From Sphingobacteriales bacterium 50-39 (lineage in GTDB: Bacteria; Bacteroidota; Bacteroidia; Chitinophagales; Chitinophagaceae), in assembly GCA_001898505.1 (NCBI GenBank), contig MKTZ01000004.1:62001-126000 (forward strand): a stretch of 64,000 bases of DNA, read 5' to 3'. The position numbers were made by a program, and so were the translations under genes. Shown in pieces: positions 1 to 64,000 of this stretch (the first letter of the stretch is position 1; each line of letters starts with the position of its first letter). The notes under the pieces were generated by a model. The model did not search any database and was not told the origin of the DNA. It was given only the letters and a program-made list of their open reading frames with translations.

Positions 1-522
1 ACAGAGCCGGAAGGCTATTTCCCCACAAAGCTCTTCCCGCAGTCATGGACGCAATTGGTCATGGAACATATTAAAGGCCCCTGTATGACCAGTGGACGCG
101 GGGGCACCACCATCAAAGAGCTGACTGAGCGGATCAGGAATGAATTGCCTTATATAAAGGCGAAATATGTGATGGTGACCATCGGGACGAATGGCGGCAA
201 CACCGAAGACAACCTGGGGGAACTTGTCGAATATATCCTTGCCAATGGATCGGTGCCCATATTGAATAATATACCGAGCAACGAAAGTGGCACACAGGTG
301 GCAATAAATGCGATGATTGAAAAAGTGCGGCAAAGGTATAAAATAAACGGGTGCCGGTTTGACCTGGCTACGTCTGTCAATGGTGATGGTAAGATCGTGG
401 ATACGACCATGATGTGGTTTGAGGATTATGATTGGGGTAAGATCTATCACCATCCAAATGCAAAGGGGGCTTTACAGATGTATAACAGGACACTGATGGA
501 TGTGCCGGAAATTTACGAATAG
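1..522 (+). CDS. SGNH/GDSL-type hydrolase, 5'-truncated by window edge
   Basis: The reading frame is open from base 1, so the N-terminus and the GDS nucleophile block lie outside the window. What remains has an IGTNGG block (like the G-x-N-D block III of SGNH hydrolases, here without the Asp) and a C-terminal HHPNAKGA segment that fits block V, where the catalytic His sits. SGNH enzymes of this kind are usually esterases that deacetylate glycans or are carbohydrate-binding relatives. The gene points toward the convergent GntR regulator, 15 bases away. An esterase next to a rhamnosidase locus would fit pectin side-chain deacetylation, but that is inference. An apparent TTG start at 55 is only an internal codon. 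Confidence 0.7.
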   Translation, partial: TEPEGYFPTKLFPQSWTQLVMEHIKGPCMTSGRGGTTIKELTERIRNELPYIKAKYVMVTIGTNGGNTEDNLGELVEYILANGSVPILNNIPSNESGTQVAINAMIEKVRQRYKINGCRFDLATSVNGDGKIVDTTMMWFEDYDWGKIYHHPNAKGALQMYNRTLMDVPEIYE

Positions 523-537
523 GCAGCACCGGACATA

Positions 538-1569
538 CTAAAGCGAGGGCCTGAGCGTAAGCCGGAATGGGACCTTCGCCCTCTCCGTCGAGCCGGAAAG
601 TATGACATTCGCCGTCATGACCCCCATTTCATAAAAGTCGGAAGAGATGGTAGTGATCCCCTGATGCACCACTCTTTTTATAGGGGTCTCGTTATAGGAA
701 ATAATACCTACCTGTTGCCCAATCTCCAATGGTGTGGCTCTTATTTTCTCTATCAATGTTACAAGATCGTCCTCGATCATATTGATATAAACATCTCCCT
801 CGCATATTTCTTCCTGTTCTATGTCATGGATGATCTTGTATTGAAAGGCATTGTCCTGGCAGAAATGTGTGAACCCTTTTCGTATTTCCTTAGGATAATA
901 GCTGTTGTCCGGGAAAATAAGTTTTAAGGTCCGGTAGCGTACCAGCTTATCGATGCCGTCCTGCAGCCCCTGGTAGATATCCTTTTCCGCATCGATGTAC
1001 ACGGCTCCGTATTGTCCGGTTACCTTCGGGAGCAGCTTATCCAGCAATATCAGCTTGTCTTTAGGTATCATATTGATGATCTCGTGTGCAGTTTCTCCTC
1101 CTTCGTAGAAGTGCGGAATGATCACATAATGCGTATAGTTTTCCTTATTGCCCGCCAACAGGCTTTTAAAAAAATGAAAATCGTTGTTGTAAATGTAAAA
1201 ATCGATACGGGCCTGGTTGCCCAATTCCTTCACCAACGCATCGTAGATATTCTTTTTGGGTATGCTCAGCTTGTTGAATAGGAGAAAAACACTGAGGGGT
1301 CTCCGGAATTCCGTGCTTTCGATAAAATAGCCCCTGCGGGGAACGGCATTGATCACACCCAGCTGCCTTAGGTGCTTATAACCTCTTTCGACAGTGTCTC
1401 TTGCTATGTCCAGCTCGATGCTGAGCTCATTGATGGACGGCATATTGTCGCCGGCCTGTATGGTCCCTTTTTCTATTTCCTTTAATACTGCATTGACGAT
1501 CTGTAAATATTTCGATGTGCTGGAGTAAGGATCGACATTGATCAAATGGAGGATCTTTCCCTTTTTCAT
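538..1569 (-). CDS. GntR-family transcriptional regulator with periplasmic-binding-like effector domain
   Basis: This is a 343-residue protein. Residues about 15-80 form a GntR-type winged helix-turn-helix (YLQIVNAVLKEIEKG, then AGDNMPSINELS, then LGVINAVPRRGYFI). The rest resembles the LacI/periplasmic-binding-protein fold that binds a sugar effector, ending in PFRLTLRPSL. GntR-plus-PBP proteins are common local sugar regulators in Bacteroidota. It is divergent from the aldolase/isomerase/rhamnosidase genes, with about 160 bases between them, so it probably controls that operon and itself in response to the released sugar. The ligand (L-rhamnose, rhamnulose or another deoxysugar) cannot be read from sequence. 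Confidence 0.85.
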   Translation of the reverse strand: MKKGKILHLINVDPYSSTSKYLQIVNAVLKEIEKGTIQAGDNMPSINELSIELDIARDTVERGYKHLRQLGVINAVPRRGYFIESTEFRRPLSVFLLFNKLSIPKKNIYDALVKELGNQARIDFYIYNNDFHFFKSLLAGNKENYTHYVIIPHFYEGGETAHEIINMIPKDKLILLDKLLPKVTGQYGAVYIDAEKDIYQGLQDGIDKLVRYRTLKLIFPDNSYYPKEIRKGFTHFCQDNAFQYKIIHDIEQEEICEGDVYINMIEDDLVTLIEKIRATPLEIGQQVGIISYNETPIKRVVHQGITTISSDFYEMGVMTANVILSGSTERAKVPFRLTLRPSL

Positions 1570-1687
1570 GGCGGCTACTAGTCAGTTATGAAAAGGAAAA
1601 TTAACATTTATAATTCAAATAAAAACGCTTTTAATAATAAGTTCGCGAGTCAGGTCAAAACAGGACAGGAATGCTGGTATGCAATGG

Positions 1688-1695
1688 TACATTTG
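1688..1695 (+). promoter_or_regulatory. Candidate -7 box (TAnnTTTG) for the aldolase operon
   Basis: TACATTTG matches the Bacteroidota -7 consensus TAnnTTTG. No good -33 TTTG is seen at the usual spacing. If used, transcription would begin near 1702. That argues against the upstream start codon at 1679 and for one at 1730 or 1757. The divergent region 1570-1729 is AT-rich and would also hold the GntR promoter and operator, which I cannot pinpoint. Confidence 0.35.
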
Positions 1696-1729
1696 GAGGG
1701 TTGAGAAATTAAACCATCTTAAACCATTT

Positions 1730-3055
1730 ATGCCTAGCTTGCTGAATACAAAAATGATGCATCCCAGAGAGCAGATCACACTAGTAATGCAACGAATCTA
1801 TGAAAGAGTGCTGACGACCACCTCCGGAGGCAACCTATCCATTCTGGATGACGAAGGGAATATCTGGATCACTCCCGCCGGCGTCGATAAAGGGCTGCTG
1901 AAACCGTCCGATATTGTCTGTGTAAAAAAAGACGGGGCCATCATCGGCGCCCACAAGCCTTCTTCGGAGTACCCCTTCCACCTCGCTATATATAATGAAA
2001 GGCCCGATATAAAAGCCATCGTACATGCCCATCCACCCGGCATGGTGGCATTTAGCATCGTAAGGAAAACGCCGGACACAAGGATCCTGCCACAGACGTA
2101 TTTCCTGTGCGGTAAAATAGGTTATGCACCCTATGCATTGCCGGGTACGGAAGCGCTGGGGCAAAGTATCGCCGGCGAATTCAGAAAAGGAGCGTCTGTC
2201 GTGATCATGGAAAATCATGGTACTGTCATCGGTGGGCAAAATATCTCCGATGCGTATCAGAAATTCGAGTCGATGGAGATCAGTGCAAGATCCATATTAT
2301 ATGCCAATAGCATCGCCCGGCCGGTGTATCTGTCCGATGAAGAACTGGATGCCTATTCGGCGCAGCTCCGGACTGTCCTACCTGAACAGGGCGCCCCGGC
2401 TCATTATCCTGCTGCCGAGAGAGAAAGGCGATCCGAGGTGGCCAAAATCGTAAGACGTGCGTGCAAACAGGGACTCATGCTGGGTGCATATGGGTCCGTC
2501 TCAGCAAGATGGGGAAATAATGATTTTATCATTACTCCGGACGGTATTTCAAAATGGGACCTCACGCTGGAGGATCTTGTACAGGTGAAGGATGGGAAAA
2601 GCGAAAAAGGGAAGACGCCCGACGGGACTGTTCTCCTGCATCAGGCTATTTACGAAAAGCATAGACATGTAAATGCCATCATTCTTACCCAGCCGCCTTA
2701 TCTGACCTCCTTTGCCGTCACCGGCGCCGACTTTAATGTCAGGACCATCCCGGAGACCTGGATATACCTGCAGGATGTGCAGATGGCCGAGTTCGGTGAT
2801 CAATTTGCCGGACAAGAGAAAATAACGGGCATCCTTTCCCAGGATACGCCCGTCGTAATCGTAAAGAATGAAGGGGTCATCGTCACCGGCAACAAGCTTT
2901 TACAAGCTTTCGATTATTTGGAAGTTGCCGAATTCAGCGCCAAATCGCTGGTGCTGTCCGCATCCCTTGGCAAAATGGTGCCGATCGGCGACGATCAGGT
3001 GGAAGAGCTTGGGAGGGTAATGAGCCGCTGGAAAAACTATGAATGGAAAATGTAA
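1730..3055 (+). CDS. Tandem class II aldolase/adducin-domain protein
   Basis: This protein has two consecutive class II aldolase (FucA/RhaD/AraD) domains. The first, at about residues 10-210, keeps the zinc ligands: HAHPPG gives the H-x-H pair, ENHGT the third His, and SSEYPFH the catalytic-Glu region. The second, at about residues 230-430, has LTQPPY and KNEGV at the same places, so the zinc ligands are gone. Family enzymes split a ketose-1-phosphate into DHAP and lactaldehyde, or act as epimerases. With the adjacent isomerase and downstream FGGY kinase, L-rhamnulose-1-phosphate or a related deoxyketose phosphate is the likely substrate. In-frame starts also exist at 1679 and 1757. The gene lies 9 bases before the isomerase and is probably in its operon. 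Confidence 0.85.
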   Translation: MPSLLNTKMMHPREQITLVMQRIYERVLTTTSGGNLSILDDEGNIWITPAGVDKGLLKPSDIVCVKKDGAIIGAHKPSSEYPFHLAIYNERPDIKAIVHAHPPGMVAFSIVRKTPDTRILPQTYFLCGKIGYAPYALPGTEALGQSIAGEFRKGASVVIMENHGTVIGGQNISDAYQKFESMEISARSILYANSIARPVYLSDEELDAYSAQLRTVLPEQGAPAHYPAAERERRSEVAKIVRRACKQGLMLGAYGSVSARWGNNDFIITPDGISKWDLTLEDLVQVKDGKSEKGKTPDGTVLLHQAIYEKHRHVNAIILTQPPYLTSFAVTGADFNVRTIPETWIYLQDVQMAEFGDQFAGQEKITGILSQDTPVVIVKNEGVIVTGNKLLQAFDYLEVAEFSAKSLVLSASLGKMVPIGDDQVEELGRVMSRWKNYEWKM

Positions 3056-3064
3056 ATTGCTGCC

Positions 3065-4036
3065 ATGAAAAATAAATATGCTATCATATTGGGGAACCTG
3101 GGTAATACCCGCGACCGGTTTTGCCCCGGGTACAAAGTAAATCCGAGTTCGGAAGAAATGCTGAAAATGGCATTGCAGCGCATGCCGCATATACAGGGTA
3201 TAGAGCTGGTGGGTACCTGGGACATTCGTCCGGACAATGTAAAGGATATGAAAAAACGCCTGGATGACGCGGGTGTTGCTTGTGTCAGCATTATACCCGA
3301 TACTTTCGCCAATCCACGGTTTGGCAGAGGCAGCATCACCAGCATCGATGCCGAGGTGCGTAAAGAGGCGTTGGCCTATCTGCGTCAAATGAGCGAGGTC
3401 GCACTGGAAATGGATTGCGGTATCGTGAATCTCTGGCTTGGGCAGGATGGGTATGATTATCTGTTGACCACGGACTATGACCAGGAGCGTGATTGGCTCA
3501 CCGAAAGTACAAAAGCCCTGGCCACGGAGTTCCCAACGCTGCGTTATGCGTTGGAATATAAACCCAAAGAGCCCCGTAATTTTTCCTACCATGCCCGTAT
3601 GGCCGACACTATTCTGGCAGCAAAAGAGACGGGCTGCAGCAATGTGGGTATCACCATCGACACGGGGCACAGCTTTTATGCGGGCGAGAATGTTGCCGAA
3701 GCAGTGGTGCTGGCAAAAAGGGCGGGCAACCTGCTGTTCCATATGCACTTTAACGACAATCACGGCCATTGGGACGACGACATGATCGTAAGCAGTGTGC
3801 ATTTCACCTGCTATGTGGAGCTTTTGTTCTGGCTCCGGAAGACAGGGTATGACGGCTGGCTCTCTATGGACCAGTATCCTTATCGCGAGGACGCTGTGGA
3901 CGCCATCTCCGAGAGCATCCTGTGGGTGAAGAAATATGAGCAGATCGTAGACGCTTACTACCAGGAGATAGATGCGCTCATCAAAGAGAACGATGCGGTG
4001 AAGACGTCCCGGTTTCTCCGGAAACTGATAGCCTGA
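3065..4036 (+). CDS. Sugar phosphate isomerase/epimerase-family TIM-barrel protein
   Basis: This is a 323-residue cytosolic protein of the xylose-isomerase-like TIM-barrel superfamily (AP_endonuc_2 fold). Likely metal ligands are Glu in LEYKPKEP (about residue 162), Asp in IDTGHS (about 198) and His/Asp in HMHFNDNHGHWDDD (about 226-238). The family holds ketose/aldose isomerases and epimerases. Between an aldolase and rhamnosidases, and with an FGGY kinase downstream, it is best read as the aldose-ketose isomerase step (L-rhamnose or a related deoxysugar). That specificity is inferred from context only; there is no separate RhaA-type isomerase in the window. Confidence 0.8.
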   Translation: MKNKYAIILGNLGNTRDRFCPGYKVNPSSEEMLKMALQRMPHIQGIELVGTWDIRPDNVKDMKKRLDDAGVACVSIIPDTFANPRFGRGSITSIDAEVRKEALAYLRQMSEVALEMDCGIVNLWLGQDGYDYLLTTDYDQERDWLTESTKALATEFPTLRYALEYKPKEPRNFSYHARMADTILAAKETGCSNVGITIDTGHSFYAGENVAEAVVLAKRAGNLLFHMHFNDNHGHWDDDMIVSSVHFTCYVELLFWLRKTGYDGWLSMDQYPYREDAVDAISESILWVKKYEQIVDAYYQEIDALIKENDAVKTSRFLRKLIA

Positions 4037-4047
4037 CGGAAATCCTT

Positions 4048-4089
4048 CAGAACGGGCCGGAGGCCCCTTGTCCGAAGGACAGACATTAA
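4048..4089 (+). repeat. Double-hairpin dispersed repeat, copy A
   Basis: This is the first of four related elements. Hairpin 1 has the stem GGGCC/GGCCC around GGA. Hairpin 2 has TGTCC/GGACA around GAA. The tail AGACATTA is shared with copies C and D. It fills the gap between the isomerase gene and the GH78 start at 4105. Compared with copy D, GG/CC in stem 1 is replaced by AA/TT, so pairing is kept while sequence changes. Function unknown; it could be an RNA leader, an attenuator or a REP-like element. Confidence 0.7.
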
Positions 4090-4104
4090 CACAAAACTCC
4101 CGAC

Positions 4105-6825
4105 ATGACCGATTGCATTTTCCATAACAAGATATATAGCATAGCCTTTGTCTTTTTAATTTTTTTGAGCTGTCCGGCCTTTGCTTATCCCGATCACAGC
4201 ACAGCTCGTTCTTCCAATGAAATAATGTCGCTGCAATGCGACAATGCCGTCGATCCGCTGGGTATCGACAACCGCACTCCCGAGTTCAGCTGGCAAGCGC
4301 GATCGGGTATGCGCAACTTCCGTCAGACGGCTTACCAGATAATAGTGGCCGACGCGCCGGAAAGGCTGGAAAGAGGAGTGGGCAATATCTGGAACAGTGG
4401 GAAGATATCTTCTGGCCAGTCGGCCGGGATCGTTTACAAAGGCATTCCCCTTGTCAGCCGAAAAGCATATTATTGGAAAGTGCTGGTATGGAGTACCGGA
4501 CAGCCCTCGCCCGTCAGGAGTGCGACGGCCCGTTTTGAAACGGCCCTGCTGCAGGAGTCCGACTGGAGCGGTGATTGGGTAGGATTTCCATCCGGCTGGA
4601 TAGGGAAAGTGCATTATTTCAGACGGGTGTTCTCTTTTCAAAAAGAGGTGGTCAAAGCAAGGGCTTATGTCGCGGGCATCGGGTACAGTGAAATGCAGCT
4701 CAATGGCAAGAAAGTGGGGGACCGGGTGCTTGATCCAGCTACAAGCAATTATAGCAAAACAGTTTATTATTCCACCTATGATATCAAAGATTTTTTGCGT
4801 AAAGAAAATGTGATGGTCGTTGCGGTGGCGCCCGGCTGGTACGGCATGCCCAAACTTCGGATGCAGATGGAATTCTATTTCGCCGACGGCACGATGGAGA
4901 CCATCAATTCCTCTTCCATCCGGAATGTCATGCTGGGGCCCGTCATTTCTGCCGGGATACTGGACGGCGAAGTGTATGATGCCCGGCTGGAGAAGCCGGA
5001 ATGGCTCCTGCCTTCGGACTCTATCATCAAGGAGCTCCCAGGTCCGGTATGGGCAGTAGCCCCGATTGTAGATGCGCCAGGAGGTAAAATGGCCGCACAG
5101 CAGCTGGAACCTATCCGGGTCGTCGATGCATTCGCCCCCGTGGTCATCAGGGAGCCGCGACCCGGCGTATTTGTTGTGGATGCCGGTCAGAACATGGCCG
5201 GTTGGGCCGCTATAAAGGTCAGAGGTAGTAAGGGCAGCCGCATTACCCTTCGTTTTGCAGAAACACTATATACCAATGGCACCGTCAACCAGGAGAACCT
5301 GCGCTCGGCAGCCGCCACAGACGTATATGTCCTTAAAGGAGAAGGCGAAGAACAATGGGAGCCGAGATTTACCTATCATGGCTTCCGTTATATCCAGGTG
5401 GAAGGCTGGCAGGGGAAACCCACCGTCGATGATTTTGTGATAAAAAAAGTACGCTCGGATGTAGCGCCGGCAGGAAAGTTTACTTGCAGCAACGACCTCC
5501 TCAACCGTATCAACCAAATGGTACAACGGACGGAAGCCAGTAACCTGCACAGCATTCCCACCGACTGTCCGCAACGGGATGAAAGAATGGGCTGGCTCAA
5601 CGATCTCACGGTGAGAATAGAGCAGGCCTTATACAACTTCCAATTACACCGGCTGTATGAGAAATTCATCCGGGACATTGATGATACACAAGGCGAAAAT
5701 GGTGAAATAGCGGATACGGCCCCGTATAAATATGGCGGGAAACCTGCCGACCCGGTGTGTGCCAGTTTTTTGCTGCTGGCGCTGAAGAGCTATGAATACT
5801 ATGGCAACATCGGGATCATCCAGCGAAACTATCCGCAGATGAAGGCCTGGGTAGACTATCTTACCACCCGCACTAAAAATGGTATTGTAGATTACAGCTA
5901 TTATGGGGATTGGGCGCCCCCCGCGGAGTTTGGGCAAAAAGAACAGGGTTATGGCGCCATCTCCCTCCATACACCGGGAGAATTGATGTCCACCGGATAT
6001 TTGTATTACAGCGCAAAGGTACTGTCGCAGCTTGCCGGCGCGATCGGTAATGCGGACGACGAGAAAAAATACGAGGACCTGGCTGCCCGTACGATGAGGG
6101 CATTCAATGATAAATACTGGGACGAAGAAAAAGGAGGTTATGGGACCAATAATCAATCCTGCAATTCATTTGCCGTTTTCCTGGGAGCTCCCGGTAAAGA
6201 AAGGCTGCCCAGGGTGATCGCCAACCTGGTGAGGGATGTAAAGGGGCATAACTACCACCTGACGACAGGGAATCTATGCACTAAATATCTCTTGGAGGCG
6301 CTTACAGAAAATGGAGAGACCGAAACAGCGTATAAGATCGCTACCCAGGTGACCTATCCCAGTTGGGGATATATGCTGGCCGAAGGCGCCACGACCTTAT
6401 GGGAACGTTGGGAATATGCCACCGGGGGATCCATGAACTCCCACAACCATCCCATGATGGGATCTGTAGGTTCATGGTTGTATAAATATTTATTAGGTAT
6501 TATACCGGATGCCGGGTACCCGGGTTTTGAAAGATTTGTGCTGCGCCCATATATTCCCGAAGATCTGCAATATGCAGATGGCTCTTACCAATCCGTCAAA
6601 GGGGAAATACGTTCTTCCTGGAGAAAAAAGAAGGGGACGCTGGAGTATCAGGTGAGCGTGCCCGCCAATTCAATTGCAACGGTATATATCCCTACAAAAG
6701 ACGTCCGATCCATAATGGAAGGCGGCCGGCGCATCACAAAAGATTGCAAGTTTCTGCGCATGGAAGGACTGGCTGCAGTATACGAAATAGGCTCCGGGGA
6801 TTATCAGTTCACCTCAAAATGGTAG
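4105..6825 (+). CDS. GH78 alpha-L-rhamnosidase, secreted
   Basis: This is a 906-residue glycoside hydrolase family 78 enzyme, which releases terminal alpha-L-rhamnose from pectic glycans or glycosides by inversion. An N-terminal hydrophobic segment (IAFVFLIFLSCPAFA) is a signal peptide. The domain order is N-terminal Ig-like fibronectin region, the Bac_rhamnosid_N beta-domain, a concanavalin-like domain, the (alpha/alpha)6 catalytic barrel and a C-terminal beta-sandwich. The catalytic acid is in TDCPQRDERMGW (about residue 491) and the general base in ATTLWERW (about 763). Length is typical. It is followed after 4 bases by a second GH78-containing gene, so the two are co-transcribed. Confidence 0.93.
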   Translation: MTDCIFHNKIYSIAFVFLIFLSCPAFAYPDHSTARSSNEIMSLQCDNAVDPLGIDNRTPEFSWQARSGMRNFRQTAYQIIVADAPERLERGVGNIWNSGKISSGQSAGIVYKGIPLVSRKAYYWKVLVWSTGQPSPVRSATARFETALLQESDWSGDWVGFPSGWIGKVHYFRRVFSFQKEVVKARAYVAGIGYSEMQLNGKKVGDRVLDPATSNYSKTVYYSTYDIKDFLRKENVMVVAVAPGWYGMPKLRMQMEFYFADGTMETINSSSIRNVMLGPVISAGILDGEVYDARLEKPEWLLPSDSIIKELPGPVWAVAPIVDAPGGKMAAQQLEPIRVVDAFAPVVIREPRPGVFVVDAGQNMAGWAAIKVRGSKGSRITLRFAETLYTNGTVNQENLRSAAATDVYVLKGEGEEQWEPRFTYHGFRYIQVEGWQGKPTVDDFVIKKVRSDVAPAGKFTCSNDLLNRINQMVQRTEASNLHSIPTDCPQRDERMGWLNDLTVRIEQALYNFQLHRLYEKFIRDIDDTQGENGEIADTAPYKYGGKPADPVCASFLLLALKSYEYYGNIGIIQRNYPQMKAWVDYLTTRTKNGIVDYSYYGDWAPPAEFGQKEQGYGAISLHTPGELMSTGYLYYSAKVLSQLAGAIGNADDEKKYEDLAARTMRAFNDKYWDEEKGGYGTNNQSCNSFAVFLGAPGKERLPRVIANLVRDVKGHNYHLTTGNLCTKYLLEALTENGETETAYKIATQVTYPSWGYMLAEGATTLWERWEYATGGSMNSHNHPMMGSVGSWLYKYLLGIIPDAGYPGFERFVLRPYIPEDLQYADGSYQSVKGEIRSSWRKKKGTLEYQVSVPANSIATVYIPTKDVRSIMEGGRRITKDCKFLRMEGLAAVYEIGSGDYQFTSKW

Positions 6826-6829
6826 TAGG

Positions 6830-9800
6830 ATGCGATACGCACTTATCGTTCTTTCTCTGTTGCCGGTCATGGTGTTTGCACAAAGCGCGCCGGAGACAGC
6901 GGCTAATAACACACCTGCCCGGACCGTGGGTATCGATCAGTTCGGTAGAAGTTTCGGCCCCATCGGCGGATATAAGCCCCAAAAACAGGTAGGGATCTTT
7001 TATTGGCCCTGGATCGGGCAGCCCTATGCGACGGGAGTATATGACGCCACCGCCATTTCCGCCAGGCCCAATGGACTTAAGCTGCTGTATGATTTCAAGT
7101 ATCTCAACGATAGCATTAGTCCCAACGGGCAGGCCCATTTTTGGGGTGAGCCGATATGGGGATATTATAACTCTGCCGACGAGTGGGTCATACGCCGACA
7201 GATGAAGATGCTTACCACGGCCGGTATCGACTTCATCGTTTTTGATCTTACCAACAGGGTGACCTACCGCAACGTGTACGAAAAAGTGCTGCGTGTCATC
7301 GAGGATCTTATCGCGCAGGGGTGGTCGCCCCCCAAAGTAGTTTTTTATACCCACTCCAGGTCATTCGAGACCGCTGAACAATTGTACCGGGAATTATATA
7401 AACCGGGTTTGTACCCCAAGGCCTGGTATCGAGTGGATGGCAAGCCCATGATCATCGCTTATACAAAAATGGAGGACGACGTGGCCGAAGCTCTTTCCCG
7501 TCGCGACAGCGCCTATAAACCCGTTCCGTATTCCGTGGAGCTGAAGGATTTCTTTTACTTTAAAAAACCGCAATGGCCTTTTGACAATACTTATGAGGAC
7601 GGCTTTCCCTGGGTGGAGTGGAAATATCCCCAGCCCCTGCACGGGAACATCATGAGTGTCACGGTGGCAAGTCATCCCAAGGTGCCCATGTCGCGTTCCA
7701 TTACTTCAGGATGGGTAAACTGGGGCCGTGGATGGGACCCGGCTACGCAGCAGAATAAAAAGGAAGATATCGACAGGGGAGGTTTTTTTCAAAAGCAATG
7801 GGACCATGCGCTGGAAGTGGACCCGGACACCGTCTTTGTCGGTGGATGGAATGAGTGGATAGCGTATAAGCAGCCCTACGGAGATGAATATATGCTGTGC
7901 GATGCCGCCAATAAAGAGTACTCCAGGGATATAGAACCCATGCGTGGCGGCTATGAGGATGCTTTCTATATACAGCTGATCAAAAACATCCGGCAATATA
8001 AAGGCATGCCCGATCTGTCCCCGGGCCATGCTCCCGTCACCATCGATATCAAAAGTGGGATAGATCAGTGGACCAGGGCAACGGCTGTGTACAGGAACAT
8101 AGACGAGAAGGCGGAAGGCCGCGACTATTATGGGGTCACTCAAAAAATAACCTATACCGTACCGCCGCCGGAAAATAGCTTACAGGAAATAAGGGTGGCC
8201 CATGACGCCGGCTATTTTTATTTCCTCATAAAGGCCGGCAGCGATCTTGTAAAGAATGACAGGCCCGGCGGAGCCATCCAGCTGCTCATCGGCAAGGACG
8301 ATCTGGCCATAAAAGGATGGAAGGGGTATGAATATGCTGTAGAACCCGACTACCGTACGGGCAAGGCAACGATCAGCCGTTTGGATGCGGATCATAAAAA
8401 AACGATGGTTGGGAAGGCAGATATCGTCGTGCGAGGAAATATAGTACAGTTTTCCATTCCCCGGCGGACGTTGCAGGCCGGTGCGGCTACGAGACAGATA
8501 TATTTCAAAGCAGCGGACGGCATAGCTCATCCTTCGGACATCATGGATTACTATCTTACGGGCAGCGCCATGCCCATGGGGAGGTTGAGCTATGTATATC
8601 GTCTCACCGGCGGCGCGGCTGCATCGCAGGTATATGCGCTTACGGTGGAGGGAAGGGATAGTTTGCTGGGTTCCGATGTCTCGCGTCCCCGTTTTAGCTG
8701 GAAGATACGTTCGGATGCCCGTAACCTGCGCCAATTGGCCTACCGGTTGTTGGTAGCTTCCAGTAAGACAGCGCTGGCAAAGGATGAAGCCGACATCTGG
8801 GACAGCGGCAAGATAGGGTCGGATGCATCTTTGGACATCGTTTACAACGGCAAGCCGCTGGTCGCTCATCGCGCTTATTATTGGAAGGTGAAGATCTGGA
8901 CCAGCAGCGGGGAGGAAGTAACGAGCCCAACGGCATATTGGAGTACGGGATTCCTACAGCCCTCCGGGTGGCATGCCAAATGGATAGGCTTGAATAGTTT
9001 TAATGCATACGATCAGCCGGACAGCACGTTTACCCGTCTGGCGGCCAGACATCTTCGCAAGGAATTTTCCGCGGATAAAAAGATCAGCTCCGCAACAGCT
9101 TATATCAGCGGCATGGGCTTGTATGAACTTTACCTCAACGGAAAAAAGGTAGGAGTGGATGTATTGGCGCCTACCGTATCGGAATATGACAAAAAGGTAT
9201 ATTATAACACCTATGATGTTGCCGGGTACTTGCAGCCGGGTGCCAATTGTATAGGGGTCATAGTTGGCAACGGCCGTTTTTTCGGCATGCGCAATTATCA
9301 CGGCAAACCTGACCCGCTCACCGGCATACCACAACGCGGCTACGGGTTACCTAAGGTGTTATTACAGGTGCGCCTACAATACACGGATGGATCGGTGGCC
9401 TGGGTCAACTCGGATGAAAGCTGGAAGGTTACGGGCAACGGGCCCATAGTATCGAACAGCGAATTTGACGGAGAAGAATACGATGCCAACAAGGAGCTCA
9501 CCGGTTGGAATAACCCGGGCTATGACGATCGGGGGTGGAAAACGGTCCAGCCGATGCCGTCCGGCAATGCGCGGGTCGCAGCCCAGCCCAATGAGAATAT
9601 CCGTGTCAGGGAGGTGCTACACCCTATATCCGTACACACGACTTCCCGTGGGTCTTATATTTTGGATATGGGCCAGAATATGGTGGGCTGGCTTGCCATC
9701 AAGGTAAAAGGGCAGAAAGGGGATACCATCCGGATGCGTTTTGCAGAAACGATGAAGGGGAAGGACTCTCTCTATCTCGCCAATATGCGGAACGCCCGTG

Positions 9801-11320
9801 TCACCGATAAATATATTTTGAAAGGGGGTGGGGAGGAGGCATGGGAGCCGAGATTTACCTACCATGGCTTCCGCTTTGTGGAAATTGAAGGACTGAGAAA
9901 CCCACCGGATCCAAAAGATCTTGAAGGCAAAGTGGTCTATGATAATGTACCCACCATCGGGTCGTTGCGAACTTCCAATGCTACGATCAATGCCGTGTAT
10001 AAGAATGCATATTGGACCATACGGGGTAACTACCGGGGTATGCCTACGGATTGCCCGCAACGGGACGAGCGGGTGGGGTGGTTAGGCGATAGGGTGATCA
10101 GCTCCTATGGGGAAAGCTTTTTGTTCGACAATTCCCGCCTGTATGCAAAATGGCTGGATGATATACGTGATGCACAAAAAGAAAATGGGAGCCTGCCGGA
10201 TATAGCGCCCAGCTTTTGGGACAGGTATGCGGACAATGTAACTTATCCCAGCGCCTTTATCCTGATACCCGACATGCTGCGCAGGCAGTTTGGAGATCAG
10301 GAGAGCATTAAAAAGCAATATCCCGCCATGAAAAAGTGGGTATTGTATATGTGGGATACCTATCATGACAATGACCTTGTGCTGAAAGACAATTATGGCG
10401 ACTGGTGCGTGCCGCCTGAATCATTGGACCTCATCTGGACGAAAGACTCCAGTCGTATGACAGAGGGCGGGTTGCTGGCGGCTGCCTACTATTACCATTG
10501 TTTGGGATTGATGAAACAGTATGCCGCTATGCAGGGGTTGCGTGCCGACGAGGAAAAGTTTGAGCGCATCGCCGGAAGAGTGCAGACGGCTTTTAACAAA
10601 CGATATTATCACAACGATACGCGATCCTATGCCAACAATACCGTGACGGCTAATCTGCTGCCCCTGTATTTTGGGTTAGCGCCTGCTGCCGACAGACCGG
10701 CCATCTTCCAGAACATCCGGCGGCGGCTGAAGGAATTCGACGATCATGTGAACTCGGGTATCATTGGAGGAATGTGGCTGATGCGCGGCCTGACGGAAAA
10801 TGGCGCATCCGATCTGGCATATAAGCTGGCTACCAATACAACCTATCCCAGTTGGGGATATATGGTAGGAAAAGGAGCTACCACCATCTGGGAACTGTGG
10901 AATGGAGATGCAGCCAACCCCATGATGAATTCGGGCAATCATCAGATGCTGCTGGGTGATCTGCTGGTATGGTATTATGAGTACCTGGCTGGTATCAGGA
11001 CGGACGATAGGCAAGTGGCCTTTAAAAAGATTATCATGGATCCCATATTTCCGGAGGGGCTTGACTTTGTGAAAGCATCGTTGGATACGAAATACGGGAT
11101 GATAAAAAGTGAATGGAGGAACACGGGTGGGACACTGGAGTGGGCTATCACGGTGCCTCCGAATACGACAGCTGAGGTTTCATTGCCTGGCGACGTAAAA
11201 AATATGACGGAAGGCGGGAGGCCATTGGCGGCGATGATGCAAAAAGCCAGGACCCGTCCGGATGGGAGGACGGTATTCCTGCTTGGCTCCGGCAGCTACC
11301 GTTTCGTCGTAAAAAAATGA
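6830..11320 (+). CDS. Fusion of GH71/99-like domain, DOMON/CBM9-like domain and GH78 alpha-L-rhamnosidase
   Basis: This is a 1496-residue secreted protein (signal peptide MRYALIVLSLLPVMVFA). Residues about 30-400 form a glycoside hydrolase 71/99-like barrel (GIFYWPWIG, DFIVFDLTN, and a GGWNEW motif near 337 with the likely catalytic Glu). Residues about 405-590 resemble the DOMON/CBM9-type beta-sandwich that binds carbohydrate. From about 600 the chain repeats a complete GH78 enzyme, with its acid in CPQRDERVGW (about 1078) and base in TTIWELW (about 1350). Such parts are usually separate secreted proteins, so this looks like a gene fusion joining two glycosidase activities. The GH71/99-like substrate is unknown. 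It overlaps the kinase gene by 4 bases (ATGA). Confidence 0.88.
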   Translation: MRYALIVLSLLPVMVFAQSAPETAANNTPARTVGIDQFGRSFGPIGGYKPQKQVGIFYWPWIGQPYATGVYDATAISARPNGLKLLYDFKYLNDSISPNGQAHFWGEPIWGYYNSADEWVIRRQMKMLTTAGIDFIVFDLTNRVTYRNVYEKVLRVIEDLIAQGWSPPKVVFYTHSRSFETAEQLYRELYKPGLYPKAWYRVDGKPMIIAYTKMEDDVAEALSRRDSAYKPVPYSVELKDFFYFKKPQWPFDNTYEDGFPWVEWKYPQPLHGNIMSVTVASHPKVPMSRSITSGWVNWGRGWDPATQQNKKEDIDRGGFFQKQWDHALEVDPDTVFVGGWNEWIAYKQPYGDEYMLCDAANKEYSRDIEPMRGGYEDAFYIQLIKNIRQYKGMPDLSPGHAPVTIDIKSGIDQWTRATAVYRNIDEKAEGRDYYGVTQKITYTVPPPENSLQEIRVAHDAGYFYFLIKAGSDLVKNDRPGGAIQLLIGKDDLAIKGWKGYEYAVEPDYRTGKATISRLDADHKKTMVGKADIVVRGNIVQFSIPRRTLQAGAATRQIYFKAADGIAHPSDIMDYYLTGSAMPMGRLSYVYRLTGGAAASQVYALTVEGRDSLLGSDVSRPRFSWKIRSDARNLRQLAYRLLVASSKTALAKDEADIWDSGKIGSDASLDIVYNGKPLVAHRAYYWKVKIWTSSGEEVTSPTAYWSTGFLQPSGWHAKWIGLNSFNAYDQPDSTFTRLAARHLRKEFSADKKISSATAYISGMGLYELYLNGKKVGVDVLAPTVSEYDKKVYYNTYDVAGYLQPGANCIGVIVGNGRFFGMRNYHGKPDPLTGIPQRGYGLPKVLLQVRLQYTDGSVAWVNSDESWKVTGNGPIVSNSEFDGEEYDANKELTGWNNPGYDDRGWKTVQPMPSGNARVAAQPNENIRVREVLHPISVHTTSRGSYILDMGQNMVGWLAIKVKGQKGDTIRMRFAETMKGKDSLYLANMRNARVTDKYILKGGGEEAWEPRFTYHGFRFVEIEGLRNPPDPKDLEGKVVYDNVPTIGSLRTSNATINAVYKNAYWTIRGNYRGMPTDCPQRDERVGWLGDRVISSYGESFLFDNSRLYAKWLDDIRDAQKENGSLPDIAPSFWDRYADNVTYPSAFILIPDMLRRQFGDQESIKKQYPAMKKWVLYMWDTYHDNDLVLKDNYGDWCVPPESLDLIWTKDSSRMTEGGLLAAAYYYHCLGLMKQYAAMQGLRADEEKFERIAGRVQTAFNKRYYHNDTRSYANNTVTANLLPLYFGLAPAADRPAIFQNIRRRLKEFDDHVNSGIIGGMWLMRGLTENGASDLAYKLATNTTYPSWGYMVGKGATTIWELWNGDAANPMMNSGNHQMLLGDLLVWYYEYLAGIRTDDRQVAFKKIIMDPIFPEGLDFVKASLDTKYGMIKSEWRNTGGTLEWAITVPPNTTAEVSLPGDVKNMTEGGRPLAAMMQKARTRPDGRTVFLLGSGSYRFVVKK

Positions 11321-12762
11321 AAAAATTTCACGCATCAAAAAGTACAGGAATGAAGACGAAGAAGTCCGTCATTGCGGTGTTCGATATTGGAAAAACGAAT
11401 AAAAAGCTGCTGGTATTCGATCAACAGTACAAAGTGGTTTTGGAAGAGTCCACCCGGCTGGAAGAGACGGCAGATGACGACGGATTCCCCTGTGAGGACC
11501 TTGGGTCGTTGACGGCCTGGATGCTTGCGCAATACGAGAAGTTGAAGACCGATGCTACCTTGCTGGTAAAAGCCGTCAATTTTTCTACCTATGGCGCCTC
11601 CCTCGTACACCTTGATGAGGAAGGCAAAAGGATCGGTCATTTGTACAATTACCTGAAGCCCTATCCGGAAGGACTGATGCGGGAGCTGATGGCGACGCAG
11701 AGCGGGGCGGCTTCATTTGCGGTAGCCACGAGCTCGCCGGTGATGGGACATCTCAATGCCGGCTTGCAATTATATTGGATAAAAAAGGAAAAGCCCGAAC
11801 TATTCCATCGCATTGCCGCAACACTTCATTTTCCACAATATCTCAGCCATTTGATCACGGGGAAAAAAATGGCGGAGATGACCAATGTGGGCTGTCATTC
11901 CGCCTTGTGGGATTTCCGGCGAATGGATTACCATTCCTGGCTGCAAGAGGAAGGGCTTCGATCCCGGTTGTCCTCCGTGGTAACGGGGGATACGGTCACC
12001 GCCGTAAAAGGAGGTGAGGAAGGGAGGCCAATAATGGCAGGCTCGGGTCTGCATGACAGTTCGGCGGCGGTCATCCCATACCTCACCTGTTTCAGAGAGC
12101 CGTTCATTATTTTGTCCACCGGCACCTGGACTATTAGCCTCAACCCTTTCAATAAAGAATTACCCGATGCGGCTGATCTGGAGAAGGGATGTCTCAGCTA
12201 TCTTACCTATCGGGGCCAGCCGGTGAAAACGACGATGCTGTTTGCGGGGAATGACCATGATCAACAGGTAAAAAGGATAGCGGCTCACTTCAATGTGCAT
12301 ACGGATCATTTCAAGAGCCTGTCTTATCAGGCGTCGTTGATGGAAAGGATGGCAAAGTTTGAAAAGGAGATGATCGGGTCCGATGGGCGCGCGACGCTGC
12401 ATAGCGCAACTACTCCCTCTATGTTCCATACAAGGAACCTGTCATTGTTCGACACGCCTGAGCTGGCGTATCACCGGCTGATAGCGGACATTGTGGGCCA
12501 GCAATACCTTTCCACCGCAATGGTGCTAAAGAATAGCTCTGTACAGGACATCTATGTGGACGGTGGATTCTGCAATAACAAGGTCTATATGCAGCAGCTG
12601 GTCAATGTTTTTGCGGATAAAAATGTGTATGCCGCCAATATGATACAAGGTACAGCCCTGGGCGCGGCGCTTGCGCTGCATGCGCAGTGGAATGATCATC
12701 CCATACCGGACGATCTGATGGCATTGCGGCGATGGAAGCCTGAAAGAATACTCGAACCATGA
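11317..12762 (+). CDS. FGGY-family carbohydrate kinase (probable L-rhamnulokinase-type)
   Basis: This is a 481-residue cytosolic sugar kinase. The N-terminal ATPase motif VFDIGKTNKKLLVFD and C-terminal DGGFCNN plus QGTALGAALA segments mark the FGGY (RhaB/FucK/XylB) family. Family members phosphorylate the ketose made by the isomerase, giving the substrate of the class II aldolase; here the likely product is L-rhamnulose-1-phosphate. The gene begins inside the stop of the fused glycosidase (ATGA), which suggests translational coupling. An in-frame ATG at 11350 is an equally plausible start, as the first eleven residues look unconserved. It overlaps the following esterase gene by 4 bases. Confidence 0.87.
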   Translation: MKKFHASKSTGMKTKKSVIAVFDIGKTNKKLLVFDQQYKVVLEESTRLEETADDDGFPCEDLGSLTAWMLAQYEKLKTDATLLVKAVNFSTYGASLVHLDEEGKRIGHLYNYLKPYPEGLMRELMATQSGAASFAVATSSPVMGHLNAGLQLYWIKKEKPELFHRIAATLHFPQYLSHLITGKKMAEMTNVGCHSALWDFRRMDYHSWLQEEGLRSRLSSVVTGDTVTAVKGGEEGRPIMAGSGLHDSSAAVIPYLTCFREPFIILSTGTWTISLNPFNKELPDAADLEKGCLSYLTYRGQPVKTTMLFAGNDHDQQVKRIAAHFNVHTDHFKSLSYQASLMERMAKFEKEMIGSDGRATLHSATTPSMFHTRNLSLFDTPELAYHRLIADIVGQQYLSTAMVLKNSSVQDIYVDGGFCNNKVYMQQLVNVFADKNVYAANMIQGTALGAALALHAQWNDHPIPDDLMALRRWKPERILEP

Positions 12763-13955
12763 AAAAAATAATGCTTCTTTCCTTGCTGTTTGCTGCGTTC
12801 AATTGTACTGTACAGGCACAGTTAGAAGGCAGTCTGTGGGATGTGCCGGGGATACTGGATACACCCGTCTTTACAAAGGAATACCGGGACTCCGTGTACG
12901 AGATCATATATACGGGATTAGCCTATAAAGGAGTTCCGAAGAAAACATTTGCCTACTACGCCACTCCCGGATCTTTATCCGGAAGAAAAGATGAGCCCGG
13001 CAGCTTGCCTGCGGTGGTCCTGGTGCATGGCGGCGGCGGTACCGCCTTTATAGGATGGGTAAAAGAATGGGCCCGCAGGGGATATGCGGCGATAGCTATG
13101 GATGGCAGAGGCAACAGACCTGACGGCACGCATATACCGGATGGTTTCCAGGAGACGGCCAGCGGCACTCCCATTTACACCATTACATCGACATTACAGG
13201 ATCAATGGATGTTCCAGGCGGTGGCAGATATCATTAAAGCGCACAACCTGATCAGAAGTTTCCCGGAAGTGGATACTGCCAAAACTGCCCTGGCGGGTAT
13301 TAGCTGGGGCGGGGTACTGACGCTGATCACGGCAGGGGTGGATCATCGTTTTAAAGCCGCCGCGCCCATCTACGGATGCGGGTTCTTTCCTACCAGTCCT
13401 GCCCTTGGCCAGGGGTTAAACGCCTTATCCGCAGCAGACCGTGATACATGGCTGCGGCAATATGATCCGGCGCACTATGTGGCGAGGGCGCCTATGCCTA
13501 TCCTGTTTGTCAATGGCGTCAATGATCCTGCCTTTTACCTGGATAGTTATATAAAGACCTATGAGCTGGCAGCCAACAAGCAGCTGTCCCTGCAGATAGG
13601 ATTGAAGCACGGACATTATACGGAGGGGATGGGGTATGAGATCAAGGAGCATTATTATTTTATCGATCATTATCTGCGGAATAGGCCGGGGCTTGCGTTA
13701 TTCGCCCGGGAAGAACAAAGAAAGAATGGCAGGCTGTTGGTAAAATTGAAATGCGAAACTCCTATCGAAGCAGCCTGGCTTCATTACACTACGGATACGA
13801 CGTCCAACCTGCTGGAGAGGAAATGGCAGCGAAGAGAGGTTCAATATGCACATGGGAGGGTCTATGCCGGCAAACCGCCTTCCGATGCGGTGATGTGGTA
13901 TATTTCTGTAACAGATATAAGAGGAGTGCAGAGTTCGGGGAGGATTCACCAATAA
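12759..13955 (+). CDS. Secreted alpha/beta hydrolase, acetyl-xylan-esterase/dienelactone-hydrolase type
   Basis: This is a 398-residue protein with signal peptide MKKIMLLSLLFAAFNCTVQAQ. The alpha/beta-hydrolase core has the oxyanion segment LVHGGGG, the nucleophile elbow GISWGG (Ser about 182), a probable acid in NGVNDPAF (Asp about 254) and a probable His in KHGHYTEG (about 285). The final 90 residues form an extra beta domain. Family members remove acetyl or other ester groups from plant polysaccharides. It starts in the stop of the kinase gene (ATGA), placing it in the rhamnose operon, where deacetylation of rhamnogalacturonan is plausible but not shown. Confidence 0.82.
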   Translation: MKKIMLLSLLFAAFNCTVQAQLEGSLWDVPGILDTPVFTKEYRDSVYEIIYTGLAYKGVPKKTFAYYATPGSLSGRKDEPGSLPAVVLVHGGGGTAFIGWVKEWARRGYAAIAMDGRGNRPDGTHIPDGFQETASGTPIYTITSTLQDQWMFQAVADIIKAHNLIRSFPEVDTAKTALAGISWGGVLTLITAGVDHRFKAAAPIYGCGFFPTSPALGQGLNALSAADRDTWLRQYDPAHYVARAPMPILFVNGVNDPAFYLDSYIKTYELAANKQLSLQIGLKHGHYTEGMGYEIKEHYYFIDHYLRNRPGLALFAREEQRKNGRLLVKLKCETPIEAAWLHYTTDTTSNLLERKWQRREVQYAHGRVYAGKPPSDAVMWYISVTDIRGVQSSGRIHQ

Positions 13956-14001
13956 CCCCTAACTTCGGCGGCCGAACGCATCTTATTGCGTGGATCAATT
14001 T

Positions 14002-14463
14002 ATGTCCGCTGAAAAGAATTTTACCGCACTGGGATTACAATTGCCCCCCGCACCTACGCCAATGGGGGTGTACAAACCATGTTTAACAGATGGGAAATAT
14101 TTGTATGTGTCCGGGCACGGTCCGTTGCTGGAGGATCGCTCCCTGATCACTGGCCGTGTGGGCGAGGACCTGGATATCGAGCAGGGGAAACTGGCTGCGC
14201 GGCAGGTGGGGCTGGCGATACTGGCTACGATACGGGAGAACCTGGGTAGCCTCGACAAAGTGAAGAGAGTAATAAAAGTATTGGGGATGGTGGGCTGCAC
14301 GCCTGCGTTCGACCGGCATCCATACGTCATCAATGGGTGCAGCGAGCTGTTTGCCGCCGTGTGGGGCGAAGACAACGGGGTAGGGGTGCGCAGTGCCGTG
14401 GGGATGGGATCATTACCCAACAATATTCCTGTTGAGATAGAGGCTTTGTTTGAACTACATTAA
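14002..14463 (+). CDS. RidA/YjgF-family enamine/imine deaminase
   Basis: This is a Rid-superfamily protein of about 153 residues. The conserved C-terminal stretch GVRSAVGMGSLPNN followed by IPVEIEALFEL and the early LYVSGHGPL segment are family hallmarks. RidA proteins hydrolyse reactive enamine/imine intermediates released by PLP-dependent dehydratases, preventing damage to other PLP enzymes. It ends 11 bases before a PLP enzyme with a dehydratase-like metal site, so the two probably work in series. A GTG at 13990 would extend it by four residues; the ATG at 14002 fits the family better. The 46-base gap before it holds a palindromic TTCGGCGGCCGAA. Confidence 0.87.
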   Translation: MSAEKNFTALGLQLPPAPTPMGVYKPCLTDGKYLYVSGHGPLLEDRSLITGRVGEDLDIEQGKLAARQVGLAILATIRENLGSLDKVKRVIKVLGMVGCTPAFDRHPYVINGCSELFAAVWGEDNGVGVRSAVGMGSLPNNIPVEIEALFELH

Positions 14464-14474
14464 AATACCTTTTT

Positions 14475-15605
14475 ATGGAGGCACCCTCTGCGCATGATTG
14501 GTATTGGATCCAAAATACGGATCAGCTGGATTCTCCTGCCCTTGTCGTTTACCCCGAGCGGGTAAAGGCGAATATTAAGTTAGCCGTGGAGATGGCGGGT
14601 GACCCCGTCCGTTTGCGACCGCATATAAAGACCCATAAATCGCCCGATGTCACAAAGCTCATGCTGGAGGCCGGTATCCAAAAATTCAAGTGCGCCACCA
14701 TTGCCGAAGCCGAGATGCTGGCCATGGCCGGAGCAAGAGATGTGCTGTTAGCCTATCAGCCCGTAGGGCCCAAATTGCAACGTTTTATCGCGCTGGCCCG
14801 GCAATATCCCGGCGTGCAATGGTCCTGCCTCGTGGACAACGAGGAGGCGCTGGTTGCCATGGGTGCGGCTTTTGCGGCGGCCAAGCTGCGGATGCCTGTT
14901 TACCTGGATCTGAACATCGGCATGAACCGTACGGGTATTGCGACCGGTGCTGCCGCCTTTCAACTGTACAGGGCCGCTGCGGACACAGAAGGTGTCACAC
15001 CCGTGGGATTGCATGCTTATGACGGGCACATACGGGACGTGGACTTCGAACAGCGGAAACAAAAATGCGATGAAGCTTTTGCGGGAGTCACCGCATTAAA
15101 ACAGGCATTGCAAAAAGAAGGCTTTGACCATATTACTGTCGTAGCAGGCGGATCGCCTACCTTTTCCGTCCATTGTAACCGACCGGAGGTAGAATGTAGC
15201 CCTGGTACCTTTATATACTGGGACAAGGGATATAGCGACGGATGTCCCGAGCAGGGCTTTTTACCGGCTGCGCTGGTGATCAGCAGAGTAGTTTCCCTAC
15301 CGGCGGCAGGCAGGCTGTGCCTGGACCTGGGACATAAGTCCATCGCCGCTGAAAACGAGCTGAGCCGCCGGGTATATTTTCTCAATGCCCCCGACTGGAA
15401 GCCTATAGGGCAAAGCGAGGAGCATATGGTAATGATAGCGGAGGCCGGTGAGGGACATGGACACCACCCCGGAGATCTCGTTTATGGATTACCTTTTCAC
15501 ATTTGTCCTACGGTGAACCTATATGAACGGGCCTTTACCATCGACGGGGGGCAGCTGACGGGGGAATGGAGGAACACCGCCAGAGATAGGAAAATAGGCT
15601 TTTAA
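14475..15605 (+). CDS. D-TA/D-serine-dehydratase-like PLP-dependent enzyme (fold III)
   Basis: This is a 376-residue protein of the alanine-racemase N-domain plus metal-dependent C-domain family. The PLP lysine lies in RPHIKTHKSPD (about residue 51-54). The C-terminal metal site shows GEGHGHHPGD and then HIC (His342-x-Cys344). In this family a His-x-Cys pair is typical of D-serine or D-threo-3-hydroxyaspartate dehydratases, while D-threonine aldolases tend to have His-x-Asp. I therefore lean to dehydratase, which would make an enamine, the substrate type of the RidA protein next door. The link to rhamnose breakdown is unclear. After its stop, 240 bases separate it from the inositol-lipid locus. 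Confidence 0.82.
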   Translation: MEAPSAHDWYWIQNTDQLDSPALVVYPERVKANIKLAVEMAGDPVRLRPHIKTHKSPDVTKLMLEAGIQKFKCATIAEAEMLAMAGARDVLLAYQPVGPKLQRFIALARQYPGVQWSCLVDNEEALVAMGAAFAAAKLRMPVYLDLNIGMNRTGIATGAAAFQLYRAAADTEGVTPVGLHAYDGHIRDVDFEQRKQKCDEAFAGVTALKQALQKEGFDHITVVAGGSPTFSVHCNRPEVECSPGTFIYWDKGYSDGCPEQGFLPAALVISRVVSLPAAGRLCLDLGHKSIAAENELSRRVYFLNAPDWKPIGQSEEHMVMIAEAGEGHGHHPGDLVYGLPFHICPTVNLYERAFTIDGGQLTGEWRNTARDRKIGF

Positions 15606-15639
15606 ACCTTTTGTCGACCGACCTATCTCAGAGTCTTAC

Positions 15640-15735
15640 CTGTTAAAAATGGCCATTCGCCGAGATTCACATTCTTCTAACCGCCAAAGGAGTTATTTTT
15701 AACAGATCATTCTGTTTAGCAGGCGCTGTAAACAG
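15640..15735 (+). promoter_or_regulatory. Array of inverted CTGTT half-sites upstream of ino1
   Basis: An 11-base sequence CTGTTAAAAAT (15640-15650) is repeated exactly as its inverse ATTTTTAACAG (15695-15705). It is followed by a second pair, CTGTTTA (15712-15718) and TAAACAG (15729-15735). Four half-sites sharing CTGTT in alternating orientation look like an operator array for a dimeric regulator, ahead of the candidate promoter. The regulator is not known; the TetR gene of this locus is one candidate. The first pair could instead fold as a long-loop hairpin. Confidence 0.4.
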
Positions 15736-15778
15736 CTCACAGTCACATGGATGTACTTTTTTTCGACCGAAAAACTAA

Positions 15779-15811
15779 TTTGTTCGAAAAATTAAGAATT
15801 CGATAATTTTG
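15779..15811 (+). promoter_or_regulatory. Candidate Bacteroidota promoter for inositol-lipid operon
   Basis: TTTG at 15779-15782 and TAATTTTG at 15804-15811 match the -33 TTTG and -7 TAnnTTTG consensus, with a 21-base spacer. The predicted start of transcription near 15818 lies about 28 bases before the ATG of the myo-inositol-phosphate synthase gene. This is the best promoter match seen in the window. Confidence 0.55.
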
Positions 15812-15845
15812 TGTCCGCACATAACTAAATCAAAACTATACAACC

Positions 15846-17162
15846 ATGGAAGTAAAAGAACCGAATGGCAGACTTGGAGTATTGATCCCCGGATTGGGGG
15901 CTGTAGCAACCACATTGATCGCGGGTGTCGAGGCGATCAAAAAAGGGATAGCCTCTCCGATCGGATCTATCACACAGATGGGAAATATTCATTTGAACCG
16001 GAAATCCGGCAATAACTATCCTAAGATCAAGGACTTTGTCCCTCTGGCGGATTTGCAGGACATGGTGTTTGGCGGATGGGATGTATATGAAGATAATGTA
16101 TATGAAGCTGCGAGCAGGGCCAAGGTACTGGAGCCCGGAATGCTGGCGGCACTTCGCCCCGAACTGGAGGCCATCAAGCCCATGAAGGCCGTATTTGACA
16201 AGCAATATATTAAGAACCTGGATGGTGAGCATGTAAAGCGGGCTGCTACCAAATATGCATTGGCCGAAGCGCTGATGGAAGATATCGCTCTTTTTCAGGA
16301 TACCCGTGGCTGCGACCGCCTGGTAATGGTATGGTGCGGCAGCACGGAGAAATATACGGAAGTATCCGATGTGCATGAGAGCCTGGCTGCCTTCGAGAAG
16401 GGGCTTAAGGAAAATGATCCCCGGATCGCCCCCAGCATGATCTATGCCTATGCGGCTGTCAAGATGGGTATTCCCTTCCTGAATGGCGCACCCAATCTCA
16501 CCGTCGACACTCCTGCCATCGTTGAACTTGCCAAGCAAACAGGGACTCCCATTGCCGGCAAGGATTTCAAAACAGGGCAGACGTTGATGAAGACTATCCT
16601 GGCCCCTGGACTGCAAGCCCGTGCATTGGGCGTGAAAGGGTGGTTCTCTACCAACATATTAGGCAACAGGGACGGTTATGTGTTGGATGAGCCCGATAAT
16701 TTCCGTACCAAGGAAGTTTCCAAGCTTAGCGTGCTGGAGGATATACTTCGTCCGGACCTTAGCCCGGAGCTCTATGGTGAGCTGTATCATAAGATCCGCA
16801 TCAATTATTATCCTCCTCATGGTGACAATAAAGAATCGTGGGATAATATCGACATCTTCGGATGGCTGGGCTATTCCATGCAGATCAAGATTAATTTCCT
16901 GTGCCGGGACAGCATTCTGGCGGCTCCGCTGGTCCTTGATCTGGCCTTGTTCGGCGATCTTGCCAAACGGGCCGGTCTTAGCGGTGTGCAGGAATGGTTG
17001 TCATTCTATTTCAAATCTCCTCAAACTGTACCAGGTTTCCGTCCCGAACACGATATTTTCAAGCAGCTGCATAACCTTCAGAATGCCTTGCGCAAGCTGA
17101 TGGGTGAGGAGTTGGTGAATGGCGAGGGGCTGACATATGCGGAGGAAGAAATAACAGCCTGA
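15846..17162 (+). CDS. ino1: myo-Inositol-1-phosphate synthase
   Basis: This 438-residue enzyme isomerises glucose-6-phosphate to myo-inositol-1-(3)-phosphate using NAD. The N-terminal Rossmann segment GVLIPGLGAVATTLIAGVEA and the conserved catalytic-domain blocks KTGQTLMKTILAP, GWFSTNILGNRDG and DNKESWDNIDIFGW identify the family clearly. In Bacteroidota this enzyme supplies inositol phosphate for inositol lipids. The stop codon overlaps the next start by one base (TGATG), so the downstream phosphatase is coupled. The gene leads an operon of lipid head-group genes. Confidence 0.95.
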   Translation: MEVKEPNGRLGVLIPGLGAVATTLIAGVEAIKKGIASPIGSITQMGNIHLNRKSGNNYPKIKDFVPLADLQDMVFGGWDVYEDNVYEAASRAKVLEPGMLAALRPELEAIKPMKAVFDKQYIKNLDGEHVKRAATKYALAEALMEDIALFQDTRGCDRLVMVWCGSTEKYTEVSDVHESLAAFEKGLKENDPRIAPSMIYAYAAVKMGIPFLNGAPNLTVDTPAIVELAKQTGTPIAGKDFKTGQTLMKTILAPGLQARALGVKGWFSTNILGNRDGYVLDEPDNFRTKEVSKLSVLEDILRPDLSPELYGELYHKIRINYYPPHGDNKESWDNIDIFGWLGYSMQIKINFLCRDSILAAPLVLDLALFGDLAKRAGLSGVQEWLSFYFKSPQTVPGFRPEHDIFKQLHNLQNALRKLMGEELVNGEGLTYAEEEITA

Positions 17163-17626
17163 TGGAAAGATTCCATCGACTCATTTCTACTTGTCTTGGA
17201 ATAGGTTATACACCCAAAGGAGGTGGCACAGTGGCCGCCATCGCATGTTGTATAGCCTGGTATATTGCCGGGATGGGTGGAAATGAGTCTCTTTTTATAG
17301 AGGTGATAGCGACAATGGGGATACTGATCTTAGGCACCTGGAGCGCAGGAAAAGTGGAAAGCGAATGGGGGAAGGACAGCTCCAAGGTTGTTATAGATGA
17401 AGTGGCCGGCATGTGTATCACCTTGCTGGCTGTGCCTGTGCGCTGGCAATATGTGTTGATAGGCCTGGCGCTTTTTCGGGCATTCGATATTATCAAGCCG
17501 TTATATATCCGTCGCTTAGAAAAACTAAATGGAGGCTGGGGTGTTATGCTGGACGACGTACTGGCAGGAATATACTCCAATCTTGTGTTACAATTAATTG
17601 TGCTGATGAAGATATGGCAGGCATAA
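17162..17626 (+). CDS. PgpA-like membrane phosphatase (probable phosphatidylinositol-phosphate phosphatase)
   Basis: This is a 154-residue integral membrane protein of the phosphatidylglycerophosphatase A family. It shows GIGYTPKGGGTVAAI near the N-terminus, the acidic motif VIDEVAGM, and several hydrophobic helices. PgpA removes the phosphate from phosphatidylglycerophosphate. In the related Bacteroides thetaiotaomicron inositol-lipid cluster, a PgpA-like protein is the phosphatase acting on phosphatidylinositol phosphate. Sitting between inositol-phosphate synthase and the CDP-alcohol transferase, that role is the better guess here. It overlaps both neighbours (1 base upstream, 13 bases downstream). 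Confidence 0.85.
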   Translation: MERFHRLISTCLGIGYTPKGGGTVAAIACCIAWYIAGMGGNESLFIEVIATMGILILGTWSAGKVESEWGKDSSKVVIDEVAGMCITLLAVPVRWQYVLIGLALFRAFDIIKPLYIRRLEKLNGGWGVMLDDVLAGIYSNLVLQLIVLMKIWQA

Positions 17627-17994
17627 GGACTTTTACCAAGGCGCAGGTGGCATCGCTGATAGCTTCCGGTGTTGACTTTTCGGTAAGCTGGTTGCTGGTC
17701 AATCAGTTACAAGTGCCGTATTTAGCCGGTGGGGTGACAGGCACGATATGCGGCGGAGTTACTCATTTTTTGCTCAGCCGGAACTGGGCTTTTAGTGCAC
17801 AAGAGAAAAAATGGACAGGTCAGCTGTCCCGCTATATACCGGTGTGGATCGGGAATCTGATCCTGAATGCATCGGGAATGTGGTTTTTGAAGAGTGTAGT
17901 GGGATTGCCCTTTTGGCCTGCCAAGATTGCTACTGCCATTGGAATAGCTGTGTTCTATAATTATGTATTACAGAAAAGGTTTGTATTTAAATAA
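17614..17994 (+). CDS. GtrA-family membrane protein
   Basis: This 126-residue protein has four predicted membrane helices (QVASLIASGVDFSVSWLLV, then YLAGGVTGTICGGVTHFLL, VWIGNLILNASGMWFL, and AKIATAIGIAVFYNYVL) and the cationic C-terminus of the GtrA family. GtrA proteins are thought to move lipid-linked sugars across the inner membrane or to assist glycosyl transfer. The start at 17614 lies inside the end of the phosphatase gene; longer in-frame reading from 17413 is out of family. In an inositol-lipid operon it may flip a lipid intermediate, which is inference. Confidence 0.82.
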   Translation: MAGIRTFTKAQVASLIASGVDFSVSWLLVNQLQVPYLAGGVTGTICGGVTHFLLSRNWAFSAQEKKWTGQLSRYIPVWIGNLILNASGMWFLKSVVGLPFWPAKIATAIGIAVFYNYVLQKRFVFK

Positions 17995-18000
17995 GACAGG

Positions 18001-20538
18001 ATGAAATCGAAAGGAATAATTAGAACCACAACTTTGGCAATGTTGGTCGTCGCACTTACTATCAATGCCATGGCGCAGACGGTGACGGGATATGTCAAGG
18101 ATGCTGCTAATGGCACTCCCTTATCCAATGCCAGCGTGGCCATAAAAGGCCAGCATGGAGGCGCCCGCACCAATTCGGAAGGCAGGTTTCGAATACCCGC
18201 GGATAAATTTCCCATCGACATTGTCGTCAGCAATGTCGGATATGATCCCACCACCATCCACCTGGACTCTTTTCCCAGGCTGGACATGCAGGTCACGCTG
18301 AACAGGCAGTTCAAGGAGCTGGGAAAGGCCACTGTTAAGAACAAGCGCATAAAATACCGTAATAAAGGCAATCCCGCGGTGGAACTGATCCGCGCGGTCA
18401 TCGATCATAAGAACAGCAACAGGATGGAGGCCTATAACTATGCAACGTACGAAAAATACGAAAAGCTGCAGGTCTCTGTCAACAAAGCCAACGAGACAAA
18501 AATCGCCAAGAACAAGTTGCTGCGGCCTTATCATTTCCTGGTAGAGAATGGAGATACCACCAAGCTGGAAGGGCGGGTGCTGTCACCCGTCTACCTGGAA
18601 GAGACCTTGTCCGATGTATACTATCGCAAGGACCCGGAAAAGACGAAGACCATCGTCAAAGGTAAAAGGAAGGTAGATTTCGGGGAATTCATAGATATGC
18701 AGGGTATCAGCATGTATCTCAACCGGCTGTACCAGGACTTCAATGTATACGACAATAATATCTCCGTCTTCACCAATCTTTTTCTCAGTCCCATAGCGGA
18801 TATGGGTCCCACTTTCTACATGTATTTCATCGACGACACGGTAGTGGTGGACAACCAGAAGCTGATACGCCTGTCGTTTCGCCCCAGGAACCCCAATGAC
18901 CTGTTGTTCAGAGGGACCATGTGGATCACATTGGATGGAAATTATGCTATCCAGAAGCTGCGACTGCTGGTGAGCAAGAGCATCAACTTCAACTTTGTCC
19001 GGGAGATGAAGATCGACCAGGACTTCCAGCGGATGCCCGATGGACGATATCTTTTACAGAAGAGTGATGTGCTGGGAGATTTTGGCATTAACAAGTCGGG
19101 GACGGGACTATTCGGGGAGCGAACCGTCTCATTCAAGGATTTTAAAATGAACGAGCCCATACCCGACAGCTTGCTCCGGGGTTCGCCTATGGTGGTGCTG
19201 GACAGCGCGGAGAGCCAGAGGGATAGTTTTTGGGTGGCCTACCGGCATGATACGCTGACCAGGGCGGAGTCGAAGGTCTACGCCAATATCGACAGTCTCC
19301 AGCATATGAAGTCCTTCCGCCGGCTGATGGACTGGGGCACGTTGCTGCTGGCAGGGTACAAACAAGCAGGTATATTCGAGATTGGGCCGGCCAGCACATT
19401 CTACAGCTTCAACCCCGTGGAAGGTTTCCGGCTTCGTTTTGGAGGCAGGACCACGCTCAAGCTGAGCACCCGGTATTATTCGGAAGCGTATGCCGCTTAT
19501 GGTTTTAAGGACAAACAATGGAAGTACTTCCTCAGCGGCACCTATTCACTGAACAATAAAAGCATCTACGGATTCCCGCAGAATTATATCCGGGCCAGCT
19601 ATCAGAAGGACACGAAGATCCCCGGTCAGGAATTGCAGTTTGTACAGGAAGACAACTTCCTCCTGTCATTCAAGCGGGGGAATAATGACAAATGGCTTTA
19701 CAATAAAATATTCCGGCTGGATTATAAGCATGAGTTCGGGGATCATTTCTCCTATGCTTTTGGCTTCAAGTGGTGGCAGCAGGCGCCGGCGGGGACCATC
19801 TCGTATGTAAAGAATGGAGGGGTGGATACCCTTCCCCATATTACCACTACGGAATTTTCCACGGAGTTCCGCTGGGCGCCGCATGAGCAGTTCTATATCG
19901 GCAAGCTCTACCGGGTACCGATCTTAAATAAATATCCGATATTTACAGTAAGGTATACGGCGGGTGTAAAAGGACTGTTCAACAGTGAGTATAATTATCA
20001 CAATTTCAACGGTGAATTTTTCAAAAGGTTCTATTTATCCTATTTAGGGTACACGGATATCACCGTCGACGGAAATTACATGGTGGGCAAAGCGCCCTGG
20101 CCGCTGGCAAATATCCAGCATGCGAACCAGACGTTTGCGTATCAGCTGCAGAGCTTCAACCTGATGAACTTTATGGAGTTCATCACAGACCATTCTGCTG
20201 CACTGTATATCGATCATTATTTCAACGGGTTTTTCTTCAATAAGATACCGTTATTAAAAAAATTGAAGTGGAGAGAGGTCATCGAGGCGAAGCTTGTATA
20301 TGGCGGTCTGCGTGATGAGAACGATCCGAGAAAACATCCGGAACTTATCCAGTTCCCGCTAACCAACGGCGTGATGGAGACCTTTTCCCTGGATCACCGG
20401 CCTTATGTCGAGGCGGGTTTTGCCATCGCCAATATATTCAAGCTGGTGAGGGTGGATTTTATCAAGCGATTCACTTATTTGGAGCATCCGGAGATACCGA
20501 CCTGGGGTATTCGGGCAAGGGCTAAATTTGATTTTTAA
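18001..20538 (+). CDS. DUF5686 outer-membrane protein with carboxypeptidase-like regulatory domain
   Basis: This is an 845-residue secreted protein. After a signal peptide ending INAMAQ comes a CarboxypepD_reg-like domain (about 25-110: VTGYVKDAANGTPLSNASV, SNVGYDP), followed by the long DUF5686 region, rich in alternating beta-strands and ending in RARAKFDF with a terminal Phe, as in outer-membrane barrels. Function is unknown in this family. It lies in the middle of the inositol-lipid operon, 6 bases after GtrA and 8 bases before the phosphatidyltransferase, so a role in handling the lipid at the outer membrane is possible but unproven. Confidence 0.85.
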   Translation: MKSKGIIRTTTLAMLVVALTINAMAQTVTGYVKDAANGTPLSNASVAIKGQHGGARTNSEGRFRIPADKFPIDIVVSNVGYDPTTIHLDSFPRLDMQVTLNRQFKELGKATVKNKRIKYRNKGNPAVELIRAVIDHKNSNRMEAYNYATYEKYEKLQVSVNKANETKIAKNKLLRPYHFLVENGDTTKLEGRVLSPVYLEETLSDVYYRKDPEKTKTIVKGKRKVDFGEFIDMQGISMYLNRLYQDFNVYDNNISVFTNLFLSPIADMGPTFYMYFIDDTVVVDNQKLIRLSFRPRNPNDLLFRGTMWITLDGNYAIQKLRLLVSKSINFNFVREMKIDQDFQRMPDGRYLLQKSDVLGDFGINKSGTGLFGERTVSFKDFKMNEPIPDSLLRGSPMVVLDSAESQRDSFWVAYRHDTLTRAESKVYANIDSLQHMKSFRRLMDWGTLLLAGYKQAGIFEIGPASTFYSFNPVEGFRLRFGGRTTLKLSTRYYSEAYAAYGFKDKQWKYFLSGTYSLNNKSIYGFPQNYIRASYQKDTKIPGQELQFVQEDNFLLSFKRGNNDKWLYNKIFRLDYKHEFGDHFSYAFGFKWWQQAPAGTISYVKNGGVDTLPHITTTEFSTEFRWAPHEQFYIGKLYRVPILNKYPIFTVRYTAGVKGLFNSEYNYHNFNGEFFKRFYLSYLGYTDITVDGNYMVGKAPWPLANIQHANQTFAYQLQSFNLMNFMEFITDHSAALYIDHYFNGFFFNKIPLLKKLKWREVIEAKLVYGGLRDENDPRKHPELIQFPLTNGVMETFSLDHRPYVEAGFAIANIFKLVRVDFIKRFTYLEHPEIPTWGIRARAKFDF

Positions 20539-20546
20539 GGGACAAC

Positions 20547-21875
20547 ATGAGCATTCGGAATCAATTACAACAAGGTATATACAAGGTCATCAATCCGTTC
20601 GTGCGGGTTTTGATCCGTGCGGGTCTTACGCCGAACATGGTGACGACCATCGGGCTTATACTGAACATCGGGGTTAGCATCATATTTATCGAAGGGGCGG
20701 AGAAGGGCAATCGCGGGGATCTTTCCTATGTGGGATGGGCGGGTGCGCTGATCTTATTCGCCGGCCTGTTCGACATGCTGGATGGGCAGGTGGCCCGGCT
20801 GGGTAATATGAGCTCCCGATTTGGCGCTTTGTATGACTCGGTATTGGACAGATACAGTGAGTTGATACTTTTTTTAGGGATATGCTATTACCTGGTGGCG
20901 CATCATTATTTTCTAAGCAGCCTGGTTGCCTTTATCGGCATGATCGGCAGTCTGATGGTGAGCTATACACGGGCGCGTGCGGAAGGACTGGGCATAGAAT
21001 GCAAGGATGGGCTGATGCAGCGGCCGGAAAGGGTCATATTGATCGGGGTATCGGCCCTTGCCTGCGGGATCGCCTCGAAATGGATGGGGGGCAATTACAA
21101 GATACACTGGCCGAACAGCAATTTTCCCATTTTCGAGACCATTTCTATTTTCACCATACCGTTGACAGTGATGGCTGTGCTGGCGAATGCCACGGCCATC
21201 GGCCGGCTGAAGGATGCGAAAAAGGCGTTGGAAGAGCAGGACCAGAAAAATGCGGCGACAAAGCAGGCGGGAGACGTGCCGAGACAGGCAGATGGAGTAA
21301 AATCGAATGTATTTGTCTGGGTGTTATTACTATTGTCCATGGCATCGTCCGATGTGATGGCCCAGAAGCAAAAGGTGGCTGTATCGACCCCTGTGAGCAC
21401 TGCTGCGGATACCTTCCCTGTCCCTCCCCGCCGTTCGAATTCCTTATTCTATCTGCAACGCACCCCCAATACCAATACCATCATTTGCGAGCTGAATGAA
21501 AAGAACGGTGCGCCCGACCCGGATGACCCGGTGCATGTATTGTGGATCCGTTACACCGAGCAGAAGCAGCGGCAGGAGCTGAATTTTATCCAGCGGCATT
21601 TTGCCTATGGCATAAACTCCAGGGCATTGGGCAATGGGGCATATGAGCTGCATTTTGTCTCCTATAAGAGGATAGCCATGTATCTCCGTAAATCCCCGCT
21701 GGACAACCAACATCATGTCTATGTCAACATCGACAACAAGCAGATGCTGCTGAACAGGGTCTTTATCAAGATCAATCCGGGCGGCACATTCTGGAGCCCC
21801 AATGTCGAATATCTTGAGTTCAAGGGCATCGATACGGAAAGTGGTCAGGAACTTTTGCAACGTGTAAAAATTTAG
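20547..21875 (+). CDS. CDP-alcohol phosphatidyltransferase fused to DUF4833-like domain (probable PI-phosphate synthase)
   Basis: This is a 442-residue fusion. The N-terminal 230 residues are a CDP-alcohol phosphatidyltransferase with the full motif D-x2-DG-x2-AR-x8-G-x3-D-x3-D (DMLDGQVARLGN, then GALYDSVLD) and several membrane helices. In this locus it probably joins inositol phosphate to CDP-diacylglycerol. A linker (KAL-EEQDQKNAATKQA) leads to a hydrophobic stretch at about 252-265 (VFVWVLLLLSM) that resembles a signal peptide ending in MAQ. Then a soluble 150-residue domain resembles DUF4833 (SLFYLQRTPNTNTIICELN). The latter would face the periplasm. The gene is 5 bases before the PAP2 gene. 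Confidence 0.85.
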   Translation: MSIRNQLQQGIYKVINPFVRVLIRAGLTPNMVTTIGLILNIGVSIIFIEGAEKGNRGDLSYVGWAGALILFAGLFDMLDGQVARLGNMSSRFGALYDSVLDRYSELILFLGICYYLVAHHYFLSSLVAFIGMIGSLMVSYTRARAEGLGIECKDGLMQRPERVILIGVSALACGIASKWMGGNYKIHWPNSNFPIFETISIFTIPLTVMAVLANATAIGRLKDAKKALEEQDQKNAATKQAGDVPRQADGVKSNVFVWVLLLLSMASSDVMAQKQKVAVSTPVSTAADTFPVPPRRSNSLFYLQRTPNTNTIICELNEKNGAPDPDDPVHVLWIRYTEQKQRQELNFIQRHFAYGINSRALGNGAYELHFVSYKRIAMYLRKSPLDNQHHVYVNIDNKQMLLNRVFIKINPGGTFWSPNVEYLEFKGIDTESGQELLQRVKI

Positions 21876-21880
21876 CGGCA

Positions 21881-22846
21881 ATGGACCCAGTAACCGCCAA
21901 ATCTCCGGGAGCGAATCTCAATATCAGGACCTTTCTTATCGTTACGGCCATATCGGTGGGTTATCTGCTGCTGGCTGCGTGGCTGATAGGATTCAAGGGG
22001 GACCAGGTATTCCTGGTGCTGCTGTTCAATACATTATTTTATCTCTCGGGGCCTACCCGCCGGTTTATACTGGGATTCTCCATATTTATCATATTCTGGA
22101 TCATCTTCGACTCCATGAAGGCGTTCCCGAATTACAGGTATAATACCGTACATATCGAGAGTATATACAATGCAGAAAAAAGTATTTTTGGGTTAAGTCC
22201 AGGGGGCGGGGCCGACGGGTTGCGAGTTACGCCCAATGAGTACTGGCTGGCGCATTCCAACAGCGTGCTGGATGTGCTGGCGGGGCTTTTCTATATCTGC
22301 TGGATGCCGCTGCCGCTGGCTTTTGCGGGGTATCTTTTTTATAAGGACAAGAATGCCTTTTTCAGATTTGCGCTGACATTCTTATTGATCAATCTTTTAG
22401 GGTTCGTTATCTATTATGTATATCCTGCCGCACCGCCCTGGTATGTGGAGCAGTATGGGTTCGGCTTCAATCCTCATACCCCGGGGAATACGGCGGGTCT
22501 GGGAAGATTCGACAGTCTGCTGCATGTTTCGGTGTTCTCTTCCCTGTATGCCAAGAGCTCCAATGTCTTTGCGGCTATGCCTTCGCTGCATGCCAGCTAC
22601 CCGTTGGTGACCCTTTATTATGGGATACGCACCCGGCAGGGATGGATCAATCTTTTGTTTGGGACTATCATGGTGGGCATCTGGTTTGCGGCGGTGTATA
22701 GCAGTCATCACTATGTGCTGGATGTGCTGGCGGGGATCATATGCGGACTGACGGGTATTGGGTTGTTCAATTGGCTATACGGTCACGTGAGCGGATTCCG
22801 GCGGTGGGTGGAAGGTTGCGTTAGCGTCCTATCCCCTCGACCATAA
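21881..22846 (+). CDS. PAP2-family membrane enzyme, probable inositol phosphorylceramide synthase
   Basis: This 321-residue multi-pass membrane protein has the lipid-phosphatase/transferase signature AAMPSLHASYP (about 232) and SSHHYVLDVLAG (about 273). That form resembles Aur1-type inositol phosphorylceramide synthases (MPSLH and HHYVLD) more than plain PAP2 phosphatases. Last gene of the operon after the inositol-phosphate synthase, phosphatase and phosphatidyltransferase, it most likely transfers the inositol-phosphate head group from phosphatidylinositol to ceramide. A plain phosphatase role is the main alternative. Its 3' end overlaps the convergent TetR gene by 26 bases. Confidence 0.85.
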   Translation: MDPVTAKSPGANLNIRTFLIVTAISVGYLLLAAWLIGFKGDQVFLVLLFNTLFYLSGPTRRFILGFSIFIIFWIIFDSMKAFPNYRYNTVHIESIYNAEKSIFGLSPGGGADGLRVTPNEYWLAHSNSVLDVLAGLFYICWMPLPLAFAGYLFYKDKNAFFRFALTFLLINLLGFVIYYVYPAAPPWYVEQYGFGFNPHTPGNTAGLGRFDSLLHVSVFSSLYAKSSNVFAAMPSLHASYPLVTLYYGIRTRQGWINLLFGTIMVGIWFAAVYSSHHYVLDVLAGIICGLTGIGLFNWLYGHVSGFRRWVEGCVSVLSPRP

Positions 22847-23423
22847 TATCTACGATGGAGTCGATCTGAAGATCCAGGCGGGGACTTTGATCTCCGGACA
22901 GCATGAGGGGCATGGCCAGTCCCCTGAAACTACTGACCATCAGGTAGGCTACCAGCTCGATGTTGTGGACATTGAGTTTCTTGAATTCCCCATTCCGAAC
23001 GCCTTCTTCCAGGATACTTTTTACCAGCTCGACGTGGGTGGTATCGAACCTGCTCTTCAGGTCTGTCATGACGCAGTGCAGCTCGGCGATCTCGCTTTTC
23101 AGGGCGTCGCTGAGGTTGTAAAGCTGGCTGAGCTTGTTCAGGCGGCATCGGCAGTAAGCGATCAGTTTTTCTTTGGATGTGGAGGCCTGGCCGATGGCCT
23201 GGTGTATCTGGTTCAGCAATTCATCCATTTCTGCATGCAGGACGGCTTCAAAGATGTCCTCCTTACTGGGATAGTAGTAATAGAGGGAGCTCTTGGCCTT
23301 GCCCAGACCGCGGGCTATGTCGCCCATAGTCGTTTTTTTGAACCCGGATTTTTTAAATAAGGTCCTGGCGGTGTCAATGATATCCCTAACTACGATCTCG
23401 TCCTTTTGAAGGATTTCGGCCAT
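22821..23423 (-). CDS. TetR/AcrR-family transcriptional regulator
   Basis: This protein has about 200 residues. A TetR helix-turn-helix lies at the N-terminus (IIDTARTLFKKSGFKKTTMGD, then GLGKAKSSLYYYYPSKEDIF), followed by a helical ligand-binding domain of unassigned type. An ATG at 23471 is in frame, but a TAnnTTTG box on the minus strand at 23447-23454 would lie inside that extension, so the start at 23423 is preferred. It is convergent with the inositol-lipid operon and overlaps its end. It may control that operon through the CTGTT sites near 15.7 kb, or an unrelated target. Confidence 0.85.
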   Translation of the reverse strand: MAEILQKDEIVVRDIIDTARTLFKKSGFKKTTMGDIARGLGKAKSSLYYYYPSKEDIFEAVLHAEMDELLNQIHQAIGQASTSKEKLIAYCRCRLNKLSQLYNLSDALKSEIAELHCVMTDLKSRFDTTHVELVKSILEEGVRNGEFKKLNVHNIELVAYLMVSSFRGLAMPLMLSGDQSPRLDLQIDSIVDIMVEGIGR

Positions 23424-23446
23424 GCTACAGTCGAATTTTTGTCCTG

Positions 23447-23454
23447 CAAATTTA
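23447..23454 (-). promoter_or_regulatory. Candidate -7 box for tetR gene
   Basis: Read on the minus strand the sequence is TAAATTTG, an exact TAnnTTTG match. It would start transcription near 23440, just before the ATG at 23423. No clear -33 element is visible. Confidence 0.35.
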
Positions 23455-23548
23455 CAAATTTTCCAGGCCATTTTTTGGTTAACGTATGGTGAATCTTGGG
23501 GGGCAAAATAGATTGGCGTATTTTTAAGGACCTTTATCGCTTCCTACC

Positions 23549-23977
23549 ATGAAAAAAAAACTCAGCTGTATTCTCCTCGTCGATGATGACGAGCCTACTA
23601 ACTTTCTCAACAGGATGACCCTGGAGCAGGCCGAATGCACGGAACATATCCGTGTCTTACAGAGCGGACAGGAGGCGCTGGACTTTCTGGCCCATAAAGG
23701 GAAATATCTGGAAGCGCCCGATTGCCCGCGTCCTGATCTTATATTCCTGGATGTCAATATGCCGGCTATGGATGGCTGGGAGTTCCTCGAACGATATCAG
23801 CGGCTTCGGCCGGACCAAAAAGTACCTGTTGTGATGATCATGCTCACCACTTCCCTCAATCCTGATGATGAGGCAAAAGCCAAGGCGATACCGGAGGTCA
23901 GCGGTTTTGAGAACAAGCCGCTGCGTATCGACAGGCTTAGGGAACTTTTAAAAAACTATTTTCCGGACAGGGAGTAG
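23549..23977 (+). CDS. Single-domain response regulator (receiver only)
   Basis: This 142-residue protein is a lone REC domain: acidic pocket LLVDDDEPT, phosphoacceptor Asp in LIFLDVNMP (about residue 66), Thr/Ser in MLTTSLNP and Lys in FENKPL. There is no output domain. Stand-alone receivers of this type are frequent in Bacteroidota and shuttle phosphate between hybrid kinases. No partner histidine kinase is adjacent. The region between its end and the convergent CBS gene holds a GC-rich hairpin. Confidence 0.9.
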   Translation: MKKKLSCILLVDDDEPTNFLNRMTLEQAECTEHIRVLQSGQEALDFLAHKGKYLEAPDCPRPDLIFLDVNMPAMDGWEFLERYQRLRPDQKVPVVMIMLTTSLNPDDEAKAKAIPEVSGFENKPLRIDRLRELLKNYFPDRE

Positions 23978-23988
23978 GTCATGGCCGA

Positions 23989-24006
23989 TCCGTCCCGGGG
24001 GACGGA
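23989..24006. terminator. GC-rich hairpin between convergent genes
   Basis: CCGTCC and GGACGG pair around a CGGG loop, with an extra outer T-A pair (7-bp stem). It lies between the ends of the receiver gene (+) and the CBS gene (-). There is no U-tract on either strand, so a bidirectional terminator role is only plausible. Confidence 0.4.
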
Positions 24007-24011
24007 CCTGT

Positions 24012-24446
24012 CTAAATGCCGGAGTGTAAATAGTCTTTTAGATGTGTGATGGTCTCCTGTTGGGTGAGGATCGTCTCTTTTACCACGTCATTGATGGAGA
24101 CGATGCCGCAAAGCGTCTCGTTGTCGAACACCGGCAGATAACGGATGTTCTTGTCGGACAACAACTGCATACAGAACTCAATGGTATCCTGTGGTTTGAC
24201 ATGCGGCAGGTCCTTGGTCATGATCTCGGAGACTTTTGTGTCAGTGGAAGATTTGCCTTTCAGGATCACTTTCCGGGAATAATCACGCTCAGTCATGATA
24301 CCCATGTATTGCTGGCCATCCAATACCAGCACCGAGCCAATATTCTGATCAGCCATGATCCGCAGTGCGTCCAGGACAGTGGTCTCCGGGCTGACAGATG
24401 TTATCCTGCTGCCCTTGTGTGAAAGAATATCAGCTACCCTTTTCAT
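24012..24446 (-). CDS. CBS-domain protein
   Basis: This is a 144-residue protein made of two CBS domains (residues about 5-60 and 70-135), seen as VLDALRIMADQNIGSVLVLD, MGIMTERDYSRKVI and then IRYLPVFDNETLCGIVSINDVV. CBS pairs bind adenine nucleotides and usually regulate a partner protein; here they stand alone. Similar small CBS proteins are common in Proteobacteria and Bacteroidota without assigned function. The gene is divergent from the hybrid two-component gene, across 240 bases rich in hairpins. Confidence 0.88.
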   Translation of the reverse strand: MKRVADILSHKGSRITSVSPETTVLDALRIMADQNIGSVLVLDGQQYMGIMTERDYSRKVILKGKSSTDTKVSEIMTKDLPHVKPQDTIEFCMQLLSDKNIRYLPVFDNETLCGIVSINDVVKETILTQQETITHLKDYLHSGI

Positions 24447-24504
24447 ACGTCAAGTTTTGGTGAGAAATCAGTTTTTTAGGTGGACCGGCGGGTCCGCAAT
24501 CGTT

Positions 24505-24546
24505 CAAAACGAACCAACGGTTCGTTGGCCGAAGGCCAATCATTAG
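24505..24546 (+). repeat. Double-hairpin dispersed repeat, copy B
   Basis: Hairpin 1 is AACGAACC/GGTTCGTT around AAC, a perfect 8-bp stem. Hairpin 2 is TTGGCC/GGCCAA around GAA, where the other copies have TGTCC/GGACA, a paired change in both arms. The tail reads TCATTAG. It lies in the leader of the hybrid two-component gene. A further small hairpin (GGACC/GGTCC, 24482-24495) precedes it. Confidence 0.65.
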
Positions 24547-24550
24547 CCAT

Positions 24551-24597
24551 TTTGCCCGGGCAGACTAATTTTTTTGATCAGGCTGACCGGGCAAATA
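24551..24597 (+). repeat. Long imperfect inverted repeat in the HTCS leader
   Basis: TTTGCCCGG-x-CAG-x-C (24551-24565) is inverted at 24583-24597 (ending CCGGGCAAA), with two mismatches and a loop that includes a run of seven T. It directly follows repeat copy B and lies about 90 bases before the start codon of the sensor gene. It may act as a terminator protecting the sensor gene from upstream reading, or as a leader structure. Confidence 0.5.
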
Positions 24598-24685
24598 CAA
24601 TTTACGGATTTTTTACCAATTTTTTTTCATTATTTGCATGGTTCCAAAACTAGCCTGCCGGCCATTTGCCGGAGGAAAAGGCATA

Positions 24686-27600
24686 ATGCGGCGTATTCTT
24701 ACCATATGTTTTCTGATCTGTGTGCTGGGGGTGGGTTCCCGGGCTCAATATGATAAATACAGATTCTCGCGCCTGGACATTTCGCAGGGGCTCTCTAACA
24801 ACGAGGTTACCAGCATTTTCAAAGACCAAAGGGGCTTTATCTGGCTGGGTACCATGTCGGGACTCAATCGCTGGGATGGCTATGGCTTTAAGATATTCAG
24901 ACATGATCTACAGGATACCAGCTCATTGGACGACGATTTTATCGTAGCGATACTGGAGGGCCCCGGACAAACACTATGGGTGTCGACCCGGGAGGGGTTC
25001 AATATTTATAATTCTCTCACTGAAAAGTTCGATCGCGATGTCCGCTCCCTGCTTCATTCCATGCATATAAATGGGGACACCGTGTCCGATATCCGGAAGG
25101 ATAGGAATGGCGATTACTGGTTCCTGATGACGGGGGCCGGCGGGGGGCTGTATAAATACGAGGAGGCATCGAAAACGACCACTTATTTCCTTCCCCGACC
25201 TGGCAGCATGCGCTCGATGGCGGCCGATCCGGCGGGGGACTGGTGGATCCTCTATGGCGATGGTGTCCTGGAGAAAATGGATGTACGGACCGGGCGGGTT
25301 GTTGTTCGCAGCCAGGCCTTACAACATGTGCTGCCTGCAAAGACGCAGGAATATCATCTGTATGTGGACGAGCAGGGTGAGTGCTGGGTATACGCTTCGG
25401 CAGGGCTCAGCGGTCTGATATGGTACAGGCCTTCATCCGGGGAGGTGCAAGTCATTCGTAAAGAAAGCAATGGACTGCATCTCAACACCAATCTGATCAC
25501 AGGCGTCGTGCAGGATAATAAAGGAATGATATGGATCGCCACGGATCATGGGGGCATCAATTTGCTGGACAAAAAAACATTGTCGATACAATACCTCCTC
25601 TCCCGGGATGACGATGACAAAAGCGTCAGTCAGAATGCCATCGACTATCTCTATAAGGATCGTGCCGGGATCATCTGGGTCGGCACCTATAAGAAGGGCG
25701 CCAGCTATTACCAGGACGATATGTTAAAATTCCCCCTCTATCGTCATCAGCCCTCGAATCCCAACAGTCTGCCCTATGACGATGTAAACAGATTTGTAGA
25801 GGATGCGAAAGGCAATCTCTGGATCGGCACCAATGGGGGAGGGCTTCTTTACCTGAACCGTCAAACGGGAAAGTATACCCGTTATCAACACGACCCTTCC
25901 AGGCCGAACAGCCTGAGCAATGATGTCATCGTCAGTCTCTGTATCGACCATGAGCAGAAGCTTTGGATCGGCATGTATTATGGAGGAATGGATTGTTTTG
26001 ACGGGAAGACATTTATCCATCACCGTCATAATGAGGATGACAGCGCCAGCATAGGGGACGACAGGGTTTGGGAGATACATGAGGACGCTCACGGGCGGCT
26101 GTGGGTGGGAACCCTGGCGGCGGGGTTAGACCTGTATGACAGAAAGAAAAATATTTTTATCCATCACCAGCCCGATGCCGCTGTAGATCCTTACTCTCCC
26201 GGTGTCGGGTCAACCGTGCATTCGGGATATATCTCCGACCTGGTGGAGGACCGGGATGGCAACCTGTGGATCGGCACCTCTATTGGTATCGACGTGCTCG
26301 AAGCCGCTACGGGTAAGTTCCGGCATTATGTCAATGAGGCGAACAAGCCTGCCAGTCTCAGCAATAACAATGTCATATCCATCAAGGAGGACAGTCGTGG
26401 CCTGATCTGGGTGGGTACGCGGGAGGGGCTCAATGTCTTTAATAAGGCTGGCGGGGATTTTACCATCTTCCGCCGCGGGGATGGATTGCCGGACAATGCA
26501 ATTCTAAATATCCTGGAAGACAACGATCATCAATTATGGCTTAGCACGCCCAATGGGTTATCCCGTGTCACCGTCCGGGTGGACCCACAGACAGGCCATA
26601 TCACCTGCAAATATACCAACTATGACCAGTCCTATGGATTGCAGGGAAAGGAGTTCAATGAGAATGCTGCACTGAGGACCCATGCGGGCGAGCTGATCTT
26701 CGGGGGTGGGGATGGGTTCAATATCTTCGACCCGCAGAAGCTGCGTACCAGCCCCCATCATTCGCAGCTGATCTTTACGGACCTGCAGGTGTTCAACAAG
26801 ACCGTGGGGATAGGCGAGAAGCTTAACGGGCATGTCATTCTACCCCAAAGTATTACGGAGTCGAGGCAGATCACGTTGCGGCCTAATGAAAATGTATTCT
26901 CCATCGGATTTGCCGCACTGGATTTCCTGGATGCGCAGAAAATGAGATATGCCTATATGCTGGAGCCTTTCAATAAGGACTGGCTGGTCGGGGATGGCAG
27001 GAGAGCGGTATACACCAACCTCGATCCCGGGGACTATACGTTCAAAGTGAGGGCGGCTGATGAGGATGGCGCCTGGAATGAGCAGGTGTTGGAGCTGCGT
27101 ATCAAGATACTGCCTCCTTTCTGGAAAACGCCGCTGGCCTATGTCCTTTATGCTCTTCTATTGACAGGGGGGCTGTTGCTGGCGCGGCATATACTGCTGC
27201 AACGGGCGGCCATGCGGTTTGCACTGGCGCAGGAGAGGAAGGAGGCGCATCGTCTGCATGAGCTGGATATGATGAAGATTCGGTTTTTCACGAATGTAAG
27301 CCATGAGTTCAGGACCCCGCTGTCCCTGATACTGACCCCGCTGGATAAGATCATACAGAATACGGATGACCCGGCCCGTAAGAACCAGTTCCATCTCATC
27401 CACCGGAATGCCCGGCGACTGTTGAATATGGTCAACCAGCTGCTGGATTTTCGCAAGCTGGAGGTGCAGGAGCTGCGGCTTAATACGAGCAAAGGGGATA
27501 TCGTACGATTTATAAGGGAACTGTCATATTCCTTTACGGACATTGCGGAGAAGAAGAATATAGACTTTTCCTTTTCGGAGAGCATTTCTACCCTTTGTAC

Positions 27601-28771
27601 TTCCTTTGATCCGGACAAGATGGAGCGGATCATTTTCAATCTGTTGTCCAATGCCTTTAAGTTCACTCCGGAAGGGGGGGAGGTGGGGGTGACGCTGGAT
27701 TTCGATCCGGTTGGAATGCTCATTCTGCGGGTGAAGGATACCGGTATCGGGATCGGGAAAGACAAGCAGGAGAAGATCTTCGAGCGATTTTTCCAGAATG
27801 AGATCCCCGGCTCGATGGTCAACCAGGGCAGCGGCATCGGTCTGGCCATCACCTGGGAGTTTGTCAGGCTGCATAATGGGACCATTAAAGTAGAAAGTGA
27901 GCCGGGCGAAGGGAGCTGTTTTACGGTGATGCTGCCGGTGGTGATAGCGGAAGGGGAGGTAGCCGAGCCTGCTCCTGTGGCGCCGGTGGAAGCAGCGAAA
28001 CGGGACAAAAAAAATAAAAAGCAGACCGTGCTGCTGGTGGAGGACAACGAAGATTTCAGATTTTACCTGAAGGACAATCTCCGGGAATATTTCAATATCC
28101 TGGAGGCGGTGAATGGCAAGGAAGGGTGGCAGAAGACCCTGGGGGCGCATCCCGACCTGGTGGTGAGCGATATCAGCATGCCGGAAATGAACGGTATCGA
28201 TCTGTGCCGTAAGATAAAGGAGGACAAGCGTACGGCCTTTATACCTGTGATCCTCCTCACCGCCCTCACCGGGGAGGAGCAGCAGCTAAGGGGGCTGGAG
28301 ACAGGAGCTAACGATTATATGACCAAGCCTTTTAATTTCGAGATCCTTCTTTCCAAGATACGTAATCTCCTTACCCAGCAGGAGACGGCGCGTAAGACCT
28401 ATACAAAACAGGTGGAGGCGTCCCCTTCCCGTCCCAAGGTGGAATCTAATGACGAGAAATTCATCCGGCAGGCCCTGGACCTGGTGGAAAAGAATATGGC
28501 CAACCCCGACTTTTCGGTGGAGGAGATGAGCCGGGAGCTATTTATCAGCCGGGTGGCCCTGTACAAACGGCTGCTTGCCCTTACCGGCAAGACTCCTATC
28601 GAATTTATCCGGAGCGTTCGTCTCAAACGGGCGGCTCAGTTACTGGAGAAGAGCCAGCACACCGTATCCGAGATTGCGTATCAGGTGGGTTTTAATAATC
28701 CCAAATACTTTTCAAGGTATTTTAAGGAAGAATTTGGGGTATTGCCCTCCACCTGGCAGAAAAGCGGTTAA
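24686..28771 (+). CDS. Hybrid two-component system sensor/regulator (HTCS)
   Basis: This is a 1361-residue one-protein signalling system. The signal peptide is MRRILTICFLICVLGVGSRAQ. A periplasmic sensor of repeated WIGT/GGGL beta-propeller blades (reg_prop) and a Y_Y_Y domain (about 730-808) come next, then one membrane helix (about 811-835). The histidine kinase has its His in NVSHEFRTPL (about 870) and ATPase motifs GSGIGLAI. A receiver domain follows (Asp in VVSDISMP, about 1160), and an AraC HTH (about 1258-1360, VAYQVGFNNPKYFSRYF-like). HTCS proteins sense an oligosaccharide and activate the adjacent polysaccharide locus. GGAGGAAAAG just before 24686 supports this start over 24638. Confidence 0.93.
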   Translation: MRRILTICFLICVLGVGSRAQYDKYRFSRLDISQGLSNNEVTSIFKDQRGFIWLGTMSGLNRWDGYGFKIFRHDLQDTSSLDDDFIVAILEGPGQTLWVSTREGFNIYNSLTEKFDRDVRSLLHSMHINGDTVSDIRKDRNGDYWFLMTGAGGGLYKYEEASKTTTYFLPRPGSMRSMAADPAGDWWILYGDGVLEKMDVRTGRVVVRSQALQHVLPAKTQEYHLYVDEQGECWVYASAGLSGLIWYRPSSGEVQVIRKESNGLHLNTNLITGVVQDNKGMIWIATDHGGINLLDKKTLSIQYLLSRDDDDKSVSQNAIDYLYKDRAGIIWVGTYKKGASYYQDDMLKFPLYRHQPSNPNSLPYDDVNRFVEDAKGNLWIGTNGGGLLYLNRQTGKYTRYQHDPSRPNSLSNDVIVSLCIDHEQKLWIGMYYGGMDCFDGKTFIHHRHNEDDSASIGDDRVWEIHEDAHGRLWVGTLAAGLDLYDRKKNIFIHHQPDAAVDPYSPGVGSTVHSGYISDLVEDRDGNLWIGTSIGIDVLEAATGKFRHYVNEANKPASLSNNNVISIKEDSRGLIWVGTREGLNVFNKAGGDFTIFRRGDGLPDNAILNILEDNDHQLWLSTPNGLSRVTVRVDPQTGHITCKYTNYDQSYGLQGKEFNENAALRTHAGELIFGGGDGFNIFDPQKLRTSPHHSQLIFTDLQVFNKTVGIGEKLNGHVILPQSITESRQITLRPNENVFSIGFAALDFLDAQKMRYAYMLEPFNKDWLVGDGRRAVYTNLDPGDYTFKVRAADEDGAWNEQVLELRIKILPPFWKTPLAYVLYALLLTGGLLLARHILLQRAAMRFALAQERKEAHRLHELDMMKIRFFTNVSHEFRTPLSLILTPLDKIIQNTDDPARKNQFHLIHRNARRLLNMVNQLLDFRKLEVQELRLNTSKGDIVRFIRELSYSFTDIAEKKNIDFSFSESISTLCTSFDPDKMERIIFNLLSNAFKFTPEGGEVGVTLDFDPVGMLILRVKDTGIGIGKDKQEKIFERFFQNEIPGSMVNQGSGIGLAITWEFVRLHNGTIKVESEPGEGSCFTVMLPVVIAEGEVAEPAPVAPVEAAKRDKKNKKQTVLLVEDNEDFRFYLKDNLREYFNILEAVNGKEGWQKTLGAHPDLVVSDISMPEMNGIDLCRKIKEDKRTAFIPVILLTALTGEEQQLRGLETGANDYMTKPFNFEILLSKIRNLLTQQETARKTYTKQVEASPSRPKVESNDEKFIRQALDLVEKNMANPDFSVEEMSRELFISRVALYKRLLALTGKTPIEFIRSVRLKRAAQLLEKSQHTVSEIAYQVGFNNPKYFSRYFKEEFGVLPSTWQKSG

Positions 28772-28873
28772 CATTTTACCCCAGGTTAACATTTCAACCC
28801 CTACACATAAACATTCCAGTCACCTGTCCTTCAGAGTCTATGTATAGCTTTATGGCTTGTAAAACAGCTTGCT

Positions 28874-31750
28874 ATGCCAGGACCGAAACTGTTCAGTCTT
28901 CTATTTTTTCTCGCGCTCACAGGGGTGGTTCAGGCAGGTCCCGGCAAAGAAGGTACTTATACACGCACCCCGGATGGGGTCATCGTCTACCCCGACATGC
29001 GCTGGTCCGGAAATACCGCTGCGGTCAAATTATCTGTTATAGCAGACAACATCATACGGGTGATGTCGAGCCCTGTGAAGGGGAGTGAAGAGGTGAGCAA
29101 AAGCCTGGTCACCGTATATAAACCCGATGCCTCCCTGAAATGGGATATGACCAATGACGAGGAGAAGATCGTGCTGCATACCCGGCTGATCACTGCCACC
29201 GTCACGATCGCCACCGGGGCTGTCGATTTTACGGATGTGTCCGGCAAGCCGATCCTGGCCGAGAAGGGCGCCGGGGGACGAAGCTTCGAGCCGACCGTTT
29301 TTGACGGGGAGCCTTCCTATCATATCCGTCAGACCTTTACCACCGCTGATGATGAAGCTTTTTATGGGCTGGGCCAGCACCAGGACGGCCTGGTCAACTA
29401 CAAGGGGCACCAGGTCAATCTTTTCCAGAACAATACGGAGGTAGCTATTCCTTTTCTTCTTTCGTCCAAAAATTATGGTATCCTTTGGGATAATTACTCC
29501 CTTACTGCTGTCGGGGATGTCCGGCCCTATAAGCAGCTGTCTGCCCTGCGACTATATTCGGCCCATAGTGACCAGGGCTGGCTGACGGCTTATTATCACA
29601 ACGACAAATTGCATCCCGAGGTCGTGAACCTGGAGAAAGCAGAATCTATCATCAATTATGCCTATCTGGGGGATTCGAAGAAGCTGCTGCCGGCTGAATT
29701 TACCCCGGCTACCGGGTCGGTGACCTGGGAAGGTTCTCTGGCATCCGACGTGACGGGGACGCATATTTTTCACCTGACCTACGGAGGATATCTAAAAGTA
29801 TATGTCGACGGCAAACTGCAGCTGGACCGGTGGCGGCAGTCCTGGAATCCGGGTTCGGCCATCCTGGACCTGCCCATGGAAAAGAACAGGAAACTGCCTA
29901 TCCGCATAGAATGGGCGCCGGATGGAGATGAATCCTATCTGTCGATGAAATGTCTCACCCCTTTGCCTGCCGGACAACGGGATGATGTCAGCTTTAGCTC
30001 CGAGGCAGGGCAGCAGCTGGATTATTATTTCATTTATGGGAAGAATATGGATGAGGTCATTGCCGGCTACCGGCAGCTGACGGGAAAATCCACGATGCCC
30101 CCGAAATGGGCGATGGGACTCTGGCAGAGCCGGGAACGTTATAAGACCCAGGATGAAATATTAAATACTGTAAAGGAGTTCCGCGCCCGGCGGATACCCC
30201 TGGATAATATTGTTTTAGACTGGAGCTATTGGAAGCAGGATGCATGGGGCAGCCAGGAGTTCGATGCCAGCCGTTTTCCTTCCCCCGACAGCATGATCCG
30301 GGTGCTGCATAATAATTATCATTCGCATTTTATGATCTCGGTTTGGCCGAAATTCTATGAAGGGATCGCTGCTTATAAGGAGTTTGATGAAAAGAACTGG
30401 CTTTATAAGAGGAATATTGCCGACAGTCAGCGTGATTGGATCGGGAAAGGATATATATCTACTTTTTATGATGCATTCAATCCCGAGGCACGCAAAGGTT
30501 TTTGGGATCTGCTGAATAAAAGACTTTACAATAAAGGTATCGATGCCTGGTGGATGGATGCCAGCGAGCCCGACATCCTTTCGAATGTGAGTCCTGAAAA
30601 AAGAAAGGAGCAGATGACGCCTACGGCGCTGGGGCCTGCCGCCGAGTACCTGAATGCTTATCCGCTGGTGAATGCAAAAGGTATTTATGAGGGACAGCGC
30701 GCCACCAATCCTGATGAGCGCGTCTTTATCCTGACCCGCAGCGCTTTTGCAGGCTCACAGCGTTATGCTGCTGCCGTATGGAGCGGGGACATTGCCGCCC
30801 GCTGGACGGATATGAAGGATCAGATCGCTGCCGGTATCAATTTCTCTATGTCAGGCATTCCTTATTGGACCATGGACATCGGCGGCTTTGCCGTCGAGCA
30901 CCGCTATGAGCAGGCCACAGGGGAGACGCTGGAGGAATGGAGAGAGCAGATGACACGGTGGTACCAGTTCGGCGCTTTTTGCCCACTCTTCCGTGTACAC
31001 GGCCAGTTCCCTTTCCGGGAGATATTCAACGTCGCGCCGGAAGATCATCCTGCCTACCAGAGCATGTTGTATTACGACAAGCTGCGCTACCGGATGCTGC
31101 CTTATCTCTATTCTCTTTCGGGTATAGTATGGCGTTATGACTATACGATGATGCGGGGATTGGCGATGGACTTCGGAAAGGATGAGGCCGTACGTAATAT
31201 CAGTGATGAATATATGTTAGGGCCGTCCCTGTTGGTGAATCCTGTCTGCACGTATAAGTCTCGTCAGCGGGAAGTCTATCTGCCGGCGGGCCAGGGCTGG
31301 TATGATCTCTATTCAGGTAAGTTCATGGCCGGAGGGCAAAGGGTCACGGCAGATGCGCCTTATCAGCGTATGCCCGTCTGGGTGAAAGAAGGATCTATCC
31401 TTCCACTGGGCCCTGATCTGCAATACACCGGCGAGCGGCCTGCCGACACCATTACCTTACTGGTGTATACGGGTAAGGATGCACATTTCACGTTGTATGA
31501 GGACGAAGGCGTCAATTACAATTATGAGAAGGGGGCTTATTCCAATATTCCTTTTACATATAATGAGGCTGCAGGGACATTGACGATCGGGCGGCGTGAG
31601 GGCAGCTTCGAGCACATGTTGCAAAAAAGAGTATTTCGTATCGTGAAGATCAGCAAGGACGGGCCGGTGGCTTTGGATGGCAGGGCCGGACAGGTGGTTC
31701 GCTATAAGGGGAATGCAGAAACGATAGCACTGGTAGAAATGCGTCAATGA
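28874..31750 (+). CDS. GH31 glycoside hydrolase with PA14 insert (alpha-xylosidase-like)
   Basis: This is a 958-residue secreted enzyme (signal peptide LLFFLALTGVVQA). The GH31 N-terminal beta-sandwich is interrupted by a PA14-type domain at about 270-370, as in known Bacteroides and Cellvibrio alpha-xylosidases. The (beta/alpha)8 catalytic domain has the nucleophile in WWMDASEPD (about 560) and a likely acid/base Asp in WSGDIAARW (about 638). This arrangement favours removal of alpha-1,6-xylose from xyloglucan oligosaccharides, although alpha-glucosidase activity cannot be excluded. It lies 102 bases after the HTCS and before SusC/SusD. Confidence 0.88.
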   Translation: MPGPKLFSLLFFLALTGVVQAGPGKEGTYTRTPDGVIVYPDMRWSGNTAAVKLSVIADNIIRVMSSPVKGSEEVSKSLVTVYKPDASLKWDMTNDEEKIVLHTRLITATVTIATGAVDFTDVSGKPILAEKGAGGRSFEPTVFDGEPSYHIRQTFTTADDEAFYGLGQHQDGLVNYKGHQVNLFQNNTEVAIPFLLSSKNYGILWDNYSLTAVGDVRPYKQLSALRLYSAHSDQGWLTAYYHNDKLHPEVVNLEKAESIINYAYLGDSKKLLPAEFTPATGSVTWEGSLASDVTGTHIFHLTYGGYLKVYVDGKLQLDRWRQSWNPGSAILDLPMEKNRKLPIRIEWAPDGDESYLSMKCLTPLPAGQRDDVSFSSEAGQQLDYYFIYGKNMDEVIAGYRQLTGKSTMPPKWAMGLWQSRERYKTQDEILNTVKEFRARRIPLDNIVLDWSYWKQDAWGSQEFDASRFPSPDSMIRVLHNNYHSHFMISVWPKFYEGIAAYKEFDEKNWLYKRNIADSQRDWIGKGYISTFYDAFNPEARKGFWDLLNKRLYNKGIDAWWMDASEPDILSNVSPEKRKEQMTPTALGPAAEYLNAYPLVNAKGIYEGQRATNPDERVFILTRSAFAGSQRYAAAVWSGDIAARWTDMKDQIAAGINFSMSGIPYWTMDIGGFAVEHRYEQATGETLEEWREQMTRWYQFGAFCPLFRVHGQFPFREIFNVAPEDHPAYQSMLYYDKLRYRMLPYLYSLSGIVWRYDYTMMRGLAMDFGKDEAVRNISDEYMLGPSLLVNPVCTYKSRQREVYLPAGQGWYDLYSGKFMAGGQRVTADAPYQRMPVWVKEGSILPLGPDLQYTGERPADTITLLVYTGKDAHFTLYEDEGVNYNYEKGAYSNIPFTYNEAAGTLTIGRREGSFEHMLQKRVFRIVKISKDGPVALDGRAGQVVRYKGNAETIALVEMRQ

Positions 31751-31841
31751 TCTGCTAAAAAATCATTACAATGACTTAGCATTCATCATCTAACTTTAAC
31801 ATGCCAAATTATATAACCAAAACTCGTGCGTATGAAAGATA

Positions 31842-31860
31842 CCAGACGGGGAATGTCTGG
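31842..31860 (+). repeat. Small inverted repeat upstream of susC
   Basis: CCAGAC and GTCTGG pair around GGGGAAT in the 286-base interval before susC. It may be a weak terminator of the GH31 gene or part of the susC leader; there is no T-tract. Confidence 0.3.
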
Positions 31861-31883
31861 ATGACATTTCATGCTCTATTATT

Positions 31884-31924
31884 AGGAACCGCTGGAAGCG
31901 GTTCGTCCGAAGGACAGACATTAG
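31884..31924 (+). repeat. Double-hairpin dispersed repeat, copy C
   Basis: Hairpin 1 is GAACCGC/GCGGTTC around TGGAA. Hairpin 2 is GTCC/GGAC around GAA. The tail is AGACATTAG, followed by GATAT and CGGGAA shared with copy D. It sits in the leader of susC, about 110 bases before the ATG. Stem 1 differs wholly in sequence from copies A and D but folds alike. Confidence 0.65.
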
Positions 31925-32036
31925 CGATATGCGGGAATTGGGCTATTTTTCCAGGCGAGACCAATTCACGCACTTTACTCTCCACGAATAAGACAATCAA
32001 TTTCTGCTTTTGCTTAATACCAATAACAATTGCTAC

Positions 32037-35000
32037 ATGAAAAAAACAAGTATTAAAAATGTGACAGGAAGGGCGATGATGCTGGCCCTGGCCTTCATCG
32101 TTTTTTTGCATCTTCCGGGTCTATCGCAGACCGGCACCGTCACGGGTAAGGTCGTCGCCGGACAGAACGATAGTACGATGGCGGGTGTCACGGTGCGTGT
32201 GAAGGGAGGCAATACCAGCACCATAACGGCTGCCGATGGATCTTTTACCATCAAGGCGGGACCGAATGCCGTGTTGATCTTCTCTAATGTGGGTTTTGCT
32301 ACACAGGAAGTAGCGGTCAACAATCGTAGTAACTTATCTGTCCGGCTGGCAACGGATGCGCAGGCCCTTCAGGGCGTGGTGGTCATCGGCTATGGTACGG
32401 TGAAACGCAAGGACCTGACAGGGTCTATTGCCAGCGTATCGGCCGAGCAGATCGCAAAGGTGCCCATTGCCAGCCTGGAGCAGTCCCTGCAGGGGCGTGC
32501 GGCGGGTGTACAGGTTGTCAGCAATGACGGCTCACCGGGCGCGAATACTACCGTGCTGATACGTGGCGTGGGAAGTCTGGCCAGTGGTGGTAACAATCCT
32601 TTATATGTGGTGGATGGCTACCCTCTCACCGGAGGGATCAATAGCATCAATCCCAATGACATCGCCAGCATCGATGTATTGAAGGATGCATCGGCAACGG
32701 CCATCTATGGTATCCGCGCCGCCAATGGGGTAGTGATCGTGACGACGAAGAAAGGCAAAAAGGGGGCGATGGAAGTTTCTTTGGATGCCTATACTGCCTT
32801 CCAGATGAGGCCCAAAAAATACAAGCTCCTGAATGCGCAGGATTGGGCTACTTTGTCCAATGCCGTAGAGGCGGCAGATTCCACGCATACTTATGTAGGA
32901 TTGCCCATCTGGCATACACCCAGCGCCCTGCACACCGTGGACTGGCAGGATGCGTTGTTCCGCAGCGGTCTGTCGCAAAATTACAGCCTGGGTATCCGCG
33001 GCGGCTCCGACAAGGTGCAGACGTCTGTATCTTTTGGATATTATAATCAGAAAGGCATCCTCATCGGAAGTTACTTCAAAAGGGGCACCCTGGGACTGGG
33101 ACTGGATTATCAACCTGTCAAATGGCTGAGATCCTCCACTAACGTGAAGTATGCTTACCAGAATGCCAATGGCAATCCATTGTCCATGGGAGGACTATCT
33201 CAACTGGCGATAAACCCACCTACGCTGGACAGCGGCAATCGGAATACGTATCTGATAAAAGACGGGAACGGGAATTATGGTTTTTACAATCCTGTCAATT
33301 CCAATATATTCAAGTTCAACAACCCGGTATATTCCATCGAGACCAACCGTTATTCCAATGTAACGAACTGGATCCTGGCCAGCAGCTCGCTGGAGGTCTC
33401 TCCCTTCGACGGGCTTAAGATCAAGACCAATGCGGGTGTCAATATGAGCTACTACACTGGCTCCTATTTCTCACCGGAAGATACCCGGGCGGCGCAGCAA
33501 TATCCCAGCGCCATCTCAGCTACAGCGCTTTATTCCTTCCACCAGAACAATAACTTTGAATGGCTTTGGGAGAACACCATCGCCTATGACAAGACCTTTG
33601 GAAAGCATACCATCAATTTTGTCGGTGGTATCTCGGCTCAGAAGAATACCAATACACTGGTGGGTTACTCAGGCATTCCACCGAATGCTATCATCACCGA
33701 CCTGGGGCAGATGTCTAACGTGAAATACGACCAGTATGGCAACGGCCAGATCATCACGACCCTGGAATCCCAGTTCGGCCGTCTGACCTATACTTTCGAC
33801 AACAAATATATCATTACCGGTACGGTGAGAAGGGACGGTTCCTCCAAGTTCGACGTAGGGCATAAATATGGTGTATTCCCCTCCGGCGCTGTTGCCTGGA
33901 AGGTGAAGGAAGAGGAGTTCCTGCAATCCGTCAACTGGCTCTCCGATCTGAAACTGAGAGGCAGCTGGGGCGAAGTGGGTAACCAGACAGCCATCGGGCC
34001 TTATCAATATGCGGCGCTATATACGTATGGCGGGCCGGCGAACCTGAATGGGGGTGGAGTCGACAACCTGGGATATCCATTTGGTAAAATATACCAGGGC
34101 GGCATCGCGCAATCCCAGCCGGCGAATCCCGGTCTCAAATGGGAGACGGACAAGCAGACCGACATCGGTGTCGACATGGCTTTCCTGCAAGGGGCGCTGA
34201 CCTTTACGGCCGACTGGTTCACCAGGGATTCAAAGGACTTCCTGCTGAATCTGGCGGCTCCTCAGCAGTCCGGGTATCTCCTTATCACCCGCAATGTGGG
34301 AAGCATGAACAATAAAGGCTTGGAGTTCGCCGTGAACTATCGGGGTAATAAGGGCAGGGATTTTCAATATGGAATAGGGCTGACCGTCTCTTCCTATAAG
34401 AATACGCTGACCAGCATCACTTCCGGGACCAATTATGTGACCAATTTCGGGGGTGTGACCTTAACGGGACAAAGCTGGGACGAGTTCACCCATTCCAATG
34501 TGGGAGGACCTGTCGGTGAGTTCTACGGTTATAAATCCCTGGGTGTCTTCCAGTCACAGGCGCAGATCGACGCCCTGAATGCCAAGGCGCCCGGAGGTGT
34601 TTATCAGCGGGCAACGAATCAGCCTGGCGACCGCTATTTTGCCGATGTCAACGGTGATGGCAAGGTAGATGCGACCGACAGGACGGCTCTCGGTAATCCG
34701 CAGCCGAAATTCTTTGGCGGGCTCAACTTCGATGCATCGTATAAACAGTGGGATATCAATCTCTATTTTTATGGCACCTACGGGAACAAGATACTGAACT
34801 ATATCGAGAGCGACCTGGAAAGCTTCCAGAAGCGTGGTTCTGAAGGGGTGGAGAATGTCAGTCAGACATATTACCAGAACCGCTGGACGCCCACGAATCA
34901 TTCCAACCGCTATTCCCGTGCTACGGCCAATGACGACGCCATCGGCAGCAATGTTCCTTCGAGCGTCTGGATCGAGAACGGCAGCTATCTGAAATTAAGG

Positions 35001-35225
35001 AACCTGACCATCGGATACAGCCTGCCTGATCCGGTGCTGAGAAGATTTTATATCAAGCATCTTAGAATATATGCTTCAACCCAGAATTTGTTCACCATTA
35101 CGAAGTACTCAGGGCTCGATCCGGAGATCGGGATACAGAACGGAAACCCGACCCAGAACGGGGTGGACAACGGTACCTATCCCAACTCCCGATATTATAC
35201 ATTGGGTCTAAACGTAACATTCTGA
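32037..35225 (+). CDS. SusC/RagA-family TonB-linked outer-membrane protein
   Basis: This is a TonB-dependent transporter of 1062 residues. After the signal peptide (ending HLPGLSQ) come a CarboxypepD_reg-like domain (TVTGKVVAGQNDSTMAGVTV), the plug domain (VVIGYGTVKRKDLTGSIASV, LQGRAAGVQV, NPLYVVDGYPL) and a long beta-barrel ending in the terminal Phe of LGLNVTF. SusC proteins import oligosaccharides together with the SusD lid. The start at 32037 (MKKTS) fits better than 32010. The susD gene follows after 23 bases, and this pair is the core of the locus. Confidence 0.95.
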   Translation: MKKTSIKNVTGRAMMLALAFIVFLHLPGLSQTGTVTGKVVAGQNDSTMAGVTVRVKGGNTSTITAADGSFTIKAGPNAVLIFSNVGFATQEVAVNNRSNLSVRLATDAQALQGVVVIGYGTVKRKDLTGSIASVSAEQIAKVPIASLEQSLQGRAAGVQVVSNDGSPGANTTVLIRGVGSLASGGNNPLYVVDGYPLTGGINSINPNDIASIDVLKDASATAIYGIRAANGVVIVTTKKGKKGAMEVSLDAYTAFQMRPKKYKLLNAQDWATLSNAVEAADSTHTYVGLPIWHTPSALHTVDWQDALFRSGLSQNYSLGIRGGSDKVQTSVSFGYYNQKGILIGSYFKRGTLGLGLDYQPVKWLRSSTNVKYAYQNANGNPLSMGGLSQLAINPPTLDSGNRNTYLIKDGNGNYGFYNPVNSNIFKFNNPVYSIETNRYSNVTNWILASSSLEVSPFDGLKIKTNAGVNMSYYTGSYFSPEDTRAAQQYPSAISATALYSFHQNNNFEWLWENTIAYDKTFGKHTINFVGGISAQKNTNTLVGYSGIPPNAIITDLGQMSNVKYDQYGNGQIITTLESQFGRLTYTFDNKYIITGTVRRDGSSKFDVGHKYGVFPSGAVAWKVKEEEFLQSVNWLSDLKLRGSWGEVGNQTAIGPYQYAALYTYGGPANLNGGGVDNLGYPFGKIYQGGIAQSQPANPGLKWETDKQTDIGVDMAFLQGALTFTADWFTRDSKDFLLNLAAPQQSGYLLITRNVGSMNNKGLEFAVNYRGNKGRDFQYGIGLTVSSYKNTLTSITSGTNYVTNFGGVTLTGQSWDEFTHSNVGGPVGEFYGYKSLGVFQSQAQIDALNAKAPGGVYQRATNQPGDRYFADVNGDGKVDATDRTALGNPQPKFFGGLNFDASYKQWDINLYFYGTYGNKILNYIESDLESFQKRGSEGVENVSQTYYQNRWTPTNHSNRYSRATANDDAIGSNVPSSVWIENGSYLKLRNLTIGYSLPDPVLRRFYIKHLRIYASTQNLFTITKYSGLDPEIGIQNGNPTQNGVDNGTYPNSRYYTLGLNVTF

Positions 35226-35248
35226 TATAAAGCACAAATTATTAAGAT

Positions 35249-37006
35249 ATGAAATTACCAAGAAAATATATAGTTATCCTGTCCGTGGCCACGTTGTGCG
35301 CGGCGGTGATGATCCCGATCAGCTGCAACAAGAATTTTTTGAACCAGACAGACACGATGCAATCCGACATCAGCGGGGTCACCACCAAGTCCTCGGACGT
35401 GGTATCCCTCGTCAATGCCATTTACGATACATGGCAGAACAGTAACCTGCTTAAAAAGTCCATCTGGTATTGGGCGAATTTCGAGAGCCATGACTTTTTC
35501 AACTGGGGTGGTGACGTAGTATGGAACAACTACCAGATCCCGGCGAACTTTGGGGCGTTGAACGATTTTTGGAGCTATATGTACATCGGTATCGCCAGGG
35601 CCAATGCGGCCTTCCCTGTTATCGCCACTGCCAAACAAAAAGGTATCGTGACAGCAGCCCTTGGGGATCGGTTGACCGGCGAGGCTTATTTTCTTCGAGG
35701 ACTGGCTTATTATTACCTGGCTGCCTCCTTTGGAGGTGTGCCTTTGGAGCTGAATGCCGTCACGAATGGGTTGACGCCGCGGTCGCCTCGTGACAGTGTG
35801 TTCATGCAGGTAGTAGCCGATATGCAAAAGGCTGAAACGCTATTGTGGTCAAAAACGGCAACAGTCGGCGGAGATCTGGGCAGGGCGACAAAGGGCGCTG
35901 CGTATGCCTATGAGGGTTCTGCCCAAATGTGGCTGAAGAACTATCAGGCGGCGCTGGCTGCCTTTTCCAACACGGAGCTTACCACCAACTATCATCTGTT
36001 GCCCAACTTTGCGGACGTGAATGAATACAATCATCAGAACAACGACGAGTCCCTTTTCGAGATACAGTTCGAAGTGCCTCCCGGCGGCACGCAGGATTGG
36101 AGCGGCAGCTGGCAGCCCCCCGGCGGTGAGATCGCCTGGATCGATGACTTCAGCTGGCCCCAGGAACTTACGGGGCAGGGGTATGATTACGGTAACCCCG
36201 CACTGTGGAATTCCTATCAATCCGGCGATACACGCAAGCTGCTGACCATTATCGGTCCTGGTGATACGCTGGCCAGCCCCGGCATTGTCAAAGCCCTTGG
36301 TGGAATAAAGGGGTATTGGGTGGTAAAGAGCGGATTTAAAAATGGCAACGCTATTTATACAGGCGATGACGGTAAGATCCTCAATACCTGCGGAACCCTG
36401 ACCAGACCCTGGTATGGTGATACCAAGAACCGCACAGGGTACTATTGTGCAAAGAAATGGAGGGATCCCAACCTGACGGGGGGTAACTCCGACAGCTCTG
36501 GGAAAAGCAATCTTTTTGGCGACCAGAACCAGATACTCATGCGTTATGCGGAAGTGCTGTTGAGCAGGGCTGAGTGCAAGGTCCGGCTGAACGATCTTCC
36601 CGGCGCCATGGCTGATCTACAGACCGTGAGGGATCGGGCCTGGGGCGGAGCCGGGAAGGCCCCGGCGGTGATGGCCGACAGCGCCAATTTTGACGGCACG
36701 CCTGGCCAGCCGATCACGGATCCCTTGCAAATGGTATTGAGTGAATACCGGCATGAGCTCAGCGGTGAATATTCTGTATTCTATCTTCTGTGTCGTGCAG
36801 GTACGGACGTCGCCGTAAATTTTGTAAACAATGCCAACGGTACCGTGGCCAACAGCTTTAACCCTGTGCCGAACCCGGCTCCGGGCCCCACGCACGATGG
36901 AAAACAGCATGGGTTGTATAATACCGCGCTGACTGCCCCGCGTTGTCTAATGCCCATTCCGCAGTCCGCGATAGGACTCAACCCAAATCTGACCCAAAAT
37001 CCGTGA
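35249..37006 (+). CDS. SusD/RagB-family surface glycan-binding lipoprotein
   Basis: This is a 585-residue lipoprotein with signal MKLPRKYIVILSVATLCAAV and lipobox Cys in ISCNKNF. The TPR-rich SusD fold is seen in AYFLRGLAYYYLAASFGGVPL, then RATKGAAYAYEGSAQMWLKNY, MRYAEVLLSRAECKVRLND and a C-terminal SusD motif NGVP-like tail with PIPQSAIGLNPNLTQNP. SusD forms the lid of the SusC channel and captures oligosaccharides. It is in an operon with susC and is followed by a strong terminator-like hairpin. Confidence 0.95.
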   Translation: MKLPRKYIVILSVATLCAAVMIPISCNKNFLNQTDTMQSDISGVTTKSSDVVSLVNAIYDTWQNSNLLKKSIWYWANFESHDFFNWGGDVVWNNYQIPANFGALNDFWSYMYIGIARANAAFPVIATAKQKGIVTAALGDRLTGEAYFLRGLAYYYLAASFGGVPLELNAVTNGLTPRSPRDSVFMQVVADMQKAETLLWSKTATVGGDLGRATKGAAYAYEGSAQMWLKNYQAALAAFSNTELTTNYHLLPNFADVNEYNHQNNDESLFEIQFEVPPGGTQDWSGSWQPPGGEIAWIDDFSWPQELTGQGYDYGNPALWNSYQSGDTRKLLTIIGPGDTLASPGIVKALGGIKGYWVVKSGFKNGNAIYTGDDGKILNTCGTLTRPWYGDTKNRTGYYCAKKWRDPNLTGGNSDSSGKSNLFGDQNQILMRYAEVLLSRAECKVRLNDLPGAMADLQTVRDRAWGGAGKAPAVMADSANFDGTPGQPITDPLQMVLSEYRHELSGEYSVFYLLCRAGTDVAVNFVNNANGTVANSFNPVPNPAPGPTHDGKQHGLYNTALTAPRCLMPIPQSAIGLNPNLTQNP

Positions 37007-37032
37007 GATTGGAGGTGTAAAATATTTACCAG

Positions 37033-37067
37033 ATGGCTTCTCTTTTGTGGAGAAGCCATTTTCTTTT
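37033..37067 (+). terminator. Rho-independent terminator after susD
   Basis: A perfect 10-bp stem, ATGGCTTCTC/GAGAAGCCAT with loop TTTTGTG, is followed by TTTCTTTT. It ends 17 bases before the next start codon, so the FG-GAP gene probably has its own promoter or depends on read-through. Confidence 0.85.
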
Positions 37068-37084
37068 AATATTATCTTGCAGTT

Positions 37085-40000
37085 ATGAAAAGTCTCGGTC
37101 TCCCGATTACTGCTTTTTTGTTGTGCATGCTGGCATGCAAGAGCAAGCCCACTTTATTCCAGCGAATTTCTTCCTCACACTCCGGTATCGAGTTTAACAA
37201 TACCATCGTCGAGGACGATACGCTGAACCCGCTGAATGTAGTGAACATTTACAACGGCGGCGGTGTGGGCATCGGGGATTTCAACAACGACGGATTGCAG
37301 GATATTTACTTCACAGGCAATCAAGTGTCGTGCAGGTTGTATCTCAATAGAGGTGATTTTAAATTCGAAGACATCACGGAGCGGGCGGGTGTGGAGGATA
37401 TGGGCCGGTGGGCAAGAGGGGTAGCGGTGGTGGATGTTAACAATGACGGGTTGATGGATATCTATATATGCAACACCATCTACAAGGACAGTCTGAAAAG
37501 GCGGAATGTGCTCTATGTGAATCAGGGACTGGACAAGGATGGTATCCCTCACTTTAAGGATATGGCTGCTGAATATGGTCTGGACATTCATGTGCAATCC
37601 ACTATGGCCAGCTTTTTCGATTATGACAACGATGGGGACCTGGACATGTTCCTTACTGTCAATGAAGCGTCCAATGGCATCGATCCATCCGCCTTTCATT
37701 TCGACCCGAAGGAGCGATTTCCCGGCAAGGGGAGGCTGTATCGGAATGATATGGACCCTGTATTGAAGCATCCTGTATTTCACGACGTTTCGCAGCAGGC
37801 GGGGATGAAGTACGAAGGATATGGTCATGCTGCTACTATCTGCGATATCAATAACGACGGGTGGAAGGATATTTATGTCTCCGACGACTTTATATCCAAC
37901 AACATCCTTTATATCAATAATCACGACGGTACTTTCACCAATATGGCCAAGGATTATTTCAAGCACACTTCCTTGAATTCAATGGGGCAGGATGTGGTGG
38001 ACATGAACAATGACGGGTTGTCCGACGTGGTGGAGCTGGATATGAACCCCGAAGACAATTACCGGAAGAAGCTGATGATGGGATCTTCGAATTACCTGAC
38101 CTATCAGAATTACGACATGTTCGGGTACCAGCATCAATATGTGCGGAATACCTTGCAGCTTAACCAGGGACCGACCGTGCACGAGGGGGATTCTGTCGGC
38201 ATTCCCGCTTTTGCGGAGATCGGGTTTTTGAGCGGGATATCACAAACTGACTGGAGCTGGACGCCCTTGGTGGCGGATTTCGACAATGACGGCTACCGGG
38301 ACATCATCGTTACCAACGGATTCCCCCGGGATGTTTCGGATCATGATTTTGCAGCCTATCGAAAAAATTCGGTGGTATTGCCGCCTATAAAGGAATTGCT
38401 GAAACAGATACCCCAGATAAAGCTGCATAACTACGCATTTCACAACAACGGGGATCTGACCTTTGGCGACCTCAGTACCGATTGGGGGCTGTCGACGCCT
38501 ACTTTTTCCAATGGAGCTGCCTTTGCGGATCTGGATAATGACGGTGCGGTGGATATGGTGATCAACAACATCGACGATAAGGCGCTTATCTATAGGAATA
38601 CAGCCCGGGATAAGAACAAAGAGGCGACACATTTTTTGCAGATCCGGTTCAAAGGAGGTAGGGAAAATATCAATGGACTTGGAGCGACTGCGGCGATCTA
38701 TTATGAACATGGCAAGCAGCAGGTGTATGAGAACAATCCATACAGAGGCTATTTGTCGACGATGCAGGATATGGCGCATTTTGGCCTGGGGAAGGTTGCG
38801 TTGCTGGATTCCGTGGTCATCCAATGGAATAATGGCGCACGTCAGACCATTGCCAATGTTAAGGCGGACCAGGTCCTGACGGTGAATATAACGGATGCCC
38901 GGGAGAGCGGTGGGGGGGCGCCGATGGGAGTAGCCACGGATGCTGTGTTTAAGGAGGTGACTGTCAGAGCCGGCGTTCAATACAAGCATGTCGAGATAGA
39001 TCAGATAGACTTCAACATTCAGCATTTACTGCCGCACAAACTATCGGAATATTGTCCTGCGCTGGCTGCGGGGGATATAGACGGAAATGGGTTGGATGAC
39101 CTGGTCATCGGGGGCAATTCGAATGTGCGTGCACAAGTGCTGCTGCAACAGCCGAATGGCAGCTTTGTCCAGCGGGCGTTATTGCCCGGGGCGCCTTATT
39201 CGGCTACGTACGAGAAAGATCAGGGAATGCTGCTTTTCGATGCCAACGGTGATGGCAGGCCCGATCTGTACGTTGCCCGGGGAGGTTATCTGGATCAGGA
39301 AGGCAGCACCGGCTACCAGGACAAGCTTTATATCAACGACGGGAAAGGAAATTTCAAAGAGGACACGTCGGCGCTGCCGGTGAACCATGTGAGCAAGCTC
39401 TGTGTTCGCGCCATGGATATCAACCATGATGGAAAGCTGGACCTGTTCGTGTCGGGACGTGTGGACCCACAGCATTACCCGAAACCAGTGAGCAGCTTTA
39501 TATACAGGAACGATTCGGAAAATGGGCATGTAAAGTTCACGGATATTACCAGTGAAGTGGCTCCTGATCTGAAAGACATCGGGATGATATGTGACGCGCT
39601 CTTCACGGATTTCGACGGGGACGGCCAGACCGACCTTATCGTGGTAGGAGAGTGGATGCCGGTGACCTTTTTGAAAAATGTGAACGGGAAGTTCAGGAAT
39701 GTAACGGAGGCATCGGGTGTCGGTCAGCAGTTGGGCTGGTGGAACTCTATTGTGGCCGGTGATTTCCGGCATACGGGCAGGATGGATTATATAGTGGGCA
39801 ATGTGGGAGAAAATACTTTGTACAAGGCCACGGACAGTCTGCCTGTATATATTACGGCAAAGGATTTTGACAACAGCGGGACCTATATTGCCATTCCATC
39901 CCTCTTCCTGCCGGACCGGGAGGGTGTGAAAAAGGAATTTCCGGCGCCTGTGAGGGATGATGTAGCCAGACAGTGGCCAGGCATTAAAAAGAAATTTCCG

Positions 40001-40645
40001 GACTACAAGTCTTTTGCCGTTGCAACGATGGACGAGGTGCTGGCGCCTGAACAGCGCAAAGGTGCACTACGGCTGAAAGCCAACAAGCTTCAGTCCTGCT
40101 ATCTACGTAATGATGGCGGCGGGAAGTTTACCATGATACGCCTGCCTGTGGAGGCGCAGGTATCGGCCCTGAATGGAATGGTGGCAGATGATTTCGACGG
40201 AGACGGTAATCTGGATGTGCTGATCAACGGGAATGATTTTGCAACGGATGTTGCGATCGGCAGATACGACGCGCTCAACGGACTTCTGTTAAAAGGTGAT
40301 GGAGCCGGAGGGTTCAAGCCGCTGTCCATACTTAAGAGCGGGATCTATATTCCCGGGGATGGCAAGGCTCTTGTGAAATTACGGGGAGCTGCCGGCGGAT
40401 ACCTGGTGGCAGCCAGTCAGAATAAAGGTCCATTGAAATTATATCAACAAAGGCGGGCTGTAAAATTCATAGCTATTCAGCCGGATGATGTGAGTGCGGT
40501 GGTGGAGATGAAAAATGGGAAGACCTGCAAGGAGGAGTTCTACTATGGCAGCTCGTTCCTCTCGCAATCCGCCAGGTTCCTGGCGATGGACAGCAATACC
40601 GTGAGCGTGAAGATCACCGACAGCAAAGGGAGGGTGAGACAATGA
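37085..40645 (+). CDS. FG-GAP/VCBS-repeat lipoprotein with ASPIC/UnbV domain (CRTAC1-like)
   Basis: This is a 1186-residue lipoprotein (lipobox LLCMLACKSKP). Many FG-GAP/VCBS calcium-binding repeats occur along the chain (GIGDFNNDGLQDIYF, DINNDGWKDIYVSDDF, DLDNDGAVDMVI, DFDGDGQTDLIVVG), making beta-propellers. An ASPIC/UnbV segment (GLGATAAIYYEHGKQQ, then GYLSTMQDMAHFGLG and VIQWNNG) lies near residues 530-610. Such proteins often accompany SusC/SusD pairs. Their role is not settled; binding of a surface glycan or of the outer-membrane complex is possible. The gene overlaps the GH9 gene by 4 bases. Confidence 0.87.
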   Translation: MKSLGLPITAFLLCMLACKSKPTLFQRISSSHSGIEFNNTIVEDDTLNPLNVVNIYNGGGVGIGDFNNDGLQDIYFTGNQVSCRLYLNRGDFKFEDITERAGVEDMGRWARGVAVVDVNNDGLMDIYICNTIYKDSLKRRNVLYVNQGLDKDGIPHFKDMAAEYGLDIHVQSTMASFFDYDNDGDLDMFLTVNEASNGIDPSAFHFDPKERFPGKGRLYRNDMDPVLKHPVFHDVSQQAGMKYEGYGHAATICDINNDGWKDIYVSDDFISNNILYINNHDGTFTNMAKDYFKHTSLNSMGQDVVDMNNDGLSDVVELDMNPEDNYRKKLMMGSSNYLTYQNYDMFGYQHQYVRNTLQLNQGPTVHEGDSVGIPAFAEIGFLSGISQTDWSWTPLVADFDNDGYRDIIVTNGFPRDVSDHDFAAYRKNSVVLPPIKELLKQIPQIKLHNYAFHNNGDLTFGDLSTDWGLSTPTFSNGAAFADLDNDGAVDMVINNIDDKALIYRNTARDKNKEATHFLQIRFKGGRENINGLGATAAIYYEHGKQQVYENNPYRGYLSTMQDMAHFGLGKVALLDSVVIQWNNGARQTIANVKADQVLTVNITDARESGGGAPMGVATDAVFKEVTVRAGVQYKHVEIDQIDFNIQHLLPHKLSEYCPALAAGDIDGNGLDDLVIGGNSNVRAQVLLQQPNGSFVQRALLPGAPYSATYEKDQGMLLFDANGDGRPDLYVARGGYLDQEGSTGYQDKLYINDGKGNFKEDTSALPVNHVSKLCVRAMDINHDGKLDLFVSGRVDPQHYPKPVSSFIYRNDSENGHVKFTDITSEVAPDLKDIGMICDALFTDFDGDGQTDLIVVGEWMPVTFLKNVNGKFRNVTEASGVGQQLGWWNSIVAGDFRHTGRMDYIVGNVGENTLYKATDSLPVYITAKDFDNSGTYIAIPSLFLPDREGVKKEFPAPVRDDVARQWPGIKKKFPDYKSFAVATMDEVLAPEQRKGALRLKANKLQSCYLRNDGGGKFTMIRLPVEAQVSALNGMVADDFDGDGNLDVLINGNDFATDVAIGRYDALNGLLLKGDGAGGFKPLSILKSGIYIPGDGKALVKLRGAAGGYLVAASQNKGPLKLYQQRRAVKFIAIQPDDVSAVVEMKNGKTCKEEFYYGSSFLSQSARFLAMDSNTVSVKITDSKGRVRQ

Positions 40646-42309
40646 AGGCAGTGATCGTTATTTTGCTGAACCAGCTGGGGTTTTATATTCATTCTCCCAA
40701 GATCGCCATTGTCACCGGTGAGCCATCTTCGGCTGTATTTTATATCGTGCATGTTTCCGGTGGGGATACGGTTTATTCGGGGACATTGGGACCTGCTGTT
40801 GCCTCGTCCAATTCATCTTTACGGACATATGAGGCTGACTTTACTGCCGTGGATAAGGAAGGAGACTACAAGGTCGTCGTGCCCGGAGCAGAGAGTTCCT
40901 TTGCTTTTCATATCGGGCGGCATATGGCGTCGCCTGTAGTAAGGGCCGCCCTGAAGGGTTATTATTATCAGCGGAGCGGCATGGCTTTGGATGAACGCTA
41001 TGCGGGCGTATGGCATCGTCCGGCAGGTCACCCGGATACTGTGGTGCTGGTACATCCATCGGCTGCTTCGGAAGGACGTCCTGCGGGAACTATCATCTCT
41101 TCACCCGGCGGGTGGTACGATGCCGGAGATTATAACAAATATATTGTCAACTCGGGGATCACGATGGGTACCTTGTTGTCGGCGTATGAGGATTTTTCCA
41201 GGCTGTACGACACGTTGCATACAAATATTCCGCCGATGAGCGGTGTGCCTGATCTGCTCAACGAATGTCTCTATAATTTACGGTGGATGCAGACCATGCA
41301 GGACCCCGGGGATGGAGGGGTATATCATAAGTGTACAAACGCCACCTTTGACAGCATGGTAATGCCGGGTGTTACGAAGCTGCCAAGATATGTCGTACAA
41401 AAGGGGACTGCAGCAACACTGGATTTTGCAGCTGTCATGGCGCAGGCCGGCAGGGTCTTTAGAAAATTCTCCCGTCAGCTGCCCGGACTGGCCGATAGCT
41501 GTCTGCGTGCTGCGCAGGCTGCCTGGGGATGGGCTGTCCTGCATCCTGCTGTCGTATATAATCAGATGGCGATGAACAGAAGCTTTAGCCCCGCCGTAAC
41601 GACCGGCGCTTATGGGGACATAGATATGCGGGATGAATGGTATTGGGCCGCTGCCGAACTGTCGGTGACGACGGGAGGGGAAGCGTTTACGGATACTGTA
41701 CTGGCGCGGATGAAAGACCCGTATGGGCTACCCACCTGGAGCAGTGTGCATATGCTGGGGGATTATACGTTGCTGCGTCATCCCGGTGTTCTGCCGGCGA
41801 GGGAAATGAAGTCCTTACGGGAGCACCTTTTAACCGTGTCTGATAATTATCTGAAGCTGGCGCAGTCCAATGCATTTCACACCGTGATGGGGACGGGTGC
41901 GCGGGATTATGTCTGGGGCAGCAATTCCGTGGCGGCCAACCAGGGCGTCCTGCTGATAAATGCTTTTTTGTTAACAGGGGAGCGGAAATACGTCGATGGG
42001 GCTGTCGGTAATTTGGACTATTTGCTGGGGCGGAATGCTACGGGATATTGCTTTGTAACAGGAATAGGCAGTCGAAGCCCTATGCACCCTCATCACCGGC
42101 CCAGTGTCGCGGATGGGATTGTCCCGCCTGTACAGGGGTTGCTGGTAGGAGGTCCCAATCCGGGGAGGCAGGATCGTCAGATATATGCAATGACCGAACC
42201 GGAGACGGCGTACCTGGATAATGACAGGGCCTATGCATCCAATGAGATAGCTATCAACTGGAATGCTCCGCTGGTGTATCTGGCGGGGGCGATAGAGGCC
42301 CTTCATTGA
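40642..42309 (+). CDS. GH9 glycoside hydrolase (endoglucanase/xyloglucanase-like)
   Basis: This 555-residue enzyme has an N-terminal Ig-like CelD_N domain (NQLGFYIHSPKIAIV) and a GH9 (alpha/alpha)6 barrel. The nucleophile-activating Asp pair lies in GWYDAGDYNKY (about 158), a conserved His in HPHHRPS (about 481) and the proton-donor Glu in YASNEIAIN (about 534). GH9 enzymes cut beta-1,4-glucan chains, including xyloglucan. The start is the ATGA overlap with the preceding gene, and the CelD_N fold begins at once, so no normal signal peptide is seen. Export or a mis-set start is therefore open. Confidence 0.9.
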   Translation: MKAVIVILLNQLGFYIHSPKIAIVTGEPSSAVFYIVHVSGGDTVYSGTLGPAVASSNSSLRTYEADFTAVDKEGDYKVVVPGAESSFAFHIGRHMASPVVRAALKGYYYQRSGMALDERYAGVWHRPAGHPDTVVLVHPSAASEGRPAGTIISSPGGWYDAGDYNKYIVNSGITMGTLLSAYEDFSRLYDTLHTNIPPMSGVPDLLNECLYNLRWMQTMQDPGDGGVYHKCTNATFDSMVMPGVTKLPRYVVQKGTAATLDFAAVMAQAGRVFRKFSRQLPGLADSCLRAAQAAWGWAVLHPAVVYNQMAMNRSFSPAVTTGAYGDIDMRDEWYWAAAELSVTTGGEAFTDTVLARMKDPYGLPTWSSVHMLGDYTLLRHPGVLPAREMKSLREHLLTVSDNYLKLAQSNAFHTVMGTGARDYVWGSNSVAANQGVLLINAFLLTGERKYVDGAVGNLDYLLGRNATGYCFVTGIGSRSPMHPHHRPSVADGIVPPVQGLLVGGPNPGRQDRQIYAMTEPETAYLDNDRAYASNEIAINWNAPLVYLAGAIEALH

Positions 42310-42317
42310 AGGGCCTC
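42295..42317. terminator. Bidirectional hairpin overlapping GH9 stop codon
   Basis: GAGGCCCTTCA and TGAAGGGCCTC are exact inverses separated by one T. The TGA of GH9 is part of the right arm. It sits between the convergent GH9 and DUF1080 genes. Only short T-rich sequence follows, so a terminator is probable but not certain. Confidence 0.6.
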
Positions 42318-42326
42318 TATAATGAT

Positions 42327-43142
42327 TTACAGTGGTCTTACCCAGATATTACGGTAGCTGATGGGTTCGCTTTTATCTCCATGCGCCTGCAATTTGATGG
42401 GAGAGGGGCCATGTGCTTTATAAAAAGGTTTGCCAACATAGCGGGTGCCGCCTTTGAGCTCGAAGTTATTTTGTACCAGGACGCCGTTGTGGAGCACGGT
42501 GACGCGGGCGGGGGAAGCGAGACTGCCGTCAGTGTGGAATACCGGAGCTGTCCAGATGACATCGAAGCTCTGCCATTCGCCTGGTTTGCGGCAGGCGTTA
42601 GCCAGTGGGATAGATTGTTTGTAGATGCTGCCAACCTGGCCGTTGACATATGTCTTGTTATTATAGTTGTCCAGTACCTGCAGTTCATATCCATCGTCGC
42701 CCTTGCCGGTGCTGGCGAGGAATATTCCGCTGTTACCTCTGGCCTGATCAGATCCTGTGATGTTGGAGGGGATCCTGTATTCGATGTGCAGCTGATAGTT
42801 GGAGAAGGATGCTTTTGTCTGGATATTACCTCCTTTTTTATCGACGGTGAGGATGCCATCGGCGACAACCCATTTTGCCGGGCTGCCATCGTTGACGGAT
42901 ACCCAGCTGTCGAGGTTTTTTCCATCAAAGAGGATGGTTGCGTCGGAGGGGGCGTCGCCGCATGTTGTGCCTGGGGTTACCACGGGTGGCACGGGGCTGT
43001 ATACTTCGGTGGCCCTGTGATCGGTGATGGTGTCGGTCTGGGCGTGGGCTGCTGAAACGGTTCCGAGGAAGCCAAAAGCTGAGAGTACGAAAACCCTTCC
43101 GGCGGATCTGGCAGAAGGACAAGCAATGGAGGTTATGTTCAT
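42327..43142 (-). CDS. DUF1080 (3-keto-disaccharide hydrolase-type) secreted protein
   Basis: This protein has about 271 residues with a signal peptide (FVLSAFGFLGTVSAAHAQ) and a DUF1080 concanavalin-like lectin/glucanase fold (ATILFDGKNLDSWVS, GNSGIFLAS, GYELQVLDNYNNKTYVNGQ, YRNIWVRPL). DUF1080 members include hydrolases of 3-keto-glycosides, and others of unknown function. It is convergent with the GH9 gene and may belong functionally to the polysaccharide locus. The ATG at 42142+1000 (43142) is preferred over one seven codons upstream. Confidence 0.85.
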   Translation of the reverse strand: MNITSIACPSARSAGRVFVLSAFGFLGTVSAAHAQTDTITDHRATEVYSPVPPVVTPGTTCGDAPSDATILFDGKNLDSWVSVNDGSPAKWVVADGILTVDKKGGNIQTKASFSNYQLHIEYRIPSNITGSDQARGNSGIFLASTGKGDDGYELQVLDNYNNKTYVNGQVGSIYKQSIPLANACRKPGEWQSFDVIWTAPVFHTDGSLASPARVTVLHNGVLVQNNFELKGGTRYVGKPFYKAHGPSPIKLQAHGDKSEPISYRNIWVRPL

Positions 43143-43222
43143 GTGAATTAATTGAGGGTACAATTTAAAAAAAAAATTGGAATTGGGGATGTTGTGTCAA
43201 GAATTTGAATTTACAATAGTAT

Positions 43223-43729
43223 TTACACGTTGGAACTAATTTTGTCATAAAGCTCTCTTCCTATTCGTTTCACTTCCAGTTTGATATTATTGGTGTATTC
43301 GCGATCTTGAAATTGAATATCGACATCCTCCCCAACTATTTCTGCACCAATATAGCTGACACGATTGGGTACCATTTACAACTGAGATTCAGCACCGGGC
43401 CAGCATATGGCAAACGGAGAGAGTAGCCGAATTCGTCCGAATGCCCATGACCTTGCCTTACCAACGACAACAATACCCCGTTTAAAAACATACAGGTCTG
43501 CCAAGTTATAAACATACAGAGATTTTAATGGATCAATTTGAAACCGATTTGCCTTTTTTAGCATGTCATATCCTTTAAACCATATTTTGACATCTGTATA
43601 TTTAATTGCGTCTCCAGGAAGAAGCTCAACGATTCTTTTGGCCTTCTTCTCAATGGTAGTGTACATGAATAGAAAAAACAGAAACGGTGTTGGCAGAAGT
43701 ATTATCAAAAAGAGCATATAAAGAATCAT
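43223..43729 (-). pseudogene. Uncharacterised membrane-anchored protein interrupted by an in-frame stop
   Basis: The first part (43376-43729) encodes 117 residues: an N-terminal membrane helix (YMLFLIILLPTPFLFFLFMY) and a soluble segment with AIKYTDVKIWFKGYD and a GRIRLLSPFAI end. After TAA at 43376-43378 the same frame continues with ATG and 49 more codons (MVPNRVSYIGAEIVGEDVD, then IQFQDREYT, LEVKRIGREL) before a TAA at 43223. The continuing part looks like the natural C-terminus of the same protein. It is either a nonsense-broken gene or two short coupled ORFs. No function is recognised, and the region is AT-rich. Confidence 0.5.
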
Positions 43730-43864
43730 GGAGAGTAAGTTAAAGCATTTTTTAATTCATCTAATTCAGAAGAACAAAATTCGTCTCGTTGGGGACGTGA
43801 TGTTTTTCTTCCCCTTACATTCCCATCCACAGGAGGAAGAGCAGGATAGATGACTTGATAATGA

Positions 43865-43985
43865 CGCGTCAGGGATTGAAGTGAAAGGCCCGGAGGTAAG
43901 GGACGCACCGAGGACTTGTAACGGAAAGCCCGCCCCGAAGGGGGCGCCCTGGAAGCCTGGCCGGGCCAGAAGACGCCTACATAAT
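43865..43985 (+). ncRNA. Candidate structured noncoding element (GC-rich)
   Basis: Two similar direct half-units occur, AGGGATTGAAGTGAAAGGCC at 43871 and AGGACTTGTAACGGAAAGCC at 43911. They are followed by hairpin CGCCCC-GAAG-GGGGCG (43931-43946) and inverted repeat CTGGCC-G-GGCCAG (43957-43969). The stretch is much richer in GC than its flanks. An antisense reading frame here (43726-44001) has no family signature and is probably spurious. The element may be an RNA gene, a repeat, or a remnant; I believe similar units occur scattered in Bacteroidota genomes but cannot confirm it. It occupies most of the gap 43730-44082. Confidence 0.4.
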
Positions 43986-44082
43986 TGGCGAGAGCCTGCA
44001 AAATCCAGACATGTTAAAAAAAGGGTATAAAATTATCATGGTTTTTTCCCCATAATACGATAGCTTGTGCCATCCCCGGAAA

Positions 44083-44415
44083 ATGAGCAATAAAACGATC
44101 TTTTTTGGTTATATCAGCTTTTTAAGAGAGAAGGTCGATGCTGCCATCCATGTAATGAAGCGGAGACCGGGCGACTACCTCTGGATATGCTTCAATCCCT
44201 CCCGCATTGTGCAAGACGGCCCCACCGAGATGCACCCTAACATGAGTTTTTCCATCATACTCGATACGGATGATAAGAATGATATCGTGACGGATATAGA
44301 AAATGTCGTCAGACAGCTGCCATTTTTATCCTGCACATTGGTGGTCGAGGATCTCTCCACAAGGGAGCAAATCGTCCATAAATGGGAAAACCTAAGCTCG
44401 GCTACTCTGTCCTAA
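44083..44415 (+). CDS. Hypothetical 110-residue protein
   Basis: This small soluble protein begins MSNKTIFFGYISFLREKVD and continues with DYLWICFNPSRIVQDGP. It includes predicted alternating strands and helices, with no signal peptide, membrane segment or recognisable motif. Codon use looks ordinary for the region. An in-frame start six codons upstream (44065) is less likely. The neighbouring transglycosylase gene is 72 bases away and may be separate. No function can be offered. Confidence 0.55.
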   Translation: MSNKTIFFGYISFLREKVDAAIHVMKRRPGDYLWICFNPSRIVQDGPTEMHPNMSFSIILDTDDKNDIVTDIENVVRQLPFLSCTLVVEDLSTREQIVHKWENLSSATLS

Positions 44416-44487
44416 GCCTATGATTTACATTATTTTGTGATCTGGCATCCTGCTTGAAATTATCGGTCGGCCTTAAAACTATCAACT

Positions 44488-45234
44488 ATGTGGACTTCCG
44501 TAACATCCAGGATCGGAACTTGCTTAATGATTTCACTCATTATCTCCAAACCTGTCGACAGCAGGAACAATGGAGTTGCTCTTCATGCTGCAGAGAGAAG
44601 CGTAGTGCCCATGAACATGCATGTGCGTCAGTTCGTCAAAGATTATATCAGGGACAATAACGAGATATTGTGTATAGTGCGACGCAGGAGCAAGTATGCC
44701 TTCCGCGTGATAGATTCTGTGCTGACCCATTATGGACTGCCGAAGGAGATGAAGTATCTGGCGGTGATAGAATCCGAGCTGAATCCGAAGGCTTTGTCTG
44801 CGGTGGGAGCAAGGGGCCCCTGGCAGCTGATGCCGGAGACGGCGCAGGAATTAGGCCTGAATGTTACACCCGACTGGGATGAGCGTATGCTGTATGGTAA
44901 GAGTACGGCGGCTGCAGCCAAATATCTGAGGGATCTTTATAGTGAGTTTGGGGATTGGCTGTTGGTGCTGGCAGCGTATAATAGCGGTCCCGCGCCGGTG
45001 TATCGCGCCATTCGCAAGTCAGGCAGCAGGAACTTCTGGTGCCTGGAAAAATATCTGCCCGCTGAAAGCAGGGATCATGTCAAAAAATTTATTGCCTCTC
45101 ATTATTATTTTGAAGGAAATGGCGGTGTGACTACACTGACCAGGACGGAATGGGCCGCTTATATGGATCATGTGCATCCTTCTCCGCAGCGTTTGATCCC
45201 GGGAACTGCGAATGCGCAGTATGCGTCGTTCTAA
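44488..45234 (+). CDS. Lytic transglycosylase (SLT domain) protein
   Basis: This is a 248-residue protein with a soluble-lytic-transglycosylase core (about 80-200). The catalytic Glu is in AVIESELNPKA (about 95), followed by GARGPWQLMPETAQELGL and AAYNSGP, all hallmark motifs. It cleaves peptidoglycan glycan strands with formation of 1,6-anhydro-muramyl ends. The N-terminus has a moderately hydrophobic stretch (CLMISLIIS) that could serve as a signal segment. No LysM domains follow, making it shorter than MltD-type enzymes. It converges with purE across 16 bases. Confidence 0.88.
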   Translation: MWTSVTSRIGTCLMISLIISKPVDSRNNGVALHAAERSVVPMNMHVRQFVKDYIRDNNEILCIVRRRSKYAFRVIDSVLTHYGLPKEMKYLAVIESELNPKALSAVGARGPWQLMPETAQELGLNVTPDWDERMLYGKSTAAAAKYLRDLYSEFGDWLLVLAAYNSGPAPVYRAIRKSGSRNFWCLEKYLPAESRDHVKKFIASHYYFEGNGGVTTLTRTEWAAYMDHVHPSPQRLIPGTANAQYASF

Positions 45235-45250
45235 GATGGACGTTAGAAGA

Positions 45251-45790
45251 TCAGGCGTTATCAAACCCATTCGCCCACCCATCTTTCTTTAGCAGCTCTA
45301 CCTTCTTGAGCACTTCTTTTTCCAGTTTGCCTTTGAACGCCGCAACCTTAACACTGACCAGGGGATCGAAGGCGCCGATGATGGAGGCTGCAAGGATACC
45401 CGCGTTCTTGGCGCCGTTGAGGGCTACCGTGGCTACCGGGATGCCACCCGGCATTTGAAGGATGGACAGGACCGAGTCCCAGCCGTCGATGGAATTGGAG
45501 GATTTGATGGGGACGCCGATGACCGGAAGGGGGGTGATGGAGGCGACCATGCCCGGCAGATGGGCTGCTCCGCCTGCGCCGGCGATTATGGCCTTTAAAC
45601 CTCTGCCCGCCGCCTGGCTGGCGTATTCCACCATCCGGAGGGGAGTGCGGTGCGCAGAGACGACCGTGAGCTCGAAGGGTATCTCAAATTCGCGCAGCAC
45701 ATCCGCTGCGGCCTGCATGACAGGAAGGTCGCTGTCGCTGCCCATGATGATGCCTACGAGGATGGTATCTGCTGCCTGTGTCTTTGCCAT
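45251..45790 (-). CDS. purE: 5-(carboxyamino)imidazole ribonucleotide mutase PurE
   Basis: This 179-residue enzyme of purine synthesis converts N5-CAIR to 4-carboxy-AIR. Signature segments are [43 protein letters not shown] and [17 protein letters not shown]. It works with PurK, encoded 7 bases upstream on the same strand, so the two form a purKE operon. Length and all motifs are typical for the class I mutase. Confidence 0.96.
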
Positions 45791-45797
45791 GCCTGTC

Positions 45798-46922
45798 TTA
45801 TTTACTTATGACCTTCAATGTGTTCTTTATCTTATGAGCCTTGTAGACAAGGTCGTGTTTTTCTCTGCTGATGATAGTGATGTGTCCCATTTTGCGGCCG
45901 GGACGTGTCTCGTTCTTGCCATAGATGTGGACGAATACATTGTCCATTTGCAGGACCTCATCCAGTCCTTCATAAACCGCTTCGCCGCTGTGTCCTTCCG
46001 CACCTAATAAATTGACGATGGCAGCCGGCAGGATGGCGGCGGTATTGCCCATGGGATAGCCAAGGATGATCCTCCACAACATGTCGAACTGGGAGCTGTA
46101 ATTCCCTTCGATGGTATGGTGTCCGCTGTTATGGACGCGGGGGGCCGTCTCATTGACGTATACGTCTCCCTGTTTGTTGATCAATAGCTCTACGGCAAAA
46201 ATGCCGGGGCTGGCCAATTCTTTTACTACGCGCATGGCGATAGCTTCGGCCTTCCACAGGGTCTGCTGCGGAAGGTCGGCAGGGCTGAGCTGGTAATCGA
46301 GGAGATTGAGACGGGGATCGAATACCATGTCGATGGCAGGGTAAATGACTGTCTCGCCCCGGTTGCCGACGGCTACCAGCATGGAGATCTCTTTCTCCAC
46401 GCTGATCATTTTTTCCAGCACTCCCGGGGCATCGAATCCTTTGTCAAGATCTTCTTTTGTCTTTATCATCTGGACGCCACGACCATCATAGCCGCCCATA
46501 CCAATCTTATGTACGGCGGGGAGAAAATGGTCTTTGCTGCGGAGCTCGTCCTTGTTCTGTGTGACGAGGAATTCCGCGGTGGGTATGCTATTGCCGGAAT
46601 AGAATTGTTTTTGTGTGATCTTGTTCTTGATAGTGCGGAGGGCGGAAGGTTTGGGATAGATCTTTACGCCTTCGGACTCCAGTTTTTCCAGTGCGTTTTC
46701 GTTGACCGACTCTATCTCGATGGTCAGGGCATTTAGTCCTTTACCAAAATTGTATACGTCATCAAAGTTCCGGATGTCCCCTTTGACAAAATGATGGCAT
46801 AAATGGGCAGCGGGACATTGCTCATCATTTTCCATTACAAATGTTTCGACAGGATAATTTGCTGCGGATTGCAACAACATTCTACCTAGCTGACCACCCC
46901 CTAAGATTCCGACTCGTAACAT
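45798..46922 (-). CDS. purK: 5-(carboxyamino)imidazole ribonucleotide synthase PurK
   Basis: This protein has about 374 residues of the ATP-grasp family. It carboxylates AIR with bicarbonate and ATP. Signature segments are the N-terminal [28 protein letters not shown] and [15 protein letters not shown]. An in-frame ATG at 46976 would add 18 residues before the conserved N-terminus, so 46922 is preferred. It is the first gene of the purKE operon. Confidence 0.95.
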
Positions 46923-47256
46923 GCTGGTTATTTGGGCCGAAGATAGGACATTGGCCCGAAACCACCGCAATAACAAGCCTGCCGCTACGTTTTGAAAGAA
47001 GAGACAGTTCCATTTCGTCCATGAAGAAGGGGACTCTGTCCCTTATTCCGATTGGAAATCATAAAATTAGCGGTACCTTGCACTCGAATAATATGCGTCC
47101 TGATTATATCCATAAAATTTTCGATGACAAGCGTTTGTGCTACTTCCTTCTTATGGAAGCGCTTGCCATGGATACGCCCCTGTAACGGTATCATTCCTAA
47201 CTGCCCCTTTTTTGTTTTTGCAATACCAGGTCCGCCTCAGCAGTCCATGCAGGCGT
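46923..47256. other. Intergenic region between purK and hpd, hairpin-rich
   Basis: Between the divergent purK and HPPD genes there are over 440 bases without a credible gene. The interval shows an inverted GGGCC/GGCCC pair (about 46934-46957), and a strong hairpin AAGGG-GAC/GTCCCTT around 47024-47042. It should also hold the purK promoter. Short open frames on both strands (for example 46985-47194) have no family features. Confidence 0.4.
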
Positions 47257-47298
47257 CAGAACGAACCGGAGGTTCGTTGTCCAAAGGACAGACATTAG
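47257..47298 (+). repeat. Double-hairpin dispersed repeat, copy D
   Basis: Hairpin 1 is AACGAACC/GGTTCGTT around GGA (8 bp), hairpin 2 TGTCC/GGACA around AAA, tail AGACATTAG and then ATAT and CGGGAA as in copy C. It lies in the leader of the HPPD gene, about 70 bases before its ATG. It is the closest match to copy A in order, length and tail. Confidence 0.7.
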
Positions 47299-47365
47299 AT
47301 ATATTCGGGAAAACGGGTACATTTTTAGAAACCTGTTTTTCCGGCCATAATACAAATTAACCGCT

Positions 47366-48499
47366 ATGTCAACTTTATCAGCAGCCAATACCGGAACGGC
47401 GAATGCATCAGCCGACTTCCTTCCTCTCCAGGGAACGGATTATGTGGAATTTTATGTGGGCAATGCCAAACAAGCCGCTCATTTTTACAAATCTGCCTTT
47501 GGTTTCCAGTCGGTGGCCTATGCGGGGCCCGAGACGGGCATAAAGGATAAAGTGAGCTATGTCGTCAGGCAGAATAAGCTGACGTTTGTTTTTACCACCG
47601 CGCTGTATCCTGATCATGTTATTGCGCAGCATGTGCAGCTGCATGGAGATGGCGTGCGGGTGCTGGCCTTACGTGTGGGGGATGCTACCAGCGCCTGGAA
47701 TGAGACCGTGTCCAGGGGCGGCGTGAGCTGTATGGAGCCTACGACCCTGACGGACAAGTCGGGAGAGGTGGTTATCAGCGGTATTCATACCTATGGCGAC
47801 ACTCTTCATCTTTTTATAGAACGGGAAAATTATAAGGGGGTATTTATGCCAGGCTATAGGGAATGGAAAACAATCTATAATGCTCCTTCAACGGGGTTAT
47901 TGTATGTAGATCATTGTGTAGGTAATGTGGGATGGCACCAGATGGACCGCTGGGTGCGGTTTTACGAGGACGTTATGGGTTTCAGGAACATACTGTCTTT
48001 TGACGACAAGGATATTTCCACGGAATATTCCGCCCTCATGAGCAAGGTCATGAGCAATGGCAATGGCTATGTGAAATTCCCTATCAATGAGCCGGCTGAG
48101 GGAAAGAAGAAATCACAGGTAGAGGAGTATCTTGAATTTTACAGAGGGGAGGGGGTGCAGCATGTAGCGCTGGCTACCCATAATATAGTAGAAACTGTCA
48201 CACAACTGCGGGATAGGGGTGTAGAATTCCTCCAGGTGCCTACCTCTTATTATGATGATCTGCTAAACAGGGTGGGGACCATCGATGAGGATGTGCAGCC
48301 TTTGAAGGAATTAGGCATTTTGGTTGACAGGGATGAAGAGGGGTATTTATTGCAGATATTTACCAAGCCTGTAGAGGACAGGCCTACCTTATTTTTTGAA
48401 ATTATTCAACGCAAGGGGGCGCAAAGCTTTGGGAAAGGCAATTTTAAGGCCCTTTTTGAGGCCATAGAGCGGGAGCAATCGGCCAGGGGGAATTTATAG
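47366..48499 (+). CDS. hpd: 4-Hydroxyphenylpyruvate dioxygenase
   Basis: This 377-residue Fe(II) enzyme of tyrosine degradation turns 4-hydroxyphenylpyruvate into homogentisate. Two vicinal-oxygen-chelate domains are seen. Iron ligands are His in VDHCVGNV (about 183), His in VQHVALATHN (about 266) and Glu in LFFEIIQRKG (about 345). A C-terminal GKGNFKALFEAIE segment is conserved. No other homogentisate-pathway gene is next to it. A U-tailed terminator follows. Confidence 0.95.
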   Translation: MSTLSAANTGTANASADFLPLQGTDYVEFYVGNAKQAAHFYKSAFGFQSVAYAGPETGIKDKVSYVVRQNKLTFVFTTALYPDHVIAQHVQLHGDGVRVLALRVGDATSAWNETVSRGGVSCMEPTTLTDKSGEVVISGIHTYGDTLHLFIERENYKGVFMPGYREWKTIYNAPSTGLLYVDHCVGNVGWHQMDRWVRFYEDVMGFRNILSFDDKDISTEYSALMSKVMSNGNGYVKFPINEPAEGKKKSQVEEYLEFYRGEGVQHVALATHNIVETVTQLRDRGVEFLQVPTSYYDDLLNRVGTIDEDVQPLKELGILVDRDEEGYLLQIFTKPVEDRPTLFFEIIQRKGAQSFGKGNFKALFEAIEREQSARGNL

Positions 48500-48539
48500 C
48501 TCCGGCGGCGATAAAAAGACTAATATTTAGTTATAAAAG

Positions 48540-48572
48540 CCTGCGCATATTAGCATATGTGGCAGGTTTTTT
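48540..48572 (+). terminator. Rho-independent terminator after hpd
   Basis: CCTGC pairs with GCAGG and an inner CATAT with ATATG, separated by a small internal bulge, then six T residues. It lies 41 bases after the HPPD stop. Confidence 0.7.
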
Positions 48573-48601
48573 GTTAATTTATAGTACCCTATTTGCATCA
48601 A

Positions 48602-49831
48602 GTGAAAAAGATCAAAATCGCCGGACGTTATCTTGTAACTGCCCTGATAGGAATTTATCTTCTGTCTGTCAGTATCCGTATATCCGCACAAAATTCGGTC
48701 AGTTCCATTCATTTTATAGATTATCAGCGTTCTATCCCTAAAATAAGCGATCTGCTCCGCCGGAAGGAGGATACACTGATCAAGCAATTCCGGGAAAAGA
48801 ACCTGGCGTGGCCGGCGCGGTTTGTGTATATCCGGAGCTTCAAGTACGACAGTCAACTGGAGGTATGGGTGAAGAACAGCCCTGATGAGAAATACAAGCT
48901 TTTCAAATCCTATAAGGTCTGCGCGCTGGCTGGTACGCTGGGACCCAAGCGGATGGCCGGGGATTACCAGGTACCAGAGGGTTTCTATTATATCAATGAG
49001 TTCAAGCCTCGCAGCGAATACCATCTTTCCTTGGGGCTCAATTACCCGAATGCTTCGGACAGGATACTCAGCGACAGCACCCAGCCGGGAGGAGACATCT
49101 ATATCCATGGCAGCTGTGTTACGACGGGCTGTATACCCATTACGGATGCTCAGATCGAGGAGCTGTATATACTGGCGGCGCATGCCAAGGATATGGGAGA
49201 GGATTTTATTCCCGTGCATATTTTCCCGGTGAATTTCGACAATGCCAGAAGTGTAGACTATCTCAACAAATATCTTCAGACCTTTTCGGAGTATACGCCT
49301 TTTGCGAAGAGCATGCGCAACGCTTTTTACTATTTCGAGAAGTACCGGGAAGTGCCTTTTGTCATGGTGAATGGCAAGGGAGAGTATGTGACGGAGGAGG
49401 TTTCGTCTGATGCGGAGGTCAAGATCCCGAATTTAGAGCCCGTGCATGTCGCGGCGGCACAGAAAAAGCCTGTGCATACCCGTCCGCAAAGGGTCATGCC
49501 TGTCAAGGAAGATGATCTGGCCAGGTCAGTAGATAAGCTGCCTCAGTATCCGGGTGGGAGCGATGCTTTCCAGGAGTTCCTCAACCGGCTGGGCAAGAAT
49601 GGAGTGAAGGATCTCGATGAGGGACAAAGCAAGGCTTTTGTGATGGTGGAATATGTCATCGACTCCGTAGGAAAGCCTGTATATGCTAAAGTAATACGAG
49701 GCGGCAATGATACCATGAATGAAAAGATCGAGGATGCCTTTCTCGCCATGCCTCAATGGTCGCCGGCTACCCGCCTGGGCAGCAGAGTGGCTATTCGCTT
49801 GAAACAAACTGTCATGATAGGGGCGGATTAA
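48602..49831 (+). CDS. L,D-transpeptidase (YkuD) with C-terminal TonB domain
   Basis: This protein has about 409 residues. After a signal peptide-like stretch (YLVTALIGIYLLSVSIRISAQ) comes an ErfK/YkuD L,D-transpeptidase domain with the catalytic His/Cys motif HGSCVTTGCIPI (about 165-180), which crosslinks or anchors peptidoglycan. The C-terminal 100 residues resemble a TonB C-terminal domain (LPQYPGGSDAFQEFLNRL, then MVEYVIDSVGKPVYAKVIRG and AFLAMPQWSPATRLGSRV). That pairing is unusual. Start choice is uncertain: TTG at 48593 or GTG at 48602. It converges with the next gene. Confidence 0.85.
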   Translation: MKKIKIAGRYLVTALIGIYLLSVSIRISAQNSVSSIHFIDYQRSIPKISDLLRRKEDTLIKQFREKNLAWPARFVYIRSFKYDSQLEVWVKNSPDEKYKLFKSYKVCALAGTLGPKRMAGDYQVPEGFYYINEFKPRSEYHLSLGLNYPNASDRILSDSTQPGGDIYIHGSCVTTGCIPITDAQIEELYILAAHAKDMGEDFIPVHIFPVNFDNARSVDYLNKYLQTFSEYTPFAKSMRNAFYYFEKYREVPFVMVNGKGEYVTEEVSSDAEVKIPNLEPVHVAAAQKKPVHTRPQRVMPVKEDDLARSVDKLPQYPGGSDAFQEFLNRLGKNGVKDLDEGQSKAFVMVEYVIDSVGKPVYAKVIRGGNDTMNEKIEDAFLAMPQWSPATRLGSRVAIRLKQTVMIGAD

Positions 49832-49869
49832 ATGTCTCAATAGGCGAATTTCGAACTGGCCCGAAGATG

Positions 49870-50259
49870 TTATTGTCTATATAACCAGCCCCGTTCCATT
49901 GCTGCTTTTTTGAGAAGTTTTGCCCTTTTTTCTATTTCTTTGTTTGCCAATCCATTGAAATCAATATAACTGTGCCCATCAAATGGATCGTTATCTTCAC
50001 CCCATTTTAATTGCCGTGCATCGCATTCTTCACCAGTCACGCCTACCACCCCAAAAGATTGGTTTGCGGATTCGTTAGTAAAATGACTATGAGATTCATC
50101 GGCTGAAAACTTTTCTCCATTATAAACCGATAGTAAACCTTCATCCTTTGGAGTTGGTCGGAAGACTTGGGAGGTTATAGTAAAGACCTGCGAGGAAATG
50201 CTGTCTGCTTGAACGAAAGAAGGATGGACTTGACGAAGTAGTATAGTAGATGAATTCAT
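49870..50259 (-). CDS. Uncharacterised 129-residue protein, second gene of AT-rich module
   Basis: This is a soluble small protein (SSQVFTITSQVFRPTPKDEG, then LLSVYNGEKFSADESHSHFT and SFGVVGVTGEECDARQL). The pattern of an F-RPTPKD-GLLSV start and a GV-VT-EEC middle looks conserved, and I think it is a family member of wider occurrence, without assigned function. The AUG lies 4 bases after the stop of the upstream 373-residue gene, so the two are almost certainly co-expressed. Base composition is more AT-rich than the flanking housekeeping genes. Confidence 0.65.
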   Translation of the reverse strand: MNSSTILLRQVHPSFVQADSISSQVFTITSQVFRPTPKDEGLLSVYNGEKFSADESHSHFTNESANQSFGVVGVTGEECDARQLKWGEDNDPFDGHSYIDFNGLANKEIEKRAKLLKKAAMERGWLYRQ

Positions 50260-50263
50260 GGCT

Positions 50264-51385
50264 CTATCCTTTCAGAAGGGTATTTAAAATGGTATTTAAG
50301 GATTTCCATCCTTCATTGTCGCTGAGGGAAATCTCATGTTCGGTATCTATACCTGTAGCCAGGTCCAGCGAATGAAAATGGCCTATTTTGTTCTGAAAAT
50401 TAATCTTTAAAGAAATATCGACATTGGCATTCGACCATTCCGCTTGGATGCCGCCTTCCAGGGTTGGGAAAAGTAGTGGCAAAGGCAGCTCAATCTCATA
50501 GCTGTTTTCGAATGTATCTGCAAACCATTGCAATGCATTTTTGTCGGGTCTAATACCTTCACCATTGAACCAGCCATCCCGGAGTTCGGCGATTTCATTC
50601 AATCGAACGCCTACATCCAACGGGTCCAATATGGTAACATGTTCTATCGACTGGAATTTAGTAAGTCGATCGAATTTGTCGTAAACACCAACTCCTGAAA
50701 CAAGCACGTGACAATGATCTTCAAATTTGTCAAATGCTTCCAAGACAGTTTCCTGATGAGGAGCAGCGAGGTCTGCCAGTATTCTTTGCCCTGATTGAAG
50801 TTGAATAGTGAAAGTGTGCCGACTCTTATCTGCTTCCGGGATTGTGCCTCTTACCGTTGCTTCGCTTACTACCTCGTCGTTTTTGGGAGAAGAAAGCACT
50901 AGTTTTTTTCGTGTGGTCTTGTTCAGTTTCGCATCGAATTGGGTACCTGGACTAAAGTCAATTGTTTCGTCATCTTTTAACCGTTTACCGATTCTATTAA
51001 AATAACCCAGCAAATTTTCGGGAATATAATCGGAGACATTTTGGTTTTTAGCGACAGCGTCAATACCCTTAATGATCTGATCCCTCGCTTTCTCAAAATA
51101 ATGTTTGTTTTCATTGGGAAAAAGACCAAGGGTGGCAGCAACAAGCAGAATTTTTGGAATGGCGCTCCCGTCTTCAATTCCAGATAATTTTAAAGACACT
51201 CCATTGGTAAACCCTCTAGCAACTCTTTGTCTGCCGGGGTTGTCAATCAGGTATAAGTGCTTGGCAACTTCAAATACCAATTCCTCCAATGCAGAAAAGT
51301 CTTCTAACAATTCTAATGGAATTGCATGATCTTCAAAGCGTTTGCCTGTAAGACGTGGGCTAATGAAGGATTCTTCGAATGGCAT
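50264..51385 (-). CDS. Uncharacterised 373-residue protein, first gene of AT-rich module
   Basis: This is a soluble protein with no recognised catalytic motif. Features are an N-terminal helical region (VFEVAKHLYLI), a middle beta region (TFTIQLQSGQRILADLA), then AELRDGWFNGEGIRPDK, with PLPLLFPTLEGGIQAEWSN and LDLATGIDTEHEISL near the C-terminus. The GG-x-QAEWS stretch looks conserved. It is the leading gene of a two-gene unit. AT-rich composition and lack of connection to neighbours suggest recent transfer. A toxin-antitoxin or phage-defence role is possible but has no direct support. Confidence 0.7.
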   Translation of the reverse strand: MPFEESFISPRLTGKRFEDHAIPLELLEDFSALEELVFEVAKHLYLIDNPGRQRVARGFTNGVSLKLSGIEDGSAIPKILLVAATLGLFPNENKHYFEKARDQIIKGIDAVAKNQNVSDYIPENLLGYFNRIGKRLKDDETIDFSPGTQFDAKLNKTTRKKLVLSSPKNDEVVSEATVRGTIPEADKSRHTFTIQLQSGQRILADLAAPHQETVLEAFDKFEDHCHVLVSGVGVYDKFDRLTKFQSIEHVTILDPLDVGVRLNEIAELRDGWFNGEGIRPDKNALQWFADTFENSYEIELPLPLLFPTLEGGIQAEWSNANVDISLKINFQNKIGHFHSLDLATGIDTEHEISLSDNEGWKSLNTILNTLLKG

Positions 51386-51546
51386 TCGGTCAACTTAAAT
51401 TGAAATGCAATTTAATGGAAATCCGGATATTAGTTAATAAAATTGAAGAATACAAATGCAAAGGGTCAGAGTAGCAAATATTGATGACAGTTGGTAAGGT
51501 AGAAAAACTAAAACGAGCAGTCCAGGGGGGTGACCAAGCCCACTAA

Positions 51547-52809
51547 TTATCGCATCAGCACCTGCACCGTCTCCGGCGTCTGCTGCCGGAGCACTTCTTT
51601 TCTTCCTTCAGTGAGCTTGTCCAGCACTTTCTGGTTGTAATGACGGATAGTCAGCAGGGTCAATCCCTTCTCCAACTGTACATCGAAGAGGTCAGCGGCT
51701 GCCAGCGCCAGCTTTTCAATTTTATCCTTTCTGTCATCCAGGCAGACCTGCAGGCTCACGGCTCCCGTTTGCATGAGGTTGGGTTTTACGTGCAGCTCTG
51801 AGAACAGCTGATAAAGACCTGCCGCTCCCTTTTCTCCCACGAATGAGAAGTCCTTTGAATGCAGGTGTACGAGTACCTGTTCCTGTTTGAGCACGATGAT
51901 AGGGGGGAGGCCCTTGGCTGTTTTATTACTGATGACTGTTCCCGGAAGCTTTGCATCCAGGAAGCACTTTACATAGAGCGGTATACCTTTATTCTGAAGG
52001 GGCTTGATGGTCTTGGGGTGGATGACCTGGGCGCCATAATAGGCCATTTCGATGACCTCGTCGTAGCCTAAGTCACTGATGAACTGCGCGTCTGAGAAGA
52101 GCTTGGGGTCACCATTCATCACGCCTTCCACGTCTTTCCAGATCGTGAGGCTTTCGGCATTCATCATATTGGCAAAGACCGCGGCGGTGTAGTCGCTGCC
52201 TTCGCGGCCCAGCGTAGTGCTTTCATTTTCGGAGGTGGACCCGATAAATCCCTGTGTAATGACAAAACGGGTGTCTTTGAATAGAGGTAATATTTCGGTG
52301 GTGACGCGGTCCTGGGTGTGGTTCCAGTCGATGGCAGCATCCCTGAAATTATCGTCGGTGCGGAAGATATCGCGTACATCGACCCATTGGTTGTCGATGC
52401 CTGATTCAGCCAGATAGGCGCTGATGATGGAGGTGGAAAGCAACTCACCTACACAGACCACCTGGTCGTAATAGTAATCGTAGTCCCTTACAGGCTTGTC
52501 GTGGAGCAGCCATTCCACTTCCGTAAAAAAATCTTTCAGCTGTGCTTCTGCCGCCAGGTAGTTATTCACCAGGAGATATTTTGCGGTGGTGAGGTGGTTG
52601 TCCTTAACCTGCTGGAAGAGCTTTAAAGCTTCTTCTTTATGACCCGCGTAAAAAGCCTCTACTACTTTTTCGAGGGCATTGGTCGTCTTGCCCATGGCGG
52701 ATATGACCACCAGTATGTTGTCATGGCTATAATTCTGCAGGATGACGGGGATGTTTTGGATACGTTGGACGCTGGAGGCGCTGGCGCCTCCGAATTTGAA
52801 AATCTTCAT
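51547..52809 (-). CDS. lysC: Aspartate kinase (monofunctional)
   Basis: This protein has about 420 residues. The amino-acid kinase domain begins MKIFKFGGASASSV and has TLGREGSDYTAAVFAN and the aspartokinase motif DVEGVMNGDPKLF. The C-terminal part holds ACT-like regulatory domains (about 300-415). It phosphorylates aspartate, the first step to Lys, Met and Thr. There is no fused homoserine dehydrogenase. A TAnnTTTG box on the minus strand (52815-52822) just upstream supports this start over 52848. Confidence 0.92.
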   Translation of the reverse strand: MKIFKFGGASASSVQRIQNIPVILQNYSHDNILVVISAMGKTTNALEKVVEAFYAGHKEEALKLFQQVKDNHLTTAKYLLVNNYLAAEAQLKDFFTEVEWLLHDKPVRDYDYYYDQVVCVGELLSTSIISAYLAESGIDNQWVDVRDIFRTDDNFRDAAIDWNHTQDRVTTEILPLFKDTRFVITQGFIGSTSENESTTLGREGSDYTAAVFANMMNAESLTIWKDVEGVMNGDPKLFSDAQFISDLGYDEVIEMAYYGAQVIHPKTIKPLQNKGIPLYVKCFLDAKLPGTVISNKTAKGLPPIIVLKQEQVLVHLHSKDFSFVGEKGAAGLYQLFSELHVKPNLMQTGAVSLQVCLDDRKDKIEKLALAAADLFDVQLEKGLTLLTIRHYNQKVLDKLTEGRKEVLRQQTPETVQVLMR

Positions 52810-52814
52810 GGGTG

Positions 52815-52822
52815 CAAATATA
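52815..52822 (-). promoter_or_regulatory. Candidate -7 box for lysC
   Basis: Read on the minus strand the sequence is TATATTTG, an exact TAnnTTTG match, 6 bases before the start codon at 52809. A very short or leaderless transcript would result. No -33 element is clear. Confidence 0.35.
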
Positions 52823-52929
52823 GGTCCGTTTTGCTCGCTGCGGAACACCCCGGGAACGTGTACGCTAAATAGTGCTAAAATTTACTCAAACCCCTTACCT
52901 TCGTGACACTAAACAAATTCTTGCCCATT

Positions 52930-53940
52930 ATGAATGTAAACAGGAAGGTTCTCACGCTCGATGAATTCACGATCCAGCAGCTACGTATGTTCCCGAACGC
53001 CACGGGTGAATTGAGCAATCTGCTCCGGGATATGGGGCTGGCTGCCAAGCGGGTGAATGTGGAGGTCAACAAGGCCGGGCTGGTAGATATTCTTGGAGAT
53101 GCCGGTACGATCAATGTCCAGGGGGAGGATGTGAAGAAGCTGGATGTCTTTGCCAACAATCAATTTATGGGCGTTCTGCGGCACGGCATCAGCTGTGCGG
53201 GCATCGGGAGCGAGGAATTGGATGAGTTCGTGGTATTTGACGACGAGGTCAGCAACAACTCCAAGTATGTCTGTTTGTTCGACCCCCTGGATGGGAGCGG
53301 AAATATCGATGTGAATGTCTCAATCGGCACGATATTTTCTGTATACCGGCGGGTGAGCCAGCGGGGTAAGCCTTGTACGAAGGAGGATTTCCTTCAGCCG
53401 GGACGGAATCAGGTAGCGGCGGGCTATATCGTTTATGGATCTTCCACGATGATGGTATATGCCACCCGCAGGGGAGTGAATGGATTTACCCTGGACCCTT
53501 CCATTGGGGAGTTCACGCTCAGTCATCCGAATATCAAGTGTCCGGAGTCCGGAAAGATCTATTCCGTCAACCATGGCAATTTCTTCCAGTATGATGATAA
53601 GGTGAAAGCTTATATCGACTGCTGCCAGAAAAAGAAAAGGGATAATGGCGGTCCATACACACAAAGATATATTGGAAGCATGGTGGCGGATGTGCACCGT
53701 AATCTTATCAAGGGCGGGATCTTTATGTATCCTGCTACCGTGGATAAGCCAAAAGGGAAGCTGCGTCTTTTGTATGAGTGTAACCCGTTTGCCTTTATTG
53801 TGGAGGTGGCAGGGGGGCGTGCTACCAACGGGGTACAGCGGATATTGGATGTGCAGCCTACGGAGCTGCATCAACGTTCGGCCCTTTTCATCGGAAGCAG
53901 GACCATGATGGACGAGCTGGATACGTATCTCAATAGATGA
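52930..53940 (+). CDS. fbp: Class I fructose-1,6-bisphosphatase
   Basis: This protein has about 336 residues. It carries the FBPase motifs FDPLDGSGNIDVNVSIGT and FSVYRR, the GYIVYGSSTMMVYATR block and GGRATNGVQRIL. It hydrolyses fructose-1,6-bisphosphate to fructose-6-phosphate in gluconeogenesis. The gene is divergent from the aspartate kinase across 120 bases and overlaps the following CAP-domain gene by 4 bases (ATGA), which implies shared transcription. Confidence 0.95.
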   Translation: MNVNRKVLTLDEFTIQQLRMFPNATGELSNLLRDMGLAAKRVNVEVNKAGLVDILGDAGTINVQGEDVKKLDVFANNQFMGVLRHGISCAGIGSEELDEFVVFDDEVSNNSKYVCLFDPLDGSGNIDVNVSIGTIFSVYRRVSQRGKPCTKEDFLQPGRNQVAAGYIVYGSSTMMVYATRRGVNGFTLDPSIGEFTLSHPNIKCPESGKIYSVNHGNFFQYDDKVKAYIDCCQKKKRDNGGPYTQRYIGSMVADVHRNLIKGGIFMYPATVDKPKGKLRLLYECNPFAFIVEVAGGRATNGVQRILDVQPTELHQRSALFIGSRTMMDELDTYLNR

Positions 53941-54365
53941 TCAGGTTTGTTTTTCTTATAGGTATTATTTTTCCCTTGAGCGGGTTTACACAACCGCGCT
54001 CTTCCGACATCCTTCGTTATGTGAACGAGTACCGTCATAAAAAGGGGCTAGCTCCGCTGCAGGCTAATTCTTTTATCTCCTCCGTTGCACTTCGGCATAG
54101 CCGGGATATGCTGTCCGGGAGGACGCCTTTTGGTCATGATGGGTTCCATGAGCGTATCGACAGGATACGAAAACATCTTGGTCCTATCCGTGTGGCTGCG
54201 GAAAATGTGGCATCGGGACCTATGAGCGCCCGGGAGGTGGTAGATGGATGGCTGCATAGTCCGGGTCACCGTAGAAATATCGAAGGGAACTTCAAGCTGA
54301 CGGGTATCGGGCTGGCCAGGAGAGGGGATGGGATGATATACTTCACACAGATATTTACGCGCTGA
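53937..54365 (+). CDS. CAP/SCP-domain secreted protein
   Basis: This is a 142-residue protein with a signal peptide (FVFLIGIIFPLSGFTQ) and a CAP domain (allergen V5/Tpx-1 family). The conserved residues lie in NEYRHKKGLAPL, SVALRHSRDM, GHDGFHERI, AENVASGP and SPGHRRNIEG. Bacterial CAP proteins are secreted and have been linked to envelope or toxin-like roles, with no general activity. Coupling to FBPase (4-base overlap) is odd functionally and may reflect chance operon structure. Confidence 0.88.
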   Translation: MIRFVFLIGIIFPLSGFTQPRSSDILRYVNEYRHKKGLAPLQANSFISSVALRHSRDMLSGRTPFGHDGFHERIDRIRKHLGPIRVAAENVASGPMSAREVVDGWLHSPGHRRNIEGNFKLTGIGLARRGDGMIYFTQIFTR

Positions 54366-54381
54366 TTCGTACCTTTATGGA

Positions 54382-55152
54382 ATGAAGGAAAAGATCATTA
54401 TTTCCGTCAGGGACCTGAAGAAAAATTATGGCGATTTCGAAGCCGTAAAGGGGATCAGCTTTGAGGTGAAAGAGGGCGAGATATTCGGCCTGCTGGGTCC
54501 CAATGGGGCGGGGAAATCCACCACATTGGAGATCATCGAGACGCTTAGGGAAAAGACCTCGGGTTCCGTCATGGTGGACGGCTATGACCTGGACAAGAAT
54601 CCGGAGCAGATAAAAAAGATCATCGGGGTACAATTGCAGACCTCCGGCTATTATCCGGGATTGAGCCTGACGGAGCTGATCGAGCTGTTCGGCGGCCTTT
54701 ACAATCGCAAGGTGCAGCCCATGAAGCTGCTGGATACCGTCAACCTCCGGGACAAGGCAAAAGCAAAGTTCAAGGAGCTCAGCGGAGGGCAGAAGCAACG
54801 TTTTTCCATCGCCACCACCCTTATCAACCAGCCCAGGATCATCTTTCTGGATGAGCCGACCACGGGTCTCGATCCGCAGGCCAGACGTAATCTCTGGGAC
54901 CTGATCACAGACATCCGGAGCAAGGGGACGACGGTGATTATCACCACGCATTATATGGACGAGGCGGAAATACTTTGTGACAGGGTAGCCATTGTCGACG
55001 CTGGCAGGATCATTGCATTGGATAGTCCCGACAAGCTGATCGACAGACTGGTGGCTACGGGGTTCGAGCGACCAAAAGAGGTAAAGAAGGCCAATCTGGA
55101 AGATGTGTTTATTCAGCTGACCGGACACGCATTACGGGAGGAAAATCACTAA
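54382..55152 (+). CDS. ABC transporter ATP-binding protein (ABC-2/NatA type)
   Basis: This is a 256-residue nucleotide-binding protein. Walker A is GPNGAGKST, the signature LSGGQKQRF, Walker B IIFLDEPTTGLDP and the switch His in TTHYMDEAE. The family drives ABC-2 type export (drugs, antibiotics, lipids). No cognate membrane permease gene is adjacent, so the partner is encoded elsewhere or the protein has lost it. It follows the CAP gene by 16 bases and precedes a YfiT-like gene by 13 bases. Confidence 0.9.
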   Translation: MKEKIIISVRDLKKNYGDFEAVKGISFEVKEGEIFGLLGPNGAGKSTTLEIIETLREKTSGSVMVDGYDLDKNPEQIKKIIGVQLQTSGYYPGLSLTELIELFGGLYNRKVQPMKLLDTVNLRDKAKAKFKELSGGQKQRFSIATTLINQPRIIFLDEPTTGLDPQARRNLWDLITDIRSKGTTVIITTHYMDEAEILCDRVAIVDAGRIIALDSPDKLIDRLVATGFERPKEVKKANLEDVFIQLTGHALREENH

Positions 55153-55165
55153 TTAAACCTTCAAT

Positions 55166-55705
55166 ATGAGCCAGACTATCAACACCGATCTTCGCTATCC
55201 CATCGGGAAATATGAGCCGCAGCCCTTTTCGGAAAAGCTACGGGATGAATGGCTCGCTGATATCAAATTCCTGCCGCAATTGCTGGAGAATGCGCTGCTC
55301 AACCTGGATGAATCGCAGCTGCAGACGCCCTATCGCGAGGGAGGATGGACCGTACAACAATTGGTGCATCACATCGCCGACAGCCATATGAATGGCTATA
55401 TACGCTGCAAGCTTTGTCTGACGGAAGACAAACCCACCATCAAGCCTTATGAGGAAAAGCTGTGGGCTACGCTGAAGGACGTAGAGAGTGTCCCTGTTAA
55501 TATTTCCATCACTTTATTATACGCCCTGCATACCCGCTGGCATGCTGCCCTTAGCGATCTGCCGCTGCATGACTGGCAGCGCAAGGTAGTACACCCGGCG
55601 GATAAGAAGGAAAGGACCTTATGGCATCTGCTAGGCACTTATGCCTGGCATGGGAAGCACCATGCAGCACATATTACATCCTTACGCGAGCGTAATGACT
55701 GGTAA
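55166..55705 (+). CDS. YfiT/DinB-family metal-dependent protein (bacillithiol-transferase-like)
   Basis: This 179-residue protein is of the DinB/YfiT four-helix-bundle superfamily. Likely metal ligands are His in VHHIADSHMN and the C-terminal WHGKHHAAHI. The family includes bacillithiol transferases, which conjugate a thiol to electrophiles. Whether this host makes bacillithiol is unknown. It probably sits in the same transcription unit as the ABC ATPase, 13 bases away, and its end overlaps a long in-frame extension of the Nudix gene, not the preferred start. Confidence 0.85.
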   Translation: MSQTINTDLRYPIGKYEPQPFSEKLRDEWLADIKFLPQLLENALLNLDESQLQTPYREGGWTVQQLVHHIADSHMNGYIRCKLCLTEDKPTIKPYEEKLWATLKDVESVPVNISITLLYALHTRWHAALSDLPLHDWQRKVVHPADKKERTLWHLLGTYAWHGKHHAAHITSLRERNDW

Positions 55706-55730
55706 AATAAGAAGCGCGGAAAAGAAAATT

Positions 55731-56288
55731 ATGAAAGACCTGAGCTGGAAGACGCTGTCTTCCGAATACCTGTACAAAGACACGTGGTTCACTATCCGTA
55801 AGGACACCTGCGAGACGCAGGAGGGAAAGATCGTCACGCCTTATTATGTATATGAGTTCCCTACCTGGGTCACGGCCCTGGCATTGACGACGGACGGGAA
55901 GGTGATCCTTGAGAGGCAATATCGTCATGCGTTGGGACAGACCAACTACGAGATACCCGGTGGCTGTGTGGACGATACCGATCCTTCTCTTGAGTTTGCC
56001 ATCCGACGGGAACTGATGGAAGAGACGGGATATGAGTTCGAGCAATTCGAGTATCTGGGGCGCACATCCTCCAACCCCTCCACCAATAACAATTGGATGC
56101 ATATGTACCTGGCTACCGGCGGGCGCAAGGTAAAGGAGCAGCAGCTGGATCATAATGAAGAAATAGAGATATATCTTTTTACCATCGACGAGCTGAAGCA
56201 GATGCTGCGGGACAATCAGATCATTCAAAGCATGCATGTTACGGCCATCTTCTATGCACTGGCCCGATTGGGAGAGGTGAAGTATTGA
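55731..56288 (+). CDS. Nudix hydrolase
   Basis: This protein has about 185 residues. A Nudix box is recognised in GGCVDDTDPSLEFAIRREL and MEETGY; the RE-x2-EE-x-G core is intact but the first Glu of the motif is replaced by Asp/Pro. Such proteins cleave nucleoside diphosphates linked to other groups, for example ADP-ribose. The ATG at 55731 is 25 bases after the YfiT gene; an alternative reading from 55641 would overlap it. No substrate can be set. Confidence 0.87.
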   Translation: MKDLSWKTLSSEYLYKDTWFTIRKDTCETQEGKIVTPYYVYEFPTWVTALALTTDGKVILERQYRHALGQTNYEIPGGCVDDTDPSLEFAIRRELMEETGYEFEQFEYLGRTSSNPSTNNNWMHMYLATGGRKVKEQQLDHNEEIEIYLFTIDELKQMLRDNQIIQSMHVTAIFYALARLGEVKY

Positions 56289-56315
56289 TACACAAGCTGT
56301 ATCGTAACCGGACAT

Positions 56316-56337
56316 ATCTACGATATTGTTCGTAGAT
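56316..56337 (+). promoter_or_regulatory. Dyad operator-like sequence upstream of FtsX-type permease
   Basis: ATCTACGA and TCGTAGAT are exact inverses around the 6-base spacer TATTGT, a 22-base dyad typical of a winged-helix dimer operator. It lies 70 bases before the permease start at 56407. Whether it is bound by a BlaI-, PadR- or other-type regulator cannot be told; no such gene is in the window. Confidence 0.45.
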
Positions 56338-56406
56338 TATCCCCTGATCTTCAAAAGGATATATCTCTGGCATTGTCCGTGTGATATTTTTCTCAAAACT
56401 GCGGGC

Positions 56407-58827
56407 ATGCTTAAACACTACATCCGGCTGGCTGGCCGGCATCTGGCCAAACAGAAGCTTCTTACGGGGATCAATATCGTCGGACTGTCCTTAGGACTGG
56501 CCTGTTGTATCCTTTTGATCCTGTATGGGGTCAATGAGCTGAATTACGACAACTGGCATGTGCATGCCGACAGGTTGTACCGGATAAATGAGGTTTGGAC
56601 ACGTGATGACGTGCAGCATGGCGAGGCGGGGTTGTATACGCCGCTAGGGCCTGCGATGAAGCAGGAATTCCCGGATGTAGTCGACTATACCCGTATCAGT
56701 TCCGGCAGCAGGGAGATCGTGCGGGTGAATGATCAGCTGATGGCTGCTTCCGTCACGTTTGCGGACCCGCAAATATTTTCTCTCTTTACTTTTCCGCTGA
56801 TCAAGGGTGATCCCGGTGCGGCCCTGAAATACCCCCATAACGTGGTCCTTACAAGGGATAAAGCCATGCAGCTGTTCGGCAGGCTGGATGTGGTGGGCCA
56901 GACCCTCGAAATAAAGAAAGATACGTTGTATGAGCCCTTCGTGGTAGCCGGGGTGGCGGAGAACATACCTGATAATTCCTCTATTCATTTTGATGTGCTG
57001 GGCAGCTATGAATATGCGCTGATGGGAGAGAGGGCAGCGTCCATCAACAACTGGCATATGACCTTTGGTGACCAGACCTTTGTGCTGCTGCGTCCCGGCA
57101 GCAGGCTGATGCAGGAGCCGAACAAGCTGCTGCAATTCCGGCTGAAGTATGCAGATGAAGCGGAGAAGGCGGAACTGAAAAAAAAGAAACAGGCGCCCGC
57201 CAATTTTGCGTTGCAGCCTGTGAAAGAGATGCATACCGACACCCGGATCGAGTGGGGACCTCCCGGCACTACCACCGACCCGAAGAATATCTGGATCATG
57301 CTGGCCATTGCGGCGGGTATCGTGCTGATAGCTTCCATCAATTTCACCACGTTGGCGATAGCACGGAGCGCCGGCAGGGCGAAGGAGGTGGGGGTGCGCA
57401 AGGTCATTGGCGGCAGAAGAGGGCAACTGATCTATCAATTTCTTACGGAGTCGGTGCTGTTGACCATACTTTCTGCTGTGTTGGGACTGATCCTGGCCTA
57501 TGCGCTGCTGCCCTGGTTCAACCAGCTGTCCGGGAAGACGCTGGTCCTGTCCTTTCATCGCTGGCCACAATTGATATGGATGCTGCTGGGGGTGGTGTTG
57601 CTCGTGGGCCTTATCGCGGGCAGTTATCCTGCGCTGGTGCTGTCCGGATTTAATGCGATAGCTGTGTTGAAGAATAAGGTCAGGCTGGGCGGAGAAAACC
57701 TTTTTACAAAGACGCTGGTTACCTTTCAATTCGTGATATCCATCGGACTGGTGGTAGCAACCCTGATCATTCTGCGACAGGTGGCTTATATGCGGGGTAA
57801 GGACCTGGGGCTTATCAAGGAAAATACCGTGGTCATCAATACCAGCGATGTGGACGGAAAGAAAATATATTCGTACATACGGCAAACGCTGATGTCGCGT
57901 CCCGAGGTGTTGGGTGTAGGGGCCACGCAAATGGGTTTGGGAGAGGGGCAGGGCTTTATGGGGGGAGGATATGACTTTAACGGGAAGAAGGATGGCGTTA
58001 TCGAATACCCTGTGGATACGGCTTTTATGGGTGTCATCGGAATGCGGCTGCTGGCCGGACGTAATTTCAGCAGTGACAGGAGCCTGGATACTGCCGGTGC
58101 GGTGGTTGTCAATGAGACGCTGGTAAAAAATGATCTGGGACTGGCACCAGCGGAAGCTATTGGGGTGCAGTTCAAAAGCATGTTTGGGGATGGACGCAAG
58201 ACTATCATTGGAGTAGTGAAGGATTTCAATTTCGAGAAACTGACGCGGCAGGTGCGTCCACAATTGTTCTTTATGCCGCCCGATCTTCGGCCCGAGCGCA
58301 TCTTTGTTCATCTTCGCGCGGGCGACCCTACCGCCACGCTGTCTGCGATACAGGCCGTCTGGAAAAGCGCTGTTCCGGAACTATCCCTGCGTTATAGCTT
58401 TCTGGATGAAGACCTGGACCGTTATTATAAGGCGGAGGCAAGATGGAGGGATATCATTGGCTGCGCAGGCGGCGTATCTATATTCCTTGCTTGTCTGGGG
58501 TTGTTTGGGCTGGCAGCGCTGACGGCTGTCAACCGGGTGAAGGAGATCGGTATCCGGAAGGTGCTGGGGGCTTCTGTATTGGAGATCATGCAGCTGTTGG
58601 TAGCTGGTTTTTTGAAGCTGGTGTTGCTGGCATCGCTGATAGCGTCGCCCCTGGCCTGGTATTTTATGAATAAATGGCTGCAGCAGTTTGCTTATCGTAT
58701 CGAGCCGGGCTGGTGGGTATTTGCGGCGACGGCGCTGACGGCTGTATGTGTGGCGGCTGTTACTATCGGGATGCAGGCTTTTAAAGCGGCGTCGGCCAAC
58801 CCTGTGAAGAATTTACGGGCGGAGTGA
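56407..58827 (+). CDS. FtsX/MacB-type ABC transporter permease
   Basis: This is an 806-residue membrane protein. An N-terminal helix (LLTGINIVGLSLGLACCILLI) and MacB_PCD periplasmic domain are followed by an FtsX domain with three helices (about 290-430). A second periplasmic domain and a second FtsX domain (about 680-806, with GIRKVLGASVLEIM) follow. Double FtsX permeases of this type are common in Bacteroidota as stand-alone proteins. They probably work with an ATPase of the MacB type. None is adjacent, the ATPase upstream being of ABC-2 type. The start at 56407 (MLKHYIRL) is family-like. Confidence 0.9.
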   Translation: MLKHYIRLAGRHLAKQKLLTGINIVGLSLGLACCILLILYGVNELNYDNWHVHADRLYRINEVWTRDDVQHGEAGLYTPLGPAMKQEFPDVVDYTRISSGSREIVRVNDQLMAASVTFADPQIFSLFTFPLIKGDPGAALKYPHNVVLTRDKAMQLFGRLDVVGQTLEIKKDTLYEPFVVAGVAENIPDNSSIHFDVLGSYEYALMGERAASINNWHMTFGDQTFVLLRPGSRLMQEPNKLLQFRLKYADEAEKAELKKKKQAPANFALQPVKEMHTDTRIEWGPPGTTTDPKNIWIMLAIAAGIVLIASINFTTLAIARSAGRAKEVGVRKVIGGRRGQLIYQFLTESVLLTILSAVLGLILAYALLPWFNQLSGKTLVLSFHRWPQLIWMLLGVVLLVGLIAGSYPALVLSGFNAIAVLKNKVRLGGENLFTKTLVTFQFVISIGLVVATLIILRQVAYMRGKDLGLIKENTVVINTSDVDGKKIYSYIRQTLMSRPEVLGVGATQMGLGEGQGFMGGGYDFNGKKDGVIEYPVDTAFMGVIGMRLLAGRNFSSDRSLDTAGAVVVNETLVKNDLGLAPAEAIGVQFKSMFGDGRKTIIGVVKDFNFEKLTRQVRPQLFFMPPDLRPERIFVHLRAGDPTATLSAIQAVWKSAVPELSLRYSFLDEDLDRYYKAEARWRDIIGCAGGVSIFLACLGLFGLAALTAVNRVKEIGIRKVLGASVLEIMQLLVAGFLKLVLLASLIASPLAWYFMNKWLQQFAYRIEPGWWVFAATALTAVCVAAVTIGMQAFKAASANPVKNLRAE

Positions 58828-58848
58828 GGCCCGGCCGGCCGGTGTGGG

Positions 58849-60135
58849 TCACACTTCTCCCACCACGAATACGCTGCCGCATACCAGGACGAGGTCCCGC
58901 GGCCTGGCGTGTGCTTTTGCCGCGCTGAGGGCTTCCATCACGTTGGGATAGGTCTTACCTTCCAACCCTTTTGACCTGGCTTTTTCAGACAACCTGTCTT
59001 CCGGCAGGGCGCGGGGAATGGATGCTTTAGTGAAATAATAGTAAGCTGTTTTGGGTAAGAGGGCCAGGGCCTGGTCGATGTCCTTATCGCCTACCATGCC
59101 CAGAACGATGTGAAGTTCTTCGTGATCGGAAAGCTCTATCTGGCGGGCCAGTTGTCGCATGCCGTCTGCATTATGCGCTACATCCAGTATAACGTCCGGG
59201 TGTTCGTGCACCAGCTCCCAGCGGCCATGCAGCCCCGTTAGTTTCTTTACATTCGCCAGACCCTTGTGAACGGCAGTCTGCTCCAATTTCCAGCCTAGGG
59301 CGCGCAGGCGGTGTACGGCTTCCAGTACTGTCAGCAAATTGCGGGTCTGATAAATACCAGGCAGGTCCAGGGTGTAGAACTCCTTATCATCGGCTGTAGG
59401 GCTTGTGCTGACCCCTGCGGTGAGGCGATGGCGCTGATAATTCCAGTCGGATATAAAACGCTGCTGGTCTGCAAAAGTGAGCGGGGCATTGTCCTCATGG
59501 GCGCGCTGTTCGAATACGGGAGCCGTTTCAGGATTATGCTCGCCTATGACCACGGGCGTATCTTTTTTGATGATGCCTGCTTTTTCAAATGCGATGGCCG
59601 GCAGGGTATTACCCAGCATATTCATGTGATCGAACCCGATGTTGGTGATGACGGAAAGCTCGGGATGGATGATATTGGTGCTGTCGAGCCTGCCGCCCAG
59701 CCCTACTTCAATGATGGCAATGTCCACTTTCTCTACGGCGAAATATTCGAAGGCCATGGCCACCGTCACTTCGAAAAAGGAGGGGTCCAGCGATTCGGAC
59801 AGAGGACGGATGCGCTGGACGAAGTCTACGATAAATGATTCTTTTATCATTTCACCATTGATCCTGATCCGTTCTCTAAAGTCTTTCAGGTGCGGAGAGG
59901 TATACAGGCCTGTGCGATAACCTGCGGACTGGAAGATAGCGGCGAGCATATGGCTGGTAGAGCCTTTGCCGTTGGTGCCGGCTATGTGTACGGAGGGAAA
60001 TCTTTTTTCGGGCCGGCCAAGGAATTCACTGAGCACGATGGTATTGGTGAGATCCTTCCGATAGGCGGCTGCGCCGATGCGACTGAACATGGGCAGCTTG
60101 CTAAATAGATAGTCCAATGTTTGCTGATAGTCCAT
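58849..60135 (-). CDS. folC: Bifunctional folylpolyglutamate synthase/dihydrofolate synthase
   Basis: This protein has about 428 residues of the Mur-ligase family. It has the ATP-binding P-loop AGTNGKGSTSHM (about 50), IGFDHMNMLGNT and LDVAHNADGM. FolC adds glutamates to folates and in many bacteria also makes dihydrofolate. The start at 60135 (MDYQQTLDYL) fits better than 60165. It converges with the FtsX gene across 21 bases and is last in a run of minus-strand genes with the TonB-like protein. Confidence 0.93.
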   Translation of the reverse strand: MDYQQTLDYLFSKLPMFSRIGAAAYRKDLTNTIVLSEFLGRPEKRFPSVHIAGTNGKGSTSHMLAAIFQSAGYRTGLYTSPHLKDFRERIRINGEMIKESFIVDFVQRIRPLSESLDPSFFEVTVAMAFEYFAVEKVDIAIIEVGLGGRLDSTNIIHPELSVITNIGFDHMNMLGNTLPAIAFEKAGIIKKDTPVVIGEHNPETAPVFEQRAHEDNAPLTFADQQRFISDWNYQRHRLTAGVSTSPTADDKEFYTLDLPGIYQTRNLLTVLEAVHRLRALGWKLEQTAVHKGLANVKKLTGLHGRWELVHEHPDVILDVAHNADGMRQLARQIELSDHEELHIVLGMVGDKDIDQALALLPKTAYYYFTKASIPRALPEDRLSEKARSKGLEGKTYPNVMEALSAAKAHARPRDLVLVCGSVFVVGEV

Positions 60136-60162
60136 CTGTCCATTTATTGGACAGCAAAGATA
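60136..60162 (-). promoter_or_regulatory. Dyad and -7 box before folC
   Basis: CTGTCCA and TGGACAG are exact inverses around TTTAT (60136-60154), next to the folC start codon. On the minus strand a TATCTTTG box (60155-60162) matches TAnnTTTG. The dyad could be an operator or the terminator of the upstream gene. There is no clear -33 element. Confidence 0.35.
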
Positions 60163-60172
60163 CAATTCCCTT

Positions 60173-60637
60173 TTACTCGATATCCATCATGGACACCCAA
60201 TAGGTGAGCATTTGCGCCTTGGTCCCTGTTATTGCCAGGGTGCCGATGCCCAGTATCGGGGTATCGCCTTTTTCGAATCCTTTGAATTCTTTTTCTTCTC
60301 CAATGGAGTGAGCAGTGGTCTTATCGATAATAGTCTCTCCGTGTAGGTTCAGCTCAATGTCGAAGGTGCCGCTCTTGCATACCAGGTGTATCTTGTCAGG
60401 GTCTTTCCCGTTGTTCATTTTTCGTATGAGTGAGAAATCATATTTGGAGCAGTCGAGTATGATGCCCAGGGCCGACCGGACCTTATAGTTCTGCGTGGTC
60501 TTATCTTTTGCATCCTTTGGTTTTGCATGGGAGTAATAGTCGTCCAGTATGATCTTTTGATAATCGGAGCGGTCAGAGGAAAGATTGGCAAAGGACAGGA
60601 TCGGTAGGACAAGACTAAACAGGAATTTAAAGTACAT
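60173..60637 (-). CDS. Hypothetical secreted 154-residue protein
   Basis: This protein begins with a signal peptide (FKFLFSLVLPILSFA). The mature part has a likely beta-sandwich character (VRSALGIILDCSKYDFSLI, IHLVCKSGTFDIELNLHG and TKAQMLTYWVSMMDIE). No family is recognised. It lies between the TonB-like gene and folC, 37 bases before folC, and is likely co-transcribed with one or both. The two Cys (in LDCSK and VCKSG) might form a disulfide in the periplasm. Confidence 0.65.
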   Translation of the reverse strand: MYFKFLFSLVLPILSFANLSSDRSDYQKIILDDYYSHAKPKDAKDKTTQNYKVRSALGIILDCSKYDFSLIRKMNNGKDPDKIHLVCKSGTFDIELNLHGETIIDKTTAHSIGEEKEFKGFEKGDTPILGIGTLAITGTKAQMLTYWVSMMDIE

Positions 60638-60702
60638 AGCAGGGGTTTATTGCCGGCTAAAATAGGCAGCCGGGATGGATTAAGCAATAATCTGCGTATA
60701 AA

Positions 60703-61578
60703 TTAATTATGCACCCGAAACTCAAAGACGATGGTTCCTACGGACTCACCGTCGCCGGGTGTAAATTTTACCAGTCTGGCCTTGCGAAGCGCGATGGCTT
60801 TCATAGAACCATCTGAGGTAGTGGAACCGCGTGGTTGATAGTCCGCGTCCACGACATTACCTGCCGCGTCTACGTGTACGTCTACGGCGACCTTGGCATT
60901 TTCATTAAAGTCGTCTGTGAAGGAAGGAGAACTGGCGACGCGGCGTCCATTGAGGCCTCTGGATATAATTGGCTTGCCATTGCCTCTTCCCCCGCCTGTA
61001 TAGTTGTTGGAATTGGGATTACCGCCGGGTGCGCCCTGATCGCCGTGACCGCCTGCGATACCCTGGTTGCCGCCTGGTTTGTAATCGTCGGCGTCATTGC
61101 CTCCTGTACCGTCGCCGTTGACGCCATGCATGAGGGCTTTTGGCTTTGGCTTGGGAGGAGTGGGGGTAGTTTCGGGCTGTTTGACGGGTTTGGCTGGTGT
61201 CTTCACCACGTCTTTATCGGGGATCTTTGTAGCATTGGGTTTTGTCACCGGGGCCTTCTTTACCACGGGGGCATCTTCCTTGTTGTTGTCGTCCGTCTCC
61301 ACGTCCTTGACTGCTTCTTTTGTTACCACGGCCTGTTTGGGCGGGGTATATTTTTCATGGTCCTGTGCAGAAGGTTTTCCCGGGAGATAGGGTTGATCGA
61401 CCCCCTGCCCCCGGTCGCTATTGCCGAGGTTGACCTCGATGCCTTCTTCGATGGGAGGTGGAGGTATTGTAGGAAGGGTCCAGCTGGTGATGAACAAAAG
61501 GATCACCAGCAATATGCAGACGCCCAGGGTATACCCTGTAGCCTTCATGTTCTTTTGGGATTCAAAGCTATCTGTCAT
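60703..61578 (-). CDS. TonB-like energy transducer
   Basis: This is a 291-residue protein. One N-terminal membrane helix (LGVCILLVILLFITSW, about 16-36) is followed by a long proline/lysine-rich stretch (for example PTPPKPKPKA) and a glycine/asparagine-rich segment. The C-terminal region resembles a TonB C-terminal domain (VAVDVHVDAAGNVVDADYQP and KARLVKFTPGDGES). TonB passes ion-motive energy to outer-membrane transporters such as SusC. ExbB/ExbD, which normally precede it, are absent in the window; upstream are a small membrane protein and a short-chain dehydrogenase. Confidence 0.85.
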   Translation of the reverse strand: MTDSFESQKNMKATGYTLGVCILLVILLFITSWTLPTIPPPPIEEGIEVNLGNSDRGQGVDQPYLPGKPSAQDHEKYTPPKQAVVTKEAVKDVETDDNNKEDAPVVKKAPVTKPNATKIPDKDVVKTPAKPVKQPETTPTPPKPKPKALMHGVNGDGTGGNDADDYKPGGNQGIAGGHGDQGAPGGNPNSNNYTGGGRGNGKPIISRGLNGRRVASSPSFTDDFNENAKVAVDVHVDAAGNVVDADYQPRGSTTSDGSMKAIALRKARLVKFTPGDGESVGTIVFEFRVHN

Positions 61579-61582
61579 ACGT

Positions 61583-61618
61583 GTTTGTATGGTCCGGGTA
61601 CTCCGGCCCCATACAAAC
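61583..61618 (-). promoter_or_regulatory. Hairpin immediately upstream of tonB-like start
   Basis: GTTTGTATGG (61583-61592) is inverted exactly as CCATACAAAC (61609-61618); an inner CCGG/CCGG pairing extends the stem. It ends 4 bases before the start codon of the tonB-like gene (minus strand). In RNA it would lie at the ribosome-binding region, so it may regulate translation, or it may be a DNA operator. Confidence 0.45.
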
Positions 61619-61687
61619 GTACAAATTATAGGCTAATTGCCGTTCCGGAACCACATAAAATGTTAATATTTAGTGGTTGGGGCTGTG

Positions 61688-61879
61688 CTATGAGCTTTTC
61701 TTGTATTTCATCGGGTAGTGCACGTCATAGGCCATTTCATAGCCAGCATTGGACACGACGGCTAGTCTCTTTTGGTGTCTTTTCTTATTTATGACGTAGA
61801 TAGCGGTAGCTGTGGCGGCTCCGGCCAGGAGGGTAACGAGGGCTGTGGTGGCGATAAGTTTTTTGTCCTTCGAATTCAT
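61688..61879 (-). CDS. Small single-helix membrane protein, 63 residues
   Basis: The protein begins MNSKDKKLIATTALVTLLAG, continuing through one membrane helix (about 8-29) and a basic C-terminal tail (KKRHQKRLAVVSNAGYEMAY, ending DVHYPMKYKKSS). It is like small membrane proteins of related species whose role is unknown. It lies on the minus strand between the tonB-like gene and the short-chain dehydrogenase. Confidence 0.6.
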   Translation of the reverse strand: MNSKDKKLIATTALVTLLAGAATATAIYVINKKRHQKRLAVVSNAGYEMAYDVHYPMKYKKSS

Positions 61880-61924
61880 ATTGTGATCTTTGGGGCATGC
61901 AGTGCAATCGGGGTGCCAAAAAAA

Positions 61925-62641
61925 TCATCCTATGCGATGATAGACGCTGCCGGGCATCCATTTGGCCAGTTTGGCTACCAGCCACCAGCGGCGGGTGATA
62001 TAGACCCTCCACCGTCTTTTTCGCAGTGCTTCCACGATCTGCCGGGCTGCTTTTTCCGGGGGAGAGACCCAAAATCTTTTTTCACCTTTTGCCATTTTGG
62101 TATCCACAAAGCCGGGTTGAATATCAGAGATATATACCGGCCAGCCGGCCTTTTTTGCTTTCATATGGAGACCTTCGAAATAAATGCTTTGGAAAGCCTT
62201 GCTGGCGCTGTAGGCGGGGGCGTGGCTATTGCCACGGATGCTGGCGATGGAGGAAGTGGTGGCCAGCTGTCCGCCGCCATTAATAACAAAGTATTGAAAT
62301 GTGAAATGAGTGATGGCAATGAAGCCATTGACATTTACATCTACCGTCTCCTTGTCTATCTTCCAGTCCAGGACATCGCTGACGTCGCCATAGCCTGCGT
62401 TGTAAATGAGCATGTCGAGCCCGTCCATTTTTTCGATGAGGGACTGAAGGTGGGTAATGCTTTGGGGAGATGTCACGTCAAAACATTCCGTGATGATGTG
62501 GTTGGGGAACTCCAGCTGTAGGGAATACAGCAGATCGTGCCGGCGGCCCGTGACACCTACCAAGTGGCCCTCACCGGCATAGATACGCGCCAGCTCCCTG
62601 CCTATGCCGGAGGTGGCTCCTATGATGATGATCTTCTTCAA
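61925..62641 (-). CDS. Short-chain dehydrogenase/reductase
   Basis: This 238-residue NAD(P)-dependent oxidoreductase has a Rossmann motif IIIGATSGIGRELARIYAG, NAG in LIYNAGYGD, catalytic Ser in ATTSSIASIRG and Tyr/Lys in YSASK. It has an extended C-terminus (ALRKRRWRVYITRRWWLVAK). SDRs act on many alcohols and sugars; the substrate is not known. It overlaps the radical SAM gene by 4 bases (ATGA on the minus strand), which suggests coupling. Confidence 0.9.
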   Translation of the reverse strand: MKKIIIIGATSGIGRELARIYAGEGHLVGVTGRRHDLLYSLQLEFPNHIITECFDVTSPQSITHLQSLIEKMDGLDMLIYNAGYGDVSDVLDWKIDKETVDVNVNGFIAITHFTFQYFVINGGGQLATTSSIASIRGNSHAPAYSASKAFQSIYFEGLHMKAKKAGWPVYISDIQPGFVDTKMAKGEKRFWVSPPEKAARQIVEALRKRRWRVYITRRWWLVAKLAKWMPGSVYHRIG

Positions 62642-63933
62642 TGTGCGAAATTTTCCTGGTAATTCCCCCTGATCCTTTCCATGGGAGGATTGAAATACCC
62701 AAATTGCACCTGTGGAAATTCTTCCCTTATCAATTCCATCAGCTGTTTGACGCCCAGGAACTCTCCCGTGTCGGTGACGCCAAGCTTGCCCAGGTACCAG
62801 TCGGGATCGATGTTAAAATTACGCCATTGGATCATGGTCAGGTCTGTATCGCGAATGAGCTTGCGGAGGGCTTCGTATTCTTCCACGCTGTCCGTCATCC
62901 CGGGGAATACGAAATAATTGATGCTGGCCCATCCGCCGAAACTGCGTACCACTTTCAGGCTTTCCACGATGTCTTCGAAGCTATAGTTGTTGGGACGGTA
63001 GTAAGCTTCATAGATGGCTGCGCGGGCGGAGTTGGTACTGACGCGGATCGAGTCCAGCCCTGCCTCGCAAAGGGCCCGTACGGCAGCCGGCCTGCTCCCA
63101 TTGGTGTTGATATTGATGCTGCCCCTGGGAGTATGCTTGCGCATTTCCAAAATGGATTCGCGGATGGTCTCCCACATGAGGAGCGGTTCCCCTTCACAGC
63201 CTTGTCCGAAGCTGACGATCGGATAGGGGGCTGTCTGAAGATGTGGGACGGTGAATTCCACTATCTCTTCCGGGGTGGGTTTGAAGGTGAGCCGGTCCTG
63301 TGTAGAGGGAATGGCTTCTTCCTGTGGCTGGAAGGAGATACATCCGATGCAATTGGCGTTACAGGCGGGTGAGCTGGGGATGGGGCATTCCCAGCGTCCC
63401 ATAAAATAGTTACGGGCTGCCGGGCAATGGTAGGTCAGGCAGCAGTTTTCGGCGAGGTGGCGTATCAGCCTGTTATTGGGATAGGCTTTCAGGATGCTGT
63501 CGACCCCGCTGTTGATGACGTCCCAGTCATATCCCGCGCAATCCTGGCGGATGTCCTGTTCGATACGGACGGCGGGGACATAAAATTGGGAGTCATGCCA
63601 GCCGGCGGCAGTGTAGCAGAAGAGGGGTAGGGTGGGTGCATCCTTTCCCGTCTCGTAGGCTGCCAGGTAAAGACCCGTGTGCGCCGGAGGTATAAAGGCT
63701 GCTACGGCCCATCCTTTTTCGCAGAGACGCATCTCGCCTGTAAGGACATCGATGCCGATGCCCTTTCTGCCCGGCAGTTCATAGAGGGACCCGCCATCAG
63801 GCAGTTCTATCCAATCTTCTTCGGGGATTGGCAGAGCATCCCAACCACTGCGGCCTGTAGCATATAAACTAGTGTCTTCAAAAATATTCCCTTTTCCGTC
63901 GGAGTAGAGAATGTAAGGTGATCTTTTCAGCAT
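62638..63933 (-). CDS. Radical SAM protein
   Basis: This is a 431-residue radical S-adenosylmethionine enzyme. The cluster motif C-x3-C-x2-C lies at about residues 189-196 (ACNANCIGC). The SAM-binding segments SFGQGCEGEPLL and INTNGSRPAAVRALCEAGLD follow, typical of the family. The N-terminal 170 residues are an extra domain without clear identity (YSDGKGNIFEDTSLYATGRS), and Cys near 150-170 (ENCCLTYHCPA) might bind another cluster. Substrate unknown. It lies directly upstream of the coupled SDR gene. Confidence 0.88.
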   Translation of the reverse strand: MLKRSPYILYSDGKGNIFEDTSLYATGRSGWDALPIPEEDWIELPDGGSLYELPGRKGIGIDVLTGEMRLCEKGWAVAAFIPPAHTGLYLAAYETGKDAPTLPLFCYTAAGWHDSQFYVPAVRIEQDIRQDCAGYDWDVINSGVDSILKAYPNNRLIRHLAENCCLTYHCPAARNYFMGRWECPIPSSPACNANCIGCISFQPQEEAIPSTQDRLTFKPTPEEIVEFTVPHLQTAPYPIVSFGQGCEGEPLLMWETIRESILEMRKHTPRGSININTNGSRPAAVRALCEAGLDSIRVSTNSARAAIYEAYYRPNNYSFEDIVESLKVVRSFGGWASINYFVFPGMTDSVEEYEALRKLIRDTDLTMIQWRNFNIDPDWYLGKLGVTDTGEFLGVKQLMELIREEFPQVQFGYFNPPMERIRGNYQENFAH

Positions 63934-64000
63934 TTTCCTAAATAATGCCTACAAAATTCGTGAATTTGTTCCAACTGGGCGAAAGTTAGATTTTTTCGGA

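Follow-up and report, generated by a model that had tools for sequence, protein, structure and literature searches.

The window, a 64,000-nucleotide stretch of genomic DNA, carries four plus-strand copies of a hairpin repeat, each preceding a plus-strand gene, where the sequence-only reading had placed them. Pfam identifies the products encoded behind copies 1 to 4 as an alpha-L-rhamnosidase (GH78), a hybrid two-component HTCS protein, a TonB-plug SusC-like protein and HPPD. Copy 1 (4048-4089, +, 44.3 bits) is a short form in which hairpin 1 (4051-4069, with one mispair near the foot of its stem) and hairpin 2 (4070-4080) are followed by AGACATTA (4081-4088) and no hairpin 3, the ATG of the GH78 gene lying 16 nt downstream at 4105. 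The remaining copies are full-length. Copy 2 (24505-24600, +, 77.5 bits), upstream of the HTCS gene (open reading frame from 24638), comprises hairpin 1 at 24508-24526, hairpin 2 at 24527-24537, AATCATTA at 24538-24545 and a third hairpin with arms at 24551-24563 and 24583-24595 and a loop box, TAATTTT, at 24566-24572. In copy 3 (31883-31978, +, 98.2 bits), which precedes the SusC-like gene (open reading frame listed from a TTG at 32010, with an ATG at 32037), the corresponding features are hairpin 1 at 31886-31904, hairpin 2 at 31905-31915, AGACATTA at 31916-31923, hairpin 3 arms at 31930-31941 and 31961-31972, and the box TATTTTT at 31944-31950. Copy 4 (47257-47351, +, 84.6 bits) has hairpin 1 at 47260-47278, hairpin 2 at 47279-47289, AGACATTA at 47290-47297, hairpin 3 arms at 47306-47318 and 47331-47343, and the box TACATTT at 47318-47324; the HPPD gene downstream (47366-48499, +) served as the reference for the empty-site comparison below. 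Two adjacent hairpins and a AGACATTA-like tail are therefore present as first described, while the third hairpin of copies 2, 3 and 4 had been missed.

The full element is ~96 nt long and consists of hairpin 1 (8 bp), hairpin 2 (GTCC-GAA-GGAC), AGACATTA and hairpin 3 with the loop motif TAnnTTT; the short form (~46 nt) terminates directly past AGACATTAG. Both forms have the same 5' end, CA[G/A] followed by hairpin 1. In 78 full copies both ends are sharp, with almost no conserved letters in the flanks. A common 'ACATTA' 3' terminus for the two forms was considered and dropped, as even its loose form was matched by just 21 of the 78.

The four window copies are all genuine, and they are part of a larger family: from 2242 first-look candidates in the 7.9-Mb genome, which belongs to the GTDB genus of Puia dinghuensis, 150 were scored and 145 matched at E<=0.001. 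Puia dinghuensis CGMCC 1.15448 carries copies too. The element was also found in 10 of 23 relatives of the same genus and in two genomes of a second genus (26 and 12 of 28 scored candidates). Sampling of the family gave 4 of 147 genomes, including its own, and 2 of 100 genera, and sampling of the order 2 of 298 genomes, again including its own, at a low sensitivity of 13 candidates scored per genome. No match was seen in the viral collection, plasmids or phages, one full copy being the query for the latter two. Rather than four copies whose pairing is lost in relatives, the search of the genome and its relatives thus returned many copies in which pairing is kept, and no end of a known transposon turned up at the element, leaving the initial view of a structured element standing.

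Covariation in the element is strong and its pairing exceeds chance. Pairing holds in 91.7% of cells across 49 own-genome copies, compared with 71.6% after shuffling and 31-47% in slid registers, and 21 of 26 base pairs change on both sides; these rows are window copy 2 and 48 of 87 copies chosen by eye for hairpin 3, a choice that tilts the helix 3 figures towards pairing but on which the result for helices 1 and 2 does not depend. A further 63 distinct copies from other genomes, in an alignment fitted to the model, contain double changes at 24 of 26 pairs. Both results support the earlier claim that the arms change together while pairing is kept. Mispaired cells are G-T in 30 and A-C in 23 cases in the unfitted alignment (after dropping one poorly paired column pair), and 38 and 8, respectively, among other species when the alignment is fitted to the model; these wobble counts do not decide between selection on RNA and on DNA.

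A position in gene leaders, also proposed from the sequence alone, proved real and strongly biased, on gene calls from a purpose-built, non-standard hexamer caller with approximate start codons. While 17 of the 145 copies lie inside predicted genes, on both strands, 128 are intergenic (43 in divergent, 73 in unidirectional and 12 in convergent gaps), and full copies are rarer inside genes than short ones. In co-directional gaps 57 copies are sense and 16 antisense (P=1.5e-6), with 24 against 8 in other species (P=0.007). A start codon falls within -10 to 50 nt of the element's 3' end in 47 cases and of its 5' end in 9 (P=2.6e-7), a bias that none of 20000 strand flips equalled. Short copies, which lack the box, are also start-side (7 against 1 within 50 nt, 9 against 6 within 100), though they are too few to split orientation by the presence of hairpin 3.

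Comparison with relatives reveals empty sites and marks the element as mobile. The copy before HPPD is absent from all nine syntenic loci, each compared over at least 1467 nt of upstream DNA with the same upstream gene end, and an in-frame insert in recF is present in 1 of 28 comparable rows, that of its own genome. Open frames run through in-gene copies, and Pfam domain matches there are split or stretched.

The loop of hairpin 3 resembles part of a promoter. The Bacteroidetes sigma-ABfr promoter is described in PMC7366714 as TTTG at -33 and TAnnTTTG at -7, the TTTG lying 19-20 nt upstream; sigma-70-type matches near the copies were set aside, their consensus not being that reported for this phylum. 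In the element a TTAG starts 23 nt before the TA of the box, an interval free of gaps in 49 of 49 rows, and in native boxes a TTG starts 22-24 nt before TAnnTTTG in 14 of 54, other offsets being few (shuffles for this spacing preserved single-base content only). The TTAG-N19-TAnnTTT spacing hence agrees with that of native promoters, although the native control is imperfect, with TTG-N17-23-TAnnTTT occurring 27 times on the forward and 23 on the reverse strand. Median box-to-start distance is likewise 63 (67 copies, estimated) against 68 (66 native boxes). Element and sigma-ABfr promoter share this spacing and the TAnnTTT core (PMC7366714), but the element has TTAG in place of TTTG, its box lies at a hairpin loop and mostly reads TAnnTTT[C/T], with C or T after the box in 74 of 87 copies and the G of TAnnTTTG in only 5. 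Of 99 full copies, 63 retain an intact TTAG-N18-21-TAnnTTT, and a greedy pattern search put the spacer from CATTA to the box at 20 in 65 of 82 copies and at 19, 21 or 22 in the others. The element may carry a promoter. The box is intact in 37 of 43 copies near a start and in 50 of 56 elsewhere, and since it is no better kept near starts its role may lie in mobility instead of in the host.

The sequence-only reading had left open an RNA leader, an attenuator or a REP-like mobile element, and of these the last is the better option. A cis-acting leader or attenuator, which would regulate the gene behind it through three hairpins folded in its 5' UTR, is in keeping with sense copies close to start codons and with the excess of G-T over A-C seen in other species once their alignment was fitted to the model, but without that fitting the counts are 30 and 23, and wobble pairs are rare. 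The 20 genes scanned downstream of copies are unrelated and without a common theme, copies occur on both strands within predicted genes, and all nine syntenic loci examined lack the HPPD copy. Within the window no Rfam model reached its gathering score, and a search of seven loci at E<=1 gave nothing beyond tRNAs and matches below threshold, two of these being to a miRNA model that overlies hairpin 3 of L326 (26 bits, where the cut-off is 100). On these grounds a leader or attenuator is unsupported as the main identity and we hold it to be rather improbable. Still less can be said for a repeated terminator or insulator of upstream genes. Its hairpins are strong and 32 upstream stop codons lie within -10 to 50 nt of the 5' end, yet no terminator-like site was found inside the three full window copies (the one detected, at 31842-31860, is outside them), upstream genes point almost equally either way (69 against 59), and just 12 copies occupy convergent gaps, 4 of them nearer the 5'-side stop, making this account scarcely credible.

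Among mobile elements, a REP family of the classical kind, mobilised by a RAYT (a Y1 HUH transposase), would have this genome's tandem RAYT-like pair as its mobiliser. The pair is present in all 11 element-bearing genomes of the genus (its own and 10 relatives), with the intact gene at 59-84% identity in relatives, and the 13 element-free genomes of the genus in the sample, several of them incomplete, have no match above 35% identity. However, 9 of the 11 bearers form one clade in a recF tree (with long outgroup branches), so the co-occurrence may be a single event. The second genus bears the element, yet neither genome has a Y1_Tnp match at E<=0.001, and the genomes listed as matching this RAYT include neither of them. 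A related RAYT occurs in 90 genomes of the family sample, and among these its own and G011 alone contain the element. A RAYT that moved the repeat would be expected to be flanked by it, whereas the 11 RAYT loci here, with flanks of up to 1.5 kb, include one element. The tree and the second genus led us to set this mobiliser aside; the RAYT idea is weakened, and we judge it unlikely. A conventional MITE, derived by deletion from a DNA transposon, would match the element in size, copy number and position, and the Correia elements likewise bear promoters upstream of genes (PMC10969869), but such a derivative should end in inverted repeats and be flanked by target duplications. The termini of 78 full copies gave 7.01 matches of 12, against 6.77 in a mispaired control, which leaves no terminal inverted repeat evident, and no target duplication offset shows a convincing excess, the recF insertion site being ambiguous by eye; we judge a MITE very unlikely.

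Dispersed, covarying and sharp-ended, and present where relatives have empty sites, the repeat probably represents, at about two chances in three, a non-coding, REP-like family of mobile DNA that has reached high copy number in Puia-type Chitinophagaceae, moved in trans and carrying a promoter-like module. The element would move as a folded single strand through a putative trans-acting enzyme, the full form bringing with it a predicted module of TTAG (-33 position), N19 and TAnnTTT (-7 box, hairpin 3 loop). Insertion beside a start codon may be tolerated when the module faces the gene, and similar promoters could thereby spread to unrelated genes. More speculatively, and with considerable doubt on our part, hairpin 3 might be a mobile DNA-structure promoter, which supercoiling would extrude to present TAnnTTT at the loop at a near-fixed spacing from TTAG; a non-Y1 enzyme would then carry this promoter, in folded form, to some hundred unrelated genes and rewire expression from one species to the next, with stems varying freely while pairing, box and spacing are kept.

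The family appears new, no label having been found in Rfam, the plasmid and phage collections or the open-licence PMC literature. REPs of the GTAG and CGTC superfamilies, as described in PMC3733652, are 20-40 bp long and lie mainly in convergent and unidirectional gaps and downstream of genes. Like them, the element is a high-copy palindromic repeat, mostly intergenic; both have copies inside genes, repair genes included, with ends near or supplying stop codons, and the CGTC type is described there as having no known transposase, as here. The element differs in its three hairpins and 96 nt and in its start-side bias of 47 to 9 and gap distribution (PMC3733652), and it lacks the unpaired GTAG or CGTC end tag, CGTC occurring only inside paired hairpins 1 and 2 of some copies. 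The Neisseria Correia elements (PMC10969869) are small, mobile, mostly upstream of genes and present in >120 copies with promoter sequences within, but their host is unrelated, and here terminal repeats and target duplications are not seen and the promoter is predicted. BrickBuilt of Porphyromonas, a MITE from this phylum in which promoter-like sequence is reported (PMC10969869), is likened to the element by description rather than sequence, and the tested MITE end features are absent from the element. The palindromic elements of Rickettsia are kept in frame in conserved proteins (PMC10969869, PMC3733652), as are the in-frame inserts here, but most copies here are intergenic.

If the preferred reading is right, a soil Bacteroidota lineage carries an unlabelled family of structured mobile elements, which offers a direct test of promoter rewiring by small mobile repeats and raises the question of which enzyme mobilises the repeat in genomes lacking a detected Y1 transposase. 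Copies lie within 60 nt ahead of, and facing, core metabolic genes, namely those for hisG, hemE and quinolinate phosphoribosyltransferase.

The four copies of the repeat proposed at 4048-4089, 24505-24546, 31884-31924 and 47257-47298, which precede the GH78, HTCS, SusC-like and HPPD genes, were confirmed at those positions. The two hairpins and AGACATTA-like tail described in the sequence-only reading are also present; the extent it gave falls short, as alignment of copies shows a third hairpin (hp3) beyond AGACATTA. Among aligned own-genome copies the hp3 arms vary yet remain complementary, and the loop starts with TAnnTTT (the box). Window copy 1 is a short form, terminating after AGACATTA. 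In an alignment of 49 copies from the own genome (window copy 2 and 48 others, selected by eye from a set of 87 for having hp3, so that helix 3 leans towards pairing), 91.7% of cells over 26 named pairs are paired versus 71.6% when shuffled, with none of 500 shuffles as high; slid registers give 31-47%, and two-sided changes occur in 21 of the 26 pairs. Double changes are found in 24 of 26 pairs among 63 distinct copies of other genomes, in a model-fitted alignment. Loop columns 69-70 are T, and the CATTA-to-box interval is gap-free, in all 49 own-genome rows, while a pattern count of full copies gives a spacer of 20 in 65/82 and of 19, 21 or 22 in 17. Mispaired cells (30 G-T and 23 A-C in the unfitted alignment, 38 and 8 in the fitted one) favour neither an RNA nor a DNA fold decisively as the target of selection.

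Information content across 78 full copies is approximately zero in the flanks, climbs at model position 4 and drops at ∼99, and neither a terminal inverted repeat nor a target duplication stands out in these copies. The 44 short copies measured share the 5' end of the full form, with conservation gone 1-2 bases past AGACATTA; a second classifier places 46 of 145 copies without hp3. Nine matches (loci L122-L130, 147-157 nt) contain an additional GC-rich stretch of ∼50 nt at or after hp2, with shorter cases at L222 and L224, and head-to-tail arrays with a 91-92 bp period occupy contig ends of one MAG (L172, 1-300; L154, 6675-6929).

A genome-wide pattern search allowing up to two mismatches returned 51 forward and 39 reverse matches (1 and 0 for a reversed control pattern). 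The covariance model matches 145/150 scored own-genome candidates at E≤0.001, probably a lower bound since the 150 were drawn from 2242 first-look candidates. The element was found in 10 of 23 same-genus relatives (2 to 103 matches apiece, from 105 scored candidates per relative) and in none of 15 genomes from other families of the order. Four of 147 family-sample genomes hold it, namely the own genome, G011 and, from a second genus, two genomes with 26 and 12 matches out of 28 scored candidates. Of the stretches that contain the exact 19-base core, the 42 that carry a name all come from Puia dinghuensis or from Chitinophagaceae, Chitinophagales or Bacteroidetes MAGs.

We consider the element to be a mobile REP-like repeat, with a probability of about 0.85. 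The own-genome recF contains a unique 60-nt in-frame insert, absent in 27 comparable relatives (2 further rows did not align at the site), and the HPPD copy is missing at 9/9 orthologous loci, at every one of which the upstream DNA extends for ≥1467 nt and the same upstream gene ends no more than 260 nt away; a tenth genome searched gave no HPPD match. Seventeen own-genome copies lie inside predicted genes (12 antisense, 5 sense) and are traversed by open frames, although some are situated at the ends of genes; the HATPase_c, DinB, Sua5 and DUF2480 proteins concerned show split or stretched Pfam matches. The short form is enriched among them (12/46 short versus 5/99 full, P=5e-4). Three different histidine kinases each contain a copy (L032, L225 and L054), in frame and antisense, in an apparent ATPase domain, assigned by Pfam for L032 and L225 only. 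The element works similarly to REP elements, from which it differs in tag, location and RAYT (the REP-linked Y1-type transposase), and to Correia-type elements, while differing from MITEs in that no terminal inverted repeat stands out; it is best filed among small palindromic mobile repeats, as a novel variant.

A tandem RAYT-like gene pair (own-genome contig C11, L022, 779-1312 and 1444-2037; one gene matches Y1_Tnp) co-occurs with the element across the genus sample, being kept in 11/11 element-bearing genomes. It is an unlikely mobiliser, as in the recF tree the 9 genomes with the element form one clade (97/98 support), elements do not flank the pair (1 hit across 11 loci) and neither genome of the element-bearing second genus has a Y1_Tnp match. 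The other gene of the pair, a divergent paralog, matches no Pfam family and, judged by eye, lacks the HxH motif. Another Y1_Tnp gene (contig C25, L021, about 1478-1905), flanked by DAHP synthase/chorismate mutase-like and aroB-like genes as judged by eye, is possibly a domesticated transposase in an aromatic-acid operon.

By our own gene calls, 128/145 copies are intergenic, with upstream and downstream genes oriented relative to the element as 57 (+,+), 16 (-,-), 43 (-,+) and 12 (+,-). Co-directional gaps provide the clean contrast (57 versus 16, P=1.5e-6), also seen in other species (24 versus 8, P=0.007; 61 hits, 49 intergenic with both neighbours called). In 47 copies a start codon is found -10 to 50 nt from the 3' end, against 9 for the 5' end, a contrast matched by none of 20000 random strand flips; within 100 nt the counts are 66 and 23. 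In divergent gaps 30 copies are closer to the gene faced and 13 to the other. An insertion bias tied to the replication strand is an unlikely cause of this orientation, as there is no sense bias inside genes (5/17 sense in the own genome, 3/5 in other species). Downstream genes begin no more than 60 nt from a full copy in 42 cases; the 20 of these that were scanned have no function in common and include aminotransferases, a symporter, cyclophilin, UvrA, URO-D, HisG, CtaA and QPRTase, with no Pfam match for 2.

It is possible that the element carries a promoter, although we lean slightly against this. TTAG sits 23 nt ahead of TAnnTTT, and the estimated box-to-start-codon distance is like the native one (median 63 versus 68). 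TAnnTTTG has 66 occurrences in 192 upstream regions that lack the element, compared with 15.2 in single-base shuffles and 39 on the reverse strand. Of the 54 native boxes preceded by sufficient sequence, 14 have a TTG that begins 22-24 nt upstream (10 have TTTG), in agreement with the sigma-ABfr promoter reported in PMC7366714. This native control is suggestive only, since the looser TTG-N17-23-TAnnTTT has 27 forward and 23 reverse-strand matches. Against a promoter, the base after TAnnTTT is C/T in 74/87 copies (G in 5), 63/99 full copies have an intact TTAG-N18-21-TAnnTTT, and the box is kept no better near starts (37/43) than elsewhere (50/56).

Copies are also interspersed among the genes of a tRNA cluster, in antisense orientation to these (L034, around 2125-2380), and found directly before tRNA-His (L063, around 2250). 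In the window, a neighbouring ORF pair at 4105-11320, the first an alpha-L-rhamnosidase, has common diverged direct repeats (6301/10790, 5316/9802), suggesting paralogous genes.
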